From Hahella chejuensis KCTC 2396 (GTDB lineage Bacteria; Pseudomonadota; Gammaproteobacteria; Pseudomonadales; Oleiphilaceae): a DNA stretch of 64,000 nucleotides. The translations under genes and the position numbers were made by a program. The stretch is from NCBI RefSeq assembly GCF_000012985.1, contig NC_007645.1, forward strand, positions 6,288,001 through 6,352,000, given 5' to 3'. Below the pieces are notes generated by a model that was not told the origin of the DNA, made no database searches, and saw only the letters and a program-made list of their open reading frames with translations. Below, one piece after another: positions 1 to 64,000 of this stretch (position 1 is its first letter; each line of letters opens with the position of its first letter).

Positions 1-1696
1 GCGTGGGATAGATCCAGGCGCTCACCGTCAGGTTATCGGTGATGTCCAGCAGATTGTTATCAGCGATTTCAATGTACTGTGAGCTGCCGTTAAACTCCGC
101 ATAGGCGCAGGTGCCGGGGTCGCCGGCGATCGCCGGGGCTGTATCCAGTGTCTGCGCGCCGTTATAGGCGCGGCCGCTCAGGTTGTTGCCGCTGGCGTCG
201 CTGACTTCGCCAGCGGAGCCGTTCCAGACCTCATCCTCCATGCGCCAGATGGCGATGGCGGAAAACCCACACGCGCTGGGCGCGCCGCTGGCGGCGATAT
301 TAACGTTATCGATATCCATGAACTCGTTAGAGCTATTGTAACGACTATTGATGCGAAAACGGATGCGGGTATTGGCGGAAAGATAGGGCGTCAGATCGAT
401 CGTCGCTGTTCCACTTACATCATTACTGTAGGACGCCACCACCGTGTAGCTGGCGCCGCCATTGGCCGACACCGCAACATCAAAGCGGTCCGAGCCTTCG
501 AGATTACCTGAAGTAGAATAGCTATAGGTCAAGGTCGCAGAAGTGTAAGCAGAAAGGTTGACCTCCCGGTCCAAGCCAGGGAGCCCGGAAGAAAAATAGC
601 CATTGAATCGCGCCGCACCTCCAGTTACCTGCACATAGCCTGAACCGGCGCTTCCATTATCATCGACTTCCTGCCAACTACCGCTCCAGCTTCCTAAGCC
701 TCCGCTGTAATCGCCAGAACTGAAGTCATCGCTAAACTCACCAGTAGTGGAATCATCCAAAGTAAACGTAACGCTTTGCGTGGGATAGGTGGTTTGCAGC
801 GTATAGGTCACGCCCGTGCTCAACGAACTCGTGGTGAGCAGCACCGTATCTGAGTCCACCAGGGACGCGCTCAAGACGGAGGCGCCGTTATCCAGGCTGT
901 AATTAGAGGCGTCCACCGCCCGCGCCGGCGAAACCGGTGCGGCGAAATCCACGGTGACCTGAGTGGGCGTCGTACAACTGGCTGCGGCGGCGGACAAGGC
1001 GGGAAACTCTCGTCGCCACAGCAAATCAGTGGCGTCATTGACCGAAGCGGCGTCAAAGGAATACTGGGTGTAATCGGAATTATCCACCTCGATACCAATA
1101 GTGGCGCTGGCGCCATTGGCGTTGTCATTGCCGTAACGGAACAGCACATTGCCGTTTTCATACAGCACGATCTGTATGGAATAGCTGGCGCCGGCGCCGT
1201 TATAGCGGGGAACGCCATTCCAGGAGGCAACGAACCGCCGGTTGGGCGCAGTCCCGGATGTTCCGTAGGTAACGCTGCCTCCCAGAGAGGGCTCCAGATC
1301 GTCCCAGTAACCCAGGATGGCTCGGTCGGCGGGCTCTTCATAACCCGGACAGGTCCCGGTGCAGGCCCCTTCTATTGGCAGCGCTTCATTGGTGTAGTCT
1401 TTGTAAAACCCCTGGTCTGCGCCAAAATGCAGCGCGCCGTTGGAGAGAATCCGCACCTGGGTATAGCCGGTCTGCCCCAGATAAAACGTGAAGCCGATAT
1501 TGACCAGTTGGAAGTCGTCATCGCGCGGGTAACCAGTCAATGAGCTATCCCGATTCCAGGTGACTGTCGATGAAGTCGAGTCAAAGGCTGTGCCGGACAC
1601 CGTCTCCACCACATAGGCGGCAAGCGCGCCCGCACCATGTCCACCCAGACAGACCAGCGCCGTCAGCGTTAACAGAATCCGGCGCAACCGACGCAT
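1..1696 (-). CDS. mshQ: MshQ-like MSHA pilus-associated surface protein (3' end beyond window)
   Basis: The frame opens with an ATG at 1696 and stays open to the left edge, giving about 565 residues of a longer protein. The ATG overlaps the stop of the preceding gene as ATGA, which suggests translational coupling. The N-terminus is a typical signal peptide (basic MRRLRR, then a hydrophobic stretch ending near GAGALA). The rest is rich in Ser, Thr, Gly, Asp and Asn, as in secreted adhesin-like proteins. The last readable part (NLTVSAWIYPT) looks like the start of a LamG/concanavalin-like jelly roll, which MshQ proteins carry. MshQ is the last and largest gene of MSHA operons; its exact role is poorly known, probably at the pilus or cell surface. 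The family call rests on operon position plus the LamG-like segment. Confidence 0.8.
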   Translation of the reverse strand, partial: MRRLRRILLTLTALVCLGGHGAGALAAYVVETVSGTAFDSTSSTVTWNRDSSLTGYPRDDDFQLVNIGFTFYLGQTGYTQVRILSNGALHFGADQGFYKDYTNEALPIEGACTGTCPGYEEPADRAILGYWDDLEPSLGGSVTYGTSGTAPNRRFVASWNGVPRYNGAGASYSIQIVLYENGNVLFRYGNDNANGASATIGIEVDNSDYTQYSFDAASVNDATDLLWRREFPALSAAAASCTTPTQVTVDFAAPVSPARAVDASNYSLDNGASVLSASLVDSDTVLLTTSSLSTGVTYTLQTTYPTQSVTFTLDDSTTGEFSDDFSSGDYSGGLGSWSGSWQEVDDNGSAGSGYVQVTGGAARFNGYFSSGLPGLDREVNLSAYTSATLTYSYSTSGNLEGSDRFDVAVSANGGASYTVVASYSNDVSGTATIDLTPYLSANTRIRFRINSRYNSSNEFMDIDNVNIAASGAPSACGFSAIAIWRMEDEVWNGSAGEVSDASGNNLSGRAYNGAQTLDTAPAIAGDPGTCAYAEFNGSSQYIEIADNNLLDITDNLTVSAWIYPT

Positions 1697-2121
1697 CAGT
1701 GCGCCCTCACTTCAATGGTGCGCGACGCTGTTTCATCGCCGCCGCCGCAGCTTCCCGTGCTGCGGAGGGTGAAATAGTCGTCCCCGCCAGCCGAGTCCGT
1801 CAGACACACCACCGATGCGGAACATCCCGCCAGGCCGTCTGCGGTGAAAGTTAAATCCGGAAACCCCACGGAACAATCGTTGTCGGCGCCGCCGGCAGGA
1901 AACAAGCGCCCCAACGCCGCCTGCGCGCCGGTTTCCGCCGCGTAGAAGGCGCGCGTGGAGAGTATGTCCATGGATACGCCTTCCGCCGTAGAGCGCTCCA
2001 GTTCCGTGATCGCCACCACCAATAGTCCCAATATCACAATGACAAACAAAGCGGCGGGCAATCCCAGACCCGCTTGTCGCTGGCGACGTATCGGATGGAT
2101 GAGGCGACGATCAGGGCACAT
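1696..2121 (-). CDS. mshP: MSHA biogenesis protein MshP
   Basis: A 141-residue small membrane protein. A basic N-terminus (IRRQRQAGLGLP) is followed by one hydrophobic helix (about residues 18-38) and a Cys-containing, presumably periplasmic domain. The run AGLGLPAALFVIVIL resembles a PilX-type minor pilin N-terminus, but without a clear G/FTLIE prepilin cleavage motif. I place the start at ATG 2121, 11 bases inside the 3' end of mshO. A longer frame to 2166 would add 15 residues that lie inside mshO. The stop overlaps the mshQ start. It probably acts as a minor component or initiator of the MSHA pilus. Confidence 0.78.
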   Translation of the reverse strand: MCPDRRLIHPIRRQRQAGLGLPAALFVIVILGLLVVAITELERSTAEGVSMDILSTRAFYAAETGAQAALGRLFPAGGADNDCSVGFPDLTFTADGLAGCSASVVCLTDSAGGDDYFTLRSTGSCGGGDETASRTIEVRAH

Positions 2122-2893
2122 TGCGGATGTTGACCTCCTGCTGGATGTCGAAGCTTTCCCCGCCATCGGATACCCGAAAGCTCATCTGCACCACTGCATT
2201 ACGCACCAGAGACGCGGGCGTATAATTGAAATCCGTCGTGCCCGCCGCCACCAGATTGATCAACATTTCCCGTACGCCGCCGCTTGAAGGAGGCAGATCC
2301 GGAGTAGCATTGAAACCATAATTCACATAGCGATAGATCGCCGTACCGGATTGGCAATACGCCACTGGCGTTCCTACCAGATACATCCGGCGTGCGGGTG
2401 AGTCCGTGGGAAATTGATGATTCGCGGACAAAGTGACGGTGACGTCATCAGCCCCAGTAGGTAATTGCGCCAGCGCATCGGATAAAGAATTAGGCCCCGG
2501 ACTTTGCGGGTCATACAGCTCGCTTTGATCAATGGGATAAATAGCCGCCCGTCCAATCACCGCGCTATCCAGACGGGCGCCCACAGCGTCAATGCTGGCG
2601 GCGGGACTGGAAATGGGAGCGCTGACATAGTCCGTGCCGGCGAGGACGGGAATAAATTCGATACAGCCGCTGGCGACCCGCACCGAGTTGGGCAGCGCAG
2701 AACGGATCGCGCGCGACATTTTTTCCGCTGCGATCAACCCCGCTGTCGCCATTTGCTGACGTTCCGCCGTGTCCACATAACCTCCCACGGTCGCGGTGAT
2801 AAAGCGGGTCACGCCCACCGCCAGCACGCTGACAATGACGATCACCATCACCAATTCGATCAATGTAAACCCGTGGGAGCGTCCTGTCTTCAT
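2111..2893 (-). CDS. mshO: MSHA prepilin-like protein MshO
   Basis: A type IV prepilin of 260 residues. A short leader (MKTGRSHG) is followed by the prepilin peptidase site FTLIELVMV with the conserved Glu at +5 and a hydrophobic N-terminal helix, then a long pilin-like globular domain. An in-frame TTG lies 12 bases upstream, but ATG 2893 has a GAGG ribosome-binding site about six bases before it, so I chose the ATG. The 3' end overlaps mshP by 11 bases. Large minor pilins of this type sit at the pilus tip in related systems; that role is inferred from the family. Confidence 0.88.
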   Translation of the reverse strand: MKTGRSHGFTLIELVMVIVIVSVLAVGVTRFITATVGGYVDTAERQQMATAGLIAAEKMSRAIRSALPNSVRVASGCIEFIPVLAGTDYVSAPISSPAASIDAVGARLDSAVIGRAAIYPIDQSELYDPQSPGPNSLSDALAQLPTGADDVTVTLSANHQFPTDSPARRMYLVGTPVAYCQSGTAIYRYVNYGFNATPDLPPSSGGVREMLINLVAAGTTDFNYTPASLVRNAVVQMSFRVSDGGESFDIQQEVNIRNVP

Positions 2894-2901
2894 ACTACGC
2901 C

Positions 2902-3405
2902 TCAAAAATTGGCCCGATAGGCGGAAAAGGTCATCGCCGGGCCGGAAGGCGGCGTTATCGTCACCCTCACCAGCTTGGCGTTCGACGCCGACAAGCCAAT
3001 GTCCGCGCCCGCGCAGGTCACTGACACGCTCACCAGATAGCCGGGGTAATTATTGAAGTCCGCATCGGTCTGCGAGCGCGGCGCTTCATTGAGGACGCCA
3101 TCGTAATCGTCCACATCATCGTACTCGTCGCGACTGCCCTCCTCGGTGACGATATTGCAACTGGTCACCGGCGGCGCGCCGCCGGATGGGGTCGCCTCGT
3201 CATAACGTTTGCCGAGAATTTCATCCAGATACGCCTGCGCCAATTGAATGGTGCGATTGCGCAACAGCACATCGCTGCTGCGGCCGATGCTGCCGCTCAT
3301 GGCGGTGACGATCGCCACCAGGGCGACGCCAATCACGATGATGGTGATCACCAGCTCCACCAGGGTGACGCCGCGCTGTCGCTCAGGATTCGCAAAAGCC
3401 TTCAT
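2902..3405 (-). CDS. mshD: MSHA minor prepilin MshD
   Basis: A 167-residue prepilin. The leader MKAFANPERQRG precedes VTLVELVITI, a type IV prepilin cleavage site with Val rather than Phe at +1 and Glu at +5. A single N-terminal hydrophobic helix is followed by an acidic stretch (DEYDDVDDYDG) in the globular domain, possibly metal-binding. The ATG lies 23 bases inside the 3' end of mshC, so the genes are translationally packed. It is probably a low-abundance pilin needed for MSHA assembly, by analogy with other MSHA operons. Confidence 0.87.
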   Translation of the reverse strand: MKAFANPERQRGVTLVELVITIIVIGVALVAIVTAMSGSIGRSSDVLLRNRTIQLAQAYLDEILGKRYDEATPSGGAPPVTSCNIVTEEGSRDEYDDVDDYDGVLNEAPRSQTDADFNNYPGYLVSVSVTCAGADIGLSASNAKLVRVTITPPSGPAMTFSAYRANF

Positions 3406-3904
3406 AGGCGTATCCCAAGGTGGTGATGCAAATCGGGTAAGCCGTATCGCCGCTGACGCAGATAAGCGTATTGGTGGTTCCGCCGGAAGCCGGATTAATC
3501 ACATCGCCATCCTGATTAAAGGTGATGGTCGCCGGCAAGGCGCCGCCCCCACAGGAAGTGGTCGCGCTCTGACTCCAGCTGATGCTGACGCCGGAAGCGT
3601 CGACCTCGCGTTGCGAGACGTAACCGCCCTGTGCCACCACGCCGGAAAAATCAGCGCCGGACAGCGACAAGGTCAAAGTGGTGGTGGGCGCGGCGCGGCG
3701 ACCAATGGCGACTTGTTCCGCCAGACGCGCCTGAGAGAGGATTTGATCGGCGACCACACGGGCCGAGTAAGCGTCCCGTGTGGCGAAAAGACTAATGGCC
3801 GTGACGGACAGGATTCCGAGCAGAATCATCACCATGATCATCTCGATCATGGTGAAACCGCTATTGAGAGCTTTGACTCCCCCTCGCCGCCGGAATACCT
3901 TCAC
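3383..3904 (-). CDS. mshC: MSHA minor prepilin MshC
   Basis: A 173-residue GspH/FimT-like minor prepilin. The leader ends in Gly before FTMIEMIMVMILLGIL, a prepilin peptidase site with Glu at +5. The start codon is GTG (3902-3904), with a weak AGG-type ribosome-binding site upstream. Several Cys residues in the globular part could form disulfides. It lies between the major pilin gene and mshD, the usual place for MshC. Confidence 0.87.
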   Translation of the reverse strand: MKVFRRRGGVKALNSGFTMIEMIMVMILLGILSVTAISLFATRDAYSARVVADQILSQARLAEQVAIGRRAAPTTTLTLSLSGADFSGVVAQGGYVSQREVDASGVSISWSQSATTSCGGGALPATITFNQDGDVINPASGGTTNTLICVSGDTAYPICITTLGYAYEGFCES

Positions 3905-3934
3905 ACACGGACCTGACTCAGCTTAAGGTAACGA

Positions 3935-4393
3935 TCAAGGGCAAGTGGTTGTACCGCCAATCACAGGAGCAGTATTTGCCGCCGCGGATTGCGCATAGGT
4001 AACCGTACAACTGGTTGCGACAGTGACGGTAGTTGTTCCGCCTGCGTGAGCGACAGTGACATTTCCGCCATCAATTTGTGATGCGGCCTCGATTCCCGTC
4101 GCTGTGCCCGCCGGATACCCAAACACGACATCAATCGATGTTCCATCCACAGTCACAGTGCTGGTCGCAGCCTGATCGTCGCAGGAAGTCGTAGCCAGAC
4201 AGGCGGCATGAACAATCGCCGATGCTGACCTTACTGAGCCCTCTATGCCTGAGCGCGTCGCCGCTTCGGCCTGTGAAGATAAATCCGCAAATTTCGGCAA
4301 CGCAAACGCCGCCAGTATTCCCAGAATAACGATTACCATGACCAGCTCAATCAGCGTAAAGCCCGACTGCTGTGTCTTTATCTGCCTTTGCAT
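3935..4393 (-). CDS. mshA: MSHA major pilin MshA
   Basis: The structural pilin, 152 residues. The leader MQRQIKTQQSG is followed by FTLIELVMVIVILGILAAF, a canonical type IVa prepilin N-terminus cut by a prepilin peptidase (PilD type, not in this window). Two Cys in CLATTSC and two in the C-terminal part (ATSC and TTTCP) suggest the usual pilin disulfides. A strong GAGGA ribosome-binding site precedes the ATG. The 85-base gap to the upstream gene is the largest in the operon and may carry a separate promoter, as expected for a highly expressed pilin. Confidence 0.93.
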   Translation of the reverse strand: MQRQIKTQQSGFTLIELVMVIVILGILAAFALPKFADLSSQAEAATRSGIEGSVRSASAIVHAACLATTSCDDQAATSTVTVDGTSIDVVFGYPAGTATGIEAASQIDGGNVTVAHAGGTTTVTVATSCTVTYAQSAAANTAPVIGGTTTCP

Positions 4394-4415
4394 AGTTGTT
4401 CCTCCACGAGAACAT

Positions 4416-4444
4416 GTAATCTTTTAATCAAGTATAGACGTCAA
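4416..4444 (-). promoter_or_regulatory. Weak candidate sigma-70 promoter before mshA
   Basis: On the minus strand, TTGACG (4439-4444; 5 of 6 to the -35 consensus) lies 17 bases before GATTAC (4416-4421; 3 of 6 to the -10 consensus). A second -10-like TATACT lies at 4431-4436 without a good -35. The position just upstream of the major pilin is sensible, but the -10 match is poor. Confidence 0.3.
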
Positions 4445-4477
4445 GTTATTCTTGTGTTTGTAAAATAGTTAAATATT

Positions 4478-5047
4478 TCAATCGTTATCAGCGCTTTTGC
4501 GTTGTACGGACAGCCTCACTTCGCCGCTTTCGGCGTTATACAGCAGTGAAAAAAAATCCTTCCCCTGTACGCCAATCTGATAGGCGCAGACCGTTCCTAC
4601 AGCCAATGCATCCACCTTCTCCTGCAACGCCGCCTCCGTCGCGCTGCTGCGGCGCAACAGCAGTGTAGAATACAGGCGCCGGCAGCTTTCATCCGTCATC
4701 ACCGCCGCGACTGGATGGCTATCGCCAACATCAACAGGCCAGCCTTGCGCGTTCATTCGCAACACGCCGCCGCCCTGCCCCTGAAAATCTTCCGGGCTGA
4801 AATCCGAACCCGCCGTCAGCGTCCCCAATTCAACCGAGTCTGAACTCCCTCCCTTCGCCAGCCAGGCGGTATGAGCCAGCCGCAGACTGGTGAGAAACGC
4901 CGTCTTCAGTTGTTGCGCGCGCACCTCGCCGGCGTTATCCACCAAGTTGTCCATGGAGCGCAGAAACACACCTGTCAGCACCGCGATCAGCGCCCCAATC
5001 ACCCATATCTCCACTCGCAGAAACTGGCTCAGCCAACGTCCCGCCAT
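4478..5047 (-). CDS. mshF: MshF-like MSHA biogenesis protein
   Basis: A 189-residue protein with one N-terminal membrane helix (about residues 12-30) and a periplasmic domain. It occupies the mshF slot between mshG and mshA. The segment after the helix (LKTAFLTSLRLAHTAWLAKG) and the later phrase LRMNAQGWPVDVG recall the globular part of MshB-type pilins, but no prepilin peptidase motif is present. It could therefore be MshF or a divergent MshB/MshF-type protein without leader processing. Its ATG starts 2 bases downstream of the mshG stop. Confidence 0.55.
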   Translation of the reverse strand: MAGRWLSQFLRVEIWVIGALIAVLTGVFLRSMDNLVDNAGEVRAQQLKTAFLTSLRLAHTAWLAKGGSSDSVELGTLTAGSDFSPEDFQGQGGGVLRMNAQGWPVDVGDSHPVAAVMTDESCRRLYSTLLLRRSSATEAALQEKVDALAVGTVCAYQIGVQGKDFFSLLYNAESGEVRLSVQRKSADND

Positions 5048-5049
5048 GC

Positions 5050-6279
5050 TTATTTACCCAGCGCCGCCTGACCCAGACTCCACATGGGCAGGAACACGCC
5101 CAGCGCCAGAATCAGCACCATCACGCCCATCACCACCAACAGAATGGGTTCAATGGATTCCGCCAGTCGTTTAAGGGAGTATTCGATTTCCTCATCATAG
5201 AAATTCGCCACCTCCACCAGCAGACTATCCACTGAACCGGTTTCTTCTCCCACCGCCAGCATTTGCATTACCAATGGCGAGAACATGTTGGTGGCCCGCG
5301 CCGTGCGCACCAGCGTGTCGCCGCGCTCAATACCGTTCCGCATGTCAGCGATAGCGGAGCCGACATATTTGTTGTCCACCGCTTCCGCCACCAAGGTCAG
5401 CGCGGAAGTGACCGGCAGCCCCGCCGCCAGCATCATGGAAAAGTTGCGGGAAAAGCGGGACAGCGCCACCAGTTCAAACAAAGGACCAACGATGGGTATA
5501 CGCAGTTTGAAGCGATCCCAGCGATAGGCGCCCTGAGGCGTTTTTTTCCAACGGATAAAGCCATAAATCGCAGCCGCCAACCCCGCCGCCACAAACCAGC
5601 CGTAATTAATCATAAAATTGGACGTCGCCACCAAAATCTTGGTGGGCAGGGGCAAGTCGGCGCCGAACTTGGCGAACACGCCGGCGAAGGCGGGAATCAC
5701 GAAGAAGTTAACCACCAGCAACGCGATAGTGATCGCCACCACCACCATGATGGGATAGCGCACCGCCTGCCCCACCCGCTTGCGGGTATCCCGCTCCAGT
5801 TCGATATTTTCCCCCAATTGCCGAAATGACTCTTCCAGTTGTCCGGTGTTCTCCCCCACCAGAATCATGGAGACGAAAAGCTCATTGAAGGTGCGGGGAT
5901 GGGCGCGCATGGCGGTGGCCAGGTTCACCCCGCCCTCCAGACGCCGCGCCACGTCGTCCAGCACTTCCGCCAGCGTCTCGGAGCGCGTGGATTCCGCCAG
6001 TCCGCGTATGGCGCGAATAATCGGGATGCCGGCGCGGCTGAGCGCATGCATTTGACGACAGAGAATCACCAGCTCATCCAGCGTTACTTTTTTGCGGAAG
6101 ATGGGCAGTTTTTTCAGCCACAGCAGCACGTCCGTTTGCGCTTCCTGCTCCTGAATGCTGGTGGGCGTCACGCCTTTACGCAGCAGCTCATTGGCCAGCG
6201 CTTCCCGGTTGACGGCCTCCTGCACGCCTTCAATCAGCGCGCCCTTGCTGTCGCGCCCTTTAAATGCAAAATTCGCCAC
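5050..6279 (-). CDS. mshG: MSHA inner-membrane platform protein MshG
   Basis: A GspF/PilC-family polytopic platform protein, 409 residues. It shows the usual duplicated cytoplasmic helical domains separated by membrane helices (about residues 170-190, 215-235 and 375-400). This family couples the MshE ATPase to pilin addition at the inner membrane. The start codon is GTG, two bases after the mshE stop, so translation is probably coupled. Length and the terminal VFLPMWSLGQA segment are normal for the family. Confidence 0.92.
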   Translation of the reverse strand: MANFAFKGRDSKGALIEGVQEAVNREALANELLRKGVTPTSIQEQEAQTDVLLWLKKLPIFRKKVTLDELVILCRQMHALSRAGIPIIRAIRGLAESTRSETLAEVLDDVARRLEGGVNLATAMRAHPRTFNELFVSMILVGENTGQLEESFRQLGENIELERDTRKRVGQAVRYPIMVVVAITIALLVVNFFVIPAFAGVFAKFGADLPLPTKILVATSNFMINYGWFVAAGLAAAIYGFIRWKKTPQGAYRWDRFKLRIPIVGPLFELVALSRFSRNFSMMLAAGLPVTSALTLVAEAVDNKYVGSAIADMRNGIERGDTLVRTARATNMFSPLVMQMLAVGEETGSVDSLLVEVANFYDEEIEYSLKRLAESIEPILLVVMGVMVLILALGVFLPMWSLGQAALGK

Positions 6280-6281
6280 GG

Positions 6282-8018
6282 TCAGCTGAACTCCAGATGG
6301 CTCGGTGAGTGCGGCAGATCGCCCAACGACGCCGAGATGCGGAATACTTCGTCCAACGTGGTGACGCCTTCCCGCGCATAGTCCAACGCGCTCAGCGCCA
6401 GCGGGCGATAATGCAGAGAACGTTTGGCGGCGTGAGTGAAAGCGCTCTGATCGTTCTTACGCAGCGCATCCAATAGCGCGTCGCTCATTTCCAGTAATTC
6501 ATAGACCCCGATACGGCCGCGGTAACCGGAGTTGCCGCATTGATAGCAGCCTGCGCCTCTGAAGAAGTGCGTGGGCAAGGATTCCTGAGTCATGGCGTGC
6601 AGCCAGATTTTTTCCTGCTCGCTGGCCTGATAAGGCTGCTTGCAGTTATCGCAAATACGTTTCACCAGACGCTGCGCCACCACCGCCGTCAGCGCGCTGG
6701 CCACCAGATAGGGTTCAGCGCCCATATCAATCAGGCGCATGGCGCTGGAGATGGAGTCGTTGGTGTGCAGCGTGGATAACACAAAGTGGCCGGTCATGGC
6801 GGCGCGCAAGCCGATTTCGGCGGTTTCCTGATCCCGCATTTCTCCCACCAGCACCACATCCGGGTCCTGACGCAATGCGGCGCGCAGCACGGACGCAAAG
6901 TCGAGCCCGATTTTCGGGTTCACCTGCACCTGCGTCACCCGCGGCAAGCGGTATTCCACCGGGTCTTCCGCCGTGATGATTTTCACTTCCGGCCGATTCA
7001 GTTCCGTCAATGCGCCGTATAGCGTGGTGGTTTTCCCGCTACCGGTAGGTCCGGTAACCAGGAGAATGCCATGGGGACGTTTAATCAGGATGCGCAGCCT
7101 GTCCAGCAGCTTCTTCGGCATGCCGGTGGCTTCCAGGTTCAACATGCCTTCGGTCTGATCCAGCAAGCGCATCACCACCGATTCGCCATACTGCACCGGC
7201 ATGGTGGACAGACGCACATCAATGGAGCGGCCTTTGACCCGCACGTTAAAGCGGCCGTCCTGGGGCAGGCGCTTCTCGGAAATATTGAGGCCGGACATCA
7301 GTTTCAAACGCAACACCAGCGCCGCGTTGACGCGTCTTTCCTTCATCACCTGCTCGTGCAGCACGCCGTCGATACGCTGCCGCAGACGCACCACGTTCTC
7401 ATCCGGTTCGATGTGGATATCTGAGGCGCGCGCCACCACGGCGTCTTCAAAGATGGACTGCAACAGGCGCACCACCGGCGCCTCGGTGTCATCGCCTCCC
7501 GCCGCCAGTTCCGCCAGATCGAAGGCGTCTTCGCCGAGCTCGTCTTCCAGTTCGCCGGCGATGCTGGCGATTTCCTCCGTGCGCCGATACACCAGATCCA
7601 ACGTGTCCAGCAGTTCGCTTTCCCGCACTACCGCCTGCCGTATGGGTTGTTTCAGCACACGCACCAGTTCGTCGTAGCCGAAGATATCCATGGGATCAGA
7701 CATACCCACCAGCAACTCGCCTTTCTCCTCCGACAACACGATAGCGCGGAAGCGGCGCGCCGCGGTTTCCGGCAGGCGTTTGATCAGCTCCTGATTGAAC
7801 TGGTAATGGCGCAGTTGCACGAAAGGAATACCCATCTGCTGCGACAGGAAACGCAGCAGGCTGTCCTCATCCATATATCCCAGGTCAATCAGGGTGCGGC
7901 CAAGCTTGCGGCCGGCTTTTTTCTGCTCGCTCAACGCCGTCATCAGTTGCTCTTCTGTGATGACGCCGTTTTGCACCAGCAAATCGCCTAAACGTATTTT
8001 CTTTTTCGGTTCGACCAT
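6282..8018 (-). CDS. mshE: MSHA pilus extension ATPase MshE with cyclic-di-GMP-binding MshEN domain
   Basis: A GspE/PilB-family secretion ATPase, 578 residues. Two tandem 24-residue MshEN motifs are visible at 9-32 (starting RLGDLLVQNG) and 38-61 (starting KLGRTLIDLG). In Vibrio MshE this repeat binds cyclic-di-GMP, and both copies here keep the Leu-Gly, central Gly and terminal Gln positions. The motor domain has Walker A GPTGSGKT (323-330), an Asp box (AEDPVEY), Walker B around DPDVVLVGEMRD (385-396) and a His box near LSTLHTND. Four Cys (456, 459, 491, 494) form the usual zinc tetracysteine. It powers MSHA polymerisation, and its activity is predicted to follow cellular cyclic-di-GMP. Confidence 0.96.
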   Translation of the reverse strand: MVEPKKKIRLGDLLVQNGVITEEQLMTALSEQKKAGRKLGRTLIDLGYMDEDSLLRFLSQQMGIPFVQLRHYQFNQELIKRLPETAARRFRAIVLSEEKGELLVGMSDPMDIFGYDELVRVLKQPIRQAVVRESELLDTLDLVYRRTEEIASIAGELEDELGEDAFDLAELAAGGDDTEAPVVRLLQSIFEDAVVARASDIHIEPDENVVRLRQRIDGVLHEQVMKERRVNAALVLRLKLMSGLNISEKRLPQDGRFNVRVKGRSIDVRLSTMPVQYGESVVMRLLDQTEGMLNLEATGMPKKLLDRLRILIKRPHGILLVTGPTGSGKTTTLYGALTELNRPEVKIITAEDPVEYRLPRVTQVQVNPKIGLDFASVLRAALRQDPDVVLVGEMRDQETAEIGLRAAMTGHFVLSTLHTNDSISSAMRLIDMGAEPYLVASALTAVVAQRLVKRICDNCKQPYQASEQEKIWLHAMTQESLPTHFFRGAGCYQCGNSGYRGRIGVYELLEMSDALLDALRKNDQSAFTHAAKRSLHYRPLALSALDYAREGVTTLDEVFRISASLGDLPHSPSHLEFS

Positions 8019-8052
8019 AATTACTCTCTATCTCTCCGCTGCGCTTGCGGTG

Positions 8053-9315
8053 TCAGCCGCCTCCGCCGCCTGGCTCCAATTGCTGGATGCGGCGGCTGGC
8101 GTACTGCGCCAGAGTCGTCTGTAATTCCGGATCGCCCACCGCCTGACGGTAGGCTTGCAACGCCGATTGACTGCGCCCGGTCTGATCCAGGGCGATGCCC
8201 AGCCCCGCCCACCAGTCGCCCTTGTGAGGGTGCGCTTCAATCAGAGCCGCATAGGAAGTGATGGCCTCTTCATAACGGCGCGCCTGTTGGTATAGCCCCG
8301 CCAGCAGGCTGTGGTAATCCGGCGCCGTTTCCACTTCCGGCGCTTCACTCTCTAACAGGGCGATGGCCTGCATGACCGCCCCGGTGGCCGCCAGAGTGCG
8401 CGCTTTCATTAGTTTGAAATCCACGCTGCTATATGCGTCGACGCTCTGCATCACTTGCAGCGCCTGGGCGTAATCTCCCCCGCCGATCAACCAGGTCGCC
8501 AACTGAAAGCGGCTGGCTTCATGCTCCGGCATTGACGCCAGCAAATCCCGTAAACGTTGCTCCGCCGCCTCAACATTGCCTTGACGATAGTCCTCCCGCG
8601 CCTGCTGCAAGGCGCGGGCGGCGATCGCTTCCGGCGTTTGCGACGGCGCAATATTCATCGCGGCGGGAGAGGGCGCCACCTCTTCCACCGGAGCTGCGGC
8701 GATAGCAATATGACGCGTCGGCGTAGCCGGCCTTTCCGGCGCGAGTTCCGGCTCCACCGCCCGCAGTGCAGGCGTCTCCAGCGCATTGCGAGACGTCAAC
8801 GTCGTCCTGGCTTGCTCCTTGAGTTCAATATCCGCCGCGCTATTCATCTGCGCTTCACTGACGACCGGGCTTTCCTGCTTGACGGTGGGGGCCGCTTTTT
8901 GCGTCGTCATGGGCTGCAGCGGAGCGTCCTCGACGATCACAACCGGCTCCTGTTTGGGCTGCGTTTGTCGCGCTGGTTCCTGAGCGTATTGCGGCGTCGC
9001 GACAACAGGCGTATCCAGCTGCGTGACTTCCGAGGGAGCCTCCGCCATGGGATCAGGCGTCAGCGGCGTCTCGTCCTGAGCCTGCAACGTATTCACCATC
9101 GCCACCTGGGACACCACTGGCGTCGGCGGTTCCGATTGCGCCTGCATCCACCAGTAACCCCCTGTCAGTCCCGTCGTCACCAGGGCCAACGCAAGCACGC
9201 CTGACCAGCGCCGGGTCGCGCCGGAAGGCGCTTTCTGCAAGCTGTGCGGCGCCGGCGTCCGCAGCGCCGACTCCCGCTTATCCAGATCTCTGAGCACATC
9301 GTTGAGTAAGCTCAC
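8053..9315 (-). CDS. mshN: MSHA biogenesis TPR protein MshN
   Basis: A bitopic protein of 420 residues. A short cytoplasmic N-terminus (VSLLNDVLRDLDKRE, read with GTG as Met) is followed by a membrane helix (about 39-58), a long low-complexity Pro/Thr/Glu linker, and a C-terminal half made of tetratricopeptide-like helical pairs ending in a Gly run. I place the start at GTG 9315, which overlaps the mshM stop as GTGA and has GGAGG about six bases upstream. A TTG six bases earlier sits right on that Shine-Dalgarno sequence and is less likely. MshN probably links inner-membrane and periplasmic parts of the MSHA machine. Confidence 0.85.
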   Translation of the reverse strand: MSLLNDVLRDLDKRESALRTPAPHSLQKAPSGATRRWSGVLALALVTTGLTGGYWWMQAQSEPPTPVVSQVAMVNTLQAQDETPLTPDPMAEAPSEVTQLDTPVVATPQYAQEPARQTQPKQEPVVIVEDAPLQPMTTQKAAPTVKQESPVVSEAQMNSAADIELKEQARTTLTSRNALETPALRAVEPELAPERPATPTRHIAIAAAPVEEVAPSPAAMNIAPSQTPEAIAARALQQAREDYRQGNVEAAEQRLRDLLASMPEHEASRFQLATWLIGGGDYAQALQVMQSVDAYSSVDFKLMKARTLAATGAVMQAIALLESEAPEVETAPDYHSLLAGLYQQARRYEEAITSYAALIEAHPHKGDWWAGLGIALDQTGRSQSALQAYRQAVGDPELQTTLAQYASRRIQQLEPGGGGG

Positions 9316-10160
9316 GCCCAACCTCCCAACCAGGCGAATCGGAGAGGACGGGCGCTTTCCGTATCTTTCACGGCGCGTCGCACATGGCCGGGCGCCACGG
9401 TTTTATCGCCATCGCCGTAGGCGGCGAGCATAGCCTTATGCGCCAGTACGTTCACCAGTCTGGGAACGCCGCCGCTGGCGCGAAATATGAGTTTGGCGGC
9501 GTCGGCGCGAAACAGGTTGTCACCGTTGTAGCCTGCGGCCATCAGGCGGTGCCGTATATATTGCTCCACCGAGTATTTATCCAGCGGACGGATGTATTCC
9601 TGAAACGTGATGCGCTGCTTCAGTTGCCGCAACTGCGGCTGCGACAACATGACATCCAGTTCCGGCTGGCCGAACAGCACGACTTGCAGCAACTTTCGCG
9701 ATTCGGTTTCCAGATTGGTCAATAAACGCAGCGCCTCAATGGTCTGCTCGGGCATCGCCTGCGCTTCATCGATGACCAGCACGACACGCCGACCTTCCGC
9801 GCAATGGGCGATCAGTTGTTCGTTGATGAGTTTCAGCAACTGATGACGACCGCCGTTCAGCTCGCCCAAATTCACCTGCAGTTCGTCCGCCAAAGCCAAA
9901 TAAAGATCCTGTGGCGACAGGCGCGGATTGGGGATGTAGGCGGACACGTAATCGCCATTGAGAAAATTCAACAAGCGGCGGCACAGCAGGGTTTTCCCTG
10001 TGCCCACCTCGCCGACCACTTTGATAAAGCCTTCCATGCTCTCCAGCGCGGCGCGCACCGTTTCAAAAGCGTTACGGTGCGTGGACGCGTCCAGATAAAA
10101 ATGCGTGTTGGGCGTGAGGGAAAACGGCGCCTCGCGCAATCCGAAATGTGTTTCGTACAT
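9312..10160 (-). CDS. mshM: MSHA biogenesis ATPase MshM (ExeA/GspA-like)
   Basis: A AAA-type ATPase of 282 residues with the ExeA-like start MYETHFGLREAPFSLTP, Walker A GEVGTGKT (50-57) and Walker B VVLVIDEAQ (126-134), followed by an arginine-rich sensor region. ExeA/GspA proteins help insert or assemble secretins through peptidoglycan. The neighbouring secretin gene mshL fits a matching role for the MSHA outer-membrane pore. The ATG is 18 bases after the mshL stop, with a GGAGG-like sequence before it. Confidence 0.92.
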   Translation of the reverse strand: MYETHFGLREAPFSLTPNTHFYLDASTHRNAFETVRAALESMEGFIKVVGEVGTGKTLLCRRLLNFLNGDYVSAYIPNPRLSPQDLYLALADELQVNLGELNGGRHQLLKLINEQLIAHCAEGRRVVLVIDEAQAMPEQTIEALRLLTNLETESRKLLQVVLFGQPELDVMLSQPQLRQLKQRITFQEYIRPLDKYSVEQYIRHRLMAAGYNGDNLFRADAAKLIFRASGGVPRLVNVLAHKAMLAAYGDGDKTVAPGHVRRAVKDTESARPLRFAWLGGWA

Positions 10161-10178
10161 ACGCCCTCCTTTCGCCGG

Positions 10179-11864
10179 TCAGAATTGCTCGCTCGCCCGG
10201 TGTTGCAGTTTGTCCATGCGCTGGCGGCTGCCGCGCAGATCCTGACGGTAACTTTCGCTGTCGGCGATAATTGGCCGGATCAAAATCACCAGTTCGCTCT
10301 TGAGTTCAGTGTCGCGTTTCTGTCTGAACGCATGCCCCAACAACGGGATGTCTCCCAGCAGCGGCACTTTCGCCTGCGTTTTTTCCGTGAGGTTGCGAAT
10401 CAGACCGCCAATCACCACCACTTGTCCATTGCGGGCCTTGATCACACTGTCGGTCTCCCGCACGGAACTGAACGCCAACGGCAGCACCAGATCATTGGCC
10501 CCCAGGGAGATGGTCTTGGTCTGATCCTCCACGTCGCTCACCGTCGGATGCACGTGCAGCGTCACGTCGCCGTTCTCGCCAATCTGCGGGGTGACATCCA
10601 GAGCGATGCCGGAGAAAAACGGCGTGATCTCCACTTCCGAAATCAGGTTGCTGGTCCCACTGGTGGTGGTGGCGTCGTTAGTCTCAATGCCGGTGACGAA
10701 GAACTCGTCATCCCCCACCTTGATCACTGCTTTCTGGTTGTTGATGGTGGAGATGCGCGGGCTGGACAGCACCTGCACCGTGCCCTGCTCGCCCAGCAAC
10801 TGCAGCAGCGTCGTGAAGTCGTTGATGCGCAGAGCGGCGCTGAACACGCCTTCCAACCCCGGGTTGGTGACGCTTCGGGAGGTCTGCCCCAACGTCAGGC
10901 TTTTGGTGGGGTCGCCGGAAGCGTCCACTTTGGAAGTGAATTCATCGAAATAAGACCAGTTCACGCCTTGCTCAAAGCCTTTGTTCAGCACCACTTCCAG
11001 AATTTTCACTTCCAGAATCACTTGCCGCTGCATAACCAGCTGAGCTTTATCGAGATACTCCTCCACCGCCGTCAATTCGCTCGGCGTCGCCCGCACCACC
11101 ACGATGCCTGCGCCGCCATTCGTCACCACTTTTCGCCCTTCTTCATTGCCGACGATCGTAATCAGAGTCTCCTGCAAGGCGGTCCAGAAATCCGAGTCGG
11201 TTTGCGTGGTGATGCGCGATAACACTGCGTTGACGCCGCCGCCGGAATTATTGCTGTTGTTGTTACTATTGTTGTTGCTGGAGCTGCTGGAGGAAGAGCC
11301 TGATGAGTTGGACAACTGCCCGGAGCTCACCATGATGTCCGACGCGCCCTTGCGTTTGACGTTCAGGTAATTGATCTGAAAGATGCGGGTTTGCACGCCG
11401 CCGGGCAAGACTTTGAACAGATTGCCCTTGCGCTGATATTCAAAGCCATACAGCTGCTGAACGATCTCCATCACCTCATCCAGCGTGACGTTTTTCAAAT
11501 CCAGGGAAACCGCCCCTTCCACGGCGGGATGCACCACCATGTTGTAGCCGGTGCCTTTCACCAGTCCCATGAAGAAATCTCTGGCCGGCGCGTTATTGAC
11601 GGTGATGTCAAAGCGCTCCGCCGCCTGCATCGTCTCAGCCGCAGGCATGGTCGGCAGCAGCGCCTGCATGACGTCCGGCGGGGGCGCGGGCTGATGCGCC
11701 TGCGCCATCGTTTCTTCGGCTTCCTGCATGGCCTGGCCGATCGCCTGCGCGCTGGTCGGCGGCGGCTCGGGCTCATCCTTCCTGGGCGTAGCGGGCTGAC
11801 TGGCGCACGCCGCCAGGCCGAAGCCGACCCAAACTGACAACAAGGTCCGCCAAAGACTTCTCAT
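10179..11864 (-). CDS. mshL: MSHA outer-membrane secretin MshL
   Basis: A PilQ/GspD-family secretin, 561 residues. The signal peptide ends in a lipobox (LAAC, Cys20), so it is a predicted lipoprotein. A secretin N-domain spans about 85-155. A Ser/Asn tract (185-210) forms a flexible linker, and the C-terminal secretin barrel contains [10 protein letters not shown] and ends in [12 protein letters not shown], the family signature. It forms the gated pore through which the pilus leaves the cell. The gene starts two bases after mshK. Confidence 0.95.
11235..11312 (-). repeat. In-frame Ser/Asn trinucleotide tract in mshL
   Basis: About 26 codons, nearly all AGC/TCC-type Ser or AAC/AAT Asn, encode residues 185-210 of MshL. 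The repeated triplets make the stretch prone to slippage in steps of three, which would change linker length without breaking the frame. Ser-rich linkers between secretin N-domains are common. Confidence 0.75.
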
Positions 11865-11866
11865 TC

Positions 11867-12238
11867 TTATCTCCGAATAATCAGCGCATCCTGGGACGCG
11901 CCTTGAACACTTTCGTACCAGCGCTGGCCGCGCCAGTCCAATAACACCCTGCGCGCTTCGATTTTCACCACGCGCACGGCGCCGGTTTGCTGTCCTTCCG
12001 CCAGGGTGACGCCGTTAATCGTCGCTACCTTGCGGGAAGTGGAATACAGGATCGAGTCCACATTGATCGCCGGACGACTGGGCGCCCCGCTGACCGCCAC
12101 GCCATCAGCGCGCCATCCCATGGGCCGGGTGGGGTCCGCCAGGACTTCCCCATCCGGCAGCCGGAAGCTCTCTGCGCGGCCATGCATCGCCACGCCCAAC
12201 AGCAAAAAAAACAGCGGCCATTTCTTTACGTCAAACAC
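11867..12238 (-). CDS. mshK: MSHA biogenesis protein MshK (PilP-like)
   Basis: A small periplasmic protein of 123 residues. With GTG 12238 as start it opens with a clean signal peptide (about 22 residues, ending MHGRA), then ADPTRPMGW and a short beta domain containing [18 protein letters not shown]. This is the GspC/PilP-like homology-region pattern that contacts the secretin. AGAGGT sits about eight bases before the GTG. Longer starts (ATG 12253 or TTG 12271) would place extra residues before the signal peptide inside mshJ. It probably links the inner-membrane MshI/MshJ complex to MshL. Confidence 0.82.
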
Positions 12239-12869
12239 CCAGCCACCTCTCATCCAGTCCCAGGGTTTCAAACTCCAGCGTCACCTCCGCCCTGGGATAG
12301 ACGTCCACCTTGTAATCCATGTCCACAATGCGTAGACGGGACTCATTGCGCTCAATCTTCTGAATGTATTGCAAGGTGTCGAAGTAGCCGCCGGTGAGCA
12401 CCACTTTCACACGATGACTGAACAACACCGCGGCGGCCTCGCCTTCGCCGTGCTGAATTTTCCGCAGCGGCAGTTTAGCGACGGCGACCACTTGCAAACC
12501 GGGATGCTTGTGTAAAAGCGCCATCAGTAATTCAGGCATTTCTTCTGGGGCCACCAGACGCGAAAGGTTTTGTTTCAGTCGCTCCTGGCGGGCGTTGAGC
12601 TGGTTGCGCAAGCGCTCGTTTTCTTTGCGTAACGCGGCGTCCGGGTCCTGCGCCAATTGCTTGCGCAGCACGTCCGTCTGAGCGCTAAGGTCCACCAGCT
12701 CCAGATTGGCGGCGGCGATCGCCTGCTCCGCCGACCGATTGCTTCGCCACAGCGGCTCCCAGGCGAACTGGGCGTACAGCAATATCAGCGCGACAACCAC
12801 CGTCGCCAGCAATATGCCTCTCTCCCGTACACTGAAGCGGTTCACGCGGGAGATCCATTTCTTCATCAT
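12231..12869 (-). CDS. mshJ: MSHA biogenesis protein MshJ (PilO/GspM-like)
   Basis: A bitopic inner-membrane protein of 212 residues: a cytoplasmic N-terminus with the FSVRERGILLA phrase typical of GspM/PilO proteins, one membrane helix (about 18-38), a predicted coiled coil (about 45-100) and a C-terminal ferredoxin-like domain. It is expected to pair with the PilN-like product just upstream and form the alignment complex. Start ATGATG overlaps the preceding stop. Confidence 0.88.
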   Translation of the reverse strand: MMKKWISRVNRFSVRERGILLATVVVALILLYAQFAWEPLWRSNRSAEQAIAAANLELVDLSAQTDVLRKQLAQDPDAALRKENERLRNQLNARQERLKQNLSRLVAPEEMPELLMALLHKHPGLQVVAVAKLPLRKIQHGEGEAAAVLFSHRVKVVLTGGYFDTLQYIQKIERNESRLRIVDMDYKVDVYPRAEVTLEFETLGLDERWLGV

Positions 12870-13555
12870 GGCTGCTTGCCTCCCGCGCTGACCACGGGTT
12901 GACTGAGCTCCCGACTGTTCGCCACAGGACGGGACGCCCGCCCTTCCGGCTCTGGCGTCTCCACATAGGTATCCACTTCGAATAATCGGGCGCTGGCGCT
13001 TTCCTGCTCCGGTTTCAGGGTCAGCATGTTAAATGCGCGTCCGCGTAAAGCCGGCTCATCGCCCAGCGCCTGCAGATAAGCGGGGAGTAAGTCTGGTTGC
13101 AGGGTGGCCCCGCTGAAAATCAGACGCTCGCCGCCTTGTTGAATCCGAATGCGCTGCAACCATAGAGGCTCCTGGCGGTGCCGCGCCAGGGCAACCATCA
13201 GCTCGCTGTAGGACATGGCGCCGCCGTCCGCTTTCAGACCGGATTCCAGCGCCGCCAGCAACGCCTCGGTATTCTGCATTTGCAGGCGCAAACGGTTATT
13301 GTCCGATTGCAGACGGGTATCGCGGGCGCGGGCTTCCAGTTGTGCGCGCATATTGTCTATTTCCGTCACCAACGCCTGCTTGCGCGATTCGGCGGTTAGC
13401 TGGCTCCTCGTCACCTCGGCGCTGCGCCATACCAGATATCCTGTGTAACAACCGCCTAACACCATCACCGCCACTACGGCGGCGATCATCACAGGGATGG
13501 AAAGCGGATCTCGTCGCGGGCGAAACGCTTCTACATATAAATTAACCTGTTGCAT
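12866..13555 (-). CDS. MSHA biogenesis protein MshI2 (PilN/GspL-C-like)
   Basis: A bitopic protein of 229 residues. The N-terminal motif MQQVNLYVEAFRP resembles the PilN segment (xxNLxPxR) that docks into PilM-type proteins. One membrane helix (about 20-42) and a coiled coil are followed by a ferredoxin-like periplasmic domain with a Pro/Glu-rich tail. Its ATG overlaps the mshI stop (ATGA). In Shewanella the same slot is called mshI2. It is predicted to bridge cytoplasmic MshI and periplasmic MshJ. Confidence 0.85.
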   Translation of the reverse strand: MQQVNLYVEAFRPRRDPLSIPVMIAAVVAVMVLGGCYTGYLVWRSAEVTRSQLTAESRKQALVTEIDNMRAQLEARARDTRLQSDNNRLRLQMQNTEALLAALESGLKADGGAMSYSELMVALARHRQEPLWLQRIRIQQGGERLIFSGATLQPDLLPAYLQALGDEPALRGRAFNMLTLKPEQESASARLFEVDTYVETPEPEGRASRPVANSRELSQPVVSAGGKQP

Positions 13556-14484
13556 CAGACGCTTTTCCTTCCCCCGGCGGCCTTGCGCATAGCGCCGCCG
13601 CAGGCCACCCAGTGAATGGCCGATGCGAGTTGATCGTCCGGCAGTCCGACTTTGTCTTCCTGCAGCGTTTGCACGGTCAGTCCCAGCGCTTCGTCCAATT
13701 GCGACAAGAGCTCCGCCTCATTCACCACAGAGCCCGCCATCAACCGACGGGGCGGCGCTTGTCCCATCTGGCTTTCGAAATAGTCAAAGGAGCGCTGTAC
13801 TTCCAACGCCAGTTGCTGTCCCACCCAGGACTTGCGCTCGGGGTCGGCCAGCGCCTCCATGTCCGCATCCAGACGACGGGACAGGTAGACGGAGCCGTTT
13901 TTGATTAACAGCATGAGGCCGGTGTTTTCCCGCATCATCATCAGGCCAAGGGATTTGCCGTCTTCCTCGAAAGGTTGCGCCAGATTGCGCAGAGCCAATT
14001 CTGTGATATCGATGGAAGACAACACCAGGCCGCTGTCGTTGATGACGCGGATGAGTTCTTTTAGCAGGGATTTACGGGCGGTCACGACGTTGACTTGGGC
14101 GGGTCTGCCGCGCAAGGCGTCGCTGGGATATTCGAAAACATCGATAATGGCGTCATCAATGGCGTAGTCCAGCAGATCTTTCACCTTCCAGCGCACCGCT
14201 TCCCGCAGTTCGCTTTCCTCGACGCTGGGGCGTTCGATTTGATGCAGAGCGTACATTTCCGGCGGCAGCACCAGATTGCAGGCCATTTTCTCCAGTTTGC
14301 GCTCGTTCACGAAAGCCTTGAGCGCACCGGCCCGCTGCGCAGCGCGGGCGTCCAGATAATCGATGGCGCGGATATGGGATTGTCCGCCGGCCGGCTCCGA
14401 GACGGCGATAGCCATTCCGTCCGGCCTTACTTCAATGCCGACCAGCCCTTTTTTGCCTTTGGAAAAGGAAAGCCATGAAAGCAA
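13555..14484 (-). CDS. mshI: MSHA biogenesis protein MshI (PilM-like)
   Basis: A cytoplasmic PilM/GspL-N-type actin-fold protein, 309 residues, with the opening phrase KKGLVGIEVRPDGMAIAVSE forming the first phosphate-binding-like strand pair. PilM proteins bind the PilN N-terminal peptide and the extension ATPase. The start codon is TTG (14482-14484) with GAGG seven bases upstream; no better ATG is available in frame. It is the first gene of the MSHA operon here, so the operon promoter should lie in the 400-base gap upstream. Confidence 0.87.
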   Translation of the reverse strand: MLSWLSFSKGKKGLVGIEVRPDGMAIAVSEPAGGQSHIRAIDYLDARAAQRAGALKAFVNERKLEKMACNLVLPPEMYALHQIERPSVEESELREAVRWKVKDLLDYAIDDAIIDVFEYPSDALRGRPAQVNVVTARKSLLKELIRVINDSGLVLSSIDITELALRNLAQPFEEDGKSLGLMMMRENTGLMLLIKNGSVYLSRRLDADMEALADPERKSWVGQQLALEVQRSFDYFESQMGQAPPRRLMAGSVVNEAELLSQLDEALGLTVQTLQEDKVGLPDDQLASAIHWVACGGAMRKAAGGRKSV

Positions 14485-14883
14485 TCTAATACCTCGTTTT
14501 AAGCGCCGACGGCCGCACCACGCGGTGATATCTAACGGCCGGTATCCTTACAACGGGCACACTGATCCTAGTTTTTACATAACTTCAGCTTAGACCACTA
14601 ACTTATTGTTGCAAATGTAAAAGTGTAAAAAAGGATTTGACAAAAACAGCGTTTTGCAGACTTCTGGAATAGAGATATACGACGTCGTTTGAGGGCTTTC
14701 AGGCAGATGAAGATTCAGCGCAGTAATCGTACCTTCCCCTTATCGTTTCACACTGCGCTTGCAACGGAGCGTTAGGTTTCGCCAGCGTCTTACAGCTTGA
14801 CAGGAAGGCATACGCAGCAACAAAAAAGGGGCGCCGCCGCGCCCCTTGAAAGCCCTTACGGGCGAAGGTGCAAACAAGAGTTC
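14485..14883. other. 399-base intergenic region between mshI and the glycan locus
   Basis: It holds the terminator of the sulfotransferase operon at its right end and should hold the msh promoter. The part next to mshI is AT-rich with several TTTACA-like boxes on the minus strand, but I could not settle on a convincing -35/-10 pair. A perfect 10-base palindrome lies at 14679-14688 (ACGACGTCGT) and could be a regulator site. No coding capacity was recognised. Confidence 0.6.
14822..14847 (-). terminator. Intrinsic terminator of the leftward glycan operon
   Basis: A nine-base stem (14826-14834 with 14839-14847, core GGGGCGC) with a 4-base loop, followed on the minus strand by six T. It lies 37 bases past the sulfotransferase stop and is one of the clearest intrinsic terminators in the window. 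Confidence 0.9.
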
Positions 14884-15729
14884 TTACTGCCAGGCCGACA
14901 GATTACTGCCGGTCAATTCGGCGACGAATTTCTTCTCGCCGGAGTAGTAGCTGCTGAGCACTTCCCGGCTGTCCGGGTCGATTTTCGGCAGCGGTTTGGA
15001 GCTCACATTCAAACGCCTCAGCAGTTCAGGCGCGCCAGTGCGCTTAATGACTTCCGTTAAACGGGTGTAGCCGGATTTGGCCAGCATCCGATAGGTGCGC
15101 ACCATGATGTTTTCCAGAAACAGAAAACGATAGGAACGCGCCTGATTGCGACGCTGCTCCACGCCTTCGGGCAGGAAGTCCACATCCTGACAGCCGAGAA
15201 ATTCGTAGACTTCGCGAAAGCCTCTGGCGTAATCCTTGTTGAAGTCCTCCAGCACGATAATTTTGATCTGTTCTTTGGGAAAGCTCGCAAAGAAAGGCTC
15301 CAGATACTGGGTGTAACAACCGAACTTCAGGTGCTCTTCATTGCGAATAAACTCCGCAAAAGAAGTGCTGCCGGCGATATCGCCTTTGCGGATGGCGTGC
15401 AGGTAATCGGAAAACGTGCGCTGCACCGGATCGCGCACAATAGCGATGATCCTGGCCTCCGGAAAGTGGCGGCGTATGCGCTCCGCCGCACCCGGCCGAT
15501 ACATGTACGTTACCGAGAACTCCCCCTTCAACAGACGATCGTCGCAGCCTTTGAACTGCGACTCATACCAGGCGAATTCATGCTGATCATACAGATCGCT
15601 GAAGTAGTTAATTTCTTTTGGGTTGCCGTCGAATATTTCCGGGTGTTGCACCAGATTTTCGAAAAACCAGGTGGACCCGCATTTCCCTGAACCGATGCCG
15701 ATAAAGTCGACGTTGAATGGTTTAGCCAT
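14884..15729 (-). CDS. PAPS-dependent sulfotransferase
   Basis: A 281-residue sulfotransferase-fold protein. The 5'-phosphosulfate-binding loop is GSGKCGSTW (13-21). The 3'-phosphate-binding segment is IVRDPVQRTFSDYL (97-110), with Arg99 and Ser107 in the expected places. It should transfer sulfate from PAPS to a hydroxyl or amino group of a sugar or lipid. The APS kinase gene at the head of the same operon can supply PAPS. It is the last gene before a strong terminator and its ATG overlaps the stop of the upstream acyltransferase by eight bases. The acceptor is unknown; a glycan is favoured by the neighbours. Confidence 0.9.
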   Translation of the reverse strand: MAKPFNVDFIGIGSGKCGSTWFFENLVQHPEIFDGNPKEINYFSDLYDQHEFAWYESQFKGCDDRLLKGEFSVTYMYRPGAAERIRRHFPEARIIAIVRDPVQRTFSDYLHAIRKGDIAGSTSFAEFIRNEEHLKFGCYTQYLEPFFASFPKEQIKIIVLEDFNKDYARGFREVYEFLGCQDVDFLPEGVEQRRNQARSYRFLFLENIMVRTYRMLAKSGYTRLTEVIKRTGAPELLRRLNVSSKPLPKIDPDSREVLSSYYSGEKKFVAELTGSNLSAWQ

Positions 15730-16303
15730 GTTGCGCCATCCTCTCCTTGGGCTCTTCCACTTTTTCCTCTGTCTTCATGGGAACGATACGCGCGGGATTG
15801 CCGATGGCGATCGAGTTGGCGGGCACGTCCGTGATCACCAGACTGTTGGCGCGCACCACCACGTTATCGCCGATGGTGACGTCACCCAGCACCTTGCATC
15901 CGGGCTCCAGGGTGACATTGTCGCCAATGATCGCCAGACGCGGCTTGCCGCGAATATTGCCGACCGTGACGCCTTCATACACGGTGAAGTTATCGCCGAT
16001 CTCCTCCGCCAGTACAAAAATGCCGGAGAAGTTGCACACCACCATGCCCTTGCCGATCCTCGCATAGCTCTGGATGCTGACGCCGGTGAACATTTGCACC
16101 AGATAAAACAAAACGAAGTACGCCGCTTTTAACAGCAACGACAAAGGTTTGAATTTGACGTCGCCGGCCTGTCTCCCGAAGCGATACACCATCGCCGCGA
16201 GCGTCCCTCTGTGCGGCAATGCGCGCAGACAATTGGCGGTGGAGGCGTCGCCGTAGAGCAGCTCCGCCTTGCGCCTCACATCCTGTTTAATGTTCGTTAT
16301 CAT
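15722..16303 (-). CDS. Hexapeptide-repeat acyltransferase (serine acetyltransferase/WcaB type), copy 1
   Basis: A 193-residue left-handed beta-helix protein. An N-terminal helical part carries a hydrophobic stretch (about 58-74), then come hexapeptide turns from IGKGMVVCNFSGIF to IGNPARIVP, the usual end of the helix. The usual His of serine acetyltransferases in the VIHNFS position is replaced by Cys (VVCNFS), unlike the two paralogues in this locus. The C-terminal tail is highly charged. Expected to acylate a sugar hydroxyl from acetyl-CoA or an acyl-ACP donor; the nearby ACP makes the latter worth considering. Confidence 0.82.
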   Translation of the reverse strand: MITNIKQDVRRKAELLYGDASTANCLRALPHRGTLAAMVYRFGRQAGDVKFKPLSLLLKAAYFVLFYLVQMFTGVSIQSYARIGKGMVVCNFSGIFVLAEEIGDNFTVYEGVTVGNIRGKPRLAIIGDNVTLEPGCKVLGDVTIGDNVVVRANSLVITDVPANSIAIGNPARIVPMKTEEKVEEPKERMAQHG

Positions 16304-16312
16304 GTTCCGTCT

Positions 16313-16912
16313 TCAGTAATTGACCACCTTCTTGCCTTCCCGCTTCTCCGCCATCCAGTTGGTTTCCCGGGAGATAATGCGGGCGGGGTTCCCCATCACC
16401 GTGCAATTGTCCGGCACGTCGGAGATCACCACCGAATTGGCGCCGACCACGACGTTATCGCCGATCTTCACACTGCCCAACACCTTGGCGCCAGCGCCGA
16501 GGAAGACATTGTCGCCAAGCTTCGGCGGCTCCGGCTGTTCACGCAGGTGACCGGTGGTTACGCCCTGGAACACGATGCAGTTGCCGCCTATTTCGCCTTC
16601 GCTGATGAAGATGTTGGAAAAGTTGTGGATGACGAATCCCGGACCGATTTTGGCTTTGGAGGGAATGTAGATGCCGAAACCCAGCACCACCAATACCTTG
16701 CCCAGGGCGTAGGGAATGTAAAGAGGAATACGCAGCAGAGCGGGCTTGATGGTGCGCGCCCAGCTCCCATAACGATAGACGATGACGGCGATGGTGCCCG
16801 GCTCCAGAAATACCCGTACGTTACGGGTGAACCAGCTTTTCTGGCTGAGAAACCATTGCTGCTTGAATTTGACGTCCGCCTTGATCAGGCTGATAAGTCC
16901 CATCTTTTGCAT
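16313..16912 (-). CDS. Hexapeptide-repeat acyltransferase (serine acetyltransferase/WcaB type), copy 2
   Basis: A 199-residue protein of the same architecture as its downstream neighbour: N-terminal helices, a hydrophobic segment (about 60-80), and hexapeptide turns including IGPGFVIHNFSNIFI and IGDNVVVGANSVV, ending MGNPARIISR. The His of VIHNFS is at the position that acts as a base in related acetyltransferases. It starts ten bases upstream of copy 1's coding end region and 22 bases after the ACP gene, so it belongs to the same transcript. Acyl donor and acceptor unknown. Confidence 0.84.
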   Translation of the reverse strand: MQKMGLISLIKADVKFKQQWFLSQKSWFTRNVRVFLEPGTIAVIVYRYGSWARTIKPALLRIPLYIPYALGKVLVVLGFGIYIPSKAKIGPGFVIHNFSNIFISEGEIGGNCIVFQGVTTGHLREQPEPPKLGDNVFLGAGAKVLGSVKIGDNVVVGANSVVISDVPDNCTVMGNPARIISRETNWMAEKREGKKVVNY

Positions 16913-16934
16913 AAGTCCTTTTGCTGTCCGTTGC

Positions 16935-17186
16935 TCAGACGCCGGCGGATTCCGCTACGCACCCCGCCACATACGTCGCCATGGCGCCGAAGGTGTCGAA
17001 TGTCTCCGGCTCCAGACTTTCGCTGTCGATTTCGATATCGAACTCTCCCTCCAACGCCACAATCAGTGAAATACGTTGAATGGAATCCAGATTCAGGGGT
17101 TCGTCGAGACCCACGCCTTCATAATCGACGCGGGTGACGCCGCCTACAACTGACTTCAAGCGCTCTAGCGTATCCGATTGGCTCAT
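16935..17186 (-). CDS. Free-standing acyl carrier protein
   Basis: An 83-residue acidic helical protein with the carrier signature NLDSIQRISL; Ser35 of Asp-Ser-Ile is the expected 4'-phosphopantetheine attachment site. A phosphopantetheinyl transferase is not in the window. It lies between a chorismate lyase/AMP-ligase pair and two hexapeptide acyltransferases, the natural place for a carrier that takes an activated acid from the ligase and hands it to a transferase. Primary-metabolism AcpP is normally near fabD/fabF, so this is a dedicated copy. Confidence 0.88.
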   Translation of the reverse strand: MSQSDTLERLKSVVGGVTRVDYEGVGLDEPLNLDSIQRISLIVALEGEFDIEIDSESLEPETFDTFGAMATYVAGCVAESAGV

Positions 17187-17260
17187 ATTATTTTCTCCAT
17201 GTTCACGTCCATTTAAGCCTTTGTTTCCGTATCCGTTCCTACGGACTGCGCAGCGAAGCG

Positions 17261-17842
17261 TCAGCCCTTTTTGATATACAGGCGGTAGGGGAATTTCTCA
17301 GTTACCTGGATCACCGGGTTGTGACCCACGTAGATATAATAGGTGCGGCAGATCAGTTCGCCGCAATAGTAGCTGGAGCTGCCCGGCACCACTTCCTGTT
17401 TGATTTCGCGGTAGATATCGGCGACCTGGCGGTAAGTTTCCAGACCCATTTCCCGCAGCAGCTCGCCAATACCGATTTTACCCTGCAGTAATTGTTCACT
17501 GATTTGCTCAGGCAGATCCTGCGTCTTGATGATGGAGGTGGCGTACGCGTAGATGTCGCCGCTTTCCACGCCGCGAATGCAGACATTGCGTCGCAGTACG
17601 GTATCGCCTTTCCGGCAGGACATCTCCTCCACGTCCTCTTCCAACGCCTGTTCGTGCTGGCCGAGTTGCTCGACCATCAACGGCTCCCAGTAATAAGCTT
17701 CCAGGGTCTTGGTCACAGTGCCGTCAGTGACCAGCAGCGTCCGCAAAATCGGCGGCATCGCGGCGATGTCGAGACTCTCATCGCGCTTGTTGGTAATGAT
17801 GCCGCCAGCAATATATCCCTTTGCTTTAAAACAATCTAACAT
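17261..17842 (-). CDS. Chorismate pyruvate-lyase-like protein (DUF98/Rv2949c type)
   Basis: A 193-residue protein whose core matches the chorismate-lyase fold family as I know it. The first half has PILRTLLVTDGTVTKTLEAY. The second half has RRNVCIRG, an ATSIIKT strand and GKIGIGELLREMGL, in the order seen for UbiC-type and DUF98 lyases (substrate Arg, then the closing Leu-Gly-Leu loop with Glu). Such enzymes turn chorismate into 4-hydroxybenzoate and pyruvate. Start ATG 17842 has AAGGTGG upstream; a GTG at 17851 is possible. Next to an AMP-ligase and an ACP, it probably supplies an aromatic acid for activation rather than for ubiquinone. The family call was not confirmed by a search. Confidence 0.72.
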   Translation of the reverse strand: MLDCFKAKGYIAGGIITNKRDESLDIAAMPPILRTLLVTDGTVTKTLEAYYWEPLMVEQLGQHEQALEEDVEEMSCRKGDTVLRRNVCIRGVESGDIYAYATSIIKTQDLPEQISEQLLQGKIGIGELLREMGLETYRQVADIYREIKQEVVPGSSSYYCGELICRTYYIYVGHNPVIQVTEKFPYRLYIKKG

Positions 17843-17871
17843 GCTCTCCACCTTGTACTTAACTTTGCGGA

Positions 17872-19311
17872 TTAAAGATACTTTCTGAGCACCTTGCCCA
17901 GAGGACTCTTTGGAATTTCGTCCACGAATTCGATAATTTTCGGTGTTTTATAAGAAGCCAAATGCTCCGCGCAGCTGGCCGCCACCATCTCCCTGGTGAC
18001 GCCGGCGCCGGCCTTCACCGCCACCTTGACCATTTCGCCGTACATGCCGTCGGGTTTGCCCAAAGCCACCACTTCCAGCACACCGGGAATACGCCGAATC
18101 ACAGCCTCCACATCCGCCGGGTCGACTTTATGACCGGCGACATTGATCATCAGCTTTTTGCGCCCGACGATGATCAGATTGCCTGCCTCATCCAGGCGCC
18201 CTAAATCTCCCGTATGGTAACCGTCTTTGCGGAAGGTTTCCGCACTTAATTCCGGCAACCCCCGGTACTCATGGGTCATGGCTGGAGAGTCGATCACTAC
18301 CTCCCCCTCCTGACCTGCCGCTACCGGCTCTCCCTCATCGTCCAGCAGACGAATAACGGAGCCAGACACCGGCTTGCCGACGGAGCGAAAGTTAGCGGCC
18401 GAAACATGCGCATTCACCGCCGCGGCGCCGGTTTCCGTAGAGCCATATAACTGCCCCAGAGGTATGCCGAAGGCCTCGCGGAAGCCGGTGAATATGTCTT
18501 CCTCCAGCGGCGCTCCAGCCGTATACGCCAAGCGTAATCGGCTCAGATCCGGCGCCTGTTTGAATGGCGTCATCGCCATCATTTTGCACATAAACGGCAC
18601 GGAAGGCAGCAAGGTCGCCTGATGTTCCGACACCAGCCGCATCATTTTTCGCGCATTGAACTCGCCATGATGAATCAACAGCGTTCCGCCGTTCATCAAC
18701 GCCGCCAGAAAACAGTTGCCAAAGCCATGAGCGTGAAACAGCGGTACGCTGCAGGCGATAACATCTTCATGGGTGATGCTCAGCGTGGCGGCGGAGCCCT
18801 CCACTTCCGCCATCACCTGCGCCTGCGTGCGCGCCACCTGTTTGGGCGAGCCGGTGGAGCCGGATGAAAACATGATGACGGCGTCCGCCGTTCCTGGATA
18901 ACGGCTTTCCGGGGCGTCCTCATCCGACACAGGCAAAGCGTCATCCAGCCCAATCACACAACGCGCCATCTCAGCGGGAAGCTTCGCTTCCGCTTCAGGA
19001 ACGACAAAGGCGAAGCGCACTCGGGCGTTGTCGAGGTACAACGCGGTTTCTTCCTGTGTGTAGGCCACGTTTAACGGCAACAGTACGCCGCCGTTGGCCC
19101 AGACCGCCAGCGAGATCGCTACGAAGTATATGGAGTTGGGAACCAGCGCCGCCACCGCTTCGCCGGGACCGACGCCAGCCGCCCGCAATACGCGGGCGTA
19201 TCCGACAGCGGCGCTGATCATTTCGCGATAACTGTAGGAAGTCTCGCGCCAAACAACGGCTTCCTTGTCAGGAAACCGTTGCGCCTGCTCAACAAAACGT
19301 GCAAATAACAT
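17872..19311 (-). CDS. Acyl/aryl-AMP ligase (ANL superfamily)
   Basis: A 479-residue class I adenylate-forming enzyme. The core motifs are present: FSSGSTGSPK (148-157), LYGSTETG (288-295), YHTGDLG (365-371), GRKKLMINVAGHKV (383-396) and the catalytic Lys473 in PLGKVLRKYL. No carrier domain is fused. It starts the sub-cluster ligase, chorismate lyase, ACP. The likely reaction is ATP-dependent activation of a carboxylic acid and its loading on the stand-alone ACP (or CoA). The chorismate lyase suggests 4-hydroxybenzoate as substrate, by analogy with the ligase half of mycobacterial FadD22; a fatty acid cannot be excluded. Confidence 0.88.
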   Translation of the reverse strand: MLFARFVEQAQRFPDKEAVVWRETSYSYREMISAAVGYARVLRAAGVGPGEAVAALVPNSIYFVAISLAVWANGGVLLPLNVAYTQEETALYLDNARVRFAFVVPEAEAKLPAEMARCVIGLDDALPVSDEDAPESRYPGTADAVIMFSSGSTGSPKQVARTQAQVMAEVEGSAATLSITHEDVIACSVPLFHAHGFGNCFLAALMNGGTLLIHHGEFNARKMMRLVSEHQATLLPSVPFMCKMMAMTPFKQAPDLSRLRLAYTAGAPLEEDIFTGFREAFGIPLGQLYGSTETGAAAVNAHVSAANFRSVGKPVSGSVIRLLDDEGEPVAAGQEGEVVIDSPAMTHEYRGLPELSAETFRKDGYHTGDLGRLDEAGNLIIVGRKKLMINVAGHKVDPADVEAVIRRIPGVLEVVALGKPDGMYGEMVKVAVKAGAGVTREMVAASCAEHLASYKTPKIIEFVDEIPKSPLGKVLRKYL

Positions 19312-19328
19312 ATGATTACGACTTCACT

Positions 19329-20138
19329 CTATGCTTTGGTTTGCAGCTCTTTATAGCCGGTGGCCTTCAATTTGCCGTAGAGATTGAACAGCTCTACAAA
19401 CGCCTTGAAGATGACTAACGGATTGGCGCCGGTGGCGGCCCCTGACAACCTGGGATAGTGACTGACGGGCACTTGCTTGATCGTGCAGTGCATCATGCCC
19501 GCCTGAGCCAGAATCTCCGTGTTGATCATGGCGCCTTCCGCCTCAATCCGAATGCTCTGAATAAAATCACGCCGGAAAATCTTGAAGGCGCAATCAATAT
19601 CCCGCACTCGAATTCCAAACAGGTAGCGCACCAGAACTCCCCAACAGTAAGCGTTCAGCTTGCGATGCCAGGGGTCGGCGCGCTGCGCCCGGTAGCCCAC
19701 CACGATGTCGTAATCGTTGATGTGCCGCAGCAGCAGGTCGACTTCCTCCAGGTCGAACTGACCATCTGAATCGGAGAAGAAAATAAAATCTCCCCGCCCC
19801 GACTTCAGGCCGGTCCTGACCGCGCCGCCATACCCTTTGTTCTGCACATGGTGGATGGGACGCACTTCCTCATGCTCCTGACGCAGGCGTTCGAGGATAT
19901 CCCGTGTGCCATCGGAGCTGCCGTCGTTGACGACGATGATCTCTACGGTTTCAAAATGCTTCTTAAACGCTCCTATCGCCTTCAGGACCGTCATTTCTAT
20001 ATTCGTTTCTTCGTTATAGGCGGGGAATACAACAGATACGCTAGATAATTTCTTATTTTGCGCGGAAGCCGATGCTTCCGTCTGGGCATCCTCTGTGGGC
20101 GCCTTATCCACCTTACGTAATATGATGTCCGCTTCCAT
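19329..20138 (-). CDS. GT2 glycosyltransferase, polyprenyl-phosphate sugar synthase type
   Basis: A 269-residue GT-A enzyme with VVFPAYNEE, the nucleotide-binding NDGSSDGT (71-78) and the metal-binding DSDGQ (123-127). It has the DPM1/ArnC-like middle part (VRDIDCAFKIFRRD) but no C-terminal membrane pair. The first 30 residues are an extra charged, Ala/Gln-rich tail. Enzymes of this group move a sugar from a nucleotide donor to undecaprenyl phosphate, for use by GT-C enzymes on the periplasmic side. A GT-C enzyme is encoded in the rightward arm (32247-33878), so the two probably work in sequence. Confidence 0.86.
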   Translation of the reverse strand: MEADIILRKVDKAPTEDAQTEASASAQNKKLSSVSVVFPAYNEETNIEMTVLKAIGAFKKHFETVEIIVVNDGSSDGTRDILERLRQEHEEVRPIHHVQNKGYGGAVRTGLKSGRGDFIFFSDSDGQFDLEEVDLLLRHINDYDIVVGYRAQRADPWHRKLNAYCWGVLVRYLFGIRVRDIDCAFKIFRRDFIQSIRIEAEGAMINTEILAQAGMMHCTIKQVPVSHYPRLSGAATGANPLVIFKAFVELFNLYGKLKATGYKELQTKA

Positions 20139-20198
20139 TGAACTGTCCTTTGTTTCGCTGGGTTATTCCATTGCGGCGTTGACTTGACCACCCGTAAA

Positions 20199-21263
20199 TC
20201 ACGCAGCCAGAAATTTGTCCTTGGTGAACACCGTTTGCGGCGTTCGCAGCTCACGGGAACTGCGCCAGGACTGCACGCCAGATAGTTCAAAGTTGAAAGA
20301 CATCACTTCCACGCCGGCTTTCACCAGCGCTTCCATCACCCGGCGTTTACGGGTGGACTCACAATAGAACATCATGAAGCCGCCGCCTCCGGCGCCACTG
20401 ACTTTACCGCCCAGGGCGCCGGCTTTCACCGCGTCTTCATAAATCTGGTCGAGTTGACCGTTGGATATGGTCGCCGCCATTTTCTTCTTCTCTTGCCATG
20501 CATAATCCAGCAGTTTGCCGAATTCGTCCGGGCGACCGGTCAGCAGCGCTTTTTTCATTTCCACCGCATGCGCCTTGAGGTTGTGCATGGCGTTCAGGCT
20601 CGCCTGATCGTTGCGCTCCACGTTCTTGACCTGGGACTCAATGATGCGCGAGGACAGCCGGTTCTTTCTGGTGTACGCCAGAATCAGGTTGTATTCGAGT
20701 TCATGAATAACCCAGGGGTCGATGCGCAGCGAGTTGACGATGACGTGGTCTTTCTGGAACTCCATGAAGTTGAAGCCGCCGAAAGCGCTGGCGTACTGGT
20801 CCTGCATGCCCCCCAGAATCCCCAGATCGCCACGTTCGATTTCGCAGGCGCGACGGGCGATGTCGTAAGGGCTTAACGCCAGGTTCTTCAATTCTCTGAA
20901 AGCGCCGATCAACGACACCACCATGGCTGACGAAGAGCCCAGACCGGACCCTGGCGGGGCGTCATTGTGGGTGACGATGCGTAAACCGGCGGAACCTTCG
21001 TAAAAGCGCTTGATCACGCCTTTGGCCAGATCGCTTTCGCCATTGAACTGAAGATCCTTGTTGGCTTTGATGCGGGTAATGCTTTCGAAATCCTGCGAGT
21101 AGATTTCTATCTGCGGAACTTCCCGCAATTCCAGATGGGTGTATGCGTATTTGTTTATGGTGACGTTCAGAACATTGCCGCCATATATATCGGAGTAGCT
21201 GGCGATATCGGTGCCGCCTCCGGCGAAGCTGATCCTTAGCGGAGCTTTTGATCGGTAAAACAT
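20199..21263 (-). CDS. hddA: D-glycero-alpha-D-manno-heptose 7-phosphate kinase (HddA-type GHMP kinase)
   Basis: A 354-residue GHMP kinase. The N-terminus APLRISFAGGGTD is characteristic of the HddA/fucokinase-like branch. The phosphate loop is PPGSGLGSSSA (103-113) and motif 3 is the GGKVSGAGGGGFMMFY segment. It should phosphorylate D,D-heptose 7-phosphate at the anomeric position on the way to GDP-heptose. gmhA and hddC, the steps before and after, are in the rightward arm of the locus, which supports the assignment. GmhB, the phosphatase, is not in the window. Confidence 0.9.
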   Translation of the reverse strand: MFYRSKAPLRISFAGGGTDIASYSDIYGGNVLNVTINKYAYTHLELREVPQIEIYSQDFESITRIKANKDLQFNGESDLAKGVIKRFYEGSAGLRIVTHNDAPPGSGLGSSSAMVVSLIGAFRELKNLALSPYDIARRACEIERGDLGILGGMQDQYASAFGGFNFMEFQKDHVIVNSLRIDPWVIHELEYNLILAYTRKNRLSSRIIESQVKNVERNDQASLNAMHNLKAHAVEMKKALLTGRPDEFGKLLDYAWQEKKKMAATISNGQLDQIYEDAVKAGALGGKVSGAGGGGFMMFYCESTRKRRVMEALVKAGVEVMSFNFELSGVQSWRSSRELRTPQTVFTKDKFLAA

Positions 21264-21340
21264 AAAGTCGTCCTTTCCCTAGTTTTGTAACCTAATCACT
21301 TTGAATACGTCCAGTTACAACAAACTGCAGTCCTTGCGCT

Positions 21341-22003
21341 TCAGGAAGCGCGATACAGTGTTGCGTCCCTTTCAACAATAAATTGCTGTGCAATGAGATA
21401 ACCGATAACCCTCTCCACGCATTCGGACAGGGATAACGCATCGGTATTCAGAGTCAATTCCGGATTGACTGGCGGTTCATAAGGAGAATCAACGCCGGTG
21501 AACTTTTCTATGCGGCCCGCACGGGCTTTCTTGTACAAACCTTTGGGGTCGCGTTGTTCACATACGTTGAGAGGCGTCGACACATGGACCTCGACAAACT
21601 CGCCGGGCTCCAGCATTTGACGCACTATTTTTCTATCTTCGCGGAAGGGGGAGATGAAAGCGCTCAGAACGATCATGCCGCTGTCGACAAACAACTTGGC
21701 GACTTCGCCTATTCGGCGGATGTTCTCGACCCGGGATTCGTCGGAGAAACCCAGGTCTTTGTTCAGCCCATAACGGACGTTGTCACCGTCCAACAGATAG
21801 GTGTGGCGCCGCCACTCAAACAACTGCGCCTCCACCGCATTGGCGATCGTGGATTTGCCTGCTCCGCTAAGGCCGGTGAACCACAGTAGGCAAGGTTTCT
21901 GCGTCTTGATGGACGCACGCTGGGATTTACTGATTTTATGCTGATGCCAGACAATGTCGGCGCAGACGTCATTCCCAGACTTTATTGTATATTCCTTAGC
22001 CAC
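21341..22003 (-). CDS. cysC: Adenylyl-sulfate (APS) kinase CysC
   Basis: A 220-residue APS kinase: P-loop GLSGAGKS (44-51), then [16 protein letters not shown] for APS binding, and [13 protein letters not shown]. It makes PAPS, the sulfate donor used by sulfotransferases. I chose GTG 22003 because AGGAG lies seven bases upstream; the longer ATG 22048 has a poorly spaced site. ATP sulfurylase (cysD/cysN) is not adjacent, so APS must come from elsewhere. As first gene of the leftward operon that ends in a sulfotransferase, it is probably a dedicated copy for this pathway. Confidence 0.93.
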
Positions 22004-22010
22004 CGTCGTA

Positions 22011-22015
22011 CTCCT
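22011..22015 (-). promoter_or_regulatory. Ribosome-binding site deciding the cysC start
   Basis: AGGAG on the minus strand, seven bases before GTG 22003. It favours the 220-residue cysC over the 235-residue form. Confidence 0.75.
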
Positions 22016-22812
22016 GAAGCCATGTGCGAAACGCAAATCCGCGTTCATTTCCTTATCCGTGGGAGCAATCTCAGCAGAGTAAAGCAGCAGCCCAATGTCC
22101 TCAGCGAGGCAAAAAGCATGCCCGAGCTACGGCAAAAACAGGGAAAAAACGCAGATGACGCTTATATGACAGTCCAGGGAAAACGCGGGGCCGATGAGCG
22201 CCGCTTACGACATGGACAAATAAAGAGCTGTTTTATCTTTCACTTAAGTCGGGTTTAACGATGGCCTACGCGGGAAGAAGTCGAGATAGGAGATCACGAC
22301 TTTGAGCCTGCGCCTCCGTAAAAAACACTGAGAAAAAATGATTTTTCGCACAGGTCCCAGGATGAAAACGGCCCGATTTTCACACCAAAATTTGATTCAT
22401 TTAGGGGCGCTGACAAAGAAAAAGGGGCAGCCGCTTATACGCCAAGTGTAAAGAAAATAATAAGATGAATGTCGGTTCAGTTTACGCTTTGGCCATTTTC
22501 TCTGCTCACTTATTAATCTCTGTAAACCTTCTCACTACTTTTAACGACCAACAAAACCGGAAGTGTTGAATTTTTTTACATATTGTTTTTGCACCAACTT
22601 TGACCATTCAGTCAGATTATCCTCAACATCCCGCGCCACTAAAGGGTTTCCGGCCCATAACCTCTATACATCGGGTATTTCAGCGAGAAAAAGCTGGCGT
22701 CAAAAAGGAGAAATTGCGCTCATTTATTGTCATCTCCACGGGTTTTCATTTTACAAACCTGTCATCCTGCCCCACCTCCTTTGGCTCGAATATTGCCTTT
22801 TCGGGAGTTAAT

Positions 22813-22838
22813 AACAGGTTAAGCCTGTTTGCTTTTCA
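22813..22838 (+). terminator. Possible leader attenuator before the rightward operon
   Basis: Stem AACAGG (22813-22818) with CCTGTT (22824-22829), 5-base loop, followed by a T-rich run interrupted by GC. It sits in the leader of the GT4 operon, not after a gene. The stem is short, so the call is weak. Confidence 0.3.
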
Positions 22839-22877
22839 GCCAGGATTTACGTCACTTTCAGAAGGAATGCATACAAA

Positions 22878-24155
22878 GTGAAGCCAGAAAAAAGGAAATT
22901 TAAAATCGCCATGGTGGCGGCCTGCCCTTTCCCCGCCAATCATGGATCGCCGGCTTCCATCAGGGAAATGTCGGAAGCGCTGGTAAGCCTGGGCAATGAA
23001 GTCCATATCGTCACCTACCCCATTAAAGAGGATATTCCTGTGGTCGGGCCGCACATACACCGGGTGCGGGTTCCGGGGTTCAAGAAAAACGCCATACGGG
23101 TCGGTCCTTCCCCTGAGAAGTTCCTGTTTAACCCGCTGATGGTGTTCAAACTCATACGCGTCATCCTCAAATACGATATCGACATTATTCACGCTCACAA
23201 TTATGAAGGCGTTTTGATCGGCTGGCTGGCCAAACTGATCACGCGCCGACCGTTGCTGTACAACGCGGTCAACAGCATGGCCGACGAATTGCCCACCTAC
23301 GACTTCTTCAAAAACAAAGACTTCGCCCGCAAGCTGGCGGCTTTTCTGGACAAAACGTTGCCCTTCAAAGGGGATCATGTCACCGCGGTGTCCGATGATC
23401 TCAAACACTTTCTGGTGAAACTGGGCGTGGAGGCGGACAAAATCACTGTACTGCCCGCCGGGGTCGTACCTGAGATGTTCGATAACCCCAATCCCGAGCG
23501 CATCTACGCCCGTCACCAACTAAGCAAAGACGACCACTATCTGGTTTACACAGGGAGTCTAGACGCCTTTCAGCGAATCGACTATCTGCTGGAGACCATG
23601 GCGCGGGTAGCCGCCCGCCGCAATGACGTGAAGCTGTTATTGGTCGGCAATATCTCCAACCCGGAAGCTCATCGAAAATACCAGCGCATGGCGGAGGATC
23701 TCGGCATCGCTCATCAAGTGCTGTTCTGCGATCAGGTGCCATTGGACGAGCTGCCGGATTATCTGGCGGTCGCCGATGTGGCGGTGATTCCTCGCCCGGA
23801 GTGCCCGGGACACCCGGTAAAAGTGTTGAATTACATGTCCGCCGGCGTCGCCATCGCCGGCTTTCGCGGCGGCGCCAAGGGACTGACTCATGAGTGCAAT
23901 GCGCTGATCGTGGACAACCATGACTGCGACGCGCTCGCCGACGCTGCGATTCAATTATTGGACGACGGCGCCAAACGCCAGCGTCTGGGACACGCCGCCC
24001 GTCAGGTCGTAGACAAGTTCTACACCTGGCGACAGTTGGCGCAAGGCATTGAGGTGCTGTACGAACATTTGTATACGGGAGGAGAACGCGCGCCCAGAGA
24101 AAAGCTGCGTGAGTTCATTCTGGAGACTTACTCTCCAAACGACGTAAGATCTTGA
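22878..24155 (+). CDS. GT4-family glycosyltransferase
   Basis: A 425-residue GT-B retaining glycosyltransferase. The N-domain has the GT4 acceptor-side Gly loop within PFPANHGSPASIREM and the HAHNYEGVLIGW segment. The C-domain has LVYTGSLDAFQRID, LLVGNIS and the donor-binding Glu-x7-Glu-like region VIPRPECPGHPVKVLNYMS. The start is GTG 22878 with GAAGGA upstream; a later ATG (22911) lacks a site and would remove the first strand. It probably adds a sugar to the growing glycan in the cytoplasm. First gene of the rightward operon. Confidence 0.88.
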   Translation: MKPEKRKFKIAMVAACPFPANHGSPASIREMSEALVSLGNEVHIVTYPIKEDIPVVGPHIHRVRVPGFKKNAIRVGPSPEKFLFNPLMVFKLIRVILKYDIDIIHAHNYEGVLIGWLAKLITRRPLLYNAVNSMADELPTYDFFKNKDFARKLAAFLDKTLPFKGDHVTAVSDDLKHFLVKLGVEADKITVLPAGVVPEMFDNPNPERIYARHQLSKDDHYLVYTGSLDAFQRIDYLLETMARVAARRNDVKLLLVGNISNPEAHRKYQRMAEDLGIAHQVLFCDQVPLDELPDYLAVADVAVIPRPECPGHPVKVLNYMSAGVAIAGFRGGAKGLTHECNALIVDNHDCDALADAAIQLLDDGAKRQRLGHAARQVVDKFYTWRQLAQGIEVLYEHLYTGGERAPREKLREFILETYSPNDVRS

Positions 24156-24368
24156 AGTGCATAAAAGGAATGGAGTGCGGCAAAGGAACAATCCGTCCTT
24201 TTTCAACGCTATCGAAACGCTGGCGCGAATGTGCGGATTCTGGCAATCTGCGCATTCGCCCACATGCAACGGCGAAGCCGGCGTCCGCGTCACGCCGGTG
24301 GGGCCTGGCGTCAGCGCCAGCCCTGGGAACGGGCTCTTGCAGCCGATTTATATGGAGGTTAGGTAACC

Positions 24369-24944
24369 ATGGCCGGTTTACTGGCGGCGGATATCCGCAG
24401 GAAGCGCTCACACTATGTGCGCATCGACAATTTCGTCAACAAGTACCTGAAAATCACGTTCCAGCTGGGCACGCTCTATCTGTGCTCGTACCGTCTGGGG
24501 CACTATGCCGCGCGCGCGCGCAATCCCTTGTTGAAGCTGGCGGCGTGGCTTTTATATTTTCCGACCGAGTTTCTGCTGGGCTCCATCACCGGCATTCGCA
24601 TCCCTCCCCAGGTCGCTATCGGTCCCGGTCTGGTCATCCATAATTTCTCCGGCGTTTTTATCGACGCGGAAATCGTGGGCGAAGACTGCACCGTCAACCA
24701 GTGCGTCACCGTCGGCCCGGACTATCAACGCAAAGGCCGTCCCCGTCTGGGCGACAATGTCTTTATCGGCTCCGGCGCCAAGATTCTGGGAAATATCACC
24801 ATCGGCGACAATGTGGTGGTCGCCTCCAACGCGCTGGTGATCGACTCGGTTCCGGACAACTGTACTGTCGTCGGCGCGCCGGCCCGGATCGTTTCGCGCA
24901 ACAACACCAGCAGTTACCTTAAGTTCAAACAACCCAAGCGTTGA
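24369..24944 (+). CDS. Hexapeptide-repeat acyltransferase (serine acetyltransferase/WcaB type), copy 3
   Basis: A 191-residue paralogue of the two acyltransferases in the leftward arm: N-terminal helices with RRKRSHYVRIDNFVNKY, a hydrophobic segment (about 56-72), then hexapeptide turns with IGPGLVIHNFSGVFID and IGDNVVVASNALV, ending VGAPARIVSR. The catalytic-type His in VIHNFS is kept. GGAGG lies ten bases before the ATG. A 213-base gap separates it from the GT4 gene; I see no gene there. Confidence 0.84.
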   Translation: MAGLLAADIRRKRSHYVRIDNFVNKYLKITFQLGTLYLCSYRLGHYAARARNPLLKLAAWLLYFPTEFLLGSITGIRIPPQVAIGPGLVIHNFSGVFIDAEIVGEDCTVNQCVTVGPDYQRKGRPRLGDNVFIGSGAKILGNITIGDNVVVASNALVIDSVPDNCTVVGAPARIVSRNNTSSYLKFKQPKR

Positions 24945-24954
24945 CGGCGTACTT

Positions 24955-25533
24955 ATGGCGACCACTGTGGCCCACGCACTTTGCGGTATCGACTGTCTCC
25001 TGGCGGCCCATGCGCTGCGCGGCGGCGCGGTCATGCCCAAAGCGGCCGCGCTGGCGTTTTTCGCATTGCTCGGCAATGCGCCGGATCTGGATATGCTGGT
25101 CGGATATTTCATCAGCGGCGACCATCTCGCTTATCACAGTCGCGCATCTCATGCGCCGGCGACGTTATTGGTTTTGGCCGCCTTATTGGCGTGGCCCCAC
25201 TGGAGATTTCTGGCGCTCTGGCCAGGCTATTTTCAGCGCTTCGCAGTGATCGTCTGCGCTCTGCTCAGTCATACCCTGCTGGATTTTCTCACCGGCCCAC
25301 AGCGAGGGCTGCACAGCAGCTTTGGCGCGCCGCTGCTTTGGCCGTTAAGCGACGTCCGCGTCTCCGCGCCGTTCTCTTTATTGATTGGACCTCACCACGA
25401 CACCCTGGACCGTTTTATCGGCTGGCGCAATGTGTGGGCGGTGGCGTCCGAGTTATTGCTGTTCGCGCCGCTCACCTGGCTGCTTTGGCGCCAGGCGCGC
25501 GGGGCCCGCAACACCATAGAAGGATTCAAATGA
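24955..25533 (+). CDS. DUF457/YdjM-type membrane-bound metal-dependent hydrolase
   Basis: A 192-residue polytopic protein with the family pattern: an N-terminal His (TTVAHALCG), GNAPDLDMLVGY, a His-rich YHSRASHA segment and LLSHTLLDFLTG, with about four membrane helices. The His and Asp residues resemble the metal-binding set of YdjM/LexA-regulated hydrolases (PF04307 as I recall it). Family members are thought to hydrolyse membrane-associated substrates; here a polyprenyl-linked or lipid intermediate is possible. It ends in an ATGA overlap with the adaptor gene. Confidence 0.75.
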   Translation: MATTVAHALCGIDCLLAAHALRGGAVMPKAAALAFFALLGNAPDLDMLVGYFISGDHLAYHSRASHAPATLLVLAALLAWPHWRFLALWPGYFQRFAVIVCALLSHTLLDFLTGPQRGLHSSFGAPLLWPLSDVRVSAPFSLLIGPHHDTLDRFIGWRNVWAVASELLLFAPLTWLLWRQARGARNTIEGFK

Positions 25534-26651
25534 CTGGACGCATGCTGAACATCTTGAAGCGCAATTTCGTCTTTTCCGTATTCATCGTAGCGATCGTCGG
25601 ATTGATCGGCTACCTGCTGCTGTCCGCCAAGAAGCATATGGAAATCACCAACACGGAAATCGCCCGCAATGTGGGGAACGCCGCGCCAGTGGAGCTGCAC
25701 AAGGTCGGCGCGGGCGCCGTCACCTCCCGCTTCGCCGCCACCGCCGTCGCCACGGAAGGGGTTTCCGTCGCGATACGTCCGCAAATCGAAGGCGCTATCA
25801 GGGCGCAACCGGTCAAGCTGGGCGATCTGGTGGTCGAAGGTCAGGAGCTTTTCCGCCTGGATGACGCCTTGTACAAGTCCAATTACACACTGGCGAAATC
25901 TCTGGTGGAGAACCGCAAAACCTTGCTGGACTACTACAGCGCCAATCTCAGTGAAATGAAGAGCCTGCTGGAAGGCGAATATGTTTCTCAGGAGCAGTAT
26001 AAGACCGCCTTCCTCAACTTCACCCAGTCGCAAAGCAGTCTGGCCGAAGCCACCCATCAACTGAACAACGCCAGCCAGGAACTCAAACAAACGCAAGTGT
26101 CCTCGCCGATCTCCGGCGTCGTCAGCGAAGTAAAGAGCTTTCCCGGCGTCTATATCAAGAAGGGCGAGGAAGCGCTGGTCATCAATTCCATCGACCCGAT
26201 TCTGTTCAAGATTCTGCTGCCGGAAAAAGAGCTGGGCAACTTTTCACTGGGCAAGGCCGTGGATATCCGCCTGTCCGCCTTCACCAACACCACCCTGCGC
26301 GGAACGATCTACCGGGTGGACCCGGAGCTGGATGAAAGCCAGGGCGCCGCCCGGGTCTACGTGCAGGCGCCCAATCCCGAGCTGACCGTGAAGCCCGGCA
26401 TGACCGGCACGGTGTATCTGGAGCAGAACAAAAACACCGTGCGCATTCCTTCCATCGCCCTGATCAATCGCTTTGACGACGACGCGGTGGTGTTTCGGGT
26501 CAGCGAATCCGGCGCGGCGGAATTGACCCCGGTGAAGGTAGGCATCGCCGGCGACGGCTATGTGGAAATCATTGAGGGGCTGCATGTGGGAGACGAGATT
26601 GTGGTGGCGGGACAGCAGAGTCTGAAAGCCGGAGATAAGGTAAAAGGATAA
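25530..26651 (+). CDS. RND-type periplasmic adaptor (membrane fusion protein)
   Basis: A 373-residue adaptor. One N-terminal membrane anchor (about 12-32) is followed by the first half of a lipoyl domain (IRPQIEGAIRAQPVKLGDLV), a coiled-coil hairpin (about 115-190), the second lipoyl half (VSSPISGVVSEV), a beta barrel and a membrane-proximal domain ending DEIVVAGQQSLKAGDKVKG. This is the AcrA/HlyD pattern, closest to RND adaptors. ATG 25530 overlaps the previous stop. The in-frame reading extends far upstream through the hydrolase gene, but that part is only an overlap frame. No RND or ABC pump gene is in the operon. Confidence 0.88.
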   Translation: MTGRMLNILKRNFVFSVFIVAIVGLIGYLLLSAKKHMEITNTEIARNVGNAAPVELHKVGAGAVTSRFAATAVATEGVSVAIRPQIEGAIRAQPVKLGDLVVEGQELFRLDDALYKSNYTLAKSLVENRKTLLDYYSANLSEMKSLLEGEYVSQEQYKTAFLNFTQSQSSLAEATHQLNNASQELKQTQVSSPISGVVSEVKSFPGVYIKKGEEALVINSIDPILFKILLPEKELGNFSLGKAVDIRLSAFTNTTLRGTIYRVDPELDESQGAARVYVQAPNPELTVKPGMTGTVYLEQNKNTVRIPSIALINRFDDDAVVFRVSESGAAELTPVKVGIAGDGYVEIIEGLHVGDEIVVAGQQSLKAGDKVKG

Positions 26652-26658
26652 GGAATTC

Positions 26659-28026
26659 ATGATGTCAGCCAGGTTGTCGCTATCACTCGCCGCCGGCGTC
26701 TGCATGACGCTGAGTGCGGGAGTTTGTCATGGCTTTGAAGACCGCCCCGAGTTTAAGGCCCTGTTGAGTAAAATGTGCCGCACCAGCCCGCAATTGCAGG
26801 TGCAGCGACTGGAAATCGCCTCTCTGCGCAAAGAGTTCGAATACACATCGGGACAGGCGTGGTATCCGGAAGTGACCCTGAGCGCAGGGCCGCAGTACTA
26901 CGAAGGCGAATCCGTGGGCAACTTCGCCTTCGAGCAGAATCAGAGCGCCTTCATCGACTCAGACAATGAAACCTCCGTCAGCGGACGCCGCTCCGGATTT
27001 GTGAATCAGGCCAAGGTGGCGCTGGACGCGCCCATCTATCGCAATAGCCGCTGGGTGGGACAGGAAACCGACGACGCCGCGATTCTGCGCCAGCGCATCG
27101 AATACGAAGCCGCCAAGCATCAGAAGCTGTTTCAGGAAAGCCTGCTGGATCTGGTGGAGGTGCTGGTGTCCCTGCAACAGGCGCAGCAACAGGAAGTTCT
27201 GCTGCGGGAACTGTTGGTGGACGCCCAGTCGCAACTGGATATCGCGCACAATGCCGTCCGCGCCCGTCTGATCGAACGCTCGGATCTGCTGGAGGCGGAA
27301 GGCGCCGTCGCCGAACTGGAGGGCGAGCTGCAGCAAACGGCGAATAACCGGGATTATCTGAGCCAGAAATTCGCCTTCCTGGCGCAGACCACGGAGGCCA
27401 TACCAACGCTGGATTTCAAACTGGACTCCCTGCCCCCTGCGGGAGATCTTGAGTCCCTCGTCGAGGCGGCGGAGAACAGCAGCATCGACGTCATTCTGCA
27501 ACAAGCCCAACTCGCCATCGCCCGCCGCCAGTATGATCAGGCGCGCCACGACAACGGCGTCGCATTTGGCCTGAGCGGCTCCGTGCGCGGTGTGGCGGAT
27601 GAGGACTTCGGCGAGAGCAAACATCTCGCCACGGTAGGCGTCAGTCTTGAGGTAAAGTTGCAGGACACCCTGCGCGCCAGCGGCAAGTCCCGCTATTGGG
27701 CGCTGCAAGTGGAAAAAGAACAGAGGCAGTTGGATCTGATCAGGGCGAACCAGCGCATCGTCACCCTGCAAAATTATCGGGACTATCAACAGCAATTATT
27801 GACCTTGAAGAACTCGCTCAGCGCCCTGGAGCGCGCCAGATCCGAGCTGGAGAAGAACCAGGAGCTGTTTCGACTGGGCAAGGTGGGCGTCAGTGAGGTG
27901 ATCGAATCCCGTTCCGATATCCGACAAATTGAGCTGGGCAAATTGGACGCCTACGCCAAGCTGTGGCTGCTGCAGTTCCGGCTGACGCCGGGCGCGCGAT
28001 GGTCCTGCTCCGTAAAGGGAGATTAA
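26659..28026 (+). CDS. TolC-family outer-membrane channel protein
   Basis: A 455-residue protein with a signal peptide (ending near CHG, about residue 25) and the long alpha-helical repeats typical of TolC/OEP proteins. These include two related helical blocks around LLDLVEVLVSLQQAQQQ and LGKVGVSEVIESRSDIRQ, plus strand regions such as YPEVTLSAGPQYYEG. It starts eight bases after the adaptor, and the pair would span the periplasm. A single odd feature is the Cys-containing C-terminus (ARWSCSVKGD). Confidence 0.85.
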   Translation: MMSARLSLSLAAGVCMTLSAGVCHGFEDRPEFKALLSKMCRTSPQLQVQRLEIASLRKEFEYTSGQAWYPEVTLSAGPQYYEGESVGNFAFEQNQSAFIDSDNETSVSGRRSGFVNQAKVALDAPIYRNSRWVGQETDDAAILRQRIEYEAAKHQKLFQESLLDLVEVLVSLQQAQQQEVLLRELLVDAQSQLDIAHNAVRARLIERSDLLEAEGAVAELEGELQQTANNRDYLSQKFAFLAQTTEAIPTLDFKLDSLPPAGDLESLVEAAENSSIDVILQQAQLAIARRQYDQARHDNGVAFGLSGSVRGVADEDFGESKHLATVGVSLEVKLQDTLRASGKSRYWALQVEKEQRQLDLIRANQRIVTLQNYRDYQQQLLTLKNSLSALERARSELEKNQELFRLGKVGVSEVIESRSDIRQIELGKLDAYAKLWLLQFRLTPGARWSCSVKGD

Positions 28027-28029
28027 TCA

Positions 28030-29490
28030 ATGTCTTCGAACAAGAAGATTTTCCGCAATATCATCGCCACTTTGCTCGGCGAAGGCGTGGGCGCGCTGCT
28101 CAACATCTACGTCATCGTCTTGATCGCCCGCACTCTGGGACCGGAATCCTTCGGCGACTTCGCCTTCATTCTGGCGTTTGTCGGCCTGCTGCAACTGGTC
28201 ACCGACATGGGCGTCACCAATCTGCTGGTGCGGGAAATCGCGCAGAAGAGGGAGCAATACAAGTATTTCTTCGGCAACGTGCGCCTGCTGGCCTGGACGG
28301 TCACCCTGGTCGCCACAGCCCCCACCGCCATCGTCTGCCTGCTGATTCTGGAGGATCGCGACTTCGGCCTGAGTCTTTTCATTATGACGGTCGCCGCGCT
28401 GATCGTGTTTCATAGCGTGATTTATGGGGCGCTGTTCCGCGCCTTCGAACGCATGGAATTCAATGCCGCCATTTTCGTCATACACAAAGTGATTCTGCTG
28501 GCGCTTACGCTGTACTGGCGCGAGCACGACCCCAGCATCCTCGCGCTATGCGGTTATTATCTGCTGGCGAACATTTGTCAGTTCCTGCTGTTTTACGCTT
28601 GCAGCCTGACGGTTTTCAAGCGCATTCCCTGGCGCTTCGATCCCGGCCTGTGGAAATACGTGCTGTTCGAATCGGCTCCCATTGGTTTGTCCATGATGTG
28701 TCGTCGCGCCACGCTGCATGTGGACACCCTTATCCTGAAAGCGATGGCCGCGCCCCTCGCACTGGGGTTGTTCAACGCCGCCTATCGGGTGATACAGATC
28801 ATCGAAATGCTGCCTTTCACGCTGTCCATCCCAATCTATCCCAAACTGGCCCGCCTGGCCCTTGGCGATAAAGCGGACTTCAGTCGCTTTCTCAATCAGG
28901 TGCTGAAGTTCTACGCCATCCTGTCGCTGCCCATCGTGGCCTATGTATTCGTCTTCGCAGAGGACATCATTGGACTGATGTATACGCCGGAGTTCGCCTC
29001 TTCCGCCAATATCCTGCAAGCGTTGGCGGTAGCGATCTTCTTTATCTTTCCGTCCTCCATCATGATTTACGTTTACTCCGCCATGGGACGGCAACGCCTG
29101 TTCACCCTGATCTCCGTCGCCACCCTGGCTACTAACGCCATCCTGGATATTCTGCTGATTCCACACCTGCACGCCTTTGGCGCTGCAGTAGGCACGGTGA
29201 CTGCAGAAGCCTTGTTCATAGCCGGATCGCTCTGGTTCCTGTATCGCCAGTCCGTGCCGGTGCAATGGGTGCGCATGTCTTACAAGCCGCTGTTGGCGTC
29301 ATTGTTGGCGGGCTATGCAGTGAACGCGGTTTTCGCCTCTCCGGGACTGTTGCAGTTTATCCTGGCGTCACTGCTGTTCGCCGTCGCCTATCTGGCGCTG
29401 ATCCTGGTCAGCAAAACGCTGAACCAGCGCGAGTTGGCGTTCCTGACGGCGTTGATCAAGCGTCGCCCCGCCGGCAAAGGTGCGCAGTAA
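28030..29490 (+). CDS. Wzx-like polysaccharide flippase (MOP superfamily)
   Basis: A 486-residue membrane protein with about 12-14 helices. The opening part (FRNIIATLLGEGVGALLNIYVIVLIAR) and DFAFILAFVGLLQLVTDMGV are typical of Wzx/RfbX proteins. It should flip a lipid-linked oligosaccharide across the inner membrane. No Wzy polymerase, Wza or Wzc is seen nearby, so the product may be a short oligosaccharide or glycolipid, or be processed by the GT-C protein further on. Confidence 0.87.
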   Translation: MSSNKKIFRNIIATLLGEGVGALLNIYVIVLIARTLGPESFGDFAFILAFVGLLQLVTDMGVTNLLVREIAQKREQYKYFFGNVRLLAWTVTLVATAPTAIVCLLILEDRDFGLSLFIMTVAALIVFHSVIYGALFRAFERMEFNAAIFVIHKVILLALTLYWREHDPSILALCGYYLLANICQFLLFYACSLTVFKRIPWRFDPGLWKYVLFESAPIGLSMMCRRATLHVDTLILKAMAAPLALGLFNAAYRVIQIIEMLPFTLSIPIYPKLARLALGDKADFSRFLNQVLKFYAILSLPIVAYVFVFAEDIIGLMYTPEFASSANILQALAVAIFFIFPSSIMIYVYSAMGRQRLFTLISVATLATNAILDILLIPHLHAFGAAVGTVTAEALFIAGSLWFLYRQSVPVQWVRMSYKPLLASLLAGYAVNAVFASPGLLQFILASLLFAVAYLALILVSKTLNQRELAFLTALIKRRPAGKGAQ

Positions 29491-29494
29491 CGTC

Positions 29495-30751
29495 ATGAAT
29501 ATGCTGGCGGGGGTTCAGGCGAGTCTGATTCTGGCGATGCTGGGCGCGTTCCTTGCTCCCTGGATCAATCTGCCCTTCGCCGGCGGCGAGTCTGGCGTGC
29601 AGTACGCTGCGTCGATGGCGCTGTCTCATCCGGATATGCTGGGCCCCGTCTTATTGCTTTTGATCGCCGCGCCTTTGCTGGCGATCAGCGTCCACTTCAA
29701 CAAACCAAATCTCGCTTTAACGAGCGCCGCCTTCGCCCTGGCGTTTCTGGCGTGCGTTCCCGGTTACCTCGTCGCTCTCGATCCCCATACGTTGCCGACC
29801 TACACCGACAACATTGAGGACTATCGCACGTTGAAGCGGTTCTTCAATTCCTTCTTCACGCCCAATAAAGGCCAGGCTATCGCACTCCCTGACACCGCCA
29901 GCTTTGACTCCTTGGGCGGTCGTCTTGAGCTGGCGTTTCTGTGTCTGGAGTGGGGCTGGTATATCTCCATTGGCGCCGCCGTCATCCTCTTCATGATGAC
30001 GCTGTCCAAGGCCCGCCTGCGCTTCTACCCCATTGCGCTGCTCATCCTGATCACGCCGTTGGCGTTGACGCTGTACCCACCCATGCAGGCGGCCAAATAC
30101 AAACAGGACGCACAATGGCGTCTGACCCAGGGCAATCCGGCGTCCGCTTTTGGCGCCATGGTCATCGCCTTCAAGCTTGACCCCCTGCTGACTTACTCCG
30201 AGCAGGCAAGCCGGCTTTTCTCGCAATTGAACGCAATGGTATTCAAACCGGAAAACCCCGCCTCCGCGCTGTACCAATCGGCGCAGCTGGAAACCGCAGG
30301 CAATCGTCAGGAAGCGCTGGACACACTGCATTCCGCCCTGCAACACCGACGCGAGGACGAGTTTTTTCCTTATGTGGCGCATCACACCAAGCGCCGTCTC
30401 GCTATTCTGACTGATCGGGTTATCAGCCGCAGCTATCGTCACGAGCAGTGGGACGAGGCCCTGCGGGCGTTGCAGGAAATGCTGCGGGTCTATCCGGAAA
30501 GCGACACCCTGCGGGCAATGGCCAGTCTCGCCTATATGCGTCAGGGCGTGCCGGAAAGTTGTCTGAGCAGCGTCTCGGCTTCGCTCGAACGGATACAAGG
30601 CTCCAGCCTGCGCGCCGACTTGCTGGCGACACAAGGGGAATGCCTGATGATGATGGGCAAAGTGGATCAGGCGCGACAGTCGTTCCAGCTTTCCATTGAC
30701 GCGGACAGCGTGCGCAATCTGCGCGCCGTGCGCGGGCTCAGCGGGTCATGA
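29495..30751 (+). CDS. Membrane protein with C-terminal TPR-like repeats, unrecognised
   Basis: A protein of 418 residues from ATG 29495; a GTG at 29480 would add five and overlap the flippase stop. The N-terminal half has about five hydrophobic helices (residues 3-20, 45-64, 68-90, 148-170, 178-196). The C-terminal half is helical with TPR-like spacing (HEQWDEALRALQEMLRVYPE, then a GKVDQARQSFQLSIDAD block). I do not recognise a family. It lies between the flippase and a jelly-roll membrane protein and overlaps the latter's start (ATGA), so it may scaffold glycan assembly. That role is inference from position only. Confidence 0.6.
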   Translation: MNMLAGVQASLILAMLGAFLAPWINLPFAGGESGVQYAASMALSHPDMLGPVLLLLIAAPLLAISVHFNKPNLALTSAAFALAFLACVPGYLVALDPHTLPTYTDNIEDYRTLKRFFNSFFTPNKGQAIALPDTASFDSLGGRLELAFLCLEWGWYISIGAAVILFMMTLSKARLRFYPIALLILITPLALTLYPPMQAAKYKQDAQWRLTQGNPASAFGAMVIAFKLDPLLTYSEQASRLFSQLNAMVFKPENPASALYQSAQLETAGNRQEALDTLHSALQHRREDEFFPYVAHHTKRRLAILTDRVISRSYRHEQWDEALRALQEMLRVYPESDTLRAMASLAYMRQGVPESCLSSVSASLERIQGSSLRADLLATQGECLMMMGKVDQARQSFQLSIDADSVRNLRAVRGLSGS

Positions 30752-32250
30752 CCATGTTGTGGCGAAGCGCGCGACAGGGACTGCAGGCGAGTCGCAAAAT
30801 CTTTCCGGCGTTGCTGGCTTTCTCCTTGCTGCTGGGGCTGATGACCACTTACGCACTGGAGCTGAAGAACCAGCAAGGCGTACGTTTGAACTGGGACGGA
30901 GCCCGGTGGATCACCGCGCCAGACGCCCGCGCCGTCAGTTATTTCCGCAAAGTATTCATTGTGCGCGCCGCGCCTTATAAAGCTTTCTTGAAGCTCGCGG
31001 GAACGGAGAATTACAAACTCTATATCAACGGCGTGGAGATTGCGGTGAAATCCGCCCCCACGTCTGAGCCAATCTGGCTCGGCGCGGTGGAGTCGTACTT
31101 ACGCCCAGGTAGAAATGTCATCGCCGTTCGCGTGGAAAAATCCTCCCTCGGCGGCGCGCCGGCAATGATATTGTCTCTGCGGGTTCAAGACAGCCAGGGG
31201 CAGGAACAGCTTCTGGTCAGCGACAACGCCTGGAAAGCGTCCTTCACCCCCGCCAGTGGCGGCGCCGATAACCGCATATGGTATCAGTATGGTTTTTACG
31301 ACGCTGACTGGCGGACGCCGCATTTAGCCAATGGGTTAGAACCGCCCTCCATCAGCGGCAACGTGGATTACGGCTATTTCCTGTGGAGCCGCACCAGCGC
31401 ATTGGAGCCAGTCTGGCGCAGCGGCGGCGACAGAGCATCGGAAGCCCGTTTTGTGCTGACCTTGCCTTTCTCCCGCGCCGCGCTGCAAAACGCCTGGTTG
31501 ATGACGCAATGTAACGGAACCTTCAAGGTAAACGTCAATCAACGCCGTTTGGGCGACTACGCCAGCGACTATCCGCAGATCAAAGTCATTAATCTGTTCC
31601 AGCCTTTGGGCGCCGGTCCGGCGAATAAAATTGAGGTATTCGCCGATTGCGATCCGGCGCATGGCATTGGATTGCAGGCCGTGGCGCAGACAGGCGAGGA
31701 TCGTTTCATCAGCTTTCCCGGCATAGACTGGCGCGTCAGTCCCGTCAGCGCCACGGACGCGCCTGCGCATTACGAGCGCCCCGCCTATACGCCGCATATC
31801 CGTCAGGTGTCGACGGAGTCAGTGGAAAACGCGCCAATCCGTTTCGAAGACCCCAGCCTGGAGGTCATGCGGCAAATCAGTTACCCCGAATTGATTTTGC
31901 GCGCATTGAAGTGGTGTGCAATCTGGTTATTGCTCAACGTTCTTACCAGCGCAGGACTGTTGTTAGCGCTGGGAGGACTGCCCCGTCTTGTCGCTGCGAT
32001 AAACTTGCTGCTGACCTCTCTCGCCTGCTTCGGCGCTTTGTTGTGCGCGCTTGCGCTGGATGCGCGTCTGCTCACCACAACGATATTCAATCTGAGCGTC
32101 GTCACCGGACTGTTTGGCGCAGCCTTGATGAGCCAGGCTGTATCAGCCTTGCAGTTACGCTCTGCACACTTTGAACCCGGACCTGTTTCCAAAACACAGC
32201 AGATCAGCGGCGCGGGCGTCCACCGGCAGGTCCTGGAGGAAAGCCTATGA
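30748..32250 (+). CDS. Membrane-anchored jelly-roll (carbohydrate-binding-like) protein, unrecognised
   Basis: A 500-residue protein. One helix (about 20-37) leads to a periplasmic part resembling the N-terminal jelly roll of bacterial alpha-L-rhamnosidases and GH2 sugar-binding domains (WITAPDARAVSYFRKVF, then YKLYINGVEI, then LRPGRNVIAVRVEKS and LLVSDNAWKAS). A second beta domain follows (about 225-340), then three helices (about 390-410, 418-440, 448-470). No glycosidase catalytic domain is present. It may bind nascent glycan in the periplasm. Starts and ends in ATGA overlaps with its neighbours. Confidence 0.6.
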   Translation: MTMLWRSARQGLQASRKIFPALLAFSLLLGLMTTYALELKNQQGVRLNWDGARWITAPDARAVSYFRKVFIVRAAPYKAFLKLAGTENYKLYINGVEIAVKSAPTSEPIWLGAVESYLRPGRNVIAVRVEKSSLGGAPAMILSLRVQDSQGQEQLLVSDNAWKASFTPASGGADNRIWYQYGFYDADWRTPHLANGLEPPSISGNVDYGYFLWSRTSALEPVWRSGGDRASEARFVLTLPFSRAALQNAWLMTQCNGTFKVNVNQRRLGDYASDYPQIKVINLFQPLGAGPANKIEVFADCDPAHGIGLQAVAQTGEDRFISFPGIDWRVSPVSATDAPAHYERPAYTPHIRQVSTESVENAPIRFEDPSLEVMRQISYPELILRALKWCAIWLLLNVLTSAGLLLALGGLPRLVAAINLLLTSLACFGALLCALALDARLLTTTIFNLSVVTGLFGAALMSQAVSALQLRSAHFEPGPVSKTQQISGAGVHRQVLEESL

Positions 32251-33878
32251 GCTACCAAGGCGTATCGCAATGGACGAAATGGCCGCGGCTGCGCGACCAG
32301 GTTTATTCACTTCCCGTGATCCTGCTGATTGCGACGGCGCTGATTACTCTCTCTTTCAGTCTGCGCATCGGCGGCCTGGATGCGCGCGCGCTCACTATTG
32401 ACGAAGCCACTATCGCCAGCTTCGTCGAAGGGGTGTTGGACAAGGGTTATCCCCACATTTTCGTCAGCACCATGGAAGTCCCCCTGGCCACTTATGAACT
32501 GGTGCCCTACTTTCTGGCGCTGTCAGTGAAACTGGGCGGCTTTTCCGAGTTCACCCTACGGCTGCCGGCGCTGTTATTCTCCACTGGCGTGTTGGGATTG
32601 ATATTCTGGATCAGCCTGCGTCGCTTTGGACTGGCGGCGGCGATTATCGCCGGATTGCTGTACAGTCTTTCAAGCTGGTCTATCTATTGGTCGCAGAACG
32701 CATTTCATCCGGCGCAGACGCAGTTCTTCACGCTGCTAACCGCCACAGCGGTTTATCACCTGATACAGCAGGAGCGGGTTCGGCTGCGTTTCGCATTGTT
32801 GGTTTGGGCGCTGTTCTCGGTGACCTATCTGAGCTGGGAAGGTTCTGGGTTTCTGCTTCCAGTGATGGCCGTCATCGTGCTTATCTTCAAACGGAACAAT
32901 CTGGTCTGGATCTTCCAGCGCAATCTCTGGGTGATGTATCTGCTGGTGATATTAACCCTGGTCGCTCAGGGCGTGCGTCGTGTGGTTCTGCAACAGCCGC
33001 ACCTGATGCTGGGCTCCGGCAAAGGCGATGTCAGTCTGCCGCAGCTGGGCTTTCTGAAGGACAGCTGGGAGCCGGGCTTTTACTTCATCAACTTCTTCGG
33101 CATGGAAACCCATCTCATCACCGGCGCGGTATTCCTGCTCGGCGCTTACTACGCCTGGAAGCGTCCAACGCTGCGCTTTTATTATCTGGTGTTTCTTATC
33201 ACGCTGTTGTGTCTCAGTAATTTTCTGCTGTTCTACAACGCCCACTATGTGTTCTTCATCTATCCGTTTTTCATTATCAGCGTCGGCGCCATTCTTGCGT
33301 TTTTGATTGAGGATGTAACGCGCCTCACTATCCGAGTGAAAGCCCCGGCGGCGGCGGCGATCGCCAGCTTCAATCTGGCGGCGCTCTTATTGATGGCGGT
33401 GATGTCGATGAACTCCAACCTGATCCATTTTTACAGCATCGGAAATCTGGGCCATCTGGGCTTTCGTTCTGACTATCGGGACGGTTTCGCCGGCGTGGAC
33501 TACCGCAAAGTCTCCGCCACATTGAAGCAGGGCTATCGTGAAGGCGACAAAGTCATCAGCATGGCGCCGATGCCGACCAAACTGTACGCCGGCATTACGC
33601 CGGACTATTTCCTGCAAACTATTACCGATCGCAAGATCGTCTACGACCGTAACCTGGACTCCCCCTTCTATCGGGACAAGTTTCTGGGCACGGTGGTGCT
33701 TCGCAGCGGCAGGGAGCTACAGGATGTACTGAACCAAAACAATCGGGTCTGGCTGGTGGCCTCCCCCTGGAATGCGATGACGCTGGTCATCGACGCGGAC
33801 ACCTTGCAATTCGTCCAACACAGTATGCGCGTGGTGGATGAGAGTTACGACGCCATACTCTTTTTATGGCAGAAATGA
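32247..33878 (+). CDS. GT-C glycosyltransferase (GT39/ArnT-like)
   Basis: A 543-residue polytopic protein with about 10-12 membrane helices. The first periplasmic loop after helix 1 carries the acidic pair in LTIDEATIAS, the position of the catalytic Asp-Glu in ArnT/PMT enzymes. This is followed by AFHPAQTQFFTLLTATA, as in the PMT_2 group, and a soluble C-terminal domain. It would use a polyprenyl-phosphate sugar, such as one made by the GT2 in the leftward arm, to glycosylate a periplasmic acceptor. Coupled by ATGA to the jelly-roll gene. Confidence 0.82.
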   Translation: MSYQGVSQWTKWPRLRDQVYSLPVILLIATALITLSFSLRIGGLDARALTIDEATIASFVEGVLDKGYPHIFVSTMEVPLATYELVPYFLALSVKLGGFSEFTLRLPALLFSTGVLGLIFWISLRRFGLAAAIIAGLLYSLSSWSIYWSQNAFHPAQTQFFTLLTATAVYHLIQQERVRLRFALLVWALFSVTYLSWEGSGFLLPVMAVIVLIFKRNNLVWIFQRNLWVMYLLVILTLVAQGVRRVVLQQPHLMLGSGKGDVSLPQLGFLKDSWEPGFYFINFFGMETHLITGAVFLLGAYYAWKRPTLRFYYLVFLITLLCLSNFLLFYNAHYVFFIYPFFIISVGAILAFLIEDVTRLTIRVKAPAAAAIASFNLAALLLMAVMSMNSNLIHFYSIGNLGHLGFRSDYRDGFAGVDYRKVSATLKQGYREGDKVISMAPMPTKLYAGITPDYFLQTITDRKIVYDRNLDSPFYRDKFLGTVVLRSGRELQDVLNQNNRVWLVASPWNAMTLVIDADTLQFVQHSMRVVDESYDAILFLWQK

Positions 33879-33893
33879 ACAAGGGGAAATGTA

Positions 33894-34661
33894 ATGAACA
33901 TGGAAGCTAGAGCAACGCACATTCGCTGCATCATTCTGGCCGGCGGCAAGGGCGCCCGGCTACGTTCACGGGTTGCGGACCTGCCCAAACCCATGGCGCC
34001 GGTGGATAACCGCCCATTTCTGGAGTTGCTGCTGGATCAGCTCGAACAGCAGAACATTCACGATATAGTGTTGTCCCTCGGATATAAAAGCGAGCATATC
34101 GTGCGCCACTTCGCAGAGCGCCCCCGTGAAACCCAGCGCCTGGAGTTCGTTATCGAAGACGCGCCCATGGGGACCGGCGGCGCCATCCGTATGGCGGCGG
34201 AACGACATCCTGCGCCTTACTATCTGGTGCTCAATGGAGACAGCTTTTGCCATACCGACCTGCAGGATTTTATTTCCTCTGTTTACCGCAGTGAGTTCAC
34301 CAACGGCATGCTGGCCGCGCTACAGCCTGATTGCTCCCGTTACGGCAAACTCACCGTGCACAAACACAGCGGCAAAGTGATCATGATTGAGGAGAAAAAA
34401 CCGAACGCCGGCCCTGGCCTGATCAACGCCGGCGTCTATTTCCTCAGCGCCGAGTTCTTACATAAACACTGCCTGCAACAGGGCGCGTTTTCGTTCGAAC
34501 AAACCGCCTTTCCGGCTTTGGTGGGCGGAGGACTGTACGCCTATACCAAGGCCGGTCCGTTTATCGATATCGGCATACCCGAAGACTATGACTTTTTATG
34601 CGCCCACAAGGAGCAGTTCTTTCCACAGCGGGAAGCAACCCTTTCTGCGCTTAGTGAGTGA
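33894..34661 (+). CDS. hddC: D-glycero-alpha-D-manno-heptose 1-phosphate guanylyltransferase (HddC-type)
   Basis: A 255-residue nucleotidyltransferase with LAGGKGARLRSRVADLPKP (15-33), the signature of this branch, and LNGDSF (113-118) with the metal-binding Asp116. It should join GTP and heptose 1-phosphate to GDP-D-glycero-alpha-D-manno-heptose. gmhA follows 25 bases later, and hddA is in the divergent arm. Start ATG 33894; a second ATG two codons on is also possible. Confidence 0.88.
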   Translation: MNMEARATHIRCIILAGGKGARLRSRVADLPKPMAPVDNRPFLELLLDQLEQQNIHDIVLSLGYKSEHIVRHFAERPRETQRLEFVIEDAPMGTGGAIRMAAERHPAPYYLVLNGDSFCHTDLQDFISSVYRSEFTNGMLAALQPDCSRYGKLTVHKHSGKVIMIEEKKPNAGPGLINAGVYFLSAEFLHKHCLQQGAFSFEQTAFPALVGGGLYAYTKAGPFIDIGIPEDYDFLCAHKEQFFPQREATLSALSE

Positions 34662-34686
34662 GCCAGGACAATCAGGAGGATGACCA

Positions 34687-35280
34687 ATGAACATTGACAT
34701 GGAATATGTAAAAGAACGCATCAGAGATTCGATTGCAGTCAAACAGCGCGTGCTCGCGGACCAAGCGCTGATGGAAAAAGTGCTCCGTCTGGGTCAGGTC
34801 TGCGTTGAAGTTTATAAAAGGGGCAATAAGGTTATCCTGGCGGGCAATGGCGGCAGCGCGGCGGATGCGCAGCACATCGCAGCGGAATTCGTCAGCCGCT
34901 TTGAATTTGATCGTCCCGGATTGCCCGCCCTGGCGGTGACCACGGATACGTCCATGCTCACGGCCATCGGCAATGATTATGGCTACGAGCGGGTTTTCGC
35001 GCGTCAGGTGGAGGCCAACGCCAAACCCGGCGACCTGTTTATCGGCATCACGACATCCGGTAATTCCAAAAACATACTGGTCGCTCTGGAGAGCGCCAAA
35101 GAAATGGACCTGATCACCGCCGCCTTCGCCGGTTCCGGCGGCAAGGTGCAGGAGCTGGCGGAGCACGTCATCAACGTTCCCTCCACACATACGCCAAGAA
35201 TTCAGGAATGCCACATCATGATCGGACACATTATCTGCGGTATCGTGGAAGACGCGATATTCGGCGAAGCCGCCGCCTGA
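34687..35280 (+). CDS. gmhA: Phosphoheptose isomerase GmhA
   Basis: A 197-residue SIS-domain isomerase with LAGNGGSAADAQHIAAEFV (51-69), ITTSGNSKN (121-129) and a C-terminal HIMIGHIICG helix; the His and Glu of the first motif are family zinc or catalytic residues. It turns sedoheptulose 7-phosphate into D,D-heptose 7-phosphate, the first step to GDP-heptose. AGGAGG lies eight bases before the ATG. Because LPS-core heptose needs its own gmhA, this is probably a pathway-specific second copy. Confidence 0.92.
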   Translation: MNIDMEYVKERIRDSIAVKQRVLADQALMEKVLRLGQVCVEVYKRGNKVILAGNGGSAADAQHIAAEFVSRFEFDRPGLPALAVTTDTSMLTAIGNDYGYERVFARQVEANAKPGDLFIGITTSGNSKNILVALESAKEMDLITAAFAGSGGKVQELAEHVINVPSTHTPRIQECHIMIGHIICGIVEDAIFGEAAA

Positions 35281-35313
35281 ACTGGAACTCACAAAACTGA
35301 CAAGGACACGATT

Positions 35314-35970
35314 ATGTTGGACATACCGCAACTCCTCTCCCGAGTGAAACTGTTCCGTAAAAAGGCCGCTGTGCGCTGCGCCATGTGCTCAATGGGCGGC
35401 GTCGGCTCTACCGCTCTGGCGCGCCATATCGGCTCTATCTCCGATAAAACCATCCGCGAGCACGCCTATACGCCCGCTGTATATGACGATGAAGTCGACA
35501 TCCGGCTCGGTTACATGTTCGGCAATCCTTACGACGCGGTGCTCTCACTGTTTCGCCGCAATTATCAGGACATGCACGCAAAAGCCATGAACGTGAACAG
35601 CCCCACTCCGGCGCGTTCGCTGCGCGGCATGACGCTGGAAGAGTATTTGGAAAGAGGCGTGGATGAATTCAATATCGAGCGCCAGTTTGATAACTGGGTC
35701 AGTACTTTGTCCCCCAAACACCCGACTATCCTGGTCAAATACGAGAGCCTGGGATCGACCATCGACAAGGTGCTGGAGTTCTTCCAATGCGAGGAGCCGT
35801 TCGAGCTGAAACGCAGGAACTCCTCCTGGGTGGATCAGCCTTCACGCATCATTGAAGGGCTGCAGCTGATTTACGGCGATGTCGCCGCCAAGATAGACGC
35901 CATGCCGCCATTAAAGATATTACTGCCGGAAAGCGCTCACACCCAGACTCTGAACGCTGTCACCAGCTGA
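35314..35970 (+). CDS. Divergent sulfotransferase-like protein
   Basis: A 218-residue protein I do not know by name, but with a sulfotransferase-like pattern. There is an N-terminal strand and glycine loop (MCSMGGVGSTALARH, 24-38) in place of the phosphosulfate-binding loop. A GNPYDAVLSLFRRNY segment stands where the 3'-phosphate-binding Arg/Ser usually lie. A VKYESLGSTIDKVLEFFQC helix resembles the VxYExL stretch of the family. The canonical RDP motif is not clear. It closes the rightward operon, as a sulfotransferase closes the leftward one. Confidence 0.6.
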   Translation: MLDIPQLLSRVKLFRKKAAVRCAMCSMGGVGSTALARHIGSISDKTIREHAYTPAVYDDEVDIRLGYMFGNPYDAVLSLFRRNYQDMHAKAMNVNSPTPARSLRGMTLEEYLERGVDEFNIERQFDNWVSTLSPKHPTILVKYESLGSTIDKVLEFFQCEEPFELKRRNSSWVDQPSRIIEGLQLIYGDVAAKIDAMPPLKILLPESAHTQTLNAVTS

Positions 35971-35982
35971 TCCCCACACAAT

Positions 35983-36003
35983 CCCGGAGGCGACGCCTCC
36001 GGG
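35983..36003 (+). terminator. Hairpin after the rightward glycan operon
   Basis: A perfect nine-base stem (35983-35991 with 35995-36003, CCCGGAGGC) and a 3-base loop, 12 bases past the stop of the last gene. No T run follows, so it may slow transcription or protect the 3' end rather than be a full intrinsic terminator. Confidence 0.55.
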
Positions 36004-36150
36004 TTGAGCGCCTACTTGATCGCATTGTTCGCACTGGAGTGAAAACCACCCATTTGCGGAGAAATATCCGTATTCAGTAGGTCCTGGTTCCAGACTTCGA
36101 TGTATTATTAATCAGGCAGTCAAATAGCTTCCTTCTATTTGTCTGCAACA

Positions 36151-36218
36151 ACAGGGCCTGCACATGTCAGGCCCTGTCTCCCGCGGCTTGCCGCCGCGCA
36201 GGCGCATCCATGCGCCTG
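36151..36218. repeat. Three consecutive inverted repeats
   Basis: Stem 1: 36151-36160 with 36168-36177 (ten bases, ACAGGGCCTG, 7-base loop). Stem 2: 36182-36187 with 36193-36198 (CGCGGC, 5-base loop). Stem 3: 36199-36207 with 36210-36218 (CAGGCGCAT, 2-base gap). All are perfect. They start about 180 bases past the last gene of the glycan locus. They could be a REP/BIME-type element, a recombination site relict or tandem terminators. Confidence 0.7.
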
Positions 36219-36643
36219 GTTATTAACATGCCAATATCATTGCCATATTAATAATCTCGCCGCCATGAGGCCTGATCGCATCAGAACGACAGACCACTGA
36301 TAAGTTCGCAACAACATAGTTTATCCCATAACTTCAGCGCCGGACCTACCGACGAACATGCAATCCATCGCCCGCAACTACCTGAACACGGACATTTGGC
36401 GAGGGCATCATATAAGGACGAAACTGATCAAAAAAGAAACGATCTGTAAAAGCAGGGGGAATAGCGACAGCTGTAACCATATTCAAACAAACAGCAATAA
36501 ATTCATAAGGATATGTTGCAATAAGTGAGTCATAGTCTTCTTTTATAAAGACATGCAACGCTAAAATAGCCAATAAAAAGCATGTCTGTCGCCCAGCAAC
36601 AACGATGCTGCGAGAGGCCTCAAATCAGCAAAGGGAAGGCAAT

Positions 36644-37090
36644 ATGAAAAGCATAATAAAGCTGGCGCTGTCCATCGCCTTGAACGCCAGTATCCTGGGT
36701 TGCGCCACGTACTCTCAACCTGTCCGCTTTTACGACGCATCCTCTTGCGAGTACCGAATCACCAGTCTGCGGCAAGACATTCATACCTGTTACGGGGAAG
36801 CATTTCCGATCGAGTATGCGGTATTAGTCGCAGCGCAAAGCGACGATCAGATTTTTCGTGGGCAGTTGAAAACGTTGGCGGGCTTCGACTGGGAACATGA
36901 ACGCGCCATCCTCATTACCGCGCTAGCCAGCAAAGCGAATAACGACGGCTATCACACCGATGTGAAAACTGCTCAGGATGTATTGGGAGCCAGTCATTTC
37001 ATGATTCAACTGTATTCTCACGAAGGCGAATTACTCGCGGAATCCAATGAGCAGGTGGATTTAGGTTGGATTCGGGCTAATCAGAGGTAG
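36644..37090 (+). CDS. Small predicted lipoprotein, unrecognised
   Basis: A 148-residue protein from ATG 36644 with a GGAAGG site upstream. The signal peptide ends in lipobox ILGC (Cys near residue 20). The mature part is Cys-containing (SSCEY and HTCYG) with mixed alpha/beta composition. I recognise no family. The longer in-frame start at 36605 would put 13 polar residues before the signal peptide and is rejected. Confidence 0.7.
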   Translation: MKSIIKLALSIALNASILGCATYSQPVRFYDASSCEYRITSLRQDIHTCYGEAFPIEYAVLVAAQSDDQIFRGQLKTLAGFDWEHERAILITALASKANNDGYHTDVKTAQDVLGASHFMIQLYSHEGELLAESNEQVDLGWIRANQR

Positions 37091-37095
37091 AGGAC

Positions 37096-37124
37096 GGCGA
37101 AGCGCTGGTCATCACCGCTTCGCC
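37096..37124. terminator. Hairpin between convergent genes
   Basis: Stem GGCGAAGCG (37096-37104) with CGCTTCGCC (37116-37124), 11-base loop, six bases past the lipoprotein stop and 18 bases from the end of the opposing gene. No T run on either side, so function is uncertain; position suits a bidirectional terminator. Confidence 0.45.
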
Positions 37125-37142
37125 TTGAGATCGCGAACTGGA

Positions 37143-37508
37143 TTACCAGGGATAAGCCGCTTCTTTCACTTCCGGGGAGGGAGAAGAAGTGACTTTCAGC
37201 GCCAACGTCAGTTTCGCGGGAGCGCCGCCTTCGAGCACGATTTTACCTTCTGAAAAAGCGTCATCATCTTTACCGCGTTTACCGATGAGGACTTCTTCCG
37301 CGCCATTTTTGGACGCATGGTAAAGCGCTTCCTCCATATCGATCTGAAAGATTCGCCCCAGAATCGTTCGAGTGCCTCTTGCTCTCTCCCATACTTCCAA
37401 ACAGGGCGAAGGCTTGCCATTTTTGGAGCCCTCTTTAGTGATCAACTCGACTTGATATTCCGTGCCGGTCTCAAAGTCCTTTTTTGCGATATCCAATATT
37501 GTAGTCAT
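37143..37508 (-). CDS. Unrecognised 121-residue protein
   Basis: A soluble, charged protein without signal peptide or membrane helix. It starts MTTILDIAKKDFETGTEY, with a Lys-Arg-Gly-Lys-Asp-Asp-Asp stretch near residue 76 and a beta-rich C-terminus (KIVLEGGAPAKLTLALKV). A strong GGAGTAGGAT precedes the ATG. It has no operon partner: the lipoprotein gene is convergent and ddl ends 166 bases upstream. I do not assign a function. Confidence 0.65.
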   Translation of the reverse strand: MTTILDIAKKDFETGTEYQVELITKEGSKNGKPSPCLEVWERARGTRTILGRIFQIDMEEALYHASKNGAEEVLIGKRGKDDDAFSEGKIVLEGGAPAKLTLALKVTSSPSPEVKEAAYPW

Positions 37509-37673
37509 ATCCTACTCCCTTGTTTCTGCTGTTAGTTTTTTTATACGCCGTTATGTCTTAACGGCCTGGCCCCAGCATTATGGCACAATATAACGATTGA
37601 TTTGGGCGCATGTCCCCTACCAAAGGCCCTCCGTCGCCTTCCAATCACTAACCTACAGGCAGAAACGAGGCGC

Positions 37674-38741
<1,068 letters not shown>

Positions 38742-38779
38742 TCACAGCGCTACGCCTTAAATATTCTTTAGCTTCCGAA

Positions 38780-39412
38780 TCAAAAAGGAATGTCGTCGTC
38801 AAAGTCGTCCATCGGCTCTGGCATGGGCGGCTTAGGTTGCTGAGGCTGTTGCGGGCGTTGTTGCGCCTGATTCGGAGCGGAGTAACCACCGCTTGACGCG
38901 CCGAAGTTATTGTTAGGGGCTCCGCCATAATTGTTGTTGGAAGAAGCGCCGCCATAATTACCGGCGGGCGCAGCGGCTGGAGCGCTGCCGTAACTGTCGC
39001 CGGAGGGAGCTGATTGTTGCCAGCCGTCATTGTAACCTTGCGAGTTATCCATACCACCGCCGCCACTGCGGCTGTCGAGCATCTGCATCTGACCTTGCAT
39101 ATCTACAACAATCTCAGTGCTGTAGCGATCCTGCCCAGACTGATCCTGCCACTTACGGGTTTGCAGACGACCTTCAATATATACTTTGGAGCCTTTTCTC
39201 AGATACTGAGCGGCGATCTCCGCCAACTTACCGAACAGCACAACCCGGTGCCATTCCGTACGGGGAACCAGCTGTCCCGTCTGCTTGTCTTTATAACTCT
39301 CGTCAGTCGCCAACCTCAGGTTGGAAATCGCGCTGCCGGAGGGGGTATAACGTGTTTCCGGATCGCTACCCAAATTACCAATTAGAATTACTTTATTTAC
39401 ACCACGCGCCAT
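38780..39412 (-). CDS. ssb: Single-stranded DNA-binding protein SSB
   Basis: A 210-residue SSB. The OB fold covers about 1-110 ([19 protein letters not shown], with [18 protein letters not shown]). A long Gly/Asn/Gln/Pro-rich linker follows (about 115-195), then the acidic tip DFDDDIPF that recruits repair and replication proteins. ATG 39412 has GGAG upstream; the ORF could start four codons earlier but the family starts with MARG. The linker holds Asn-Tyr-Gly-Gly-Ala-type imperfect repeats. It lies 15 bases after the MFS gene, so they share a transcript. Confidence 0.96.
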
Positions 39413-39427
39413 ATCGCTCTCCAAACG

Positions 39428-40810
39428 TTATCCCTCAACCTGGGCGGTGAGAGGGTAATTTATCAGCGCTTTCTCATCAAAGCGCTGTCTATCAATTTTC
39501 AAGTACGCCAAGTGCTCTTCGATCACCAACGTGACGTCTTCAACACCATGAATTTGCGTCAGTTCCTGCGCTATCTTATCCGCTGCGTCCACATTGAACG
39601 GCTGCAACGGCAGCACATAACTCGCTGTATAGGGAGGATCAGGCATGAACAGGGACACTCCGCCCCATACTACCGCCATCACTGTACAAAGACCATACAC
39701 TCCCATCAAACCAAACTTCTGGTAAGCCAGTCCACCTAGGACGCCCCCTAGAAAGGCCCCGAAAAACTGGGAGCTGGAGTACACGCCCATTGCCGTACCT
39801 CGCATGCCGGCAGGGGCGACTTTACTGACCAGTGAAGGTAAAGTCGCTTCTAAGAAGTTGAAAGCCAAGAAGAAGCCGAACACAGCCAGGGTAAACCCGA
39901 TAAAGTCGTTCACTCCTTTCATCACAATCATGAGTGCGACCGCCATTAACCAGACCGCTCCAGTGAAAACCTGCCGCAGAAGTCGTTTCTTTTCACCAAT
40001 GATGATCAGCGGAATCATAAATACAAAAGCTGCGCCCATCACCGCCAAGTAAAACCAGCCGTGCCGATCTGCAACCATATTAAATTTATCCGCCAATGTA
40101 ACCGGCATTGCGACGAACATCGCCGTCAAAATCATGTGGAGCGAGAATATTCCCCAGTTCAGACGCATTAACTCTTTATGCTGGAAGACATTTCTCAACG
40201 CCGAGCGGAGCACTATTGTTTCCAAGTTACGCCGCTGTTGTAACGGGGTCGGCACTTTATACAACAAAATCATTCCTGACAACGCCATACAGGCCGTCGC
40301 CCAAAACAGCCCGGCCAATCCCGCGAAGCCTGAAATAAGCGGCCCTAAAACCAGCGCCAACGCGAAGGACAAGCCAATCGTCATCCCCACGGACGCCATG
40401 GCTTTGGTGCGATTCTCTTCCTGCGTCAGGTCACTGAGCAGCGCCATCAAAACACTGGCGATCGCCCCTGCTCCTTGCAACAGGCGCCCAAAGATAACGC
40501 CATAAATATTATCGCTTAATGCTGCAACGACGCTGCCAAGACAGAACACACCCAAACCGATAAATATTAACTTCTTGCGGCCAAAACGATCGGACAACGC
40601 CCCAAAAGGCACCTGCATCACAGCCTGACTCAAGCCATATACGCCTATGGCGAGGCCAAGCAGTGCGGGCGTTGCGCCCTCAAGCTCTCTCCCCAACACC
40701 ATGAAAACCGGCAGCACCATAAACAACCCAAGCATTCGCATGGCGTACAGCGAAGCCAGCGCGGAGACAGCGCGGCGCTCCTGGGGCATAAACCTCTGCG
40801 TCTTTTGCAT
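39428..40810 (-). CDS. YajR-like MFS transporter with C-terminal YAM-type domain
   Basis: A 460-residue major facilitator: 12 helices with motif A GALSDRFGRKK (between helices 2 and 3), then a cytoplasmic C-terminal domain (about 390-455, FNVDAADKIAQELTQIHGVEDVTLV) that resembles the ferredoxin-like YAM domain of E. coli YajR. The substrate is unknown; drug-type efflux is usually assumed. The uvrA-MFS-ssb arrangement is also found in pseudomonads. A divergent promoter region with a 7-base inverted repeat separates it from uvrA. Confidence 0.85.
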   Translation of the reverse strand: MQKTQRFMPQERRAVSALASLYAMRMLGLFMVLPVFMVLGRELEGATPALLGLAIGVYGLSQAVMQVPFGALSDRFGRKKLIFIGLGVFCLGSVVAALSDNIYGVIFGRLLQGAGAIASVLMALLSDLTQEENRTKAMASVGMTIGLSFALALVLGPLISGFAGLAGLFWATACMALSGMILLYKVPTPLQQRRNLETIVLRSALRNVFQHKELMRLNWGIFSLHMILTAMFVAMPVTLADKFNMVADRHGWFYLAVMGAAFVFMIPLIIIGEKKRLLRQVFTGAVWLMAVALMIVMKGVNDFIGFTLAVFGFFLAFNFLEATLPSLVSKVAPAGMRGTAMGVYSSSQFFGAFLGGVLGGLAYQKFGLMGVYGLCTVMAVVWGGVSLFMPDPPYTASYVLPLQPFNVDAADKIAQELTQIHGVEDVTLVIEEHLAYLKIDRQRFDEKALINYPLTAQVEG

Positions 40811-40843
40811 TTAACTACCGTACCAGTCCATCAAAAAGCGCAT

Positions 40844-40872
40844 ATTGTAGCATTTGACCAGCCACTTATTAA
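40844..40872 (-). promoter_or_regulatory. Candidate sigma-70 promoter of the MFS-ssb operon
   Basis: Minus strand: TTAATA (40867-40872, 4 of 6) then 17 bases then TACAAT (40844-40849, 5 of 6). It lies 34 bases before the MFS start codon. Confidence 0.5.
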
Positions 40873-40888
40873 TCGATTCGCAGTGGCT
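40860..40888. promoter_or_regulatory. Inverted repeat between the divergent MFS and uvrA promoters
   Basis: Arms AGCCACT (40860-40866) and AGTGGCT (40882-40888) with a 15-base spacer. The left arm covers the spacer/-35 boundary of the MFS promoter and the right arm abuts the uvrA -35. It could be an operator for a dimeric regulator. No CTG-N10-CAG LexA box was found in this intergenic region. Confidence 0.4.
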
Positions 40889-40918
40889 TTGCCCATCCTG
40901 TTTCCGTACTTATATAAT
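40889..40918 (+). promoter_or_regulatory. Sigma-70 promoter of uvrA
   Basis: TTGCCC (40889-40894, 4 of 6), an 18-base spacer, and a perfect TATAAT (40913-40918). Transcription should begin near 40925, about 30 bases before the start codon. Confidence 0.6.
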
Positions 40919-40953
40919 GACCGGCTGTAAATTCCGGAGGTGAAAAGAATTTT

Positions 40954-43779
40954 ATGGACACGATCCAAGTCCGCGGAGCCCGAACCCACAATCTTAAGAA
41001 TGTCGACCTGGACTTGCCGAGAGACAAGCTCATCGTCATTACCGGGCTGTCAGGCTCAGGCAAGTCATCCCTGGCTTTCGATACGCTCTACGCGGAAGGC
41101 CAGCGGCGCTATGTGGAGTCACTATCCACTTACGCCAGACAGTTCCTGTCCATGATGGAGAAGCCGGACGTTGACCACATAGAAGGTCTCTCCCCCGCTA
41201 TTTCCATCGAACAGAAATCCACCTCCCACAACCCTCGCTCCACTGTCGGCACCATTACTGAAATTTACGATTACCTGCGTCTGCTATATGCACGCGCCGG
41301 CGAACCTCGCTGCCCGGATCACGACATCGTTCTCGAAGCCCAGACAGTCAGCCAGATGGTGGACCGTATCCTGGAGTTGCCTCAAGACAGTAAATGGATG
41401 TTGCTGGCTCCTGTAATACGCAATCGCAAGGGCGAACATCTGCACGTGATTGAAGGCCTTCGAGCGCAGGGCTTCATTCGAGCGCGCATCGACGGCATCG
41501 TGACAGATCTCGACGACATTCCCCAACTGGATAAAAAGCGCAAGCATACAATTGAGGTCGTCGTCGACCGACTTAAAATTCGTGAAGACATCCAAACCCG
41601 CTTGGCGGAGTCCCTCGAAACCTGCATTGAGCTGGCGGAAGGTGTAGTCATCGCAGCACCAATGGATGGTGACGGAGAAGAGCTTATCTTTTCGGCGTTA
41701 TTCGCCTGTCCCGAGTGCGGCTATAGCGTCAGCGAGCTGGAGCCAAGAGTATTTTCCTTCAACAATCCCGCCGGCGCGTGCCCCAGCTGCGACGGTCTCG
41801 GAGTGAAGCAGTATTTCGATCCTGACAAGCTGGTGGAGCGTCCAGAGCTGACGTTGGCGGAGGGAGCGATCAAAGGATGGGACAGACGCAGCGTATTCTA
41901 CTTTCAAATGCTGACCAGCCTAGCCGAGCATTATGATGTCGACATAGAAACGCCTTTTGAAGCACTTCCCGAGTCGTTTCGAAATGCGCTTTTAAAAGGC
42001 AGTGGACGAACGGACATCAAGTTCAAATATGTAAATAGCCGCGGAGACATTGTCTTCAGAGAGCACCCATTCGAAGGCATATTGCCGAATATTGAGCGCC
42101 GTTACCGGGAAACGGACTCACAAATGGTGCGCGACGAGTTGTCTAAGTTCCTTACTCAAAAGTCCTGCCCAGATTGCCACGGCAGCCGATTGAAGCGCTC
42201 TTCTCGTCATGTGTTTATCGACAATAAGAGCCTGCCTGACACCTCGCACATGGCCATTGGCGACGCCAGTAACTTCTTTCATCACTTGTCGCTGCCGGGT
42301 CGTAAAGGTGAAATTGCGGCGAAAATCGTTAAAGAAATTCAGCTACGCCTTCAGTTTCTCGTTAACGTTGGTTTGGACTACCTCACCTTGGATCGCAGCG
42401 CGGAAACGCTTTCCGGTGGCGAAGCCCAACGTATCAGATTGGCCAGTCAGATCGGCGCAGGCCTCGTAGGAGTGATGTATGTTCTTGATGAACCATCCAT
42501 TGGTCTCCATCAAAGAGATAACGACCGCTTACTGGCCACACTGACGCATCTGAGAGATCTCGGCAACACTGTCATCGTGGTTGAGCATGACGAAGACGCC
42601 ATTCGTATGGCGGACTATGTCGTGGATATTGGTCCCGGCGCGGGAGTTCATGGCGGAGAAATCGTTGCGCACGGCTCTCCTGAACAGGTCATGGCTAGTG
42701 ATAAATCCATCACAGGTCAATACCTCAAGGGAACGCGATGTATTGCGATACCAGAACAAAGAGTCCAGCCGGACCCAGACAAGCAACTGATCATTAGCGG
42801 GGCCACCGGGAATAACCTGCAGTCGGTCACGCTAAAAGTTCCTGTCGGACTGTTTACCTGCATCACTGGTGTATCAGGGTCAGGTAAGTCCACATTGATC
42901 AATAGCACTCTGTATCCAATCGCCGCCACCAAACTTAATATGGCGACCACTCTAACCGCCGAGCCTTATGAGTCAATAGAAGGTCTGGATCACTTCGATA
43001 AAGTTATAGATATCGACCAAAGCCCAATAGGACGCACTCCAAGATCCAACCCTGCTACCTATACAGGCATATTCACTCCAATTAGAGAGCTTTTCGCAGC
43101 GACTCAAGAAGCAAGGTCTCGCGGTTACAAACCGGGAAGATTCAGCTTTAACGTACGTGGAGGGCGCTGTGAAGCCTGTCAGGGAGACGGAGTCATCAAA
43201 GTTGAAATGCACTTTTTGCCTGACCTGTATGTCCCCTGCGATGTATGTAAAGGGAAACGCTATAATCGTGAAACTCTTGAAGTCACCTACAAAGGCAAGT
43301 CCATACATGACGTGCTGGAAATGACAGTAGAAGACGCTCGAGAATTTTTCGACGCCATCCCAGCAATCGCCAAAAAGCTGCAAACGTTGATTGACGTGGG
43401 CCTCTCCTATATCGGCCTTGGCCAGAGCGCGGTCACTTTGTCGGGGGGCGAAGCCCAGCGCGTTAAGCTATCTCGTGAGTTATCCAAGAGAGATACGGGT
43501 AAAACCTTGTACATTCTTGACGAACCCACCACAGGCCTGCATTTCTTTGATATTGATCAGCTACTTAAGGTATTGCATCGTCTGCGTGATCATGGAAATA
43601 CGATTGTTGTCATTGAACATAACCTTGATGTCATTAAAACAGCGGACTGGATCATCGACCTGGGCCCAGAAGGCGGAAGCCGGGGCGGATTGATTATTGC
43701 CGAGGGTGCGCCTGAAACCGTAAAAGACAATGAGAAGTCTCATACCGCTCATTTCTTGAAACGCATTCTGGAAAGTTAG
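40954..43779 (+). CDS. uvrA: Excinuclease ABC subunit A
   Basis: A 941-residue full-length UvrA, the damage-recognition ATPase of nucleotide excision repair. Two ABC units are seen: Walker [10 protein letters not shown] (31-39) and GVSGSGKST (639-647), with signature [12 protein letters not shown] and [12 protein letters not shown]. Zinc Cys pairs include [10 protein letters not shown] with CPSCDG in the first half and [12 protein letters not shown] with CDVCKG in the second. GGAGGTG lies upstream of the ATG. It is the only plus-strand gene in the right 28 kb and converges on the ribosomal alpha operon. Confidence 0.97.
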
Positions 43780-43837
43780 CTACCTAGCAGAGAATGTCAG
43801 GGAGTAGCGATAAATCAAAGCTCCCTGATCTAAGAAA

Positions 43838-43887
43838 ATGCCTGCATTTGATTCAGGCATAAAAAAAGCCGCTAAAAGCGGCTTTTT
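43838..43887. terminator. Bidirectional terminator between uvrA and rplQ
   Basis: Two stems in a row: ATGCCTG (43838-43844) with CAGGCAT (43854-43860), then AAAAAGCCGC (43863-43872) with GCGGCTTTTT (43878-43887). The second has an A run on the left and a T run on the right, so it works in both directions. A further weaker repeat, CAGGGAG with CTCCCTG, lies at 43798-43827. Confidence 0.88.
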
Positions 43888-43903
43888 AATATCCGAGAAG
43901 AAC

Positions 43904-44293
43904 TTACTCTTCGTTGTCGCCTTCGGCTTCAACTACCGGACGGTCCACTAGCTCAACAAAAGCCATTGGAGCGCTATCGCCCGGTCTCAGACCACACTTG
44001 AGAATACGCAGATAACCACCAGGGCGATCTTTGTAACGAGGACCAATCTCTTCGAACAGCTTGGTCACAGCATCTCTGCTTCTCAGACGGGAGAAAGCAA
44101 GACGGCGGTTTGCAACAGAATCACTTTTAGCCAAAGTGATCAGCGGCTCAGCCACTCTTCTCAGTTCTTTCGCTTTGGGCACCGTGGTTTTGATCAGCTC
44201 ATGCTCTACCAACGATGCCGCCATATTCCGGAACATCGACTTGCGATGCGCGCTAGTCCGGTTAAATTTACGACCACTTTTACGATGACGCAT
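43904..44293 (-). CDS. rplQ: 50S ribosomal protein L17
   Basis: A 129-residue L17, with the [20 protein letters not shown] start and the [19 protein letters not shown] core. It is near the peptide exit tunnel. The C-terminus is acidic (EAEGDNEE). Last gene of the alpha operon, 34 bases after rpoA, followed by the shared terminator with uvrA. Confidence 0.98.
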
Positions 44294-44327
44294 CTTCTTT
44301 ATCCTTCAACTACACTGTTGGCGCGCA

Positions 44328-45332
44328 TTAGCCGCCTAATACCCGATCATCGCCCCGAATGCTGGCGGGAGGCCAGTTTTCAAGACGCATACCTAAAGAC
44401 AAGCCGCGTGAAGCAAGCACGTCTTTAATTTCGGTTAATGATTTCTTTCCCAGGTTAGGAGTCTTCAGAAGCTCCACCTCAGTGCGTTGAATGAGATCAC
44501 CGATATAGTAGATGTTCTCAGCTTTTAAGCAGTTCGCTGAACGCACAGTCAGTTCTAAATCATCAACCGGCCGCAGAAGAATCGGATCGATCTCTTCTTG
44601 CTCTTCAACTTTTTCTGGCTCATTTTGCTGATCAAAATCTACAAAGACAGCAAGCTGCTGTTGCAGAATTGTCGCCGCCCTACGGATTGCTTCCTCAGGG
44701 TCAATCGTTCCGTTTGTTTCCAAGTCGATAACCAACTTGTCCAAATCGGTACGCTGCTCAACCCGAGCGCTTTCAACGTTATAAGCAACACGGAGCACTG
44801 GGCTGAAAGAGGAGTCAAGCTGCAATCTTCCAATTGCTCTTGTCTCATCATCAGCTGAGTTCCGTTGATCCGCAGGCTCATAACCACGCCCACGAGCCAC
44901 TTTCAGTTTCATCTTAACGTCGCCATTTGAGTTAAGGTTGCAAATAACCATATCTGGATTTGCAATCTCAACATCATGATCAAGCTGGATATCGCTAGCC
45001 AGTACTGGCCCAGCGCCCTTCTTGTTCAGGGACAACGTTGCTTCATCGCGGTTGTGCATCTTGATGGCGAGATTCTTCAAGTTCAGAAGAATCTCAATCA
45101 CATCTTCCTGCACACCTTCAACGGTGCTGTACTCGTGAAGAACGCCGTCGATCTCAACTTCGACGACAGCGCAACCCGGCATTGAAGACAGCAAAATGCG
45201 GCGTAATGCACTTCCTAAAGTATGCCCGAAACCGCGTTCGAGCGGCTCCAGGGTCACCTTTGCGTGAGTCGCATTGATTTGATTCACCTCGATAGTACGA
45301 GGTGTAAGAAATTCGTTTAATGAACGCTGCAT
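44328..45332 (-). CDS. rpoA: RNA polymerase alpha subunit
   Basis: A 334-residue alpha subunit. The N-terminal dimerisation domain contains [21 protein letters not shown]. An acidic linker ([12 protein letters not shown]) leads to the C-terminal domain with [22 protein letters not shown] and [16 protein letters not shown], the part that contacts UP elements and activators. Length and order are normal for gammaproteobacteria. Confidence 0.98.
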
Positions 45333-45365
45333 AGACGCCCCTACTGGCTAAATTAGTTGCTGGCC

Positions 45366-45986
45366 TTACTTAGAGTAGAGCTCCACAATCAGGTTTTCGT
45401 TAATATCTGGAGACAGATCAGTACGTTCAGGAACTGACTTGAAGGTTCCAGACATCTTCGCAGCATCAACTTCAATCCACTCCAGAGTTGCGCGTTGTGC
45501 GGCTAACTCGAGTGAGCCTTTAATGCGAAGCTGATTCTTTGATTTCTCGCGAATGCTTACTACATCGCCAGGCTTGACCTGATAGGACGGAATATTTACA
45601 GCCTTACCATTTACCAGAATCGCCTTGTGTGACACCAGCTGACGGGCTTCGGAGCGGGTGGAGCCGAATCCCATGCGGTATACAACATTATCCAGACGAC
45701 GCTCTAACAATTGGAGCAAGTTCTCGCCTGTAGCGCCTTTAATACGGGCTGCTTCTTTGTAGTAGTTACGGAATTGCTTTTCCAAAACTCCGTACATACG
45801 ACGTACTTTTTGCTTCTCACGCAACTGTAGACCATAGTCGGAAAGACGACCACGACGCTGGCCATGTTGCCCAGGAGCAGTCTCCATGTTGCACTTGCTG
45901 TCAAGTGCGCGAGCTCCGCTCTTCAAAAACAGGTCTGTGCCTTCACGGCGAGACAATTTACATTTCGGTCCGATATAACGAGCCAT
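45366..45986 (-). CDS. rpsD: 30S ribosomal protein S4
   Basis: A 206-residue S4, beginning [19 protein letters not shown], with an S4 RNA-binding domain ([20 protein letters not shown]). It starts 30S assembly and in E. coli represses the alpha operon through a leader pseudoknot near rpsM. No zinc Cys cluster is present. Confidence 0.98.
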
Positions 45987-46001
45987 TAGACTTCTTCCTC
46001 T

Positions 46002-46391
46002 TTAAACTCGACGCTTTTTGGGAGGACGGCATCCGTTATGTGGGATCGGAGTAACATCAGTGATGTTAGTGATCTTATACCCACATGCGTTCAATGCACG
46101 AATTGCGGACTCGCGACCGGGTCCAGGTCCTTTAACCAAAACATCTAGGTTTTTTAGGCCGTATTCAGCAGCCGCATTACCGGCTCTTTCAGCTGCTACC
46201 TGCGCAGCAAAAGGTGTGCTCTTTCTGGAACCACGGAATCCGGAACCACCAGAAGTCGCCCAGCTAAGTGCGTTCCCCTGACGATCGGTAATGGTTACGA
46301 TAGTGTTGTTGAATGAGGCGTGGATATGCGCTACGCCGTCAACAACGGTCTTTTTCACCTTCTTACGGGTACGTGTACCTGGTTTTGCCAT
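46002..46391 (-). CDS. rpsK: 30S ribosomal protein S11
   Basis: A 129-residue S11 with [20 protein letters not shown] and the C-terminal [20 protein letters not shown]. It lies in the platform near the 3' end of 16S rRNA. Between rpsM and rpsD with short spacers. Confidence 0.98.
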
Positions 46392-46407
46392 GCTCTATTC
46401 CTGATAC

Positions 46408-46764
46408 TTATTTACGAATAGGCTTACGAGGACCTTTGCGGGTGCGCGCATTTGTCTTAGTGCGCTGCCCTCGTACCGGCAAGCTATGACGGTGACGTAA
46501 ACCGCGATAGCAGCCAAGATCCTTCAGCCGTTTAATGTTCATTTGCACTTCACGACGCAAATCGCCTTCAACAACCATCTTGGCGATCTCGTTCCTCAGT
46601 ACGTCCAGCTGCTCCTCAGACAGGTCTTTGACCTTGGCCTGGGGGCTAATGCCGGTTCTCTCACAAAGGCCACGTGAAGTGGTGCGCCCGATCCCATAAA
46701 TATAGGTCAGGGACACTTCTGTGTGCTTGTTATCGGGGATATTGACACCCGCTATACGTGCCAT
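46408..46764 (-). CDS. rpsM: 30S ribosomal protein S13
   Basis: A 118-residue S13 starting [19 protein letters not shown], with the basic tail [15 protein letters not shown] that reaches the P-site tRNA. First gene of the alpha operon. Its 104-base leader contains a hairpin and a 17-base palindrome. Confidence 0.98.
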
Positions 46765-46788
46765 CCATCTTACTCCGCATAAATGTTA

Positions 46789-46805
46789 TTGGTAATAATT
46801 ACCAA
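46789..46805. repeat. Perfect 17-base palindrome in the rpsM leader
   Basis: TTGGTAAT, one central base, ATTACCAA. It is 25 bases before the rpsM start codon on the minus strand. In RNA it can form an 8-base AU-rich stem only with a one-base loop, so binding of a protein dimer to DNA or pairing with other leader parts is more plausible than a simple hairpin. Confidence 0.6.
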
Positions 46806-46806
46806 C

Positions 46807-46836
46807 AAATTAAAAGGCGCAGAATGATAGCGCCTT
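46807..46836 (-). terminator. Hairpin between rpmJ and rpsM
   Basis: Stem AAGGCGC (46814-46820) with GCGCCTT (46830-46836), 9-base loop, followed on the minus strand by TTTTAATTTG. It looks like a moderate intrinsic terminator separating spc from alpha; it could instead be part of an S4-responsive leader. Confidence 0.6.
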
Positions 46837-46868
46837 CGTGTATACAAATCAAGCAACAGAGCTAAATA

Positions 46869-46985
46869 TTAGCCTTGTTTCTGTTTGTGTCTTGGTTCTG
46901 TGCTGCAGATTACCATTACCGCACCATTACGACGGATAATTTTGCACCCACGACACATTTTCTTAACTGATGCTCTAACTTTCAT
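46869..46985 (-). CDS. rpmJ: 50S ribosomal protein L36
   Basis: A 38-residue protein: starts [19 protein letters not shown] and ends PRHKQKQG. Cys11, Cys14, Cys27 and His33 form the zinc site of the classic (zinc-binding) L36. ATG 46985 follows secY by 44 bases. It is the last gene of the spc operon. Confidence 0.96.
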
Positions 46986-47029
46986 TGCTATTCTCCAGTC
47001 TCACGCCGATTACTTAAAAACTTGCTCGA

Positions 47030-48361
47030 CTATCGGACCAAACCGCTCTTGCCGTAATTTTTCAGGTTAGACTTCTTCATGAGTGAATCATATTGATGCG
47101 ACATGAGATGAGACTGAACCTGAGCCATGAAGTCCATGACTACAACGACAACTATTAATAAGGAAGTTCCACCAAAGTAAAATGGTACATTCCATGAAAC
47201 TACTAAAAACTGAGGCAACAGTGCTACAGCAGCAATATAAAGAGCGCCGAACACGGTCAAACGAGTAAGAACGCCATCAATATATTTTGCAGTATTTTCT
47301 CCCGGGCGAATGCCAGGAACAAATGCACCAGAACGCTTCAGATTATCAGCAACTTCCTTAGGGTTATACATTAATGCCGTATAGAAAAAGCAGAAGAACA
47401 CTACTGCTATTGCAAATAGAATAATGTATAGCGGCTGGCTTGGACCAAGCGCCTGCGAAACAACCTGCAACCACTCCATTCCTTCGCCTTTTCCAAACCA
47501 TTGCCCCAACGAAGCGGGAAACAACAGAATACTAGAAGCGAATATAGGAGGAATTACACCAGCCATGTTCACTTTTAAAGGAAGATGGCTGCTTTGCTGA
47601 GCATATACCTTACGCCCTTGTTGACGACGTGCATAATTAATTGTGATTCGGCGCTGCCCGCGCTCCATAAAGACCACGAAGGCTATAATCGCAACTGCGA
47701 ATACCGCAACTGCAATTAGAGTCAGAACACTCATTTCGCCAAGACGTGCTTGTTCAAATGTTTGTCCAACCGCACCTGGCAGGCCCGCCACAATACCAGC
47801 GAAAATTAGTAACGAAATACCGTTACCGATACCCCGCTCGGTAATTTGCTCACCTACCCACATCAAAAACACTGCGCCACAAACGAAGGTAACGACAGCG
47901 ACAAAGAAGAAGCTCGGTCCGGTTGTAAAGGTTACCCCTTGATTCGCCAGACCGACGGAAATACCAAACGCCTGAATGGTCGCAAGTAGCACTGTACCGT
48001 ATCTAGTGTACTGGCTGATCTTGCGTCTACCCGCTTCCCCCTCTTTCTTCAGTTGCTCCAGCTGCGGACTGACAACAGTCAACAACTGCATAATGATCGA
48101 TGCAGAAATGTAAGGCATGATACCCAGAGCAAAAATACTCATACGTTCCAGGGCTCCCCCTGAAAACATATTAAATAAGCTCAAGATAGTGCCCTGATTC
48201 TGATCAAAGAGCGCCGCGAGTCTATCGGGATTAATTCCTGGTACAGGTATGTGAGCGCCTACTCGATATACGAGTATCGCCAACAGTACAAACCAAAGCC
48301 GAGCACGAAGCTCGGCGAGGCCTTTACCTGCACCTGCGGGTAATGCGTTTAGTTTGGCCAT
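47030..48361 (-). CDS. secY: Protein translocase subunit SecY
   Basis: A 443-residue, ten-helix channel protein of the SecYEG translocon. It starts [18 protein letters not shown], has [16 protein letters not shown] in helix 2 and the cytoplasmic loop phrase [21 protein letters not shown]. The ATG directly abuts the rplO stop, so translation is probably coupled. Ends with the basic cytoplasmic tail [12 protein letters not shown]. Confidence 0.98.
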
Positions 48362-48796
48362 TTATTCCTCGACTTTGCCACCTGCGGCTTGGATTGCTTC
48401 TTGCGCGCCTTTGGTCACTTTCAGTCCTTTAACAGTCACCGCACGGGTAATCTCTCCGGACAGAATAACCTTGACCTGCTTAGCCTGCTGATCAACGATG
48501 TTAGCCGCTTTCAACGCCGCCAAATCGATAATATCAGTACCAAGGCTGTCGATTTCACTCAGTCTAACTTCTTCAGAGAAACGGCCAACCCTTGAGGTGA
48601 AGCCGAACTTTGGCAGACGACGCTGCAAAGGCTGTTGACCGCCTTCAAAGCCAGGTCTGATAGTTCCGCCAGAGCGGGAAGTTTGACCTTTGTGACCACG
48701 GCCACCGGTTTTACCCAGCCCGCTACCGATTCCGCGCCCTAATCTTTTAGGAGACTGCTTAGAACCTTCGGCCGGCTTGAGAGTATTCATTTTCAT
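48362..48796 (-). CDS. rplO: 50S ribosomal protein L15
   Basis: A 144-residue L15 with the glycine-rich N-terminus ([20 protein letters not shown]) that threads into 23S rRNA. Start [12 protein letters not shown]; the second ATG two codons on is less likely because the E. coli protein has the same spacing. Confidence 0.97.
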
Positions 48797-48797
48797 A

Positions 48798-48989
48798 TTA
48801 CTCTCCTTCCACCTTCACCAGATAGTTAACCTTGTTAATCATACCTCTTACGGCAGCAGTATCTTCCACTTCCACAGTATGATTAATTTTTCTCAAACCC
48901 AAGCCGCGAACGCAGTCTTTGTGCTTAGGCAGGATTCCGATCGTACTCTTTACCAGAGTTACCTTAATAGTCTTTGCTGCATTGGCCAT
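48798..48989 (-). CDS. rpmD: 50S ribosomal protein L30
   Basis: A 63-residue L30 with [20 protein letters not shown] and [14 protein letters not shown], the full family core. One base separates its stop from the rplO start. Confidence 0.97.
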
Positions 48990-48992
48990 GAC

Positions 48993-49496
48993 TTACCCCA
49001 GAATCTCTTCCACAGTCTTACCACGCTTAGCTGCAATCTCCTCAGGAGCTTGCATGGCCTTCAGGCCTTCAAACGTGGCGCGAACAACGTTAACAGGGTT
49101 GGTTGAGCCGTAACACTTAGCCAATACGTTTTGCACTCCAGCTACTTCCAATACAGCGCGCATTGCACCGCCAGCGATAATACCAGTACCTTCAGAAGCA
49201 GGCTGCATAAACACCTTAGCAGAGCCATGACGCGCCTTGACTGGATACTGCAAGGTATTGCCGTTCAAGGTTACCGTGATCATGTTCTTACGGGCGGCGT
49301 CCATAGCTTTCTGAATCGCAACAGGCACTTCACGCGCTTTACCACGACCAAACCCTACTTTACCGTTCCCATCGCCAACTACGGTCAAAGCTGTGAAGCC
49401 GAAAATACGACCACCTTTAACAACCTTAGCCACGCGGTTGACCTGAACAAGCTTCTCCTGGAGCTCTGCTCCTTTTTGTTGCTCGTTATTTGTCAT
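48993..49496 (-). CDS. rpsE: 30S ribosomal protein S5
   Basis: A 167-residue S5 with [19 protein letters not shown] and the second-domain phrase [18 protein letters not shown]. It helps decoding accuracy and contains the loop changed in spectinomycin-resistant strains (KGGR intact here). Confidence 0.98.
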
Positions 49497-49508
49497 ATAT
49501 TCAACCTC

Positions 49509-49859
49509 TTAAAACTCGAGTCCGTTTTCCCGCGCAGCATCAGCTAACGCTTTTACACGACCATGGTACTTGAAGCCGGAACGGTCAAAAGCCACTTTGG
49601 TAATGCCTGCAGCCTTAGCTCTTTCCGCGATCATTGCGCCAACTTTACCTGCAGCTTCTACGTTGCCGGTAGCGCCTGCACGCAAATCTTTATCCAGAGT
49701 GGAAGCTGTGGCCAAAACCTTGCTTCCATCCGCGCTGATAATTTGCGCGTAGATATGACGCGGCGTCCGATTGATGCTCAATCTGTCGACACCGAGTTCA
49801 CGAATTTTATAACGGGTTTTCTTAGCCCGACGTAACCGAGAAATCTTTTTGTCACTCAT
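49509..49859 (-). CDS. rplR: 50S ribosomal protein L18
   Basis: A 116-residue L18, which carries 5S rRNA into the large subunit. Basic N-terminus [19 protein letters not shown], and the end phrase [20 protein letters not shown] is the family signature. Confidence 0.98.
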
Positions 49860-49868
49860 AGCCGCGCC

Positions 49869-50402
49869 CTACTTCTTCTTAGCTTCTTTAACTCGAACTT
49901 GCTCGCCGGAGTAGCGAACACCCTTTCCTTTATATGGTTCAGGCGGTCTGATACTACGGATTTCAGCAGCAACCTGCCCAACTTTTTGCTTATCGATACC
50001 ACGAATCACAATTTCAGTTTGGGTGGGAGTCTCAGCCGTAATTCCCTCAGGAATTTCGAATACTACAGGGTGAGAAAAGCCAAGAGTCAGGTTGATCGCC
50101 TTGCCTTGAGCCTGCGCTCTGTAACCTACACCGATCAGTTCCAGCTTGCGCTCAAAACCTTGAGTAACGCCAAGAACCATGTTGTTGATCAGCGCACGAG
50201 TGGTTCCAGCCAGAGCTCTTGCCTGGTTGGAGCCTTCTTTCGGGCCAAACGTCAATGCGCCATCTTCCTGCTTCACCTCAACAGAAGGATGAACAGACAA
50301 AGAAAGAGCGCCTTTACCGCCCTTGATATTAACCAGCCGACCGTCGAACTTAACCTCTACGCCAGCGGGAATCTGTACTGGATTTTTTGCTACCCTAGAC
50401 AT
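49869..50402 (-). CDS. rplF: 50S ribosomal protein L6
   Basis: A 177-residue L6 with two repeated domains; the C-terminal signature [17 protein letters not shown] is intact. It lies near the factor-binding site of the large subunit. Confidence 0.98.
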
Positions 50403-50411
50403 GATTCACTC

Positions 50412-50804
50412 CTAGAAGACGGTACAAATAACTTCACCACCAACGCCGGCTTTACGAGCTGCTCTATCAGTCATAACGCCTTTGGAAGTGGATACGATCG
50501 CGATACCCAAACCACCGTTTACGGTAGGCAGGTCATTAGCGGCTTTGTACTGGCGCAGACCTGGACGGCTCGCTCGGCTAATATTTTCAATAACCGGAGC
50601 GCCTTGGTAATACTTCAGTGTGATCTCAAGAACAGGCTTTGCTTCTTCACTAGCTTTATAGTCAGTGATAAAGCCTTCTTCTTTTAAGACGTTGGCCACA
50701 GCGACCTTCATCTTTGAGGAGGGCATACGCACAGTTTCTTTTTCCGCCATCTGTGCGTTACGGATACGGGTAAACATATCCGCCAAGGTATCTTGCATAC
50801 TCAT
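50412..50804 (-). CDS. rpsH: 30S ribosomal protein S8
   Basis: A 130-residue S8 with [16 protein letters not shown] and the C-terminal [21 protein letters not shown]. In E. coli S8 represses the spc operon by binding the rplE region; the same gene neighbourhood is kept here. Confidence 0.98.
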
Positions 50805-50879
50805 TTAATAGCTCCAAACATTTTAGTTGTGCAGCGCTTTCGGCCTCACGGCCGAAAGGCGCTTACCAACGGTCGAGCG

Positions 50880-51185
50880 TTACCAGCTTGCCTTTTTCAA
50901 ACCAGGCACATCACCACGCATTGCGGCTTCGCGAAGTTTAATACGGGACAGACGGAACTTTCTCAATACCGCATGCGGACGACCAGTTACTTGGCAGCGA
51001 TTGCGCAGTCTTGAAGGACTAGCGTCTCTCGGAAGCTTCTGCAACTTCATCTGCGCTTCCCAACGCTCTTCATCAGAGACATTCGGATTTGCAATAATGG
51101 CCTTCAACGCAGCGCGCTTCTCAGCGTATTTCGCTACGGTTTTTTCACGCTTGAGCTCACGCTCGCGCATTCCAACTTTTGCCAT
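50880..51185 (-). CDS. rpsN: 30S ribosomal protein S14 (zinc-independent form)
   Basis: A 101-residue long form of S14 with only one Cys ([17 protein letters not shown]), so it cannot hold the zinc of the short form. It ends in the common KKASW. The 75-base gap before rpsH is larger than average for this operon. Confidence 0.97.
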
Positions 51186-51196
51186 ATCAGTTCACC

Positions 51197-51736
51197 TTAT
51201 TTTCTGAACGGGAAGCTAAACGCGTTAAGTAGCGCTCTGCCTTCGTCGTCAGTGTTTGCAGAGGTCGTAATGGTGATATCCATTCCGCGGACTTTATCGA
51301 TCTTATCGTAATCGATTTCCGGGAAGATAATCTGCTCTTTCACGCCCATAGAGTAGTTTCCACGTCCGTCGAATGACTTCTGGTTCAGACCACGGAAGTC
51401 ACGTACACGAGGGATAGCTACATCAACAAGACGCTCAAAGAATTCCCACATACGATCGCCACGCAAAGTAACTTTGCAACCGATAGGAAAACCTTGACGG
51501 ATTTTAAAGCCCGCTACGGATTTGCGAGCTTTGGTTACTACAACCTTCTGACCGGTAATAGCTTCCAAGTCCGCTGCCGCCGCTTCGATCTGCTTTTTAT
51601 CGCCAAGAGCTTCGCCGACACCCATGTTAAGGGTAATCTTCTCAATACGAGGCACCTGCATAACGCTGCTGTAGGACATTTCCTTCATCAGCGCAGGAAT
51701 AACCTCTTTCTGATATACCTCTTTATACTTTGGCAT
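51197..51736 (-). CDS. rplE: 50S ribosomal protein L5
   Basis: A 179-residue L5, a 5S rRNA-binding protein, with [19 protein letters not shown] and [13 protein letters not shown]. The ATG at 51736 has AGGTGG upstream; a TTG two codons earlier is rejected because the family starts near here. Confidence 0.97.
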
Positions 51737-51753
51737 AATCAACCACCTAACCT

Positions 51754-52071
51754 TTAGTTATCGACAAGTTCGTTTGTCGACTTGAAGATGCGCACTTTCT
51801 TACCGTCTTCAAGAATCTTAAAGCCAATACGATCAGGCTTATCGGTGGCTGAATTAAAGATCGCCACGTTTGAAGCTTGAATGGGCGCCTCTTTCTCGAC
51901 GATGCCGCCAGCAGTACCCAACATAGGGTTTGGCTTGGTATGACGCTTAACCATATTGACGCCGCTGACAACCAGCTTGCCGTCTTTCTGGACGCGATTT
52001 ACTTTACCGCGCTTCCCTTTATCTCTACCTGCTATGACGACAACTTCGTCGCCTTTTCTGATCTTGTTCAT
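51754..52071 (-). CDS. rplX: 50S ribosomal protein L24
   Basis: A 105-residue L24 with the KOW motif near the N-terminus ([19 protein letters not shown]). It begins large-subunit assembly near the exit tunnel. Confidence 0.98.
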
Positions 52072-52085
52072 ATCTGGTCTGACTC

Positions 52086-52454
52086 CTATAGCACTTCCGG
52101 GGCCAGCGAGATAATTTTCATAAATTTCTCGCCACGCAGTTCCCGAGTCACCGGCCCGAAAATACGAGTACCGATGGGCTGTTCCTGGTTGTTCAAAAGA
52201 ACAGCGGCATTGCCATCAAAACGAATCAAGGAACCATCCTGTCTACGTACGCCCTTACGGGTGCGAACTACGACAGCTTTAAGAACCTGACCTTTCTTTA
52301 CTTTCCCGCGGGGAATAGCTTCTTTAACAGAAACTTTAATCACATCGCCGATACTCGCGTAACGACGGTGTGAACCACCCAGCACTTTAATACACATTAC
52401 TCGACGGGCTCCGCTGTTGTCGGCCACGTCAAGCACGGTTTGCGTCTGAATCAT
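52086..52454 (-). CDS. rplN: 50S ribosomal protein L14
   Basis: A 122-residue L14 with [19 protein letters not shown] and the end IISLAPEVL. Binds at the subunit interface. First gene of the spc segment; it follows rpsQ by 30 bases with no terminator, so S10 and spc may be co-transcribed. Confidence 0.98.
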
Positions 52455-52484
52455 CGGTTATCTCCACCTAACAGCTTTGCTTGA

Positions 52485-52751
52485 CTAGACTTTTTCGGCC
52501 CGCTCAACAATGTTCACAAGCTTCCATGACTTAGTCTTGGAAAGAGGACGAGACTCTTGAACTTGAACGGTATCGCCAATACGACACTCGTTGTTCTCGT
52601 CATGAGCATGAAGCTTGCTTGAGCGCTTAACATACTTGCCGTACAGGGGATGCTTCACGCGACGCTCAACCAAGACCACAATGGACTTATCCATTTTGTC
52701 ACTAACGACCTTACCGGTCTCAGTGCGCACGCTTTTCTCGTTCGCGGTCAT
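52485..52751 (-). CDS. rpsQ: 30S ribosomal protein S17
   Basis: An 88-residue S17 with [20 protein letters not shown] and the OB-fold end [21 protein letters not shown] place the start at ATG 52751, which has an AGGTG site seven bases upstream; GTG 52760 would overlap the rpmC stop and has too short a spacing. Confidence 0.96.
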
Positions 52752-52752
52752 A

Positions 52753-52944
52753 TCACTCACCTGCCTTCTGATTTAAGACTGTCTTGACACGAGCAATGTC
52801 GCGACGCACTTTACGCAGAAGATGGACTTGATTTAATTGGCCCGTCGCCTTGCGCATCCGCAAGTTGAATTGCTCTTTCAACAAAGAGATCAGTTCATCA
52901 CCGAGCTCTTCCTGAGTTTTGTTTCTCAATTCTGCAGCTTTCAT
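52753..52944 (-). CDS. rpmC: 50S ribosomal protein L29
   Basis: A 63-residue two-helix L29 with [18 protein letters not shown] and the [12 protein letters not shown] segment. It sits at the tunnel exit beside L23 and directly follows rplP without spacer. Confidence 0.97.
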
Positions 52945-53358
52945 TTACATCACCGTTCTTGTCACAAAAGTAGTTGCGACAGGAAGTTTAGCCGCTGCAA
53001 GCGTAAACGCCTCGCGGGCCAATTCCTCACTTACCCCCTCCATCTCGTACAGCATGCGGCCTGGCTCAATTTCCGCCACCCAGTATTCAACTGGACCTTT
53101 ACCTTTACCCATACGGACTTCTAGAGGTTTCTTGGTAATCGGCTTATCCGGGAATATACGAATCCAGATCTTACCGCCACGCTTAATACGACGAGTCATA
53201 GTACGACGCGCTGCTTCGATTTGTCGGGCAGTTATGCGTCCACGTCCAGTCGCTTTTAAACCAAATTCACCAAAACTTACTTTGTTTCCGCGTTGCGCCA
53301 AGCCAGTATTGCGGCCTTTGTGGACTTTGCGGAATTTCGTACGCTTAGGTTGCAACAT
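52945..53358 (-). CDS. rplP: 50S ribosomal protein L16
   Basis: A 137-residue L16, starting [17 protein letters not shown], with [20 protein letters not shown] and the [14 protein letters not shown] loop at the A site. The modified Arg position of E. coli L16 lies in this last loop. Confidence 0.98.
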
Positions 53359-53369
53359 TTCACTGCCCC

Positions 53370-54053
53370 CTACTTAGAACTTTTCTTTTTAGCTGCTTTC
53401 TTTTCAGCGCGAACCTGTTCGATACCACCCAGGATTTCGCCCTTAAAGATCCATACCTTCACACCAATTACACCGTAAGTGGTATGCGCTTCGTGCGTAG
53501 CATAGTCAATATCCGCACGAAGGGTGTGCAAGGGCACGCGACCTTCACGGTACCATTCGGTACGAGCAATTTCTGCACCGCCCAAACGGCCGCCGACTTG
53601 AATTTTGATACCTTTGGCGCCCTGACGCATCGCGTTCTGAACTGCGCGTTTCATTGCACGACGGAACATAACGCGACGCTCCAGCTGACCGGCAACGCCA
53701 GAAGCAACCAGTTTAGCGTCCAAATCAGGCTTACGAATCTCTTCTATGTTGATGTGTACAGGTACTTTCATCAACTCGCCCACTTCCTGGCGCAATCTAT
53801 CGACGTCCTCACCTTTCTTACCAATCACAATGCCCGGACGAGCAGTATGAATAGTAATCTTAGCGTTTTGAGGTGGACGCTCGATAATGACTTTGCTAAC
53901 AGAAGCCTTTTCAAGCTTCTTCATCAGAAATTCACGAACCTTGATATCAGTCAGCAAATGATCTGAATAGTTCTTTTTGTCTGCGTACCAGACTGAATTG
54001 TGATCTTTAACGATCCCCAGCCGAATACCGACTGGATTAACCTTTTGACCCAT
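53370..54053 (-). CDS. rpsC: 30S ribosomal protein S3
   Basis: A 227-residue S3: KH domain with [16 protein letters not shown], then the C-terminal domain with [22 protein letters not shown] Lys-rich tail ends the protein. It helps form the mRNA entry tunnel. Confidence 0.98.
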
Positions 54054-54063
54054 CTGCTATCTC

Positions 54064-54396
54064 CTACTCTTCGGCTACCTTGACGGTGATATGGCAAGTC
54101 CGCTTGAAAATGCGATCCGCCCGACCTTTCGCTCTAGGCTTAATCCGCTTCATTGTAGGACCTTCGTCTACGCAGATAGTGGCCACCTTCAGCTCATCAA
54201 CATCCAGCCCTTCATTATGCTCAGCATTGGCGATAGCTGACTCCAGCACCTTCTTGATAATGCTAGAAGCCTTCTTGGGACTAAAGGTCAATATATCCAA
54301 CGCTTCTTCAACCCGCTTACCGCGCACCTGATCTGCAACTAAACGAGCTTTCTGAGCAGATAAGCGAGCACCAAATAATTTTGCCGCTACTTCCAT
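54064..54396 (-). CDS. rplV: 50S ribosomal protein L22
   Basis: A 110-residue L22 with the tunnel-lining hairpin region ([20 protein letters not shown]), where macrolide-resistance changes occur. No deletion is apparent in this hairpin. Confidence 0.98.
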
Positions 54397-54408
54397 CTCT
54401 ATACCCTC

Positions 54409-54684
54409 TTACCGTTTAGCTTTCTTGTCTGCAGCGTGTCCGCGATAAGTACGTGTGGCTGCAAATTCACCCAGTTTATGGCCGACCATGTCCTCAGTCA
54501 CATAGACAGGAACATGTTGGCGACCGTTATGAACTGCGATAGTCAAGCCAACCATTTCAGGAAAAATGGTGGAACGACGAGACCAAGTTTTAATTGGCTT
54601 CTTGTCTTTAACTTCTACCGCTGTCTCCACTTTCTTGAGAAGGTGAAGATCAATAAATGGACCTTTCTTTAAGGAACGTGGCAC
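54409..54684 (-). CDS. rpsS: 30S ribosomal protein S19
   Basis: A 91-residue S19, starting at GTG 54684 ([19 protein letters not shown] after Met). The phrase [21 protein letters not shown] is the family signature. It joins S13 in the head of the small subunit. Confidence 0.97.
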
Positions 54685-54695
54685 GAGAGACCCCC

Positions 54696-55520
54696 TTACT
54701 TAGCTTTGCGACGACGCACAATCATTTTGTCTGTACGCTTGTTCTTACGAGTTTTGTAACCCTTCGTAGGAACACCCCAAGGAGTAACCGGGTGCTTACC
54801 GAAGTTACGCCCTTCACCACCACCATGTGGGTGGTCTACCGGGTTCATCGCAGTACCACGAACGGTAGGTCTTACTCCACGCCAGCGTTTGGCGCCAGCC
54901 TTTCCGTATACGCGCAGGTTGTTCTCGCTATTGGACACTTCGCCCAAAGTTGCGCGACACTCAACAAGCACTTTACGCATTTCACCAGAACGCAAACGGA
55001 TCGTTGCATAAGCGCCTTCGCGAGCGACAACCTGAGCTGAAGCGCCAGCGCTCCTAGCAATCTGAGCGCCCTTACCTGGCTTCATCTCGATACAATGAAC
55101 AACAGAACCGACAGGAATGTTTCTCAGAGGCAAACAGCTTCCCACGCGGATCGGCGCTTCTTGACCAGAAGCAATTGCGTCACCTACAGACACGCCCTTA
55201 GGAGCAATGATGTAACGACGCTCGCCATCCGCATACTTCAATAATGCAATATGCGCGGTACGATTCGGATCATATTCCAAGCGCTCAACAACAGCAGGAA
55301 TGCCGTCTTTGGTGCGCTTAAAATCAATTACCCGATACAACTGCTTATGACCGCCGCCCTGATGACGCACAGTGATTCGACCAGCGTTGTTCCGCCCGCC
55401 GTTTTTACGTTTTTTCTCAGTCAACGACGCTAAAGGAGCGCCTTTATGTAGCGACGGATTTGTAACGGCCACCACATGTCTACGACCGGGAGATGTTGGT
55501 TTAGTTTTAACAACTGGCAT
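54696..55520 (-). CDS. rplB: 50S ribosomal protein L2
   Basis: A 274-residue L2. Core phrase [14 protein letters not shown] near the peptidyl-transferase centre holds the essential His. ATG 55520 ([15 protein letters not shown]) has a GGGGGGAG site; the longer frame to 55544 would add eight residues into the rplW gap. Confidence 0.98.
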
Positions 55521-55533
55521 TTTCGCTCCCCCC

Positions 55534-55830
55534 TTACTCGACATCTACAAAATCGATAGATTGACCGGAGGCAAGACGAATATATGCCTTACGAATATCG
55601 TTACGCTTACCCATACCACGCGCAGTGCGCTTGGTCTTGCCCTTGATATTCACAACCTGCACCGACTCAACCTTAACATCAAACAAAGCTTCAACCGCTT
55701 TTTTAATCTCGGGCTTTTTGGCATCGGCCGCCACACGGAAGACCACCTGATTGTTGATTTCCGCTAACAATGTGGCCTTTTCCGAAACATGGGGGCCAAG
55801 CAAAACCTTATAGAGCCTTTCTTGGTTCAT
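55534..55830 (-). CDS. rplW: 50S ribosomal protein L23
   Basis: A 98-residue L23 with [16 protein letters not shown] and [17 protein letters not shown]. It is the docking site for trigger factor and SRP. Its ATG overlaps the rplD stop by four bases. Confidence 0.98.
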
Positions 55831-56435
55831 CCCAACATCTCCTCAATTTTCTTAAGCGCAGAGACAGTAACCAAAACCTTGTCATGCGCAATCAGGCTGA
55901 CAGGGTTAATAGCAACAGCGTCACACACGTCGACATGCGGAATGTTACGGGAAGCCAAATACAGGTTTTGATCAACCGCATCCGCTACTATTAATACATT
56001 CTCCAGCCCAAGATCTTTCAACTTCGCATTGAACTGCTTGGTCTTTGGAGCTTCAACCGCCATTTCTTCGACAACAACCAAGCGCTCCTGCCTAACAAGC
56101 TCAGACAGAATTGACTGCATTGCTGCGCGATACATCTTTTTGTTCACTTTTTGGGAGTGATCCAACGGCGTAGCTGCGAATGTTTTGCCGCCACCTCTCC
56201 AGATAGGGCTGCGAATAGTGCCCGCACGAGCGCGACCACTACCTTTTTGACGCCATGGTTTCTTTCCACCGCCGCTTACTTGGGAGCGCGTCTTCTGGGC
56301 TTTTGAACCCTGACGACCACCAGCCAAATACGCAGTAACTACTTGGTGAACCAGAGCTTCGTTAAAATCTCTTGCAAAGGCCACGTCAGATACTGAAACA
56401 GTACCCTTACCCGCACCATTAATCGTTAACTCCAT
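55827..56435 (-). CDS. rplD: 50S ribosomal protein L4
   Basis: A 202-residue L4 with the tunnel loop ([19 protein letters not shown]). In E. coli L4 controls its own S10 operon at transcription and translation; whether the leader before rpsJ allows this here is not clear. Confidence 0.98.
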
Positions 56436-56447
56436 CTCTCACCCCTC

Positions 56448-57086
56448 TTATGCTTTAACCGCGGGCTTGATAACCACGTCTGCGCCGGTCGCTCCAGGAA
56501 CTGCGCCCTTAATCAGAAGCAAACCTTTCTCTTCGTCGACTCTTACAACTTTCAGAGTCTGCACAGTGACGTTTTTATTACCCATCTGGCCAGCCATTTT
56601 CTTGCCTTTGAACACTCGTCCAGGAGACTGGTTCTGACCAATAGAGCCAGGAGCGCGATGAGAAAGAGAGTTACCGTGAGTGGCATCTTGAGTAGAGAAG
56701 TTCCAGCGTTTGATTACGCCAGCAAAACCTTTACCCTTTGAGCGTCCAGACACATCAACTTTTTGTCCGGCTTCAAAGATAGTGACGGAGACTTCGTCGC
56801 CAACCTTATACTCAGCAGAGTCAGTGGCGTCCAAAGTAAATTCACAGACAACACGCCCAGCCTCAACGCCAGCTTTAGCAAAATGGCCCGCCATAGGCTT
56901 ATTTACACGTGACGCTTTAACTGAACCAGAAGTCACCTGGATTGCCCGATAACCGTCGACCTCAAGACTCTTAACCTGAGCAATGACGTTTTTCTCGACC
57001 TGAATCACAGTGACCGGGACGGCTGCGCCGTCATCTTCAAACAAACGAGTCATGCCAGCCTTACGGCCAACCAAACCAATCGCCAT
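56448..57086 (-). CDS. rplC: 50S ribosomal protein L3
   Basis: A 212-residue L3 with [20 protein letters not shown] and the long loop [20 protein letters not shown] that approaches the peptidyl-transferase centre; its Gln is a known methylation site in E. coli. The 92-base gap to rpsJ contains nothing I recognise. Confidence 0.98.
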
Positions 57087-57178
57087 TTTTCACCTCTTAG
57101 TGCACGGGGCTTTCACCCTCTATGGCCACATACAAAAGTGTTACACCAATGAAGCGACGCAACATGCGTCAATCTTGC

Positions 57179-57490
<312 letters not shown>

Positions 57491-57546
57491 TTATTTACTC
57501 CGAATCCAACGACGGAAGACAGCCATACCCTACAAAAAGGAGCCGC

Positions 57547-57575
57547 ATTTTAAGCAGCTGGCTATTTCCTGTCAA
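57547..57575 (-). promoter_or_regulatory. Strong sigma-70 promoter of the S10 operon
   Basis: Minus strand: TTGACA (57570-57575, perfect), 17-base spacer, TAAAAT (57547-57552, 5 of 6). It lies between the tuf terminator and rpsJ, giving a leader of about 50 bases, much shorter than the E. coli S10 leader. Confidence 0.88.
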
Positions 57576-57595
57576 GAGCACTTTTTAAACAGCTC

Positions 57596-57626
57596 AATAA
57601 AAAAGGGGGAGCGAACTCCCCCTTTT
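57596..57626 (-). terminator. Intrinsic terminator of tuf
   Basis: Perfect ten-base stem (57601-57610 with 57617-57626, AAAAGGGGGA), 6-base loop, then a T-rich run on the minus strand. It lies 20 bases past the tuf stop and separates str from S10. Confidence 0.93.
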
Positions 57627-57645
57627 ACCTTATGACTGGCTAGTC

Positions 57646-58839
57646 TTACTCGAAAATTTTAGCAACAACGCCAGCGCCCACTGTACGGCCGCCTTCACGA
57701 ATCGCAAAGCGCAGCCCCTCTTCCATCGCGATCGGAGCGATAAGGCTGACTTTCATTTTTACGTTGTCGCCCGGCATAACCATCTCTACGCCTTCTGGCA
57801 ACTCACACGCACCAGTCACATCCGTTGTACGGAAGTAGAACTGAGGACGATAGCCCTTGAAGAAAGGAGTATGACGGCCACCCTCGTCTTTGCTCAGTAC
57901 GTATACTTCTGATTCAAAAACGGTGTGCGGAGTAATAGTTCCTGGCTTGGCCAGTACCTGACCACGCTCTACATCATCACGCTTAGTGCCGCGCAACAAC
58001 ACTCCAACGTTCTCACCTGCACGACCTTCGTCCAGCAGCTTACGGAACATCTCAACGCCAGTACAGGTAGTCTTGGTAGTATCTTTGATACCAACAATCT
58101 CAACTTCCTCACCAACCCTGACAATGCCGCGCTCTACACGACCAGTTACAACTGTGCCGCGACCAGAGATAGAGAATACGTCTTCGATCGGCATCAGGAA
58201 CGGCTTATCAATGGCGCGCTCAGGCTCTGGGATGTAAGCATCCAGAGTCTCAACCAGCTTCTTAACAGCGCTAGTACCCATACCGTTATCGTCCTTACCT
58301 TCCAACGCCAACAACGCGGAACCAACGATAATTGGAGTGTCGTCGCCTGGGAATTCGTACTGGCTCAGCAGGTCGCGAACTTCCATCTCAACCAATTCCA
58401 ACAGCTCTTCATCATCAACCATGTCCGCTTTGTTCAGGAACACGACGATGTAAGGAACACCAACCTGACGCGCCAGCAGGATGTGCTCACGAGTCTGAGG
58501 CATAGGGCCGTCAGCTGCGGAACACACCAAAATAGCGCCATCCATCTGCGCCGCACCAGTGATCATGTTCTTCACATAGTCAGCGTGCCCAGGGCAGTCA
58601 ACGTGCGCATAGTGACGAATGGGAGATTCGTACTCAACGTGAGAAGTCGCGATAGTGATACCACGCGCCTTTTCCTCTGGAGCATTATCGATACCGTCAA
58701 ACGCTACCGCCTGACCACCCCAAACTTCAGAACATACGCGGGTCAAGGCCGCTGTCAAAGTAGTCTTACCGTGGTCAACGTGACCAATGGTGCCTACGTT
58801 TACGTGCGGCTTGCTGCGTTCAAACTTTTCTTTTGCCAC
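57646..58839 (-). CDS. tuf: Elongation factor Tu
   Basis: A 397-residue EF-Tu: G1 GHVDHGKT (19-26), DCPGHADY and NKAD in place, and the C-terminal [16 protein letters not shown]. It brings aminoacyl-tRNA to the ribosome. The start codon is GTG, with GAGG eight bases upstream. It is 55 bases after fusA in the str operon; a second tuf copy may exist outside the window. Confidence 0.98.
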
Positions 58840-58894
58840 AGTCAGTTCCTCTCTAAATCACTATTCTAAAAAGTTTCAACTACGAATGATTAAA

Positions 58895-60994
<2,100 letters not shown>

Positions 60995-61011
60995 GATTAA
61001 TTACTCCAAAA

Positions 61012-61491
<480 letters not shown>

Positions 61492-61569
61492 TCAAAAATA
61501 AAAAAGGTCTTCAGGTAAATCTGACATGACTAAAAGCCAGCCAGCCTTACTCTTATCCAACAACTATTA

Positions 61570-61944
61570 TCAAGACTTGCCACGCTTGGCGCCGTACTTA
61601 GAACGACCCTGTCTACGATCGTTTACGCCAGCAGTATCCAAGGTTCCACGCACGGTGTGGTATCGCACGCCTGGCAAGTCTTTTACCCGGCCGCCGCGGA
61701 TCAACACAACACTATGCTCTTGCAGGTTATGACCTTCACCACCAATGTAAGAGGTTACTTCATAACCATTTGTTAAACGAACACGACACACTTTCCGCAA
61801 AGCTGAGTTCGGCTTTTTCGGGGTAGTCGTATATACACGGGTACATACGCCGCGACGCTGCGGACAACCTTGAAGCGCTGGAACATCGCTTTTCGCGACT
61901 TTACGGCTTCTAGGCTTGCGTACCAATTGGTTAATGGTTGCCAT
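61570..61944 (-). CDS. rpsL: 30S ribosomal protein S12
   Basis: A 124-residue S12 with [20 protein letters not shown] and [14 protein letters not shown]. Both Lys residues changed in streptomycin-resistant strains are unaltered. It monitors decoding. First gene of the str operon. Confidence 0.98.
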
Positions 61945-62004
61945 TCAAGCTTACTCCGTTAACAACAGATAGATATTTAGTGCCCAACTATAATAAGGGC
62001 GCCA

Positions 62005-62033
62005 AGTGTACTGACGCCCATTCAACGAGTCAA
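62005..62033 (-). promoter_or_regulatory. Sigma-70 promoter of the str operon
   Basis: Minus strand: TTGACT (62028-62033, 5 of 6), 17-base spacer, TACACT (62005-62010, 4 of 6), about 60 bases before the rpsL start. Confidence 0.75.
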
Positions 62034-62064
62034 GGCGACTGAGGCTAAAAAACCACCAGCCGCC
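62034..62064 (-). terminator. Hairpin after rpoC
   Basis: Minus strand stem GGCGGCTG (62057-62064) with CAGTCGCC (62034-62041), including one G-U pair, 15 bases past the rpoC stop and touching the rpsL -35. The T run lies in the loop rather than after the stem, so it is a weak terminator candidate. Confidence 0.35.
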
Positions 62065-62078
62065 TTCGACATTGCAGA

Positions 62079-64000
62079 TTATTTATTCAGTTCTGCGCTC
62101 AACGCCTGAACAACATCTGCTGCGCTAACGCCACCTTCCTTCTGCATGCGCTTGCGTCTTCTCTCCTGATGGTAAGCAGACCCAGTTCCAGCAGGAATAA
62201 GTCGACCTACAACTACGTTTTCTTTCAGACCACGTAGATGATCCTGCTTACCAGTTACGGCCGCTTCTGTCAGAACGCGAGTAGTCTCCTGGAACGATGC
62301 AGCAGAAATGAAGCTTTCTGTCGCCAAAGACGCTTTAGTTATACCTAGCAATACTCGTTCGTACCGCGCAGGCATCTTCGCCTCTTCTCCAGCCTTCTCG
62401 TTCTCTTCCAGAAGTTTCACCAGCTCAACCTGATCTCCTTTAATGAGAGTGGTATCCCCAGAACTCAACACATCAACCTTACGAATCATCTGGCGTACGA
62501 TAACTTCAATATGCTTATCATTTATAACAACGCCTTGAAGACGGTATACATCCTGAATTTCGTTAATGATGTACTTAGCCAGCTCACCAACCCCCAGCAA
62601 CCTCAGAATGTCATGCGGGTTAGATGGGCCGTCAGAGATAACCTCTCCCTTCTCTACGCTCTCACCTTCAAATACGTTTAGCTGACGCCATTTAGGAATC
62701 AAAATCTCAAATGGATCAGTATTATCGGTTGGCGTAATAACTAGACGCTTCTTACCTTTGGTTTCCTTGCCAAACGAAACAATCCCTGAAATTTCAGCAA
62801 GTATTGACGGCTCTTTAGGCTTACGAGCCTCGAACAAGTCAGCAACTCGCGGCAGACCACCTGTAATGTCGCGCGTCTTGGATGACTCTTGCGGTATCCG
62901 CGCAATTACATCACCAACCTCAATAGTATCCCCATTCTTCAAACTGAAAAGTGAGTTTGGAGGCAGAAAATACTGCACCGGAGTATCGGTACCTGGGAAC
63001 TTCATCTCTTTGCCGTTTGCATCAAGCAATTGCAGCATCGGACGAATATCTTTTCCAGAAGCCGGGCGATCCTTCGGATCCATTACCTCAATATTAGACA
63101 GACCTGTAATTTCATCTGTCTGGGTCTTAACAGTAATGCCCTCTTCAACACCAACAAAGATCGCTTTACCGCCAACTTCTGTGATAATCGGGTGCGTATG
63201 TGGGTCCCATTTGGCGACGATCTCACCTGCGGCAACCTGTTGACCTTGCTTAACACTCAGCTCAACACCGTATGGAAGCTTATACCACTCCCTTTCCCGA
63301 CCAGCTTCGTCTGCAATCGCCAAAGCAGATGACCGAGAGACTACAACCAAGTTGCCATTCTTTCTCTCAATGTGTTTCAAGTTATGCAGACGAACGGTTC
63401 CACCATGCTTAACTTGAATGTTATCGACTGCAGAAGCTCTTGATGCAGCACCACCGATGTGGAAAGTACGCATCGTCAACTGTGTTCCCGGCTCGCCGAT
63501 TGATTGGGCAGCGATTACGCCAATAGCCTCACCGACGTTAACCAAGTGACCACGCGCCAAATCACGACCATAGCAGCTTGCACATACGCCGTATTTGGTT
63601 TCACACGTGATCGGAGAACGAACCAAGATCTCGTCAACGCCCGCCTTTTCAAGCGTTTCTACAGTAGTTTCGTCAAGCAATGTCCCCGCAGGAACAACGA
63701 CATTCTGGTTGTCAGATGCAGAGTACACATCACTTGCCGTAACACGACCCAGTACTCGATCCCCCAAAGGAACAACAACGTCGCCGCCTTCAATATGGGG
63801 AGTAACCAGCAGACCTTCGGAAGTGCCGCAATCCAAATCGGTTACGACCAAGTCCTGGGCGACGTCAACCAAGCGACGCGTCAAATATCCAGAGTTAGCA
63901 GTCTTCAATGCCGTATCCGCAAGACCTTTCCGCGCACCGTGCGTAGAGATAAAGTACTGGAGAACGTTCAACCCTTCCCGGAAGTTAGCCGTAATCGGCG
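62079..64000 (-). CDS. rpoC: RNA polymerase beta-prime subunit, C-terminal part (5' end beyond window)
   Basis: The last 640 or so residues of RpoC; the frame is open to the right edge ([16 protein letters not shown] at the edge). The C-terminal zinc site is visible (DLDCGTS, and [15 protein letters not shown] with three Cys). The trigger-loop/bridge-helix end [16 protein letters not shown] follows. Ends at TAA 62079. No frameshift is seen. Confidence 0.98.

Follow-up and report, generated by a model that had tools for sequence, protein, structure and literature searches.

A 21-gene island in the marine bacterium Hahella chejuensis KCTC 2396 combines genes for heptose synthesis, sulfation, aryl activation, glycosyl transfer, and export in two divergent arms. 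Among the Hahella genomes examined, canonical ubiC has been lost in exactly those that carry it, which makes this a clean, testable case of an accessory locus that has probably assumed a ubiquinone-synthesis step. We give an even chance to the proposal of a surface-glycan island, specific to the H. chejuensis clade, whose chorismate lyase doubles for UbiC. The sequence-only reading had proposed a sulfated, heptose-containing, possibly aryl-acylated product, and a sulfated, heptose-containing glycan is still the natural reading. The arms are co-conserved, the heptose pathway is divided between them, and the locus cysC and gmhA are extra copies. That all of these genes act on one common molecule, and above all that this molecule is esterified with an aryl group, we infer from the gene content.

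Organization and conservation of the locus

The window (the whole stretch of DNA analyzed, 64,000 nt) contains two close-packed arms, with nine genes on the minus strand and 12 on the plus strand (Table 1). Their outer ends coincide with 14884-35970, the limits drawn by the sequence-only reading. Gaps within the minus arm are at most 77 bp and those within the plus arm at most 33 bp, except for 213 bp behind the first plus-strand gene. The families named earlier for this region were found, including by profile the AMP-ligase, chorismate lyase, acyl carrier protein (ACP), three hexapeptide proteins, GT2, and GT-C; the inventory had overlooked a YdjM-type gene, and its second sulfotransferase lacks profile support. 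The mechanically called ORF for the membrane fusion protein (MFP), 24981-26651, is out of frame where the YdjM-type gene lies; the ATG at 25530 is the probable start of the MFP gene.

Table 1. Features of the divergent locus, in window coordinates
Feature	Position	Strand	Evidence or remark
Terminator-like hairpin past minus arm	14826..14847	-	9-pair stem and T tract; consensus match only
PAPS-type sulfotransferase	14884..15729	-	PF00685 51 bits
Hexapeptide (left-handed beta-helix) O-acyl/acetyltransferase A	15722..16303	-	PF00132; CysE/EpsC-like
Hexapeptide O-acyl/acetyltransferase B	16313..16912	-	PF00132; CysE/EpsC-like
Acyl carrier protein, 83 aa	16935..17186	-	PF00550 29.8 bits
Chorismate pyruvate-lyase chl (Rv2949c-like/DUF98)	17261..17851	-	PF01947 54.1 bits
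AMP-forming acyl/aryl ligase	17872..19311	-	PF00501 256 bits; relative fused to chorismate lyase in L043
GT2, polyprenyl-phosphate-sugar-synthase-like	19329..20138	-	PF00535; NCBIfam matches below cut-offs
HddA-like heptose 7-phosphate kinase, GHMP kinase	20199..21263	-	NF049969 333 bits, below equivalog cut-off 600; PDB 3k85 E 4e-93
APS kinase CysC, extra copy	21341..22048	-	TIGR00455 269 bits
Divergent intergenic region	22049..22877	.	829 bp separating arms
GT4 glycosyltransferase	22878..24155	+	PF13692/PF13439
Hexapeptide O-acyl/acetyltransferase C	24369..24944	+	PF00132; CysE/EpsC-like
YdjM-type inner-membrane protein	24955..25533	+	PF04307 46.5 bits
Periplasmic adaptor (MFP)	25530..26651	+	PF16576; TIGR01730 213 bits
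TolC-type outer-membrane factor (OMF)	26659..28026	+	PF02321 82 bits
Wzx/MOP flippase	28030..29490	+	PF01943 113.6 bits
Membrane protein with TPR repeats	29480..30751	+	Membrane part by eye
orf500, rhamnosidase-N-like stretch	30748..32250	+	PF08531 17.6 bits, below cut-off; membrane anchor by eye
GT-C glycosyltransferase (PMT_2), gtC	32247..33878	+	PF13231 32.9 bits, cut-off 26.1
HddC-like heptose 1-phosphate guanylyltransferase	33894..34661	+	NF049965 144 bits, below equivalog cut-off 300; PDB 5xhw E 8e-43
GmhA sedoheptulose 7-phosphate isomerase, extra copy	34687..35280	+	TIGR00441 193 bits, below equivalog cut-off 209; also 194 bits against 276
Protein without family match, sulfotransferase-like by eye only	35314..35970	+	25% relative in Leisingera polysaccharide region

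Three further Hahella genomes (G369, G372, and G373) have a close match to chl, and each carries the full 21-gene set in collinear order. The complete set is thus present in four of four such genomes, H. chejuensis included, in agreement with the earlier view that the arms belong together. The three Hahella genomes without a close chl match (G370, G371, and G374) lack gtC, and chl and hddA are absent from them or represented by remote matches only, so the arms were not found apart in these relatives. The same combination did not appear in the other neighborhoods examined, and PMC5646410 contains nothing on this locus.

A heptose pathway divided between the arms

Judged by best NCBIfam and PDB matches, the GDP-D,D-heptose set of HddA, HddC, and GmhA is complete in the locus, with all three proteins below the strict equivalog cut-offs of their best NCBIfam models. 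Three HddA proteins taken from other loci, where the heptose triplet is contiguous, also score below the NF049969 cut-off, at 395-476 bits. The order hddA-gmhA-hddC is contiguous in eight of the nine closest-HddA neighborhoods fetched, whereas in Hahella the triplet is split. Because these genes stand together elsewhere and are separated here, both arms probably serve one pathway, as had been proposed. In one metagenome-assembled genome (L038), moreover, a divergent adjacent pair matches locus gmhA at 77% and locus chl at 69%, and two genes that occupy opposite arms in Hahella therefore have close relatives side by side.

It is very improbable that two unrelated operons simply adjoin and diverge here by chance. 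The 829-bp gap would fit such an arrangement, as would the promoter-like matches within it, which show no excess over shuffles. Yet the heptose set reaches across this gap in a genome with a single HddA, and the presence of both arms in all four Hahella with close chl, set against the absent or remote chl, hddA, and gtC of the other three, likewise disfavors two independent operons.

GmhA, HddA, and HddC, together with a GmhB-like phosphatase encoded elsewhere, would produce GDP-D-glycero-D-manno-heptose. Profile searches found a GmhB-like gene in eight of eight genomes, none above cut-off; that of H. chejuensis (G000) scores 92.7 bits against a cut-off of 149.6 bits and is accompanied by one 24-bit match. 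The locus gmhA is an additional copy, at 42% and 36% to the two other GmhA proteins of the genome. C. jejuni heptose genes offer a parallel, with gmhA, hddA, and hddC in the locus and gmhB elsewhere. They differ in that the Hahella triplet is split over divergent arms and no ABC exporter match occurs among the Hahella locus proteins.

Sulfation genes

The locus carries both a gene for PAPS supply and a sulfotransferase, and its dedicated APS kinase would provide PAPS for that enzyme. Full-strength cysC copies number two, versus one in the three Hahella without the locus. The best plasmid matches of the sulfotransferase are at ∼31%, and one, viewed in context, belongs to the Sinorhizobium meliloti pSymB polysaccharide cluster, where it stands beside a glycosyltransferase, an O-antigen ligase, and export genes. 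In contrast to the Hahella locus, the 10 features listed for that cluster include no heptose or aryl genes, and it has Wzz and polysaccharide-export genes.

Sulfation was originally thought to be divided between the arms. The minus-arm part of this claim, cysC and the sulfotransferase, stands, but the plus-arm gene at 35314-35970 remains unproven as a second sulfotransferase. A Pfam search of its product gave nothing at E up to 1, hhalign against the other sulfotransferase returned a probability of 0.6 of 100, and the two PDB matches are at chance level (Gem-associated protein 8, E 0.65; a sulfotransferase, E 0.74). Its structure model has a mean pLDDT of 38, too poor for fold searching. A special link between cysC and chl, drawn from their adjacency at L039 and L040, was also rejected, since the locus CysC is 61-62% to those proteins versus 56-64% to other CysC proteins (one outlier, 34%).

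A putative aryl branch

Lyase, AMP-ligase, and carrier protein are encoded in one tight operon, with chl between the ACP and ligase genes, and could together form 4-hydroxybenzoyl-ACP. An LDSI motif can be read in the ACP. At L043, a ligase and a lyase are fused in a single ORF of 700 aa and an ACP-like ORF lies close by, which supports a 4-hydroxybenzoyl-ACP module. One CysE-like acyltransferase could then transfer the 4-hydroxybenzoyl group to the glycan. All three hexapeptide proteins score highest against CysE/EpsC-type serine acetyltransferases, enzymes whose donor is acetyl-CoA.

A possible though distinctly less probable reading is a sulfated heptose glycan with no aryl part, in which the lyase is a relocated ubiquinone enzyme and the ligase and ACP load some other acid, fatty or amino. 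The best NCBIfam matches of the ligase are general acyl-CoA ligases, and no chorismate lyase other than chl was found where ubiC has been lost. Of 11 chl loci outside Hahella, moreover, 10 (L038-L042 and L044-L048) have no ligase or ACP match in the stretches covered, some of which are short. The position of chl inside the tight operon and the L043 ORF argue against this reading. Among solved structures the ligase stands closest to oxalate-, feruloyl-, and fatty acyl-CoA ligases, which do not fix its substrate. None of 1,731 matching plasmid records covers 80% of the L043 fusion, which was seen once. We counted these two observations, and the 10 chl loci, against the aryl-bearing glycan island.

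Rv2949c and FadD22 supply the 4-hydroxybenzoyl starter role in mycobacterial phenolic glycolipids (PMC7205293). The Hahella locus resembles that module in its Rv2949c-like lyase, AMP-ligase, and carrier protein; it differs in lying beside glycan and sulfation genes with no polyketide synthase, and its 4-hydroxybenzoate ligase activity is putative. On this precedent, 4-hydroxybenzoyl-ACP might start a synthase encoded elsewhere, whose product, a secondary metabolite or a glycolipid of the phenolic type, would be glycosylated, sulfated, and released through the efflux-type MFP-OMF pair. A ketosynthase-like ORF, read by eye near the L043 fusion, would fit this unlikely scheme, but no polyketide synthase or ketosynthase match was found among the locus proteins, and a lipid-linked glycan is what the heptose genes and the Wzx flippase suggest.

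Loss of ubiC

Canonical UbiC above cut-off (PF04345) is present in none of the four genomes with the locus versus all four tested without it, and the kefB-ubiA interval of H. chejuensis and G369 holds no ubiC. Given this loss, and with chl the sole chorismate lyase found by profile in the genome, the locus enzyme has probably replaced UbiC and would also feed ubiquinone synthesis, which requires the same aromatic acid. An accessory surface locus has thus probably taken over one step of ubiquinone synthesis. This complicates the proposed acylation branch in a way hidden from the sequence-only reading, since the job of chl probably belongs in part to ubiquinone.

Proposed assembly and export

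The island is best classed as an unusual Wzx-type surface-glycan locus, whose glycan would be built by the GT4, GT2, and GT-C enzymes and then flipped by Wzx. It shares a Wzx-like flippase, these glycosyltransferase types, and acyltransferases with Wzx-dependent exopolysaccharide loci. Unlike them, it yielded no Pfam match among its proteins to Wzy, Wza, Wzc, or an initiating sugar-phosphate transferase, and has an MFP-OMF pair instead, with no pump beside it, which might assist the glycan across the envelope. These absences, the pumpless pair, and the CysE/EpsC-like acyltransferases were counted against the proposed glycan island, as was the composition of the described polysaccharide EPS-R, which is reported to consist of glucose and galactose plus trace amounts of xylose and ribose (PMC2901825, PMC5852497).

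In its fullest form, the proposal is a long shot: a left-handed beta-helix acyltransferase would esterify a sulfated heptose glycan with the aromatic acyl group of 4-hydroxybenzoyl-ACP, exit would proceed by adaptor and TolC rather than Wza/Wzc, and respiration and glycan would share the island's lyase, making the island hard to lose. If the proposed reading of the locus is right, heptose surface glycans would gain ACP-borne aromatic decoration and sulfate in one island, and an adaptor-outer-membrane-factor pair would occupy the place expected for Wza and Wzc.

The TPR protein barely touches Wzy_C (E 0.91). Plasmid searches gave no match to gtC and two records at ∼25% to chl, one of which, viewed in context, has no surrounding glycan genes. 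The orf500 gene occurs in one of 369 class genomes, its own, in a draw that excluded the other Hahella, which carry it. Its structure model (mean pLDDT 40) is too poor for a fold search; six plasmid records match 16-28% of its length, five of them annotated as glycoside hydrolase 78 or rhamnosidase.

Genomic setting

Base composition gave no clear signal of foreign origin (G+C 0.56 in the locus, 0.59 in the left flank, and 0.50 in the right), and an anti-phage role for five unknown or flanking genes found no PADLOC match. In G374 and G383, a single 20-kb stretch without the island holds uvrA, mfs, mshI, and an ssb-like ORF; in G371 an ssb-like ORF is near mshI, and in G370 this is not so. The island, which sits in the ssb-mshI interval, was probably inserted there.

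Conservation and genomic setting of the locus

The window lies inside one contig of 7,215,267 bases, and the locus within it comprises divergent arms of nine and 12 genes. The sequence-only reading had treated these arms as a single locus. This neighbourhood proved to be real and conserved as a unit, and one of the gene identities, a sulfotransferase-like call for the 218-aa protein, was not supported, so that the observation is partly confirmed. All 21 genes of the island are present in the same order, at ~85%–100% identity, in three other Hahella genomes (G369, G372, and G373), with the two arms kept together. In G372, the product of the lyase gene (chl) is 96% identical across all 196 residues.

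Features of the locus and related sites (minus-arm genes are numbered from the centre outwards)
Feature	Arm, order	Position (strand)
Whole locus		14884-35970
APS kinase (cysC)	minus 1	
HddA-like kinase	minus 2	
GT2	minus 3	
AMP-ligase	minus 4	
Rv2949c-like chorismate lyase (chl)	minus 5	17261-17851 (-)
ACP	minus 6	
Two hexapeptide proteins	minus 7-8	
Sulfotransferase	minus 9	
GT4	plus 1	
Third hexapeptide protein	plus 2	
YdjM-type membrane protein	plus 3	
Membrane fusion protein (MFP)	plus 4	
Outer-membrane factor (OMF)	plus 5	
Wzx-like flippase	plus 6	
TPR membrane protein	plus 7	
orf500	plus 8	
GT-C	plus 9	
HddC-like nucleotidyltransferase	plus 10	
GmhA	plus 11	
218-aa protein, family unassigned	plus 12	35314-35970 (+)
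ssb, outside the locus		38780-39424
Third strong gmhA, window's own genome		G000:C1:1869063-1869518
chl relative beside mshI, G378		L026:151-705
Ligase-lyase fusion region, Lentisphaerae MAG		L043:6790-16952
chl relative region, G371		L025:9113-14062

In three Hahella genomes without the island (G370, G371, and G374), the GT-C gene has no match, chl has none in G370 or G374 and only a 29% match at another place in G371, and hddA has only a 66-residue match of 35% identity, in G370. Among 369 genomes of the class, a draw without other Hahella, orf500 occurs only in the window's own. A terminator-like hairpin lies 3' of the minus arm (pattern match). Promoter-like matches did not exceed those in shuffled sequence (5 vs. 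6.2 and 4 vs. 6.8), nor did terminator-like matches clearly do so (12 vs. 9.8 and 18 vs. 14.1).

In the window, ddl and two small ORFs separate ssb from the island. Both G374 and G383, the latter a member of a different genus in the family, carry uvrA, mfs, an ssb-like ORF, and mshI within a single 20-kb stretch that lacks the island. An ssb-like ORF is also near mshI in G371, in a stretch that does not include uvrA, and other genes come after mshI in G370. (Here mshI was named from PilM matches, which are weak, and mshL from secretin matches, which are clear.) Because ssb and mshI are close in some relatives without the island and ssb lies near the island in the window, we place the island in the ssb-mshI interval. 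A 3.7-kb contig of G378, which belongs to a different genus in the family, carries a 42% relative of chl immediately beside mshI, adjoining the interval occupied by the island in Hahella.

Extra gene copies and the loss of ubiC

Each of the four island-bearing genomes carries three strong GmhA matches (192–214 bits) and two full-strength APS kinases, compared with one of each in the Hahella without the island; weaker second APS kinase matches occur in G371 (24 bits) and G383 (87 bits). Counterparts of the third strong gmhA of the window's genome occur in the island-bearing Hahella; G370, G371, and G374 have no counterpart as strong.

Canonical UbiC was found by profile search (94–108 bits) in G370, G371, G374, and G383, and was absent from all four island-bearing genomes, where chl is the only chorismate-lyase match over the cut-off (a weaker match, of 14 bits, also occurs in G372). 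In G371, G374, and G383, ubiC sits between hpt/kefB-like and phoB-like ORFs, named by eye; the G374 gene scores 92 bits against a chorismate-lyase model, below its cut-off. A ubiA-like ORF comes after ubiC in G374 and G383, and the overlap filter lists an opposite-strand ORF there instead in G371. This site was read in two island-bearing genomes (G000, the window's own, and G369; stretches L070 and L071). In both, 58 bp separate the aligned ends of kefB and ubiA, and a search at E 1 gave no ubiC match in that gap. We read this pattern of gene content as probable displacement of UbiC by chl. Likewise, no UbiC above the cut-off was found in eight genomes with chl relatives (G406–G413, mostly MAGs).

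Heptose genes in other genomes

At E 1e-20 or better, HddA is matched in 33 of the 369 class genomes, the window's own (which has one) included, and stretches of 10.7–19.9 kb were compared for 20 of the other 32. Among the nine closest homologs (39%–47% identity), eight show hddA, gmhA, and hddC as adjacent genes, in the order given; the exception, stretch L081, shows neither gmhA nor hddC. The eleven more distant neighbourhoods are of mixed arrangement. The Hahella island splits these three genes across its two arms. At E 1e-4, none of the 20 stretches matched chl, the ligase, ACP, cysC, MFP, OMF, GT-C, orf500, the TPR protein, sulfotransferase, YdjM, or the 218-aa protein, and a few matched wzx, hexapeptide, gt2, or gt4. 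A GmhB-like gene, scoring under the curated cut-off, is present in eight of eight genomes; the C. jejuni gmhB likewise lies outside its capsule cluster (PMC10680097).

Proposed product

Sulfate would be supplied and transferred by the APS kinase and sulfotransferase, whose motifs, which we take to be PAPS motifs, look standard when read by eye. The heptose is predicted to be GDP-linked, because the best matches of the HddA-like and HddC-like proteins are heptose kinases and a 6-deoxy-mannoheptose-pathway nucleotidyltransferase, respectively. GT4 and GT2 would act in the cytoplasm, after which Wzx would flip the glycan and GT-C would act outside. Neither a polymerase nor Wza, Wzc, or an initiating transferase was recognised in the locus. 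An aryl branch would run from lyase to ligase to ACP, with a CysE-like acyltransferase as a possible last step; the closest solved relatives of the ligase do not fix its substrate. Given that the EPS-R of H. chejuensis is described as a polymer of glucose and galactose (PMC2901825, PMC5852497), any product that the locus makes may be a different polymer or a glycolipid.

Each part of the island is of a known kind. The unusual features are the way the genes are combined, the export pair of MFP and OMF, and the probable takeover of the ubiC role. The sequence-only reading knew of no described system with the whole set, and the set was not found in the other neighbourhoods examined, 11 of chl and 20 of HddA. 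Literature searches, mostly at title level, showed no description of the locus, nor did the sections consulted of a Hahella genome-mining paper (PMC9030710).

Relatives of the lyase elsewhere

A pattern-based scan (alignment A1) of an 84,980-genome collection gave 12 chl loci, one of them that of Hahella HN01, also a 96% match over all 196 residues. Among the other 11, gmhA is divergent to chl in L038, cysC adjoins chl in L039 and L040, a ligase and ACP accompany it in L043, and mshI does so in L045, taken as the same site as in G378. The remaining six have no other island gene at E 1e-3; some of the stretches compared are short. The L038 gmhA product is 77% identical to that of the island, compared with 42% and 36% for the two other GmhA of the window's genome and 54% for that of G383; the comparison covered 12 genomes, and closer GmhA may exist elsewhere. 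The cysC adjacency was dropped as evidence, as those genes are not specially close to the island cysC. The only significant solved relative of chl is 2nwi, an unnamed protein (E 2e-10).

The L043 ligase and lyase are fused in a single ORF of 700 aa, which matches PF00501, PF13193, and PF01947; ~1.1 kb upstream is an ACP-like ORF (PF00550, 18.8 bits, below the 20.8 cut-off). The fusion was seen in this one MAG only, and none of 1,731 matching plasmid records covers 80% of it. An O-methyltransferase and a ketosynthase-like ORF (the latter by eye) also accompany it, and the region looks like an aryl-primed biosynthetic cluster. The 29% chl relative of G371 has P450-, FAD-monooxygenase-, and DAHP-synthase-like ORFs in its vicinity (by eye), possibly a small aromatic-metabolite cluster.
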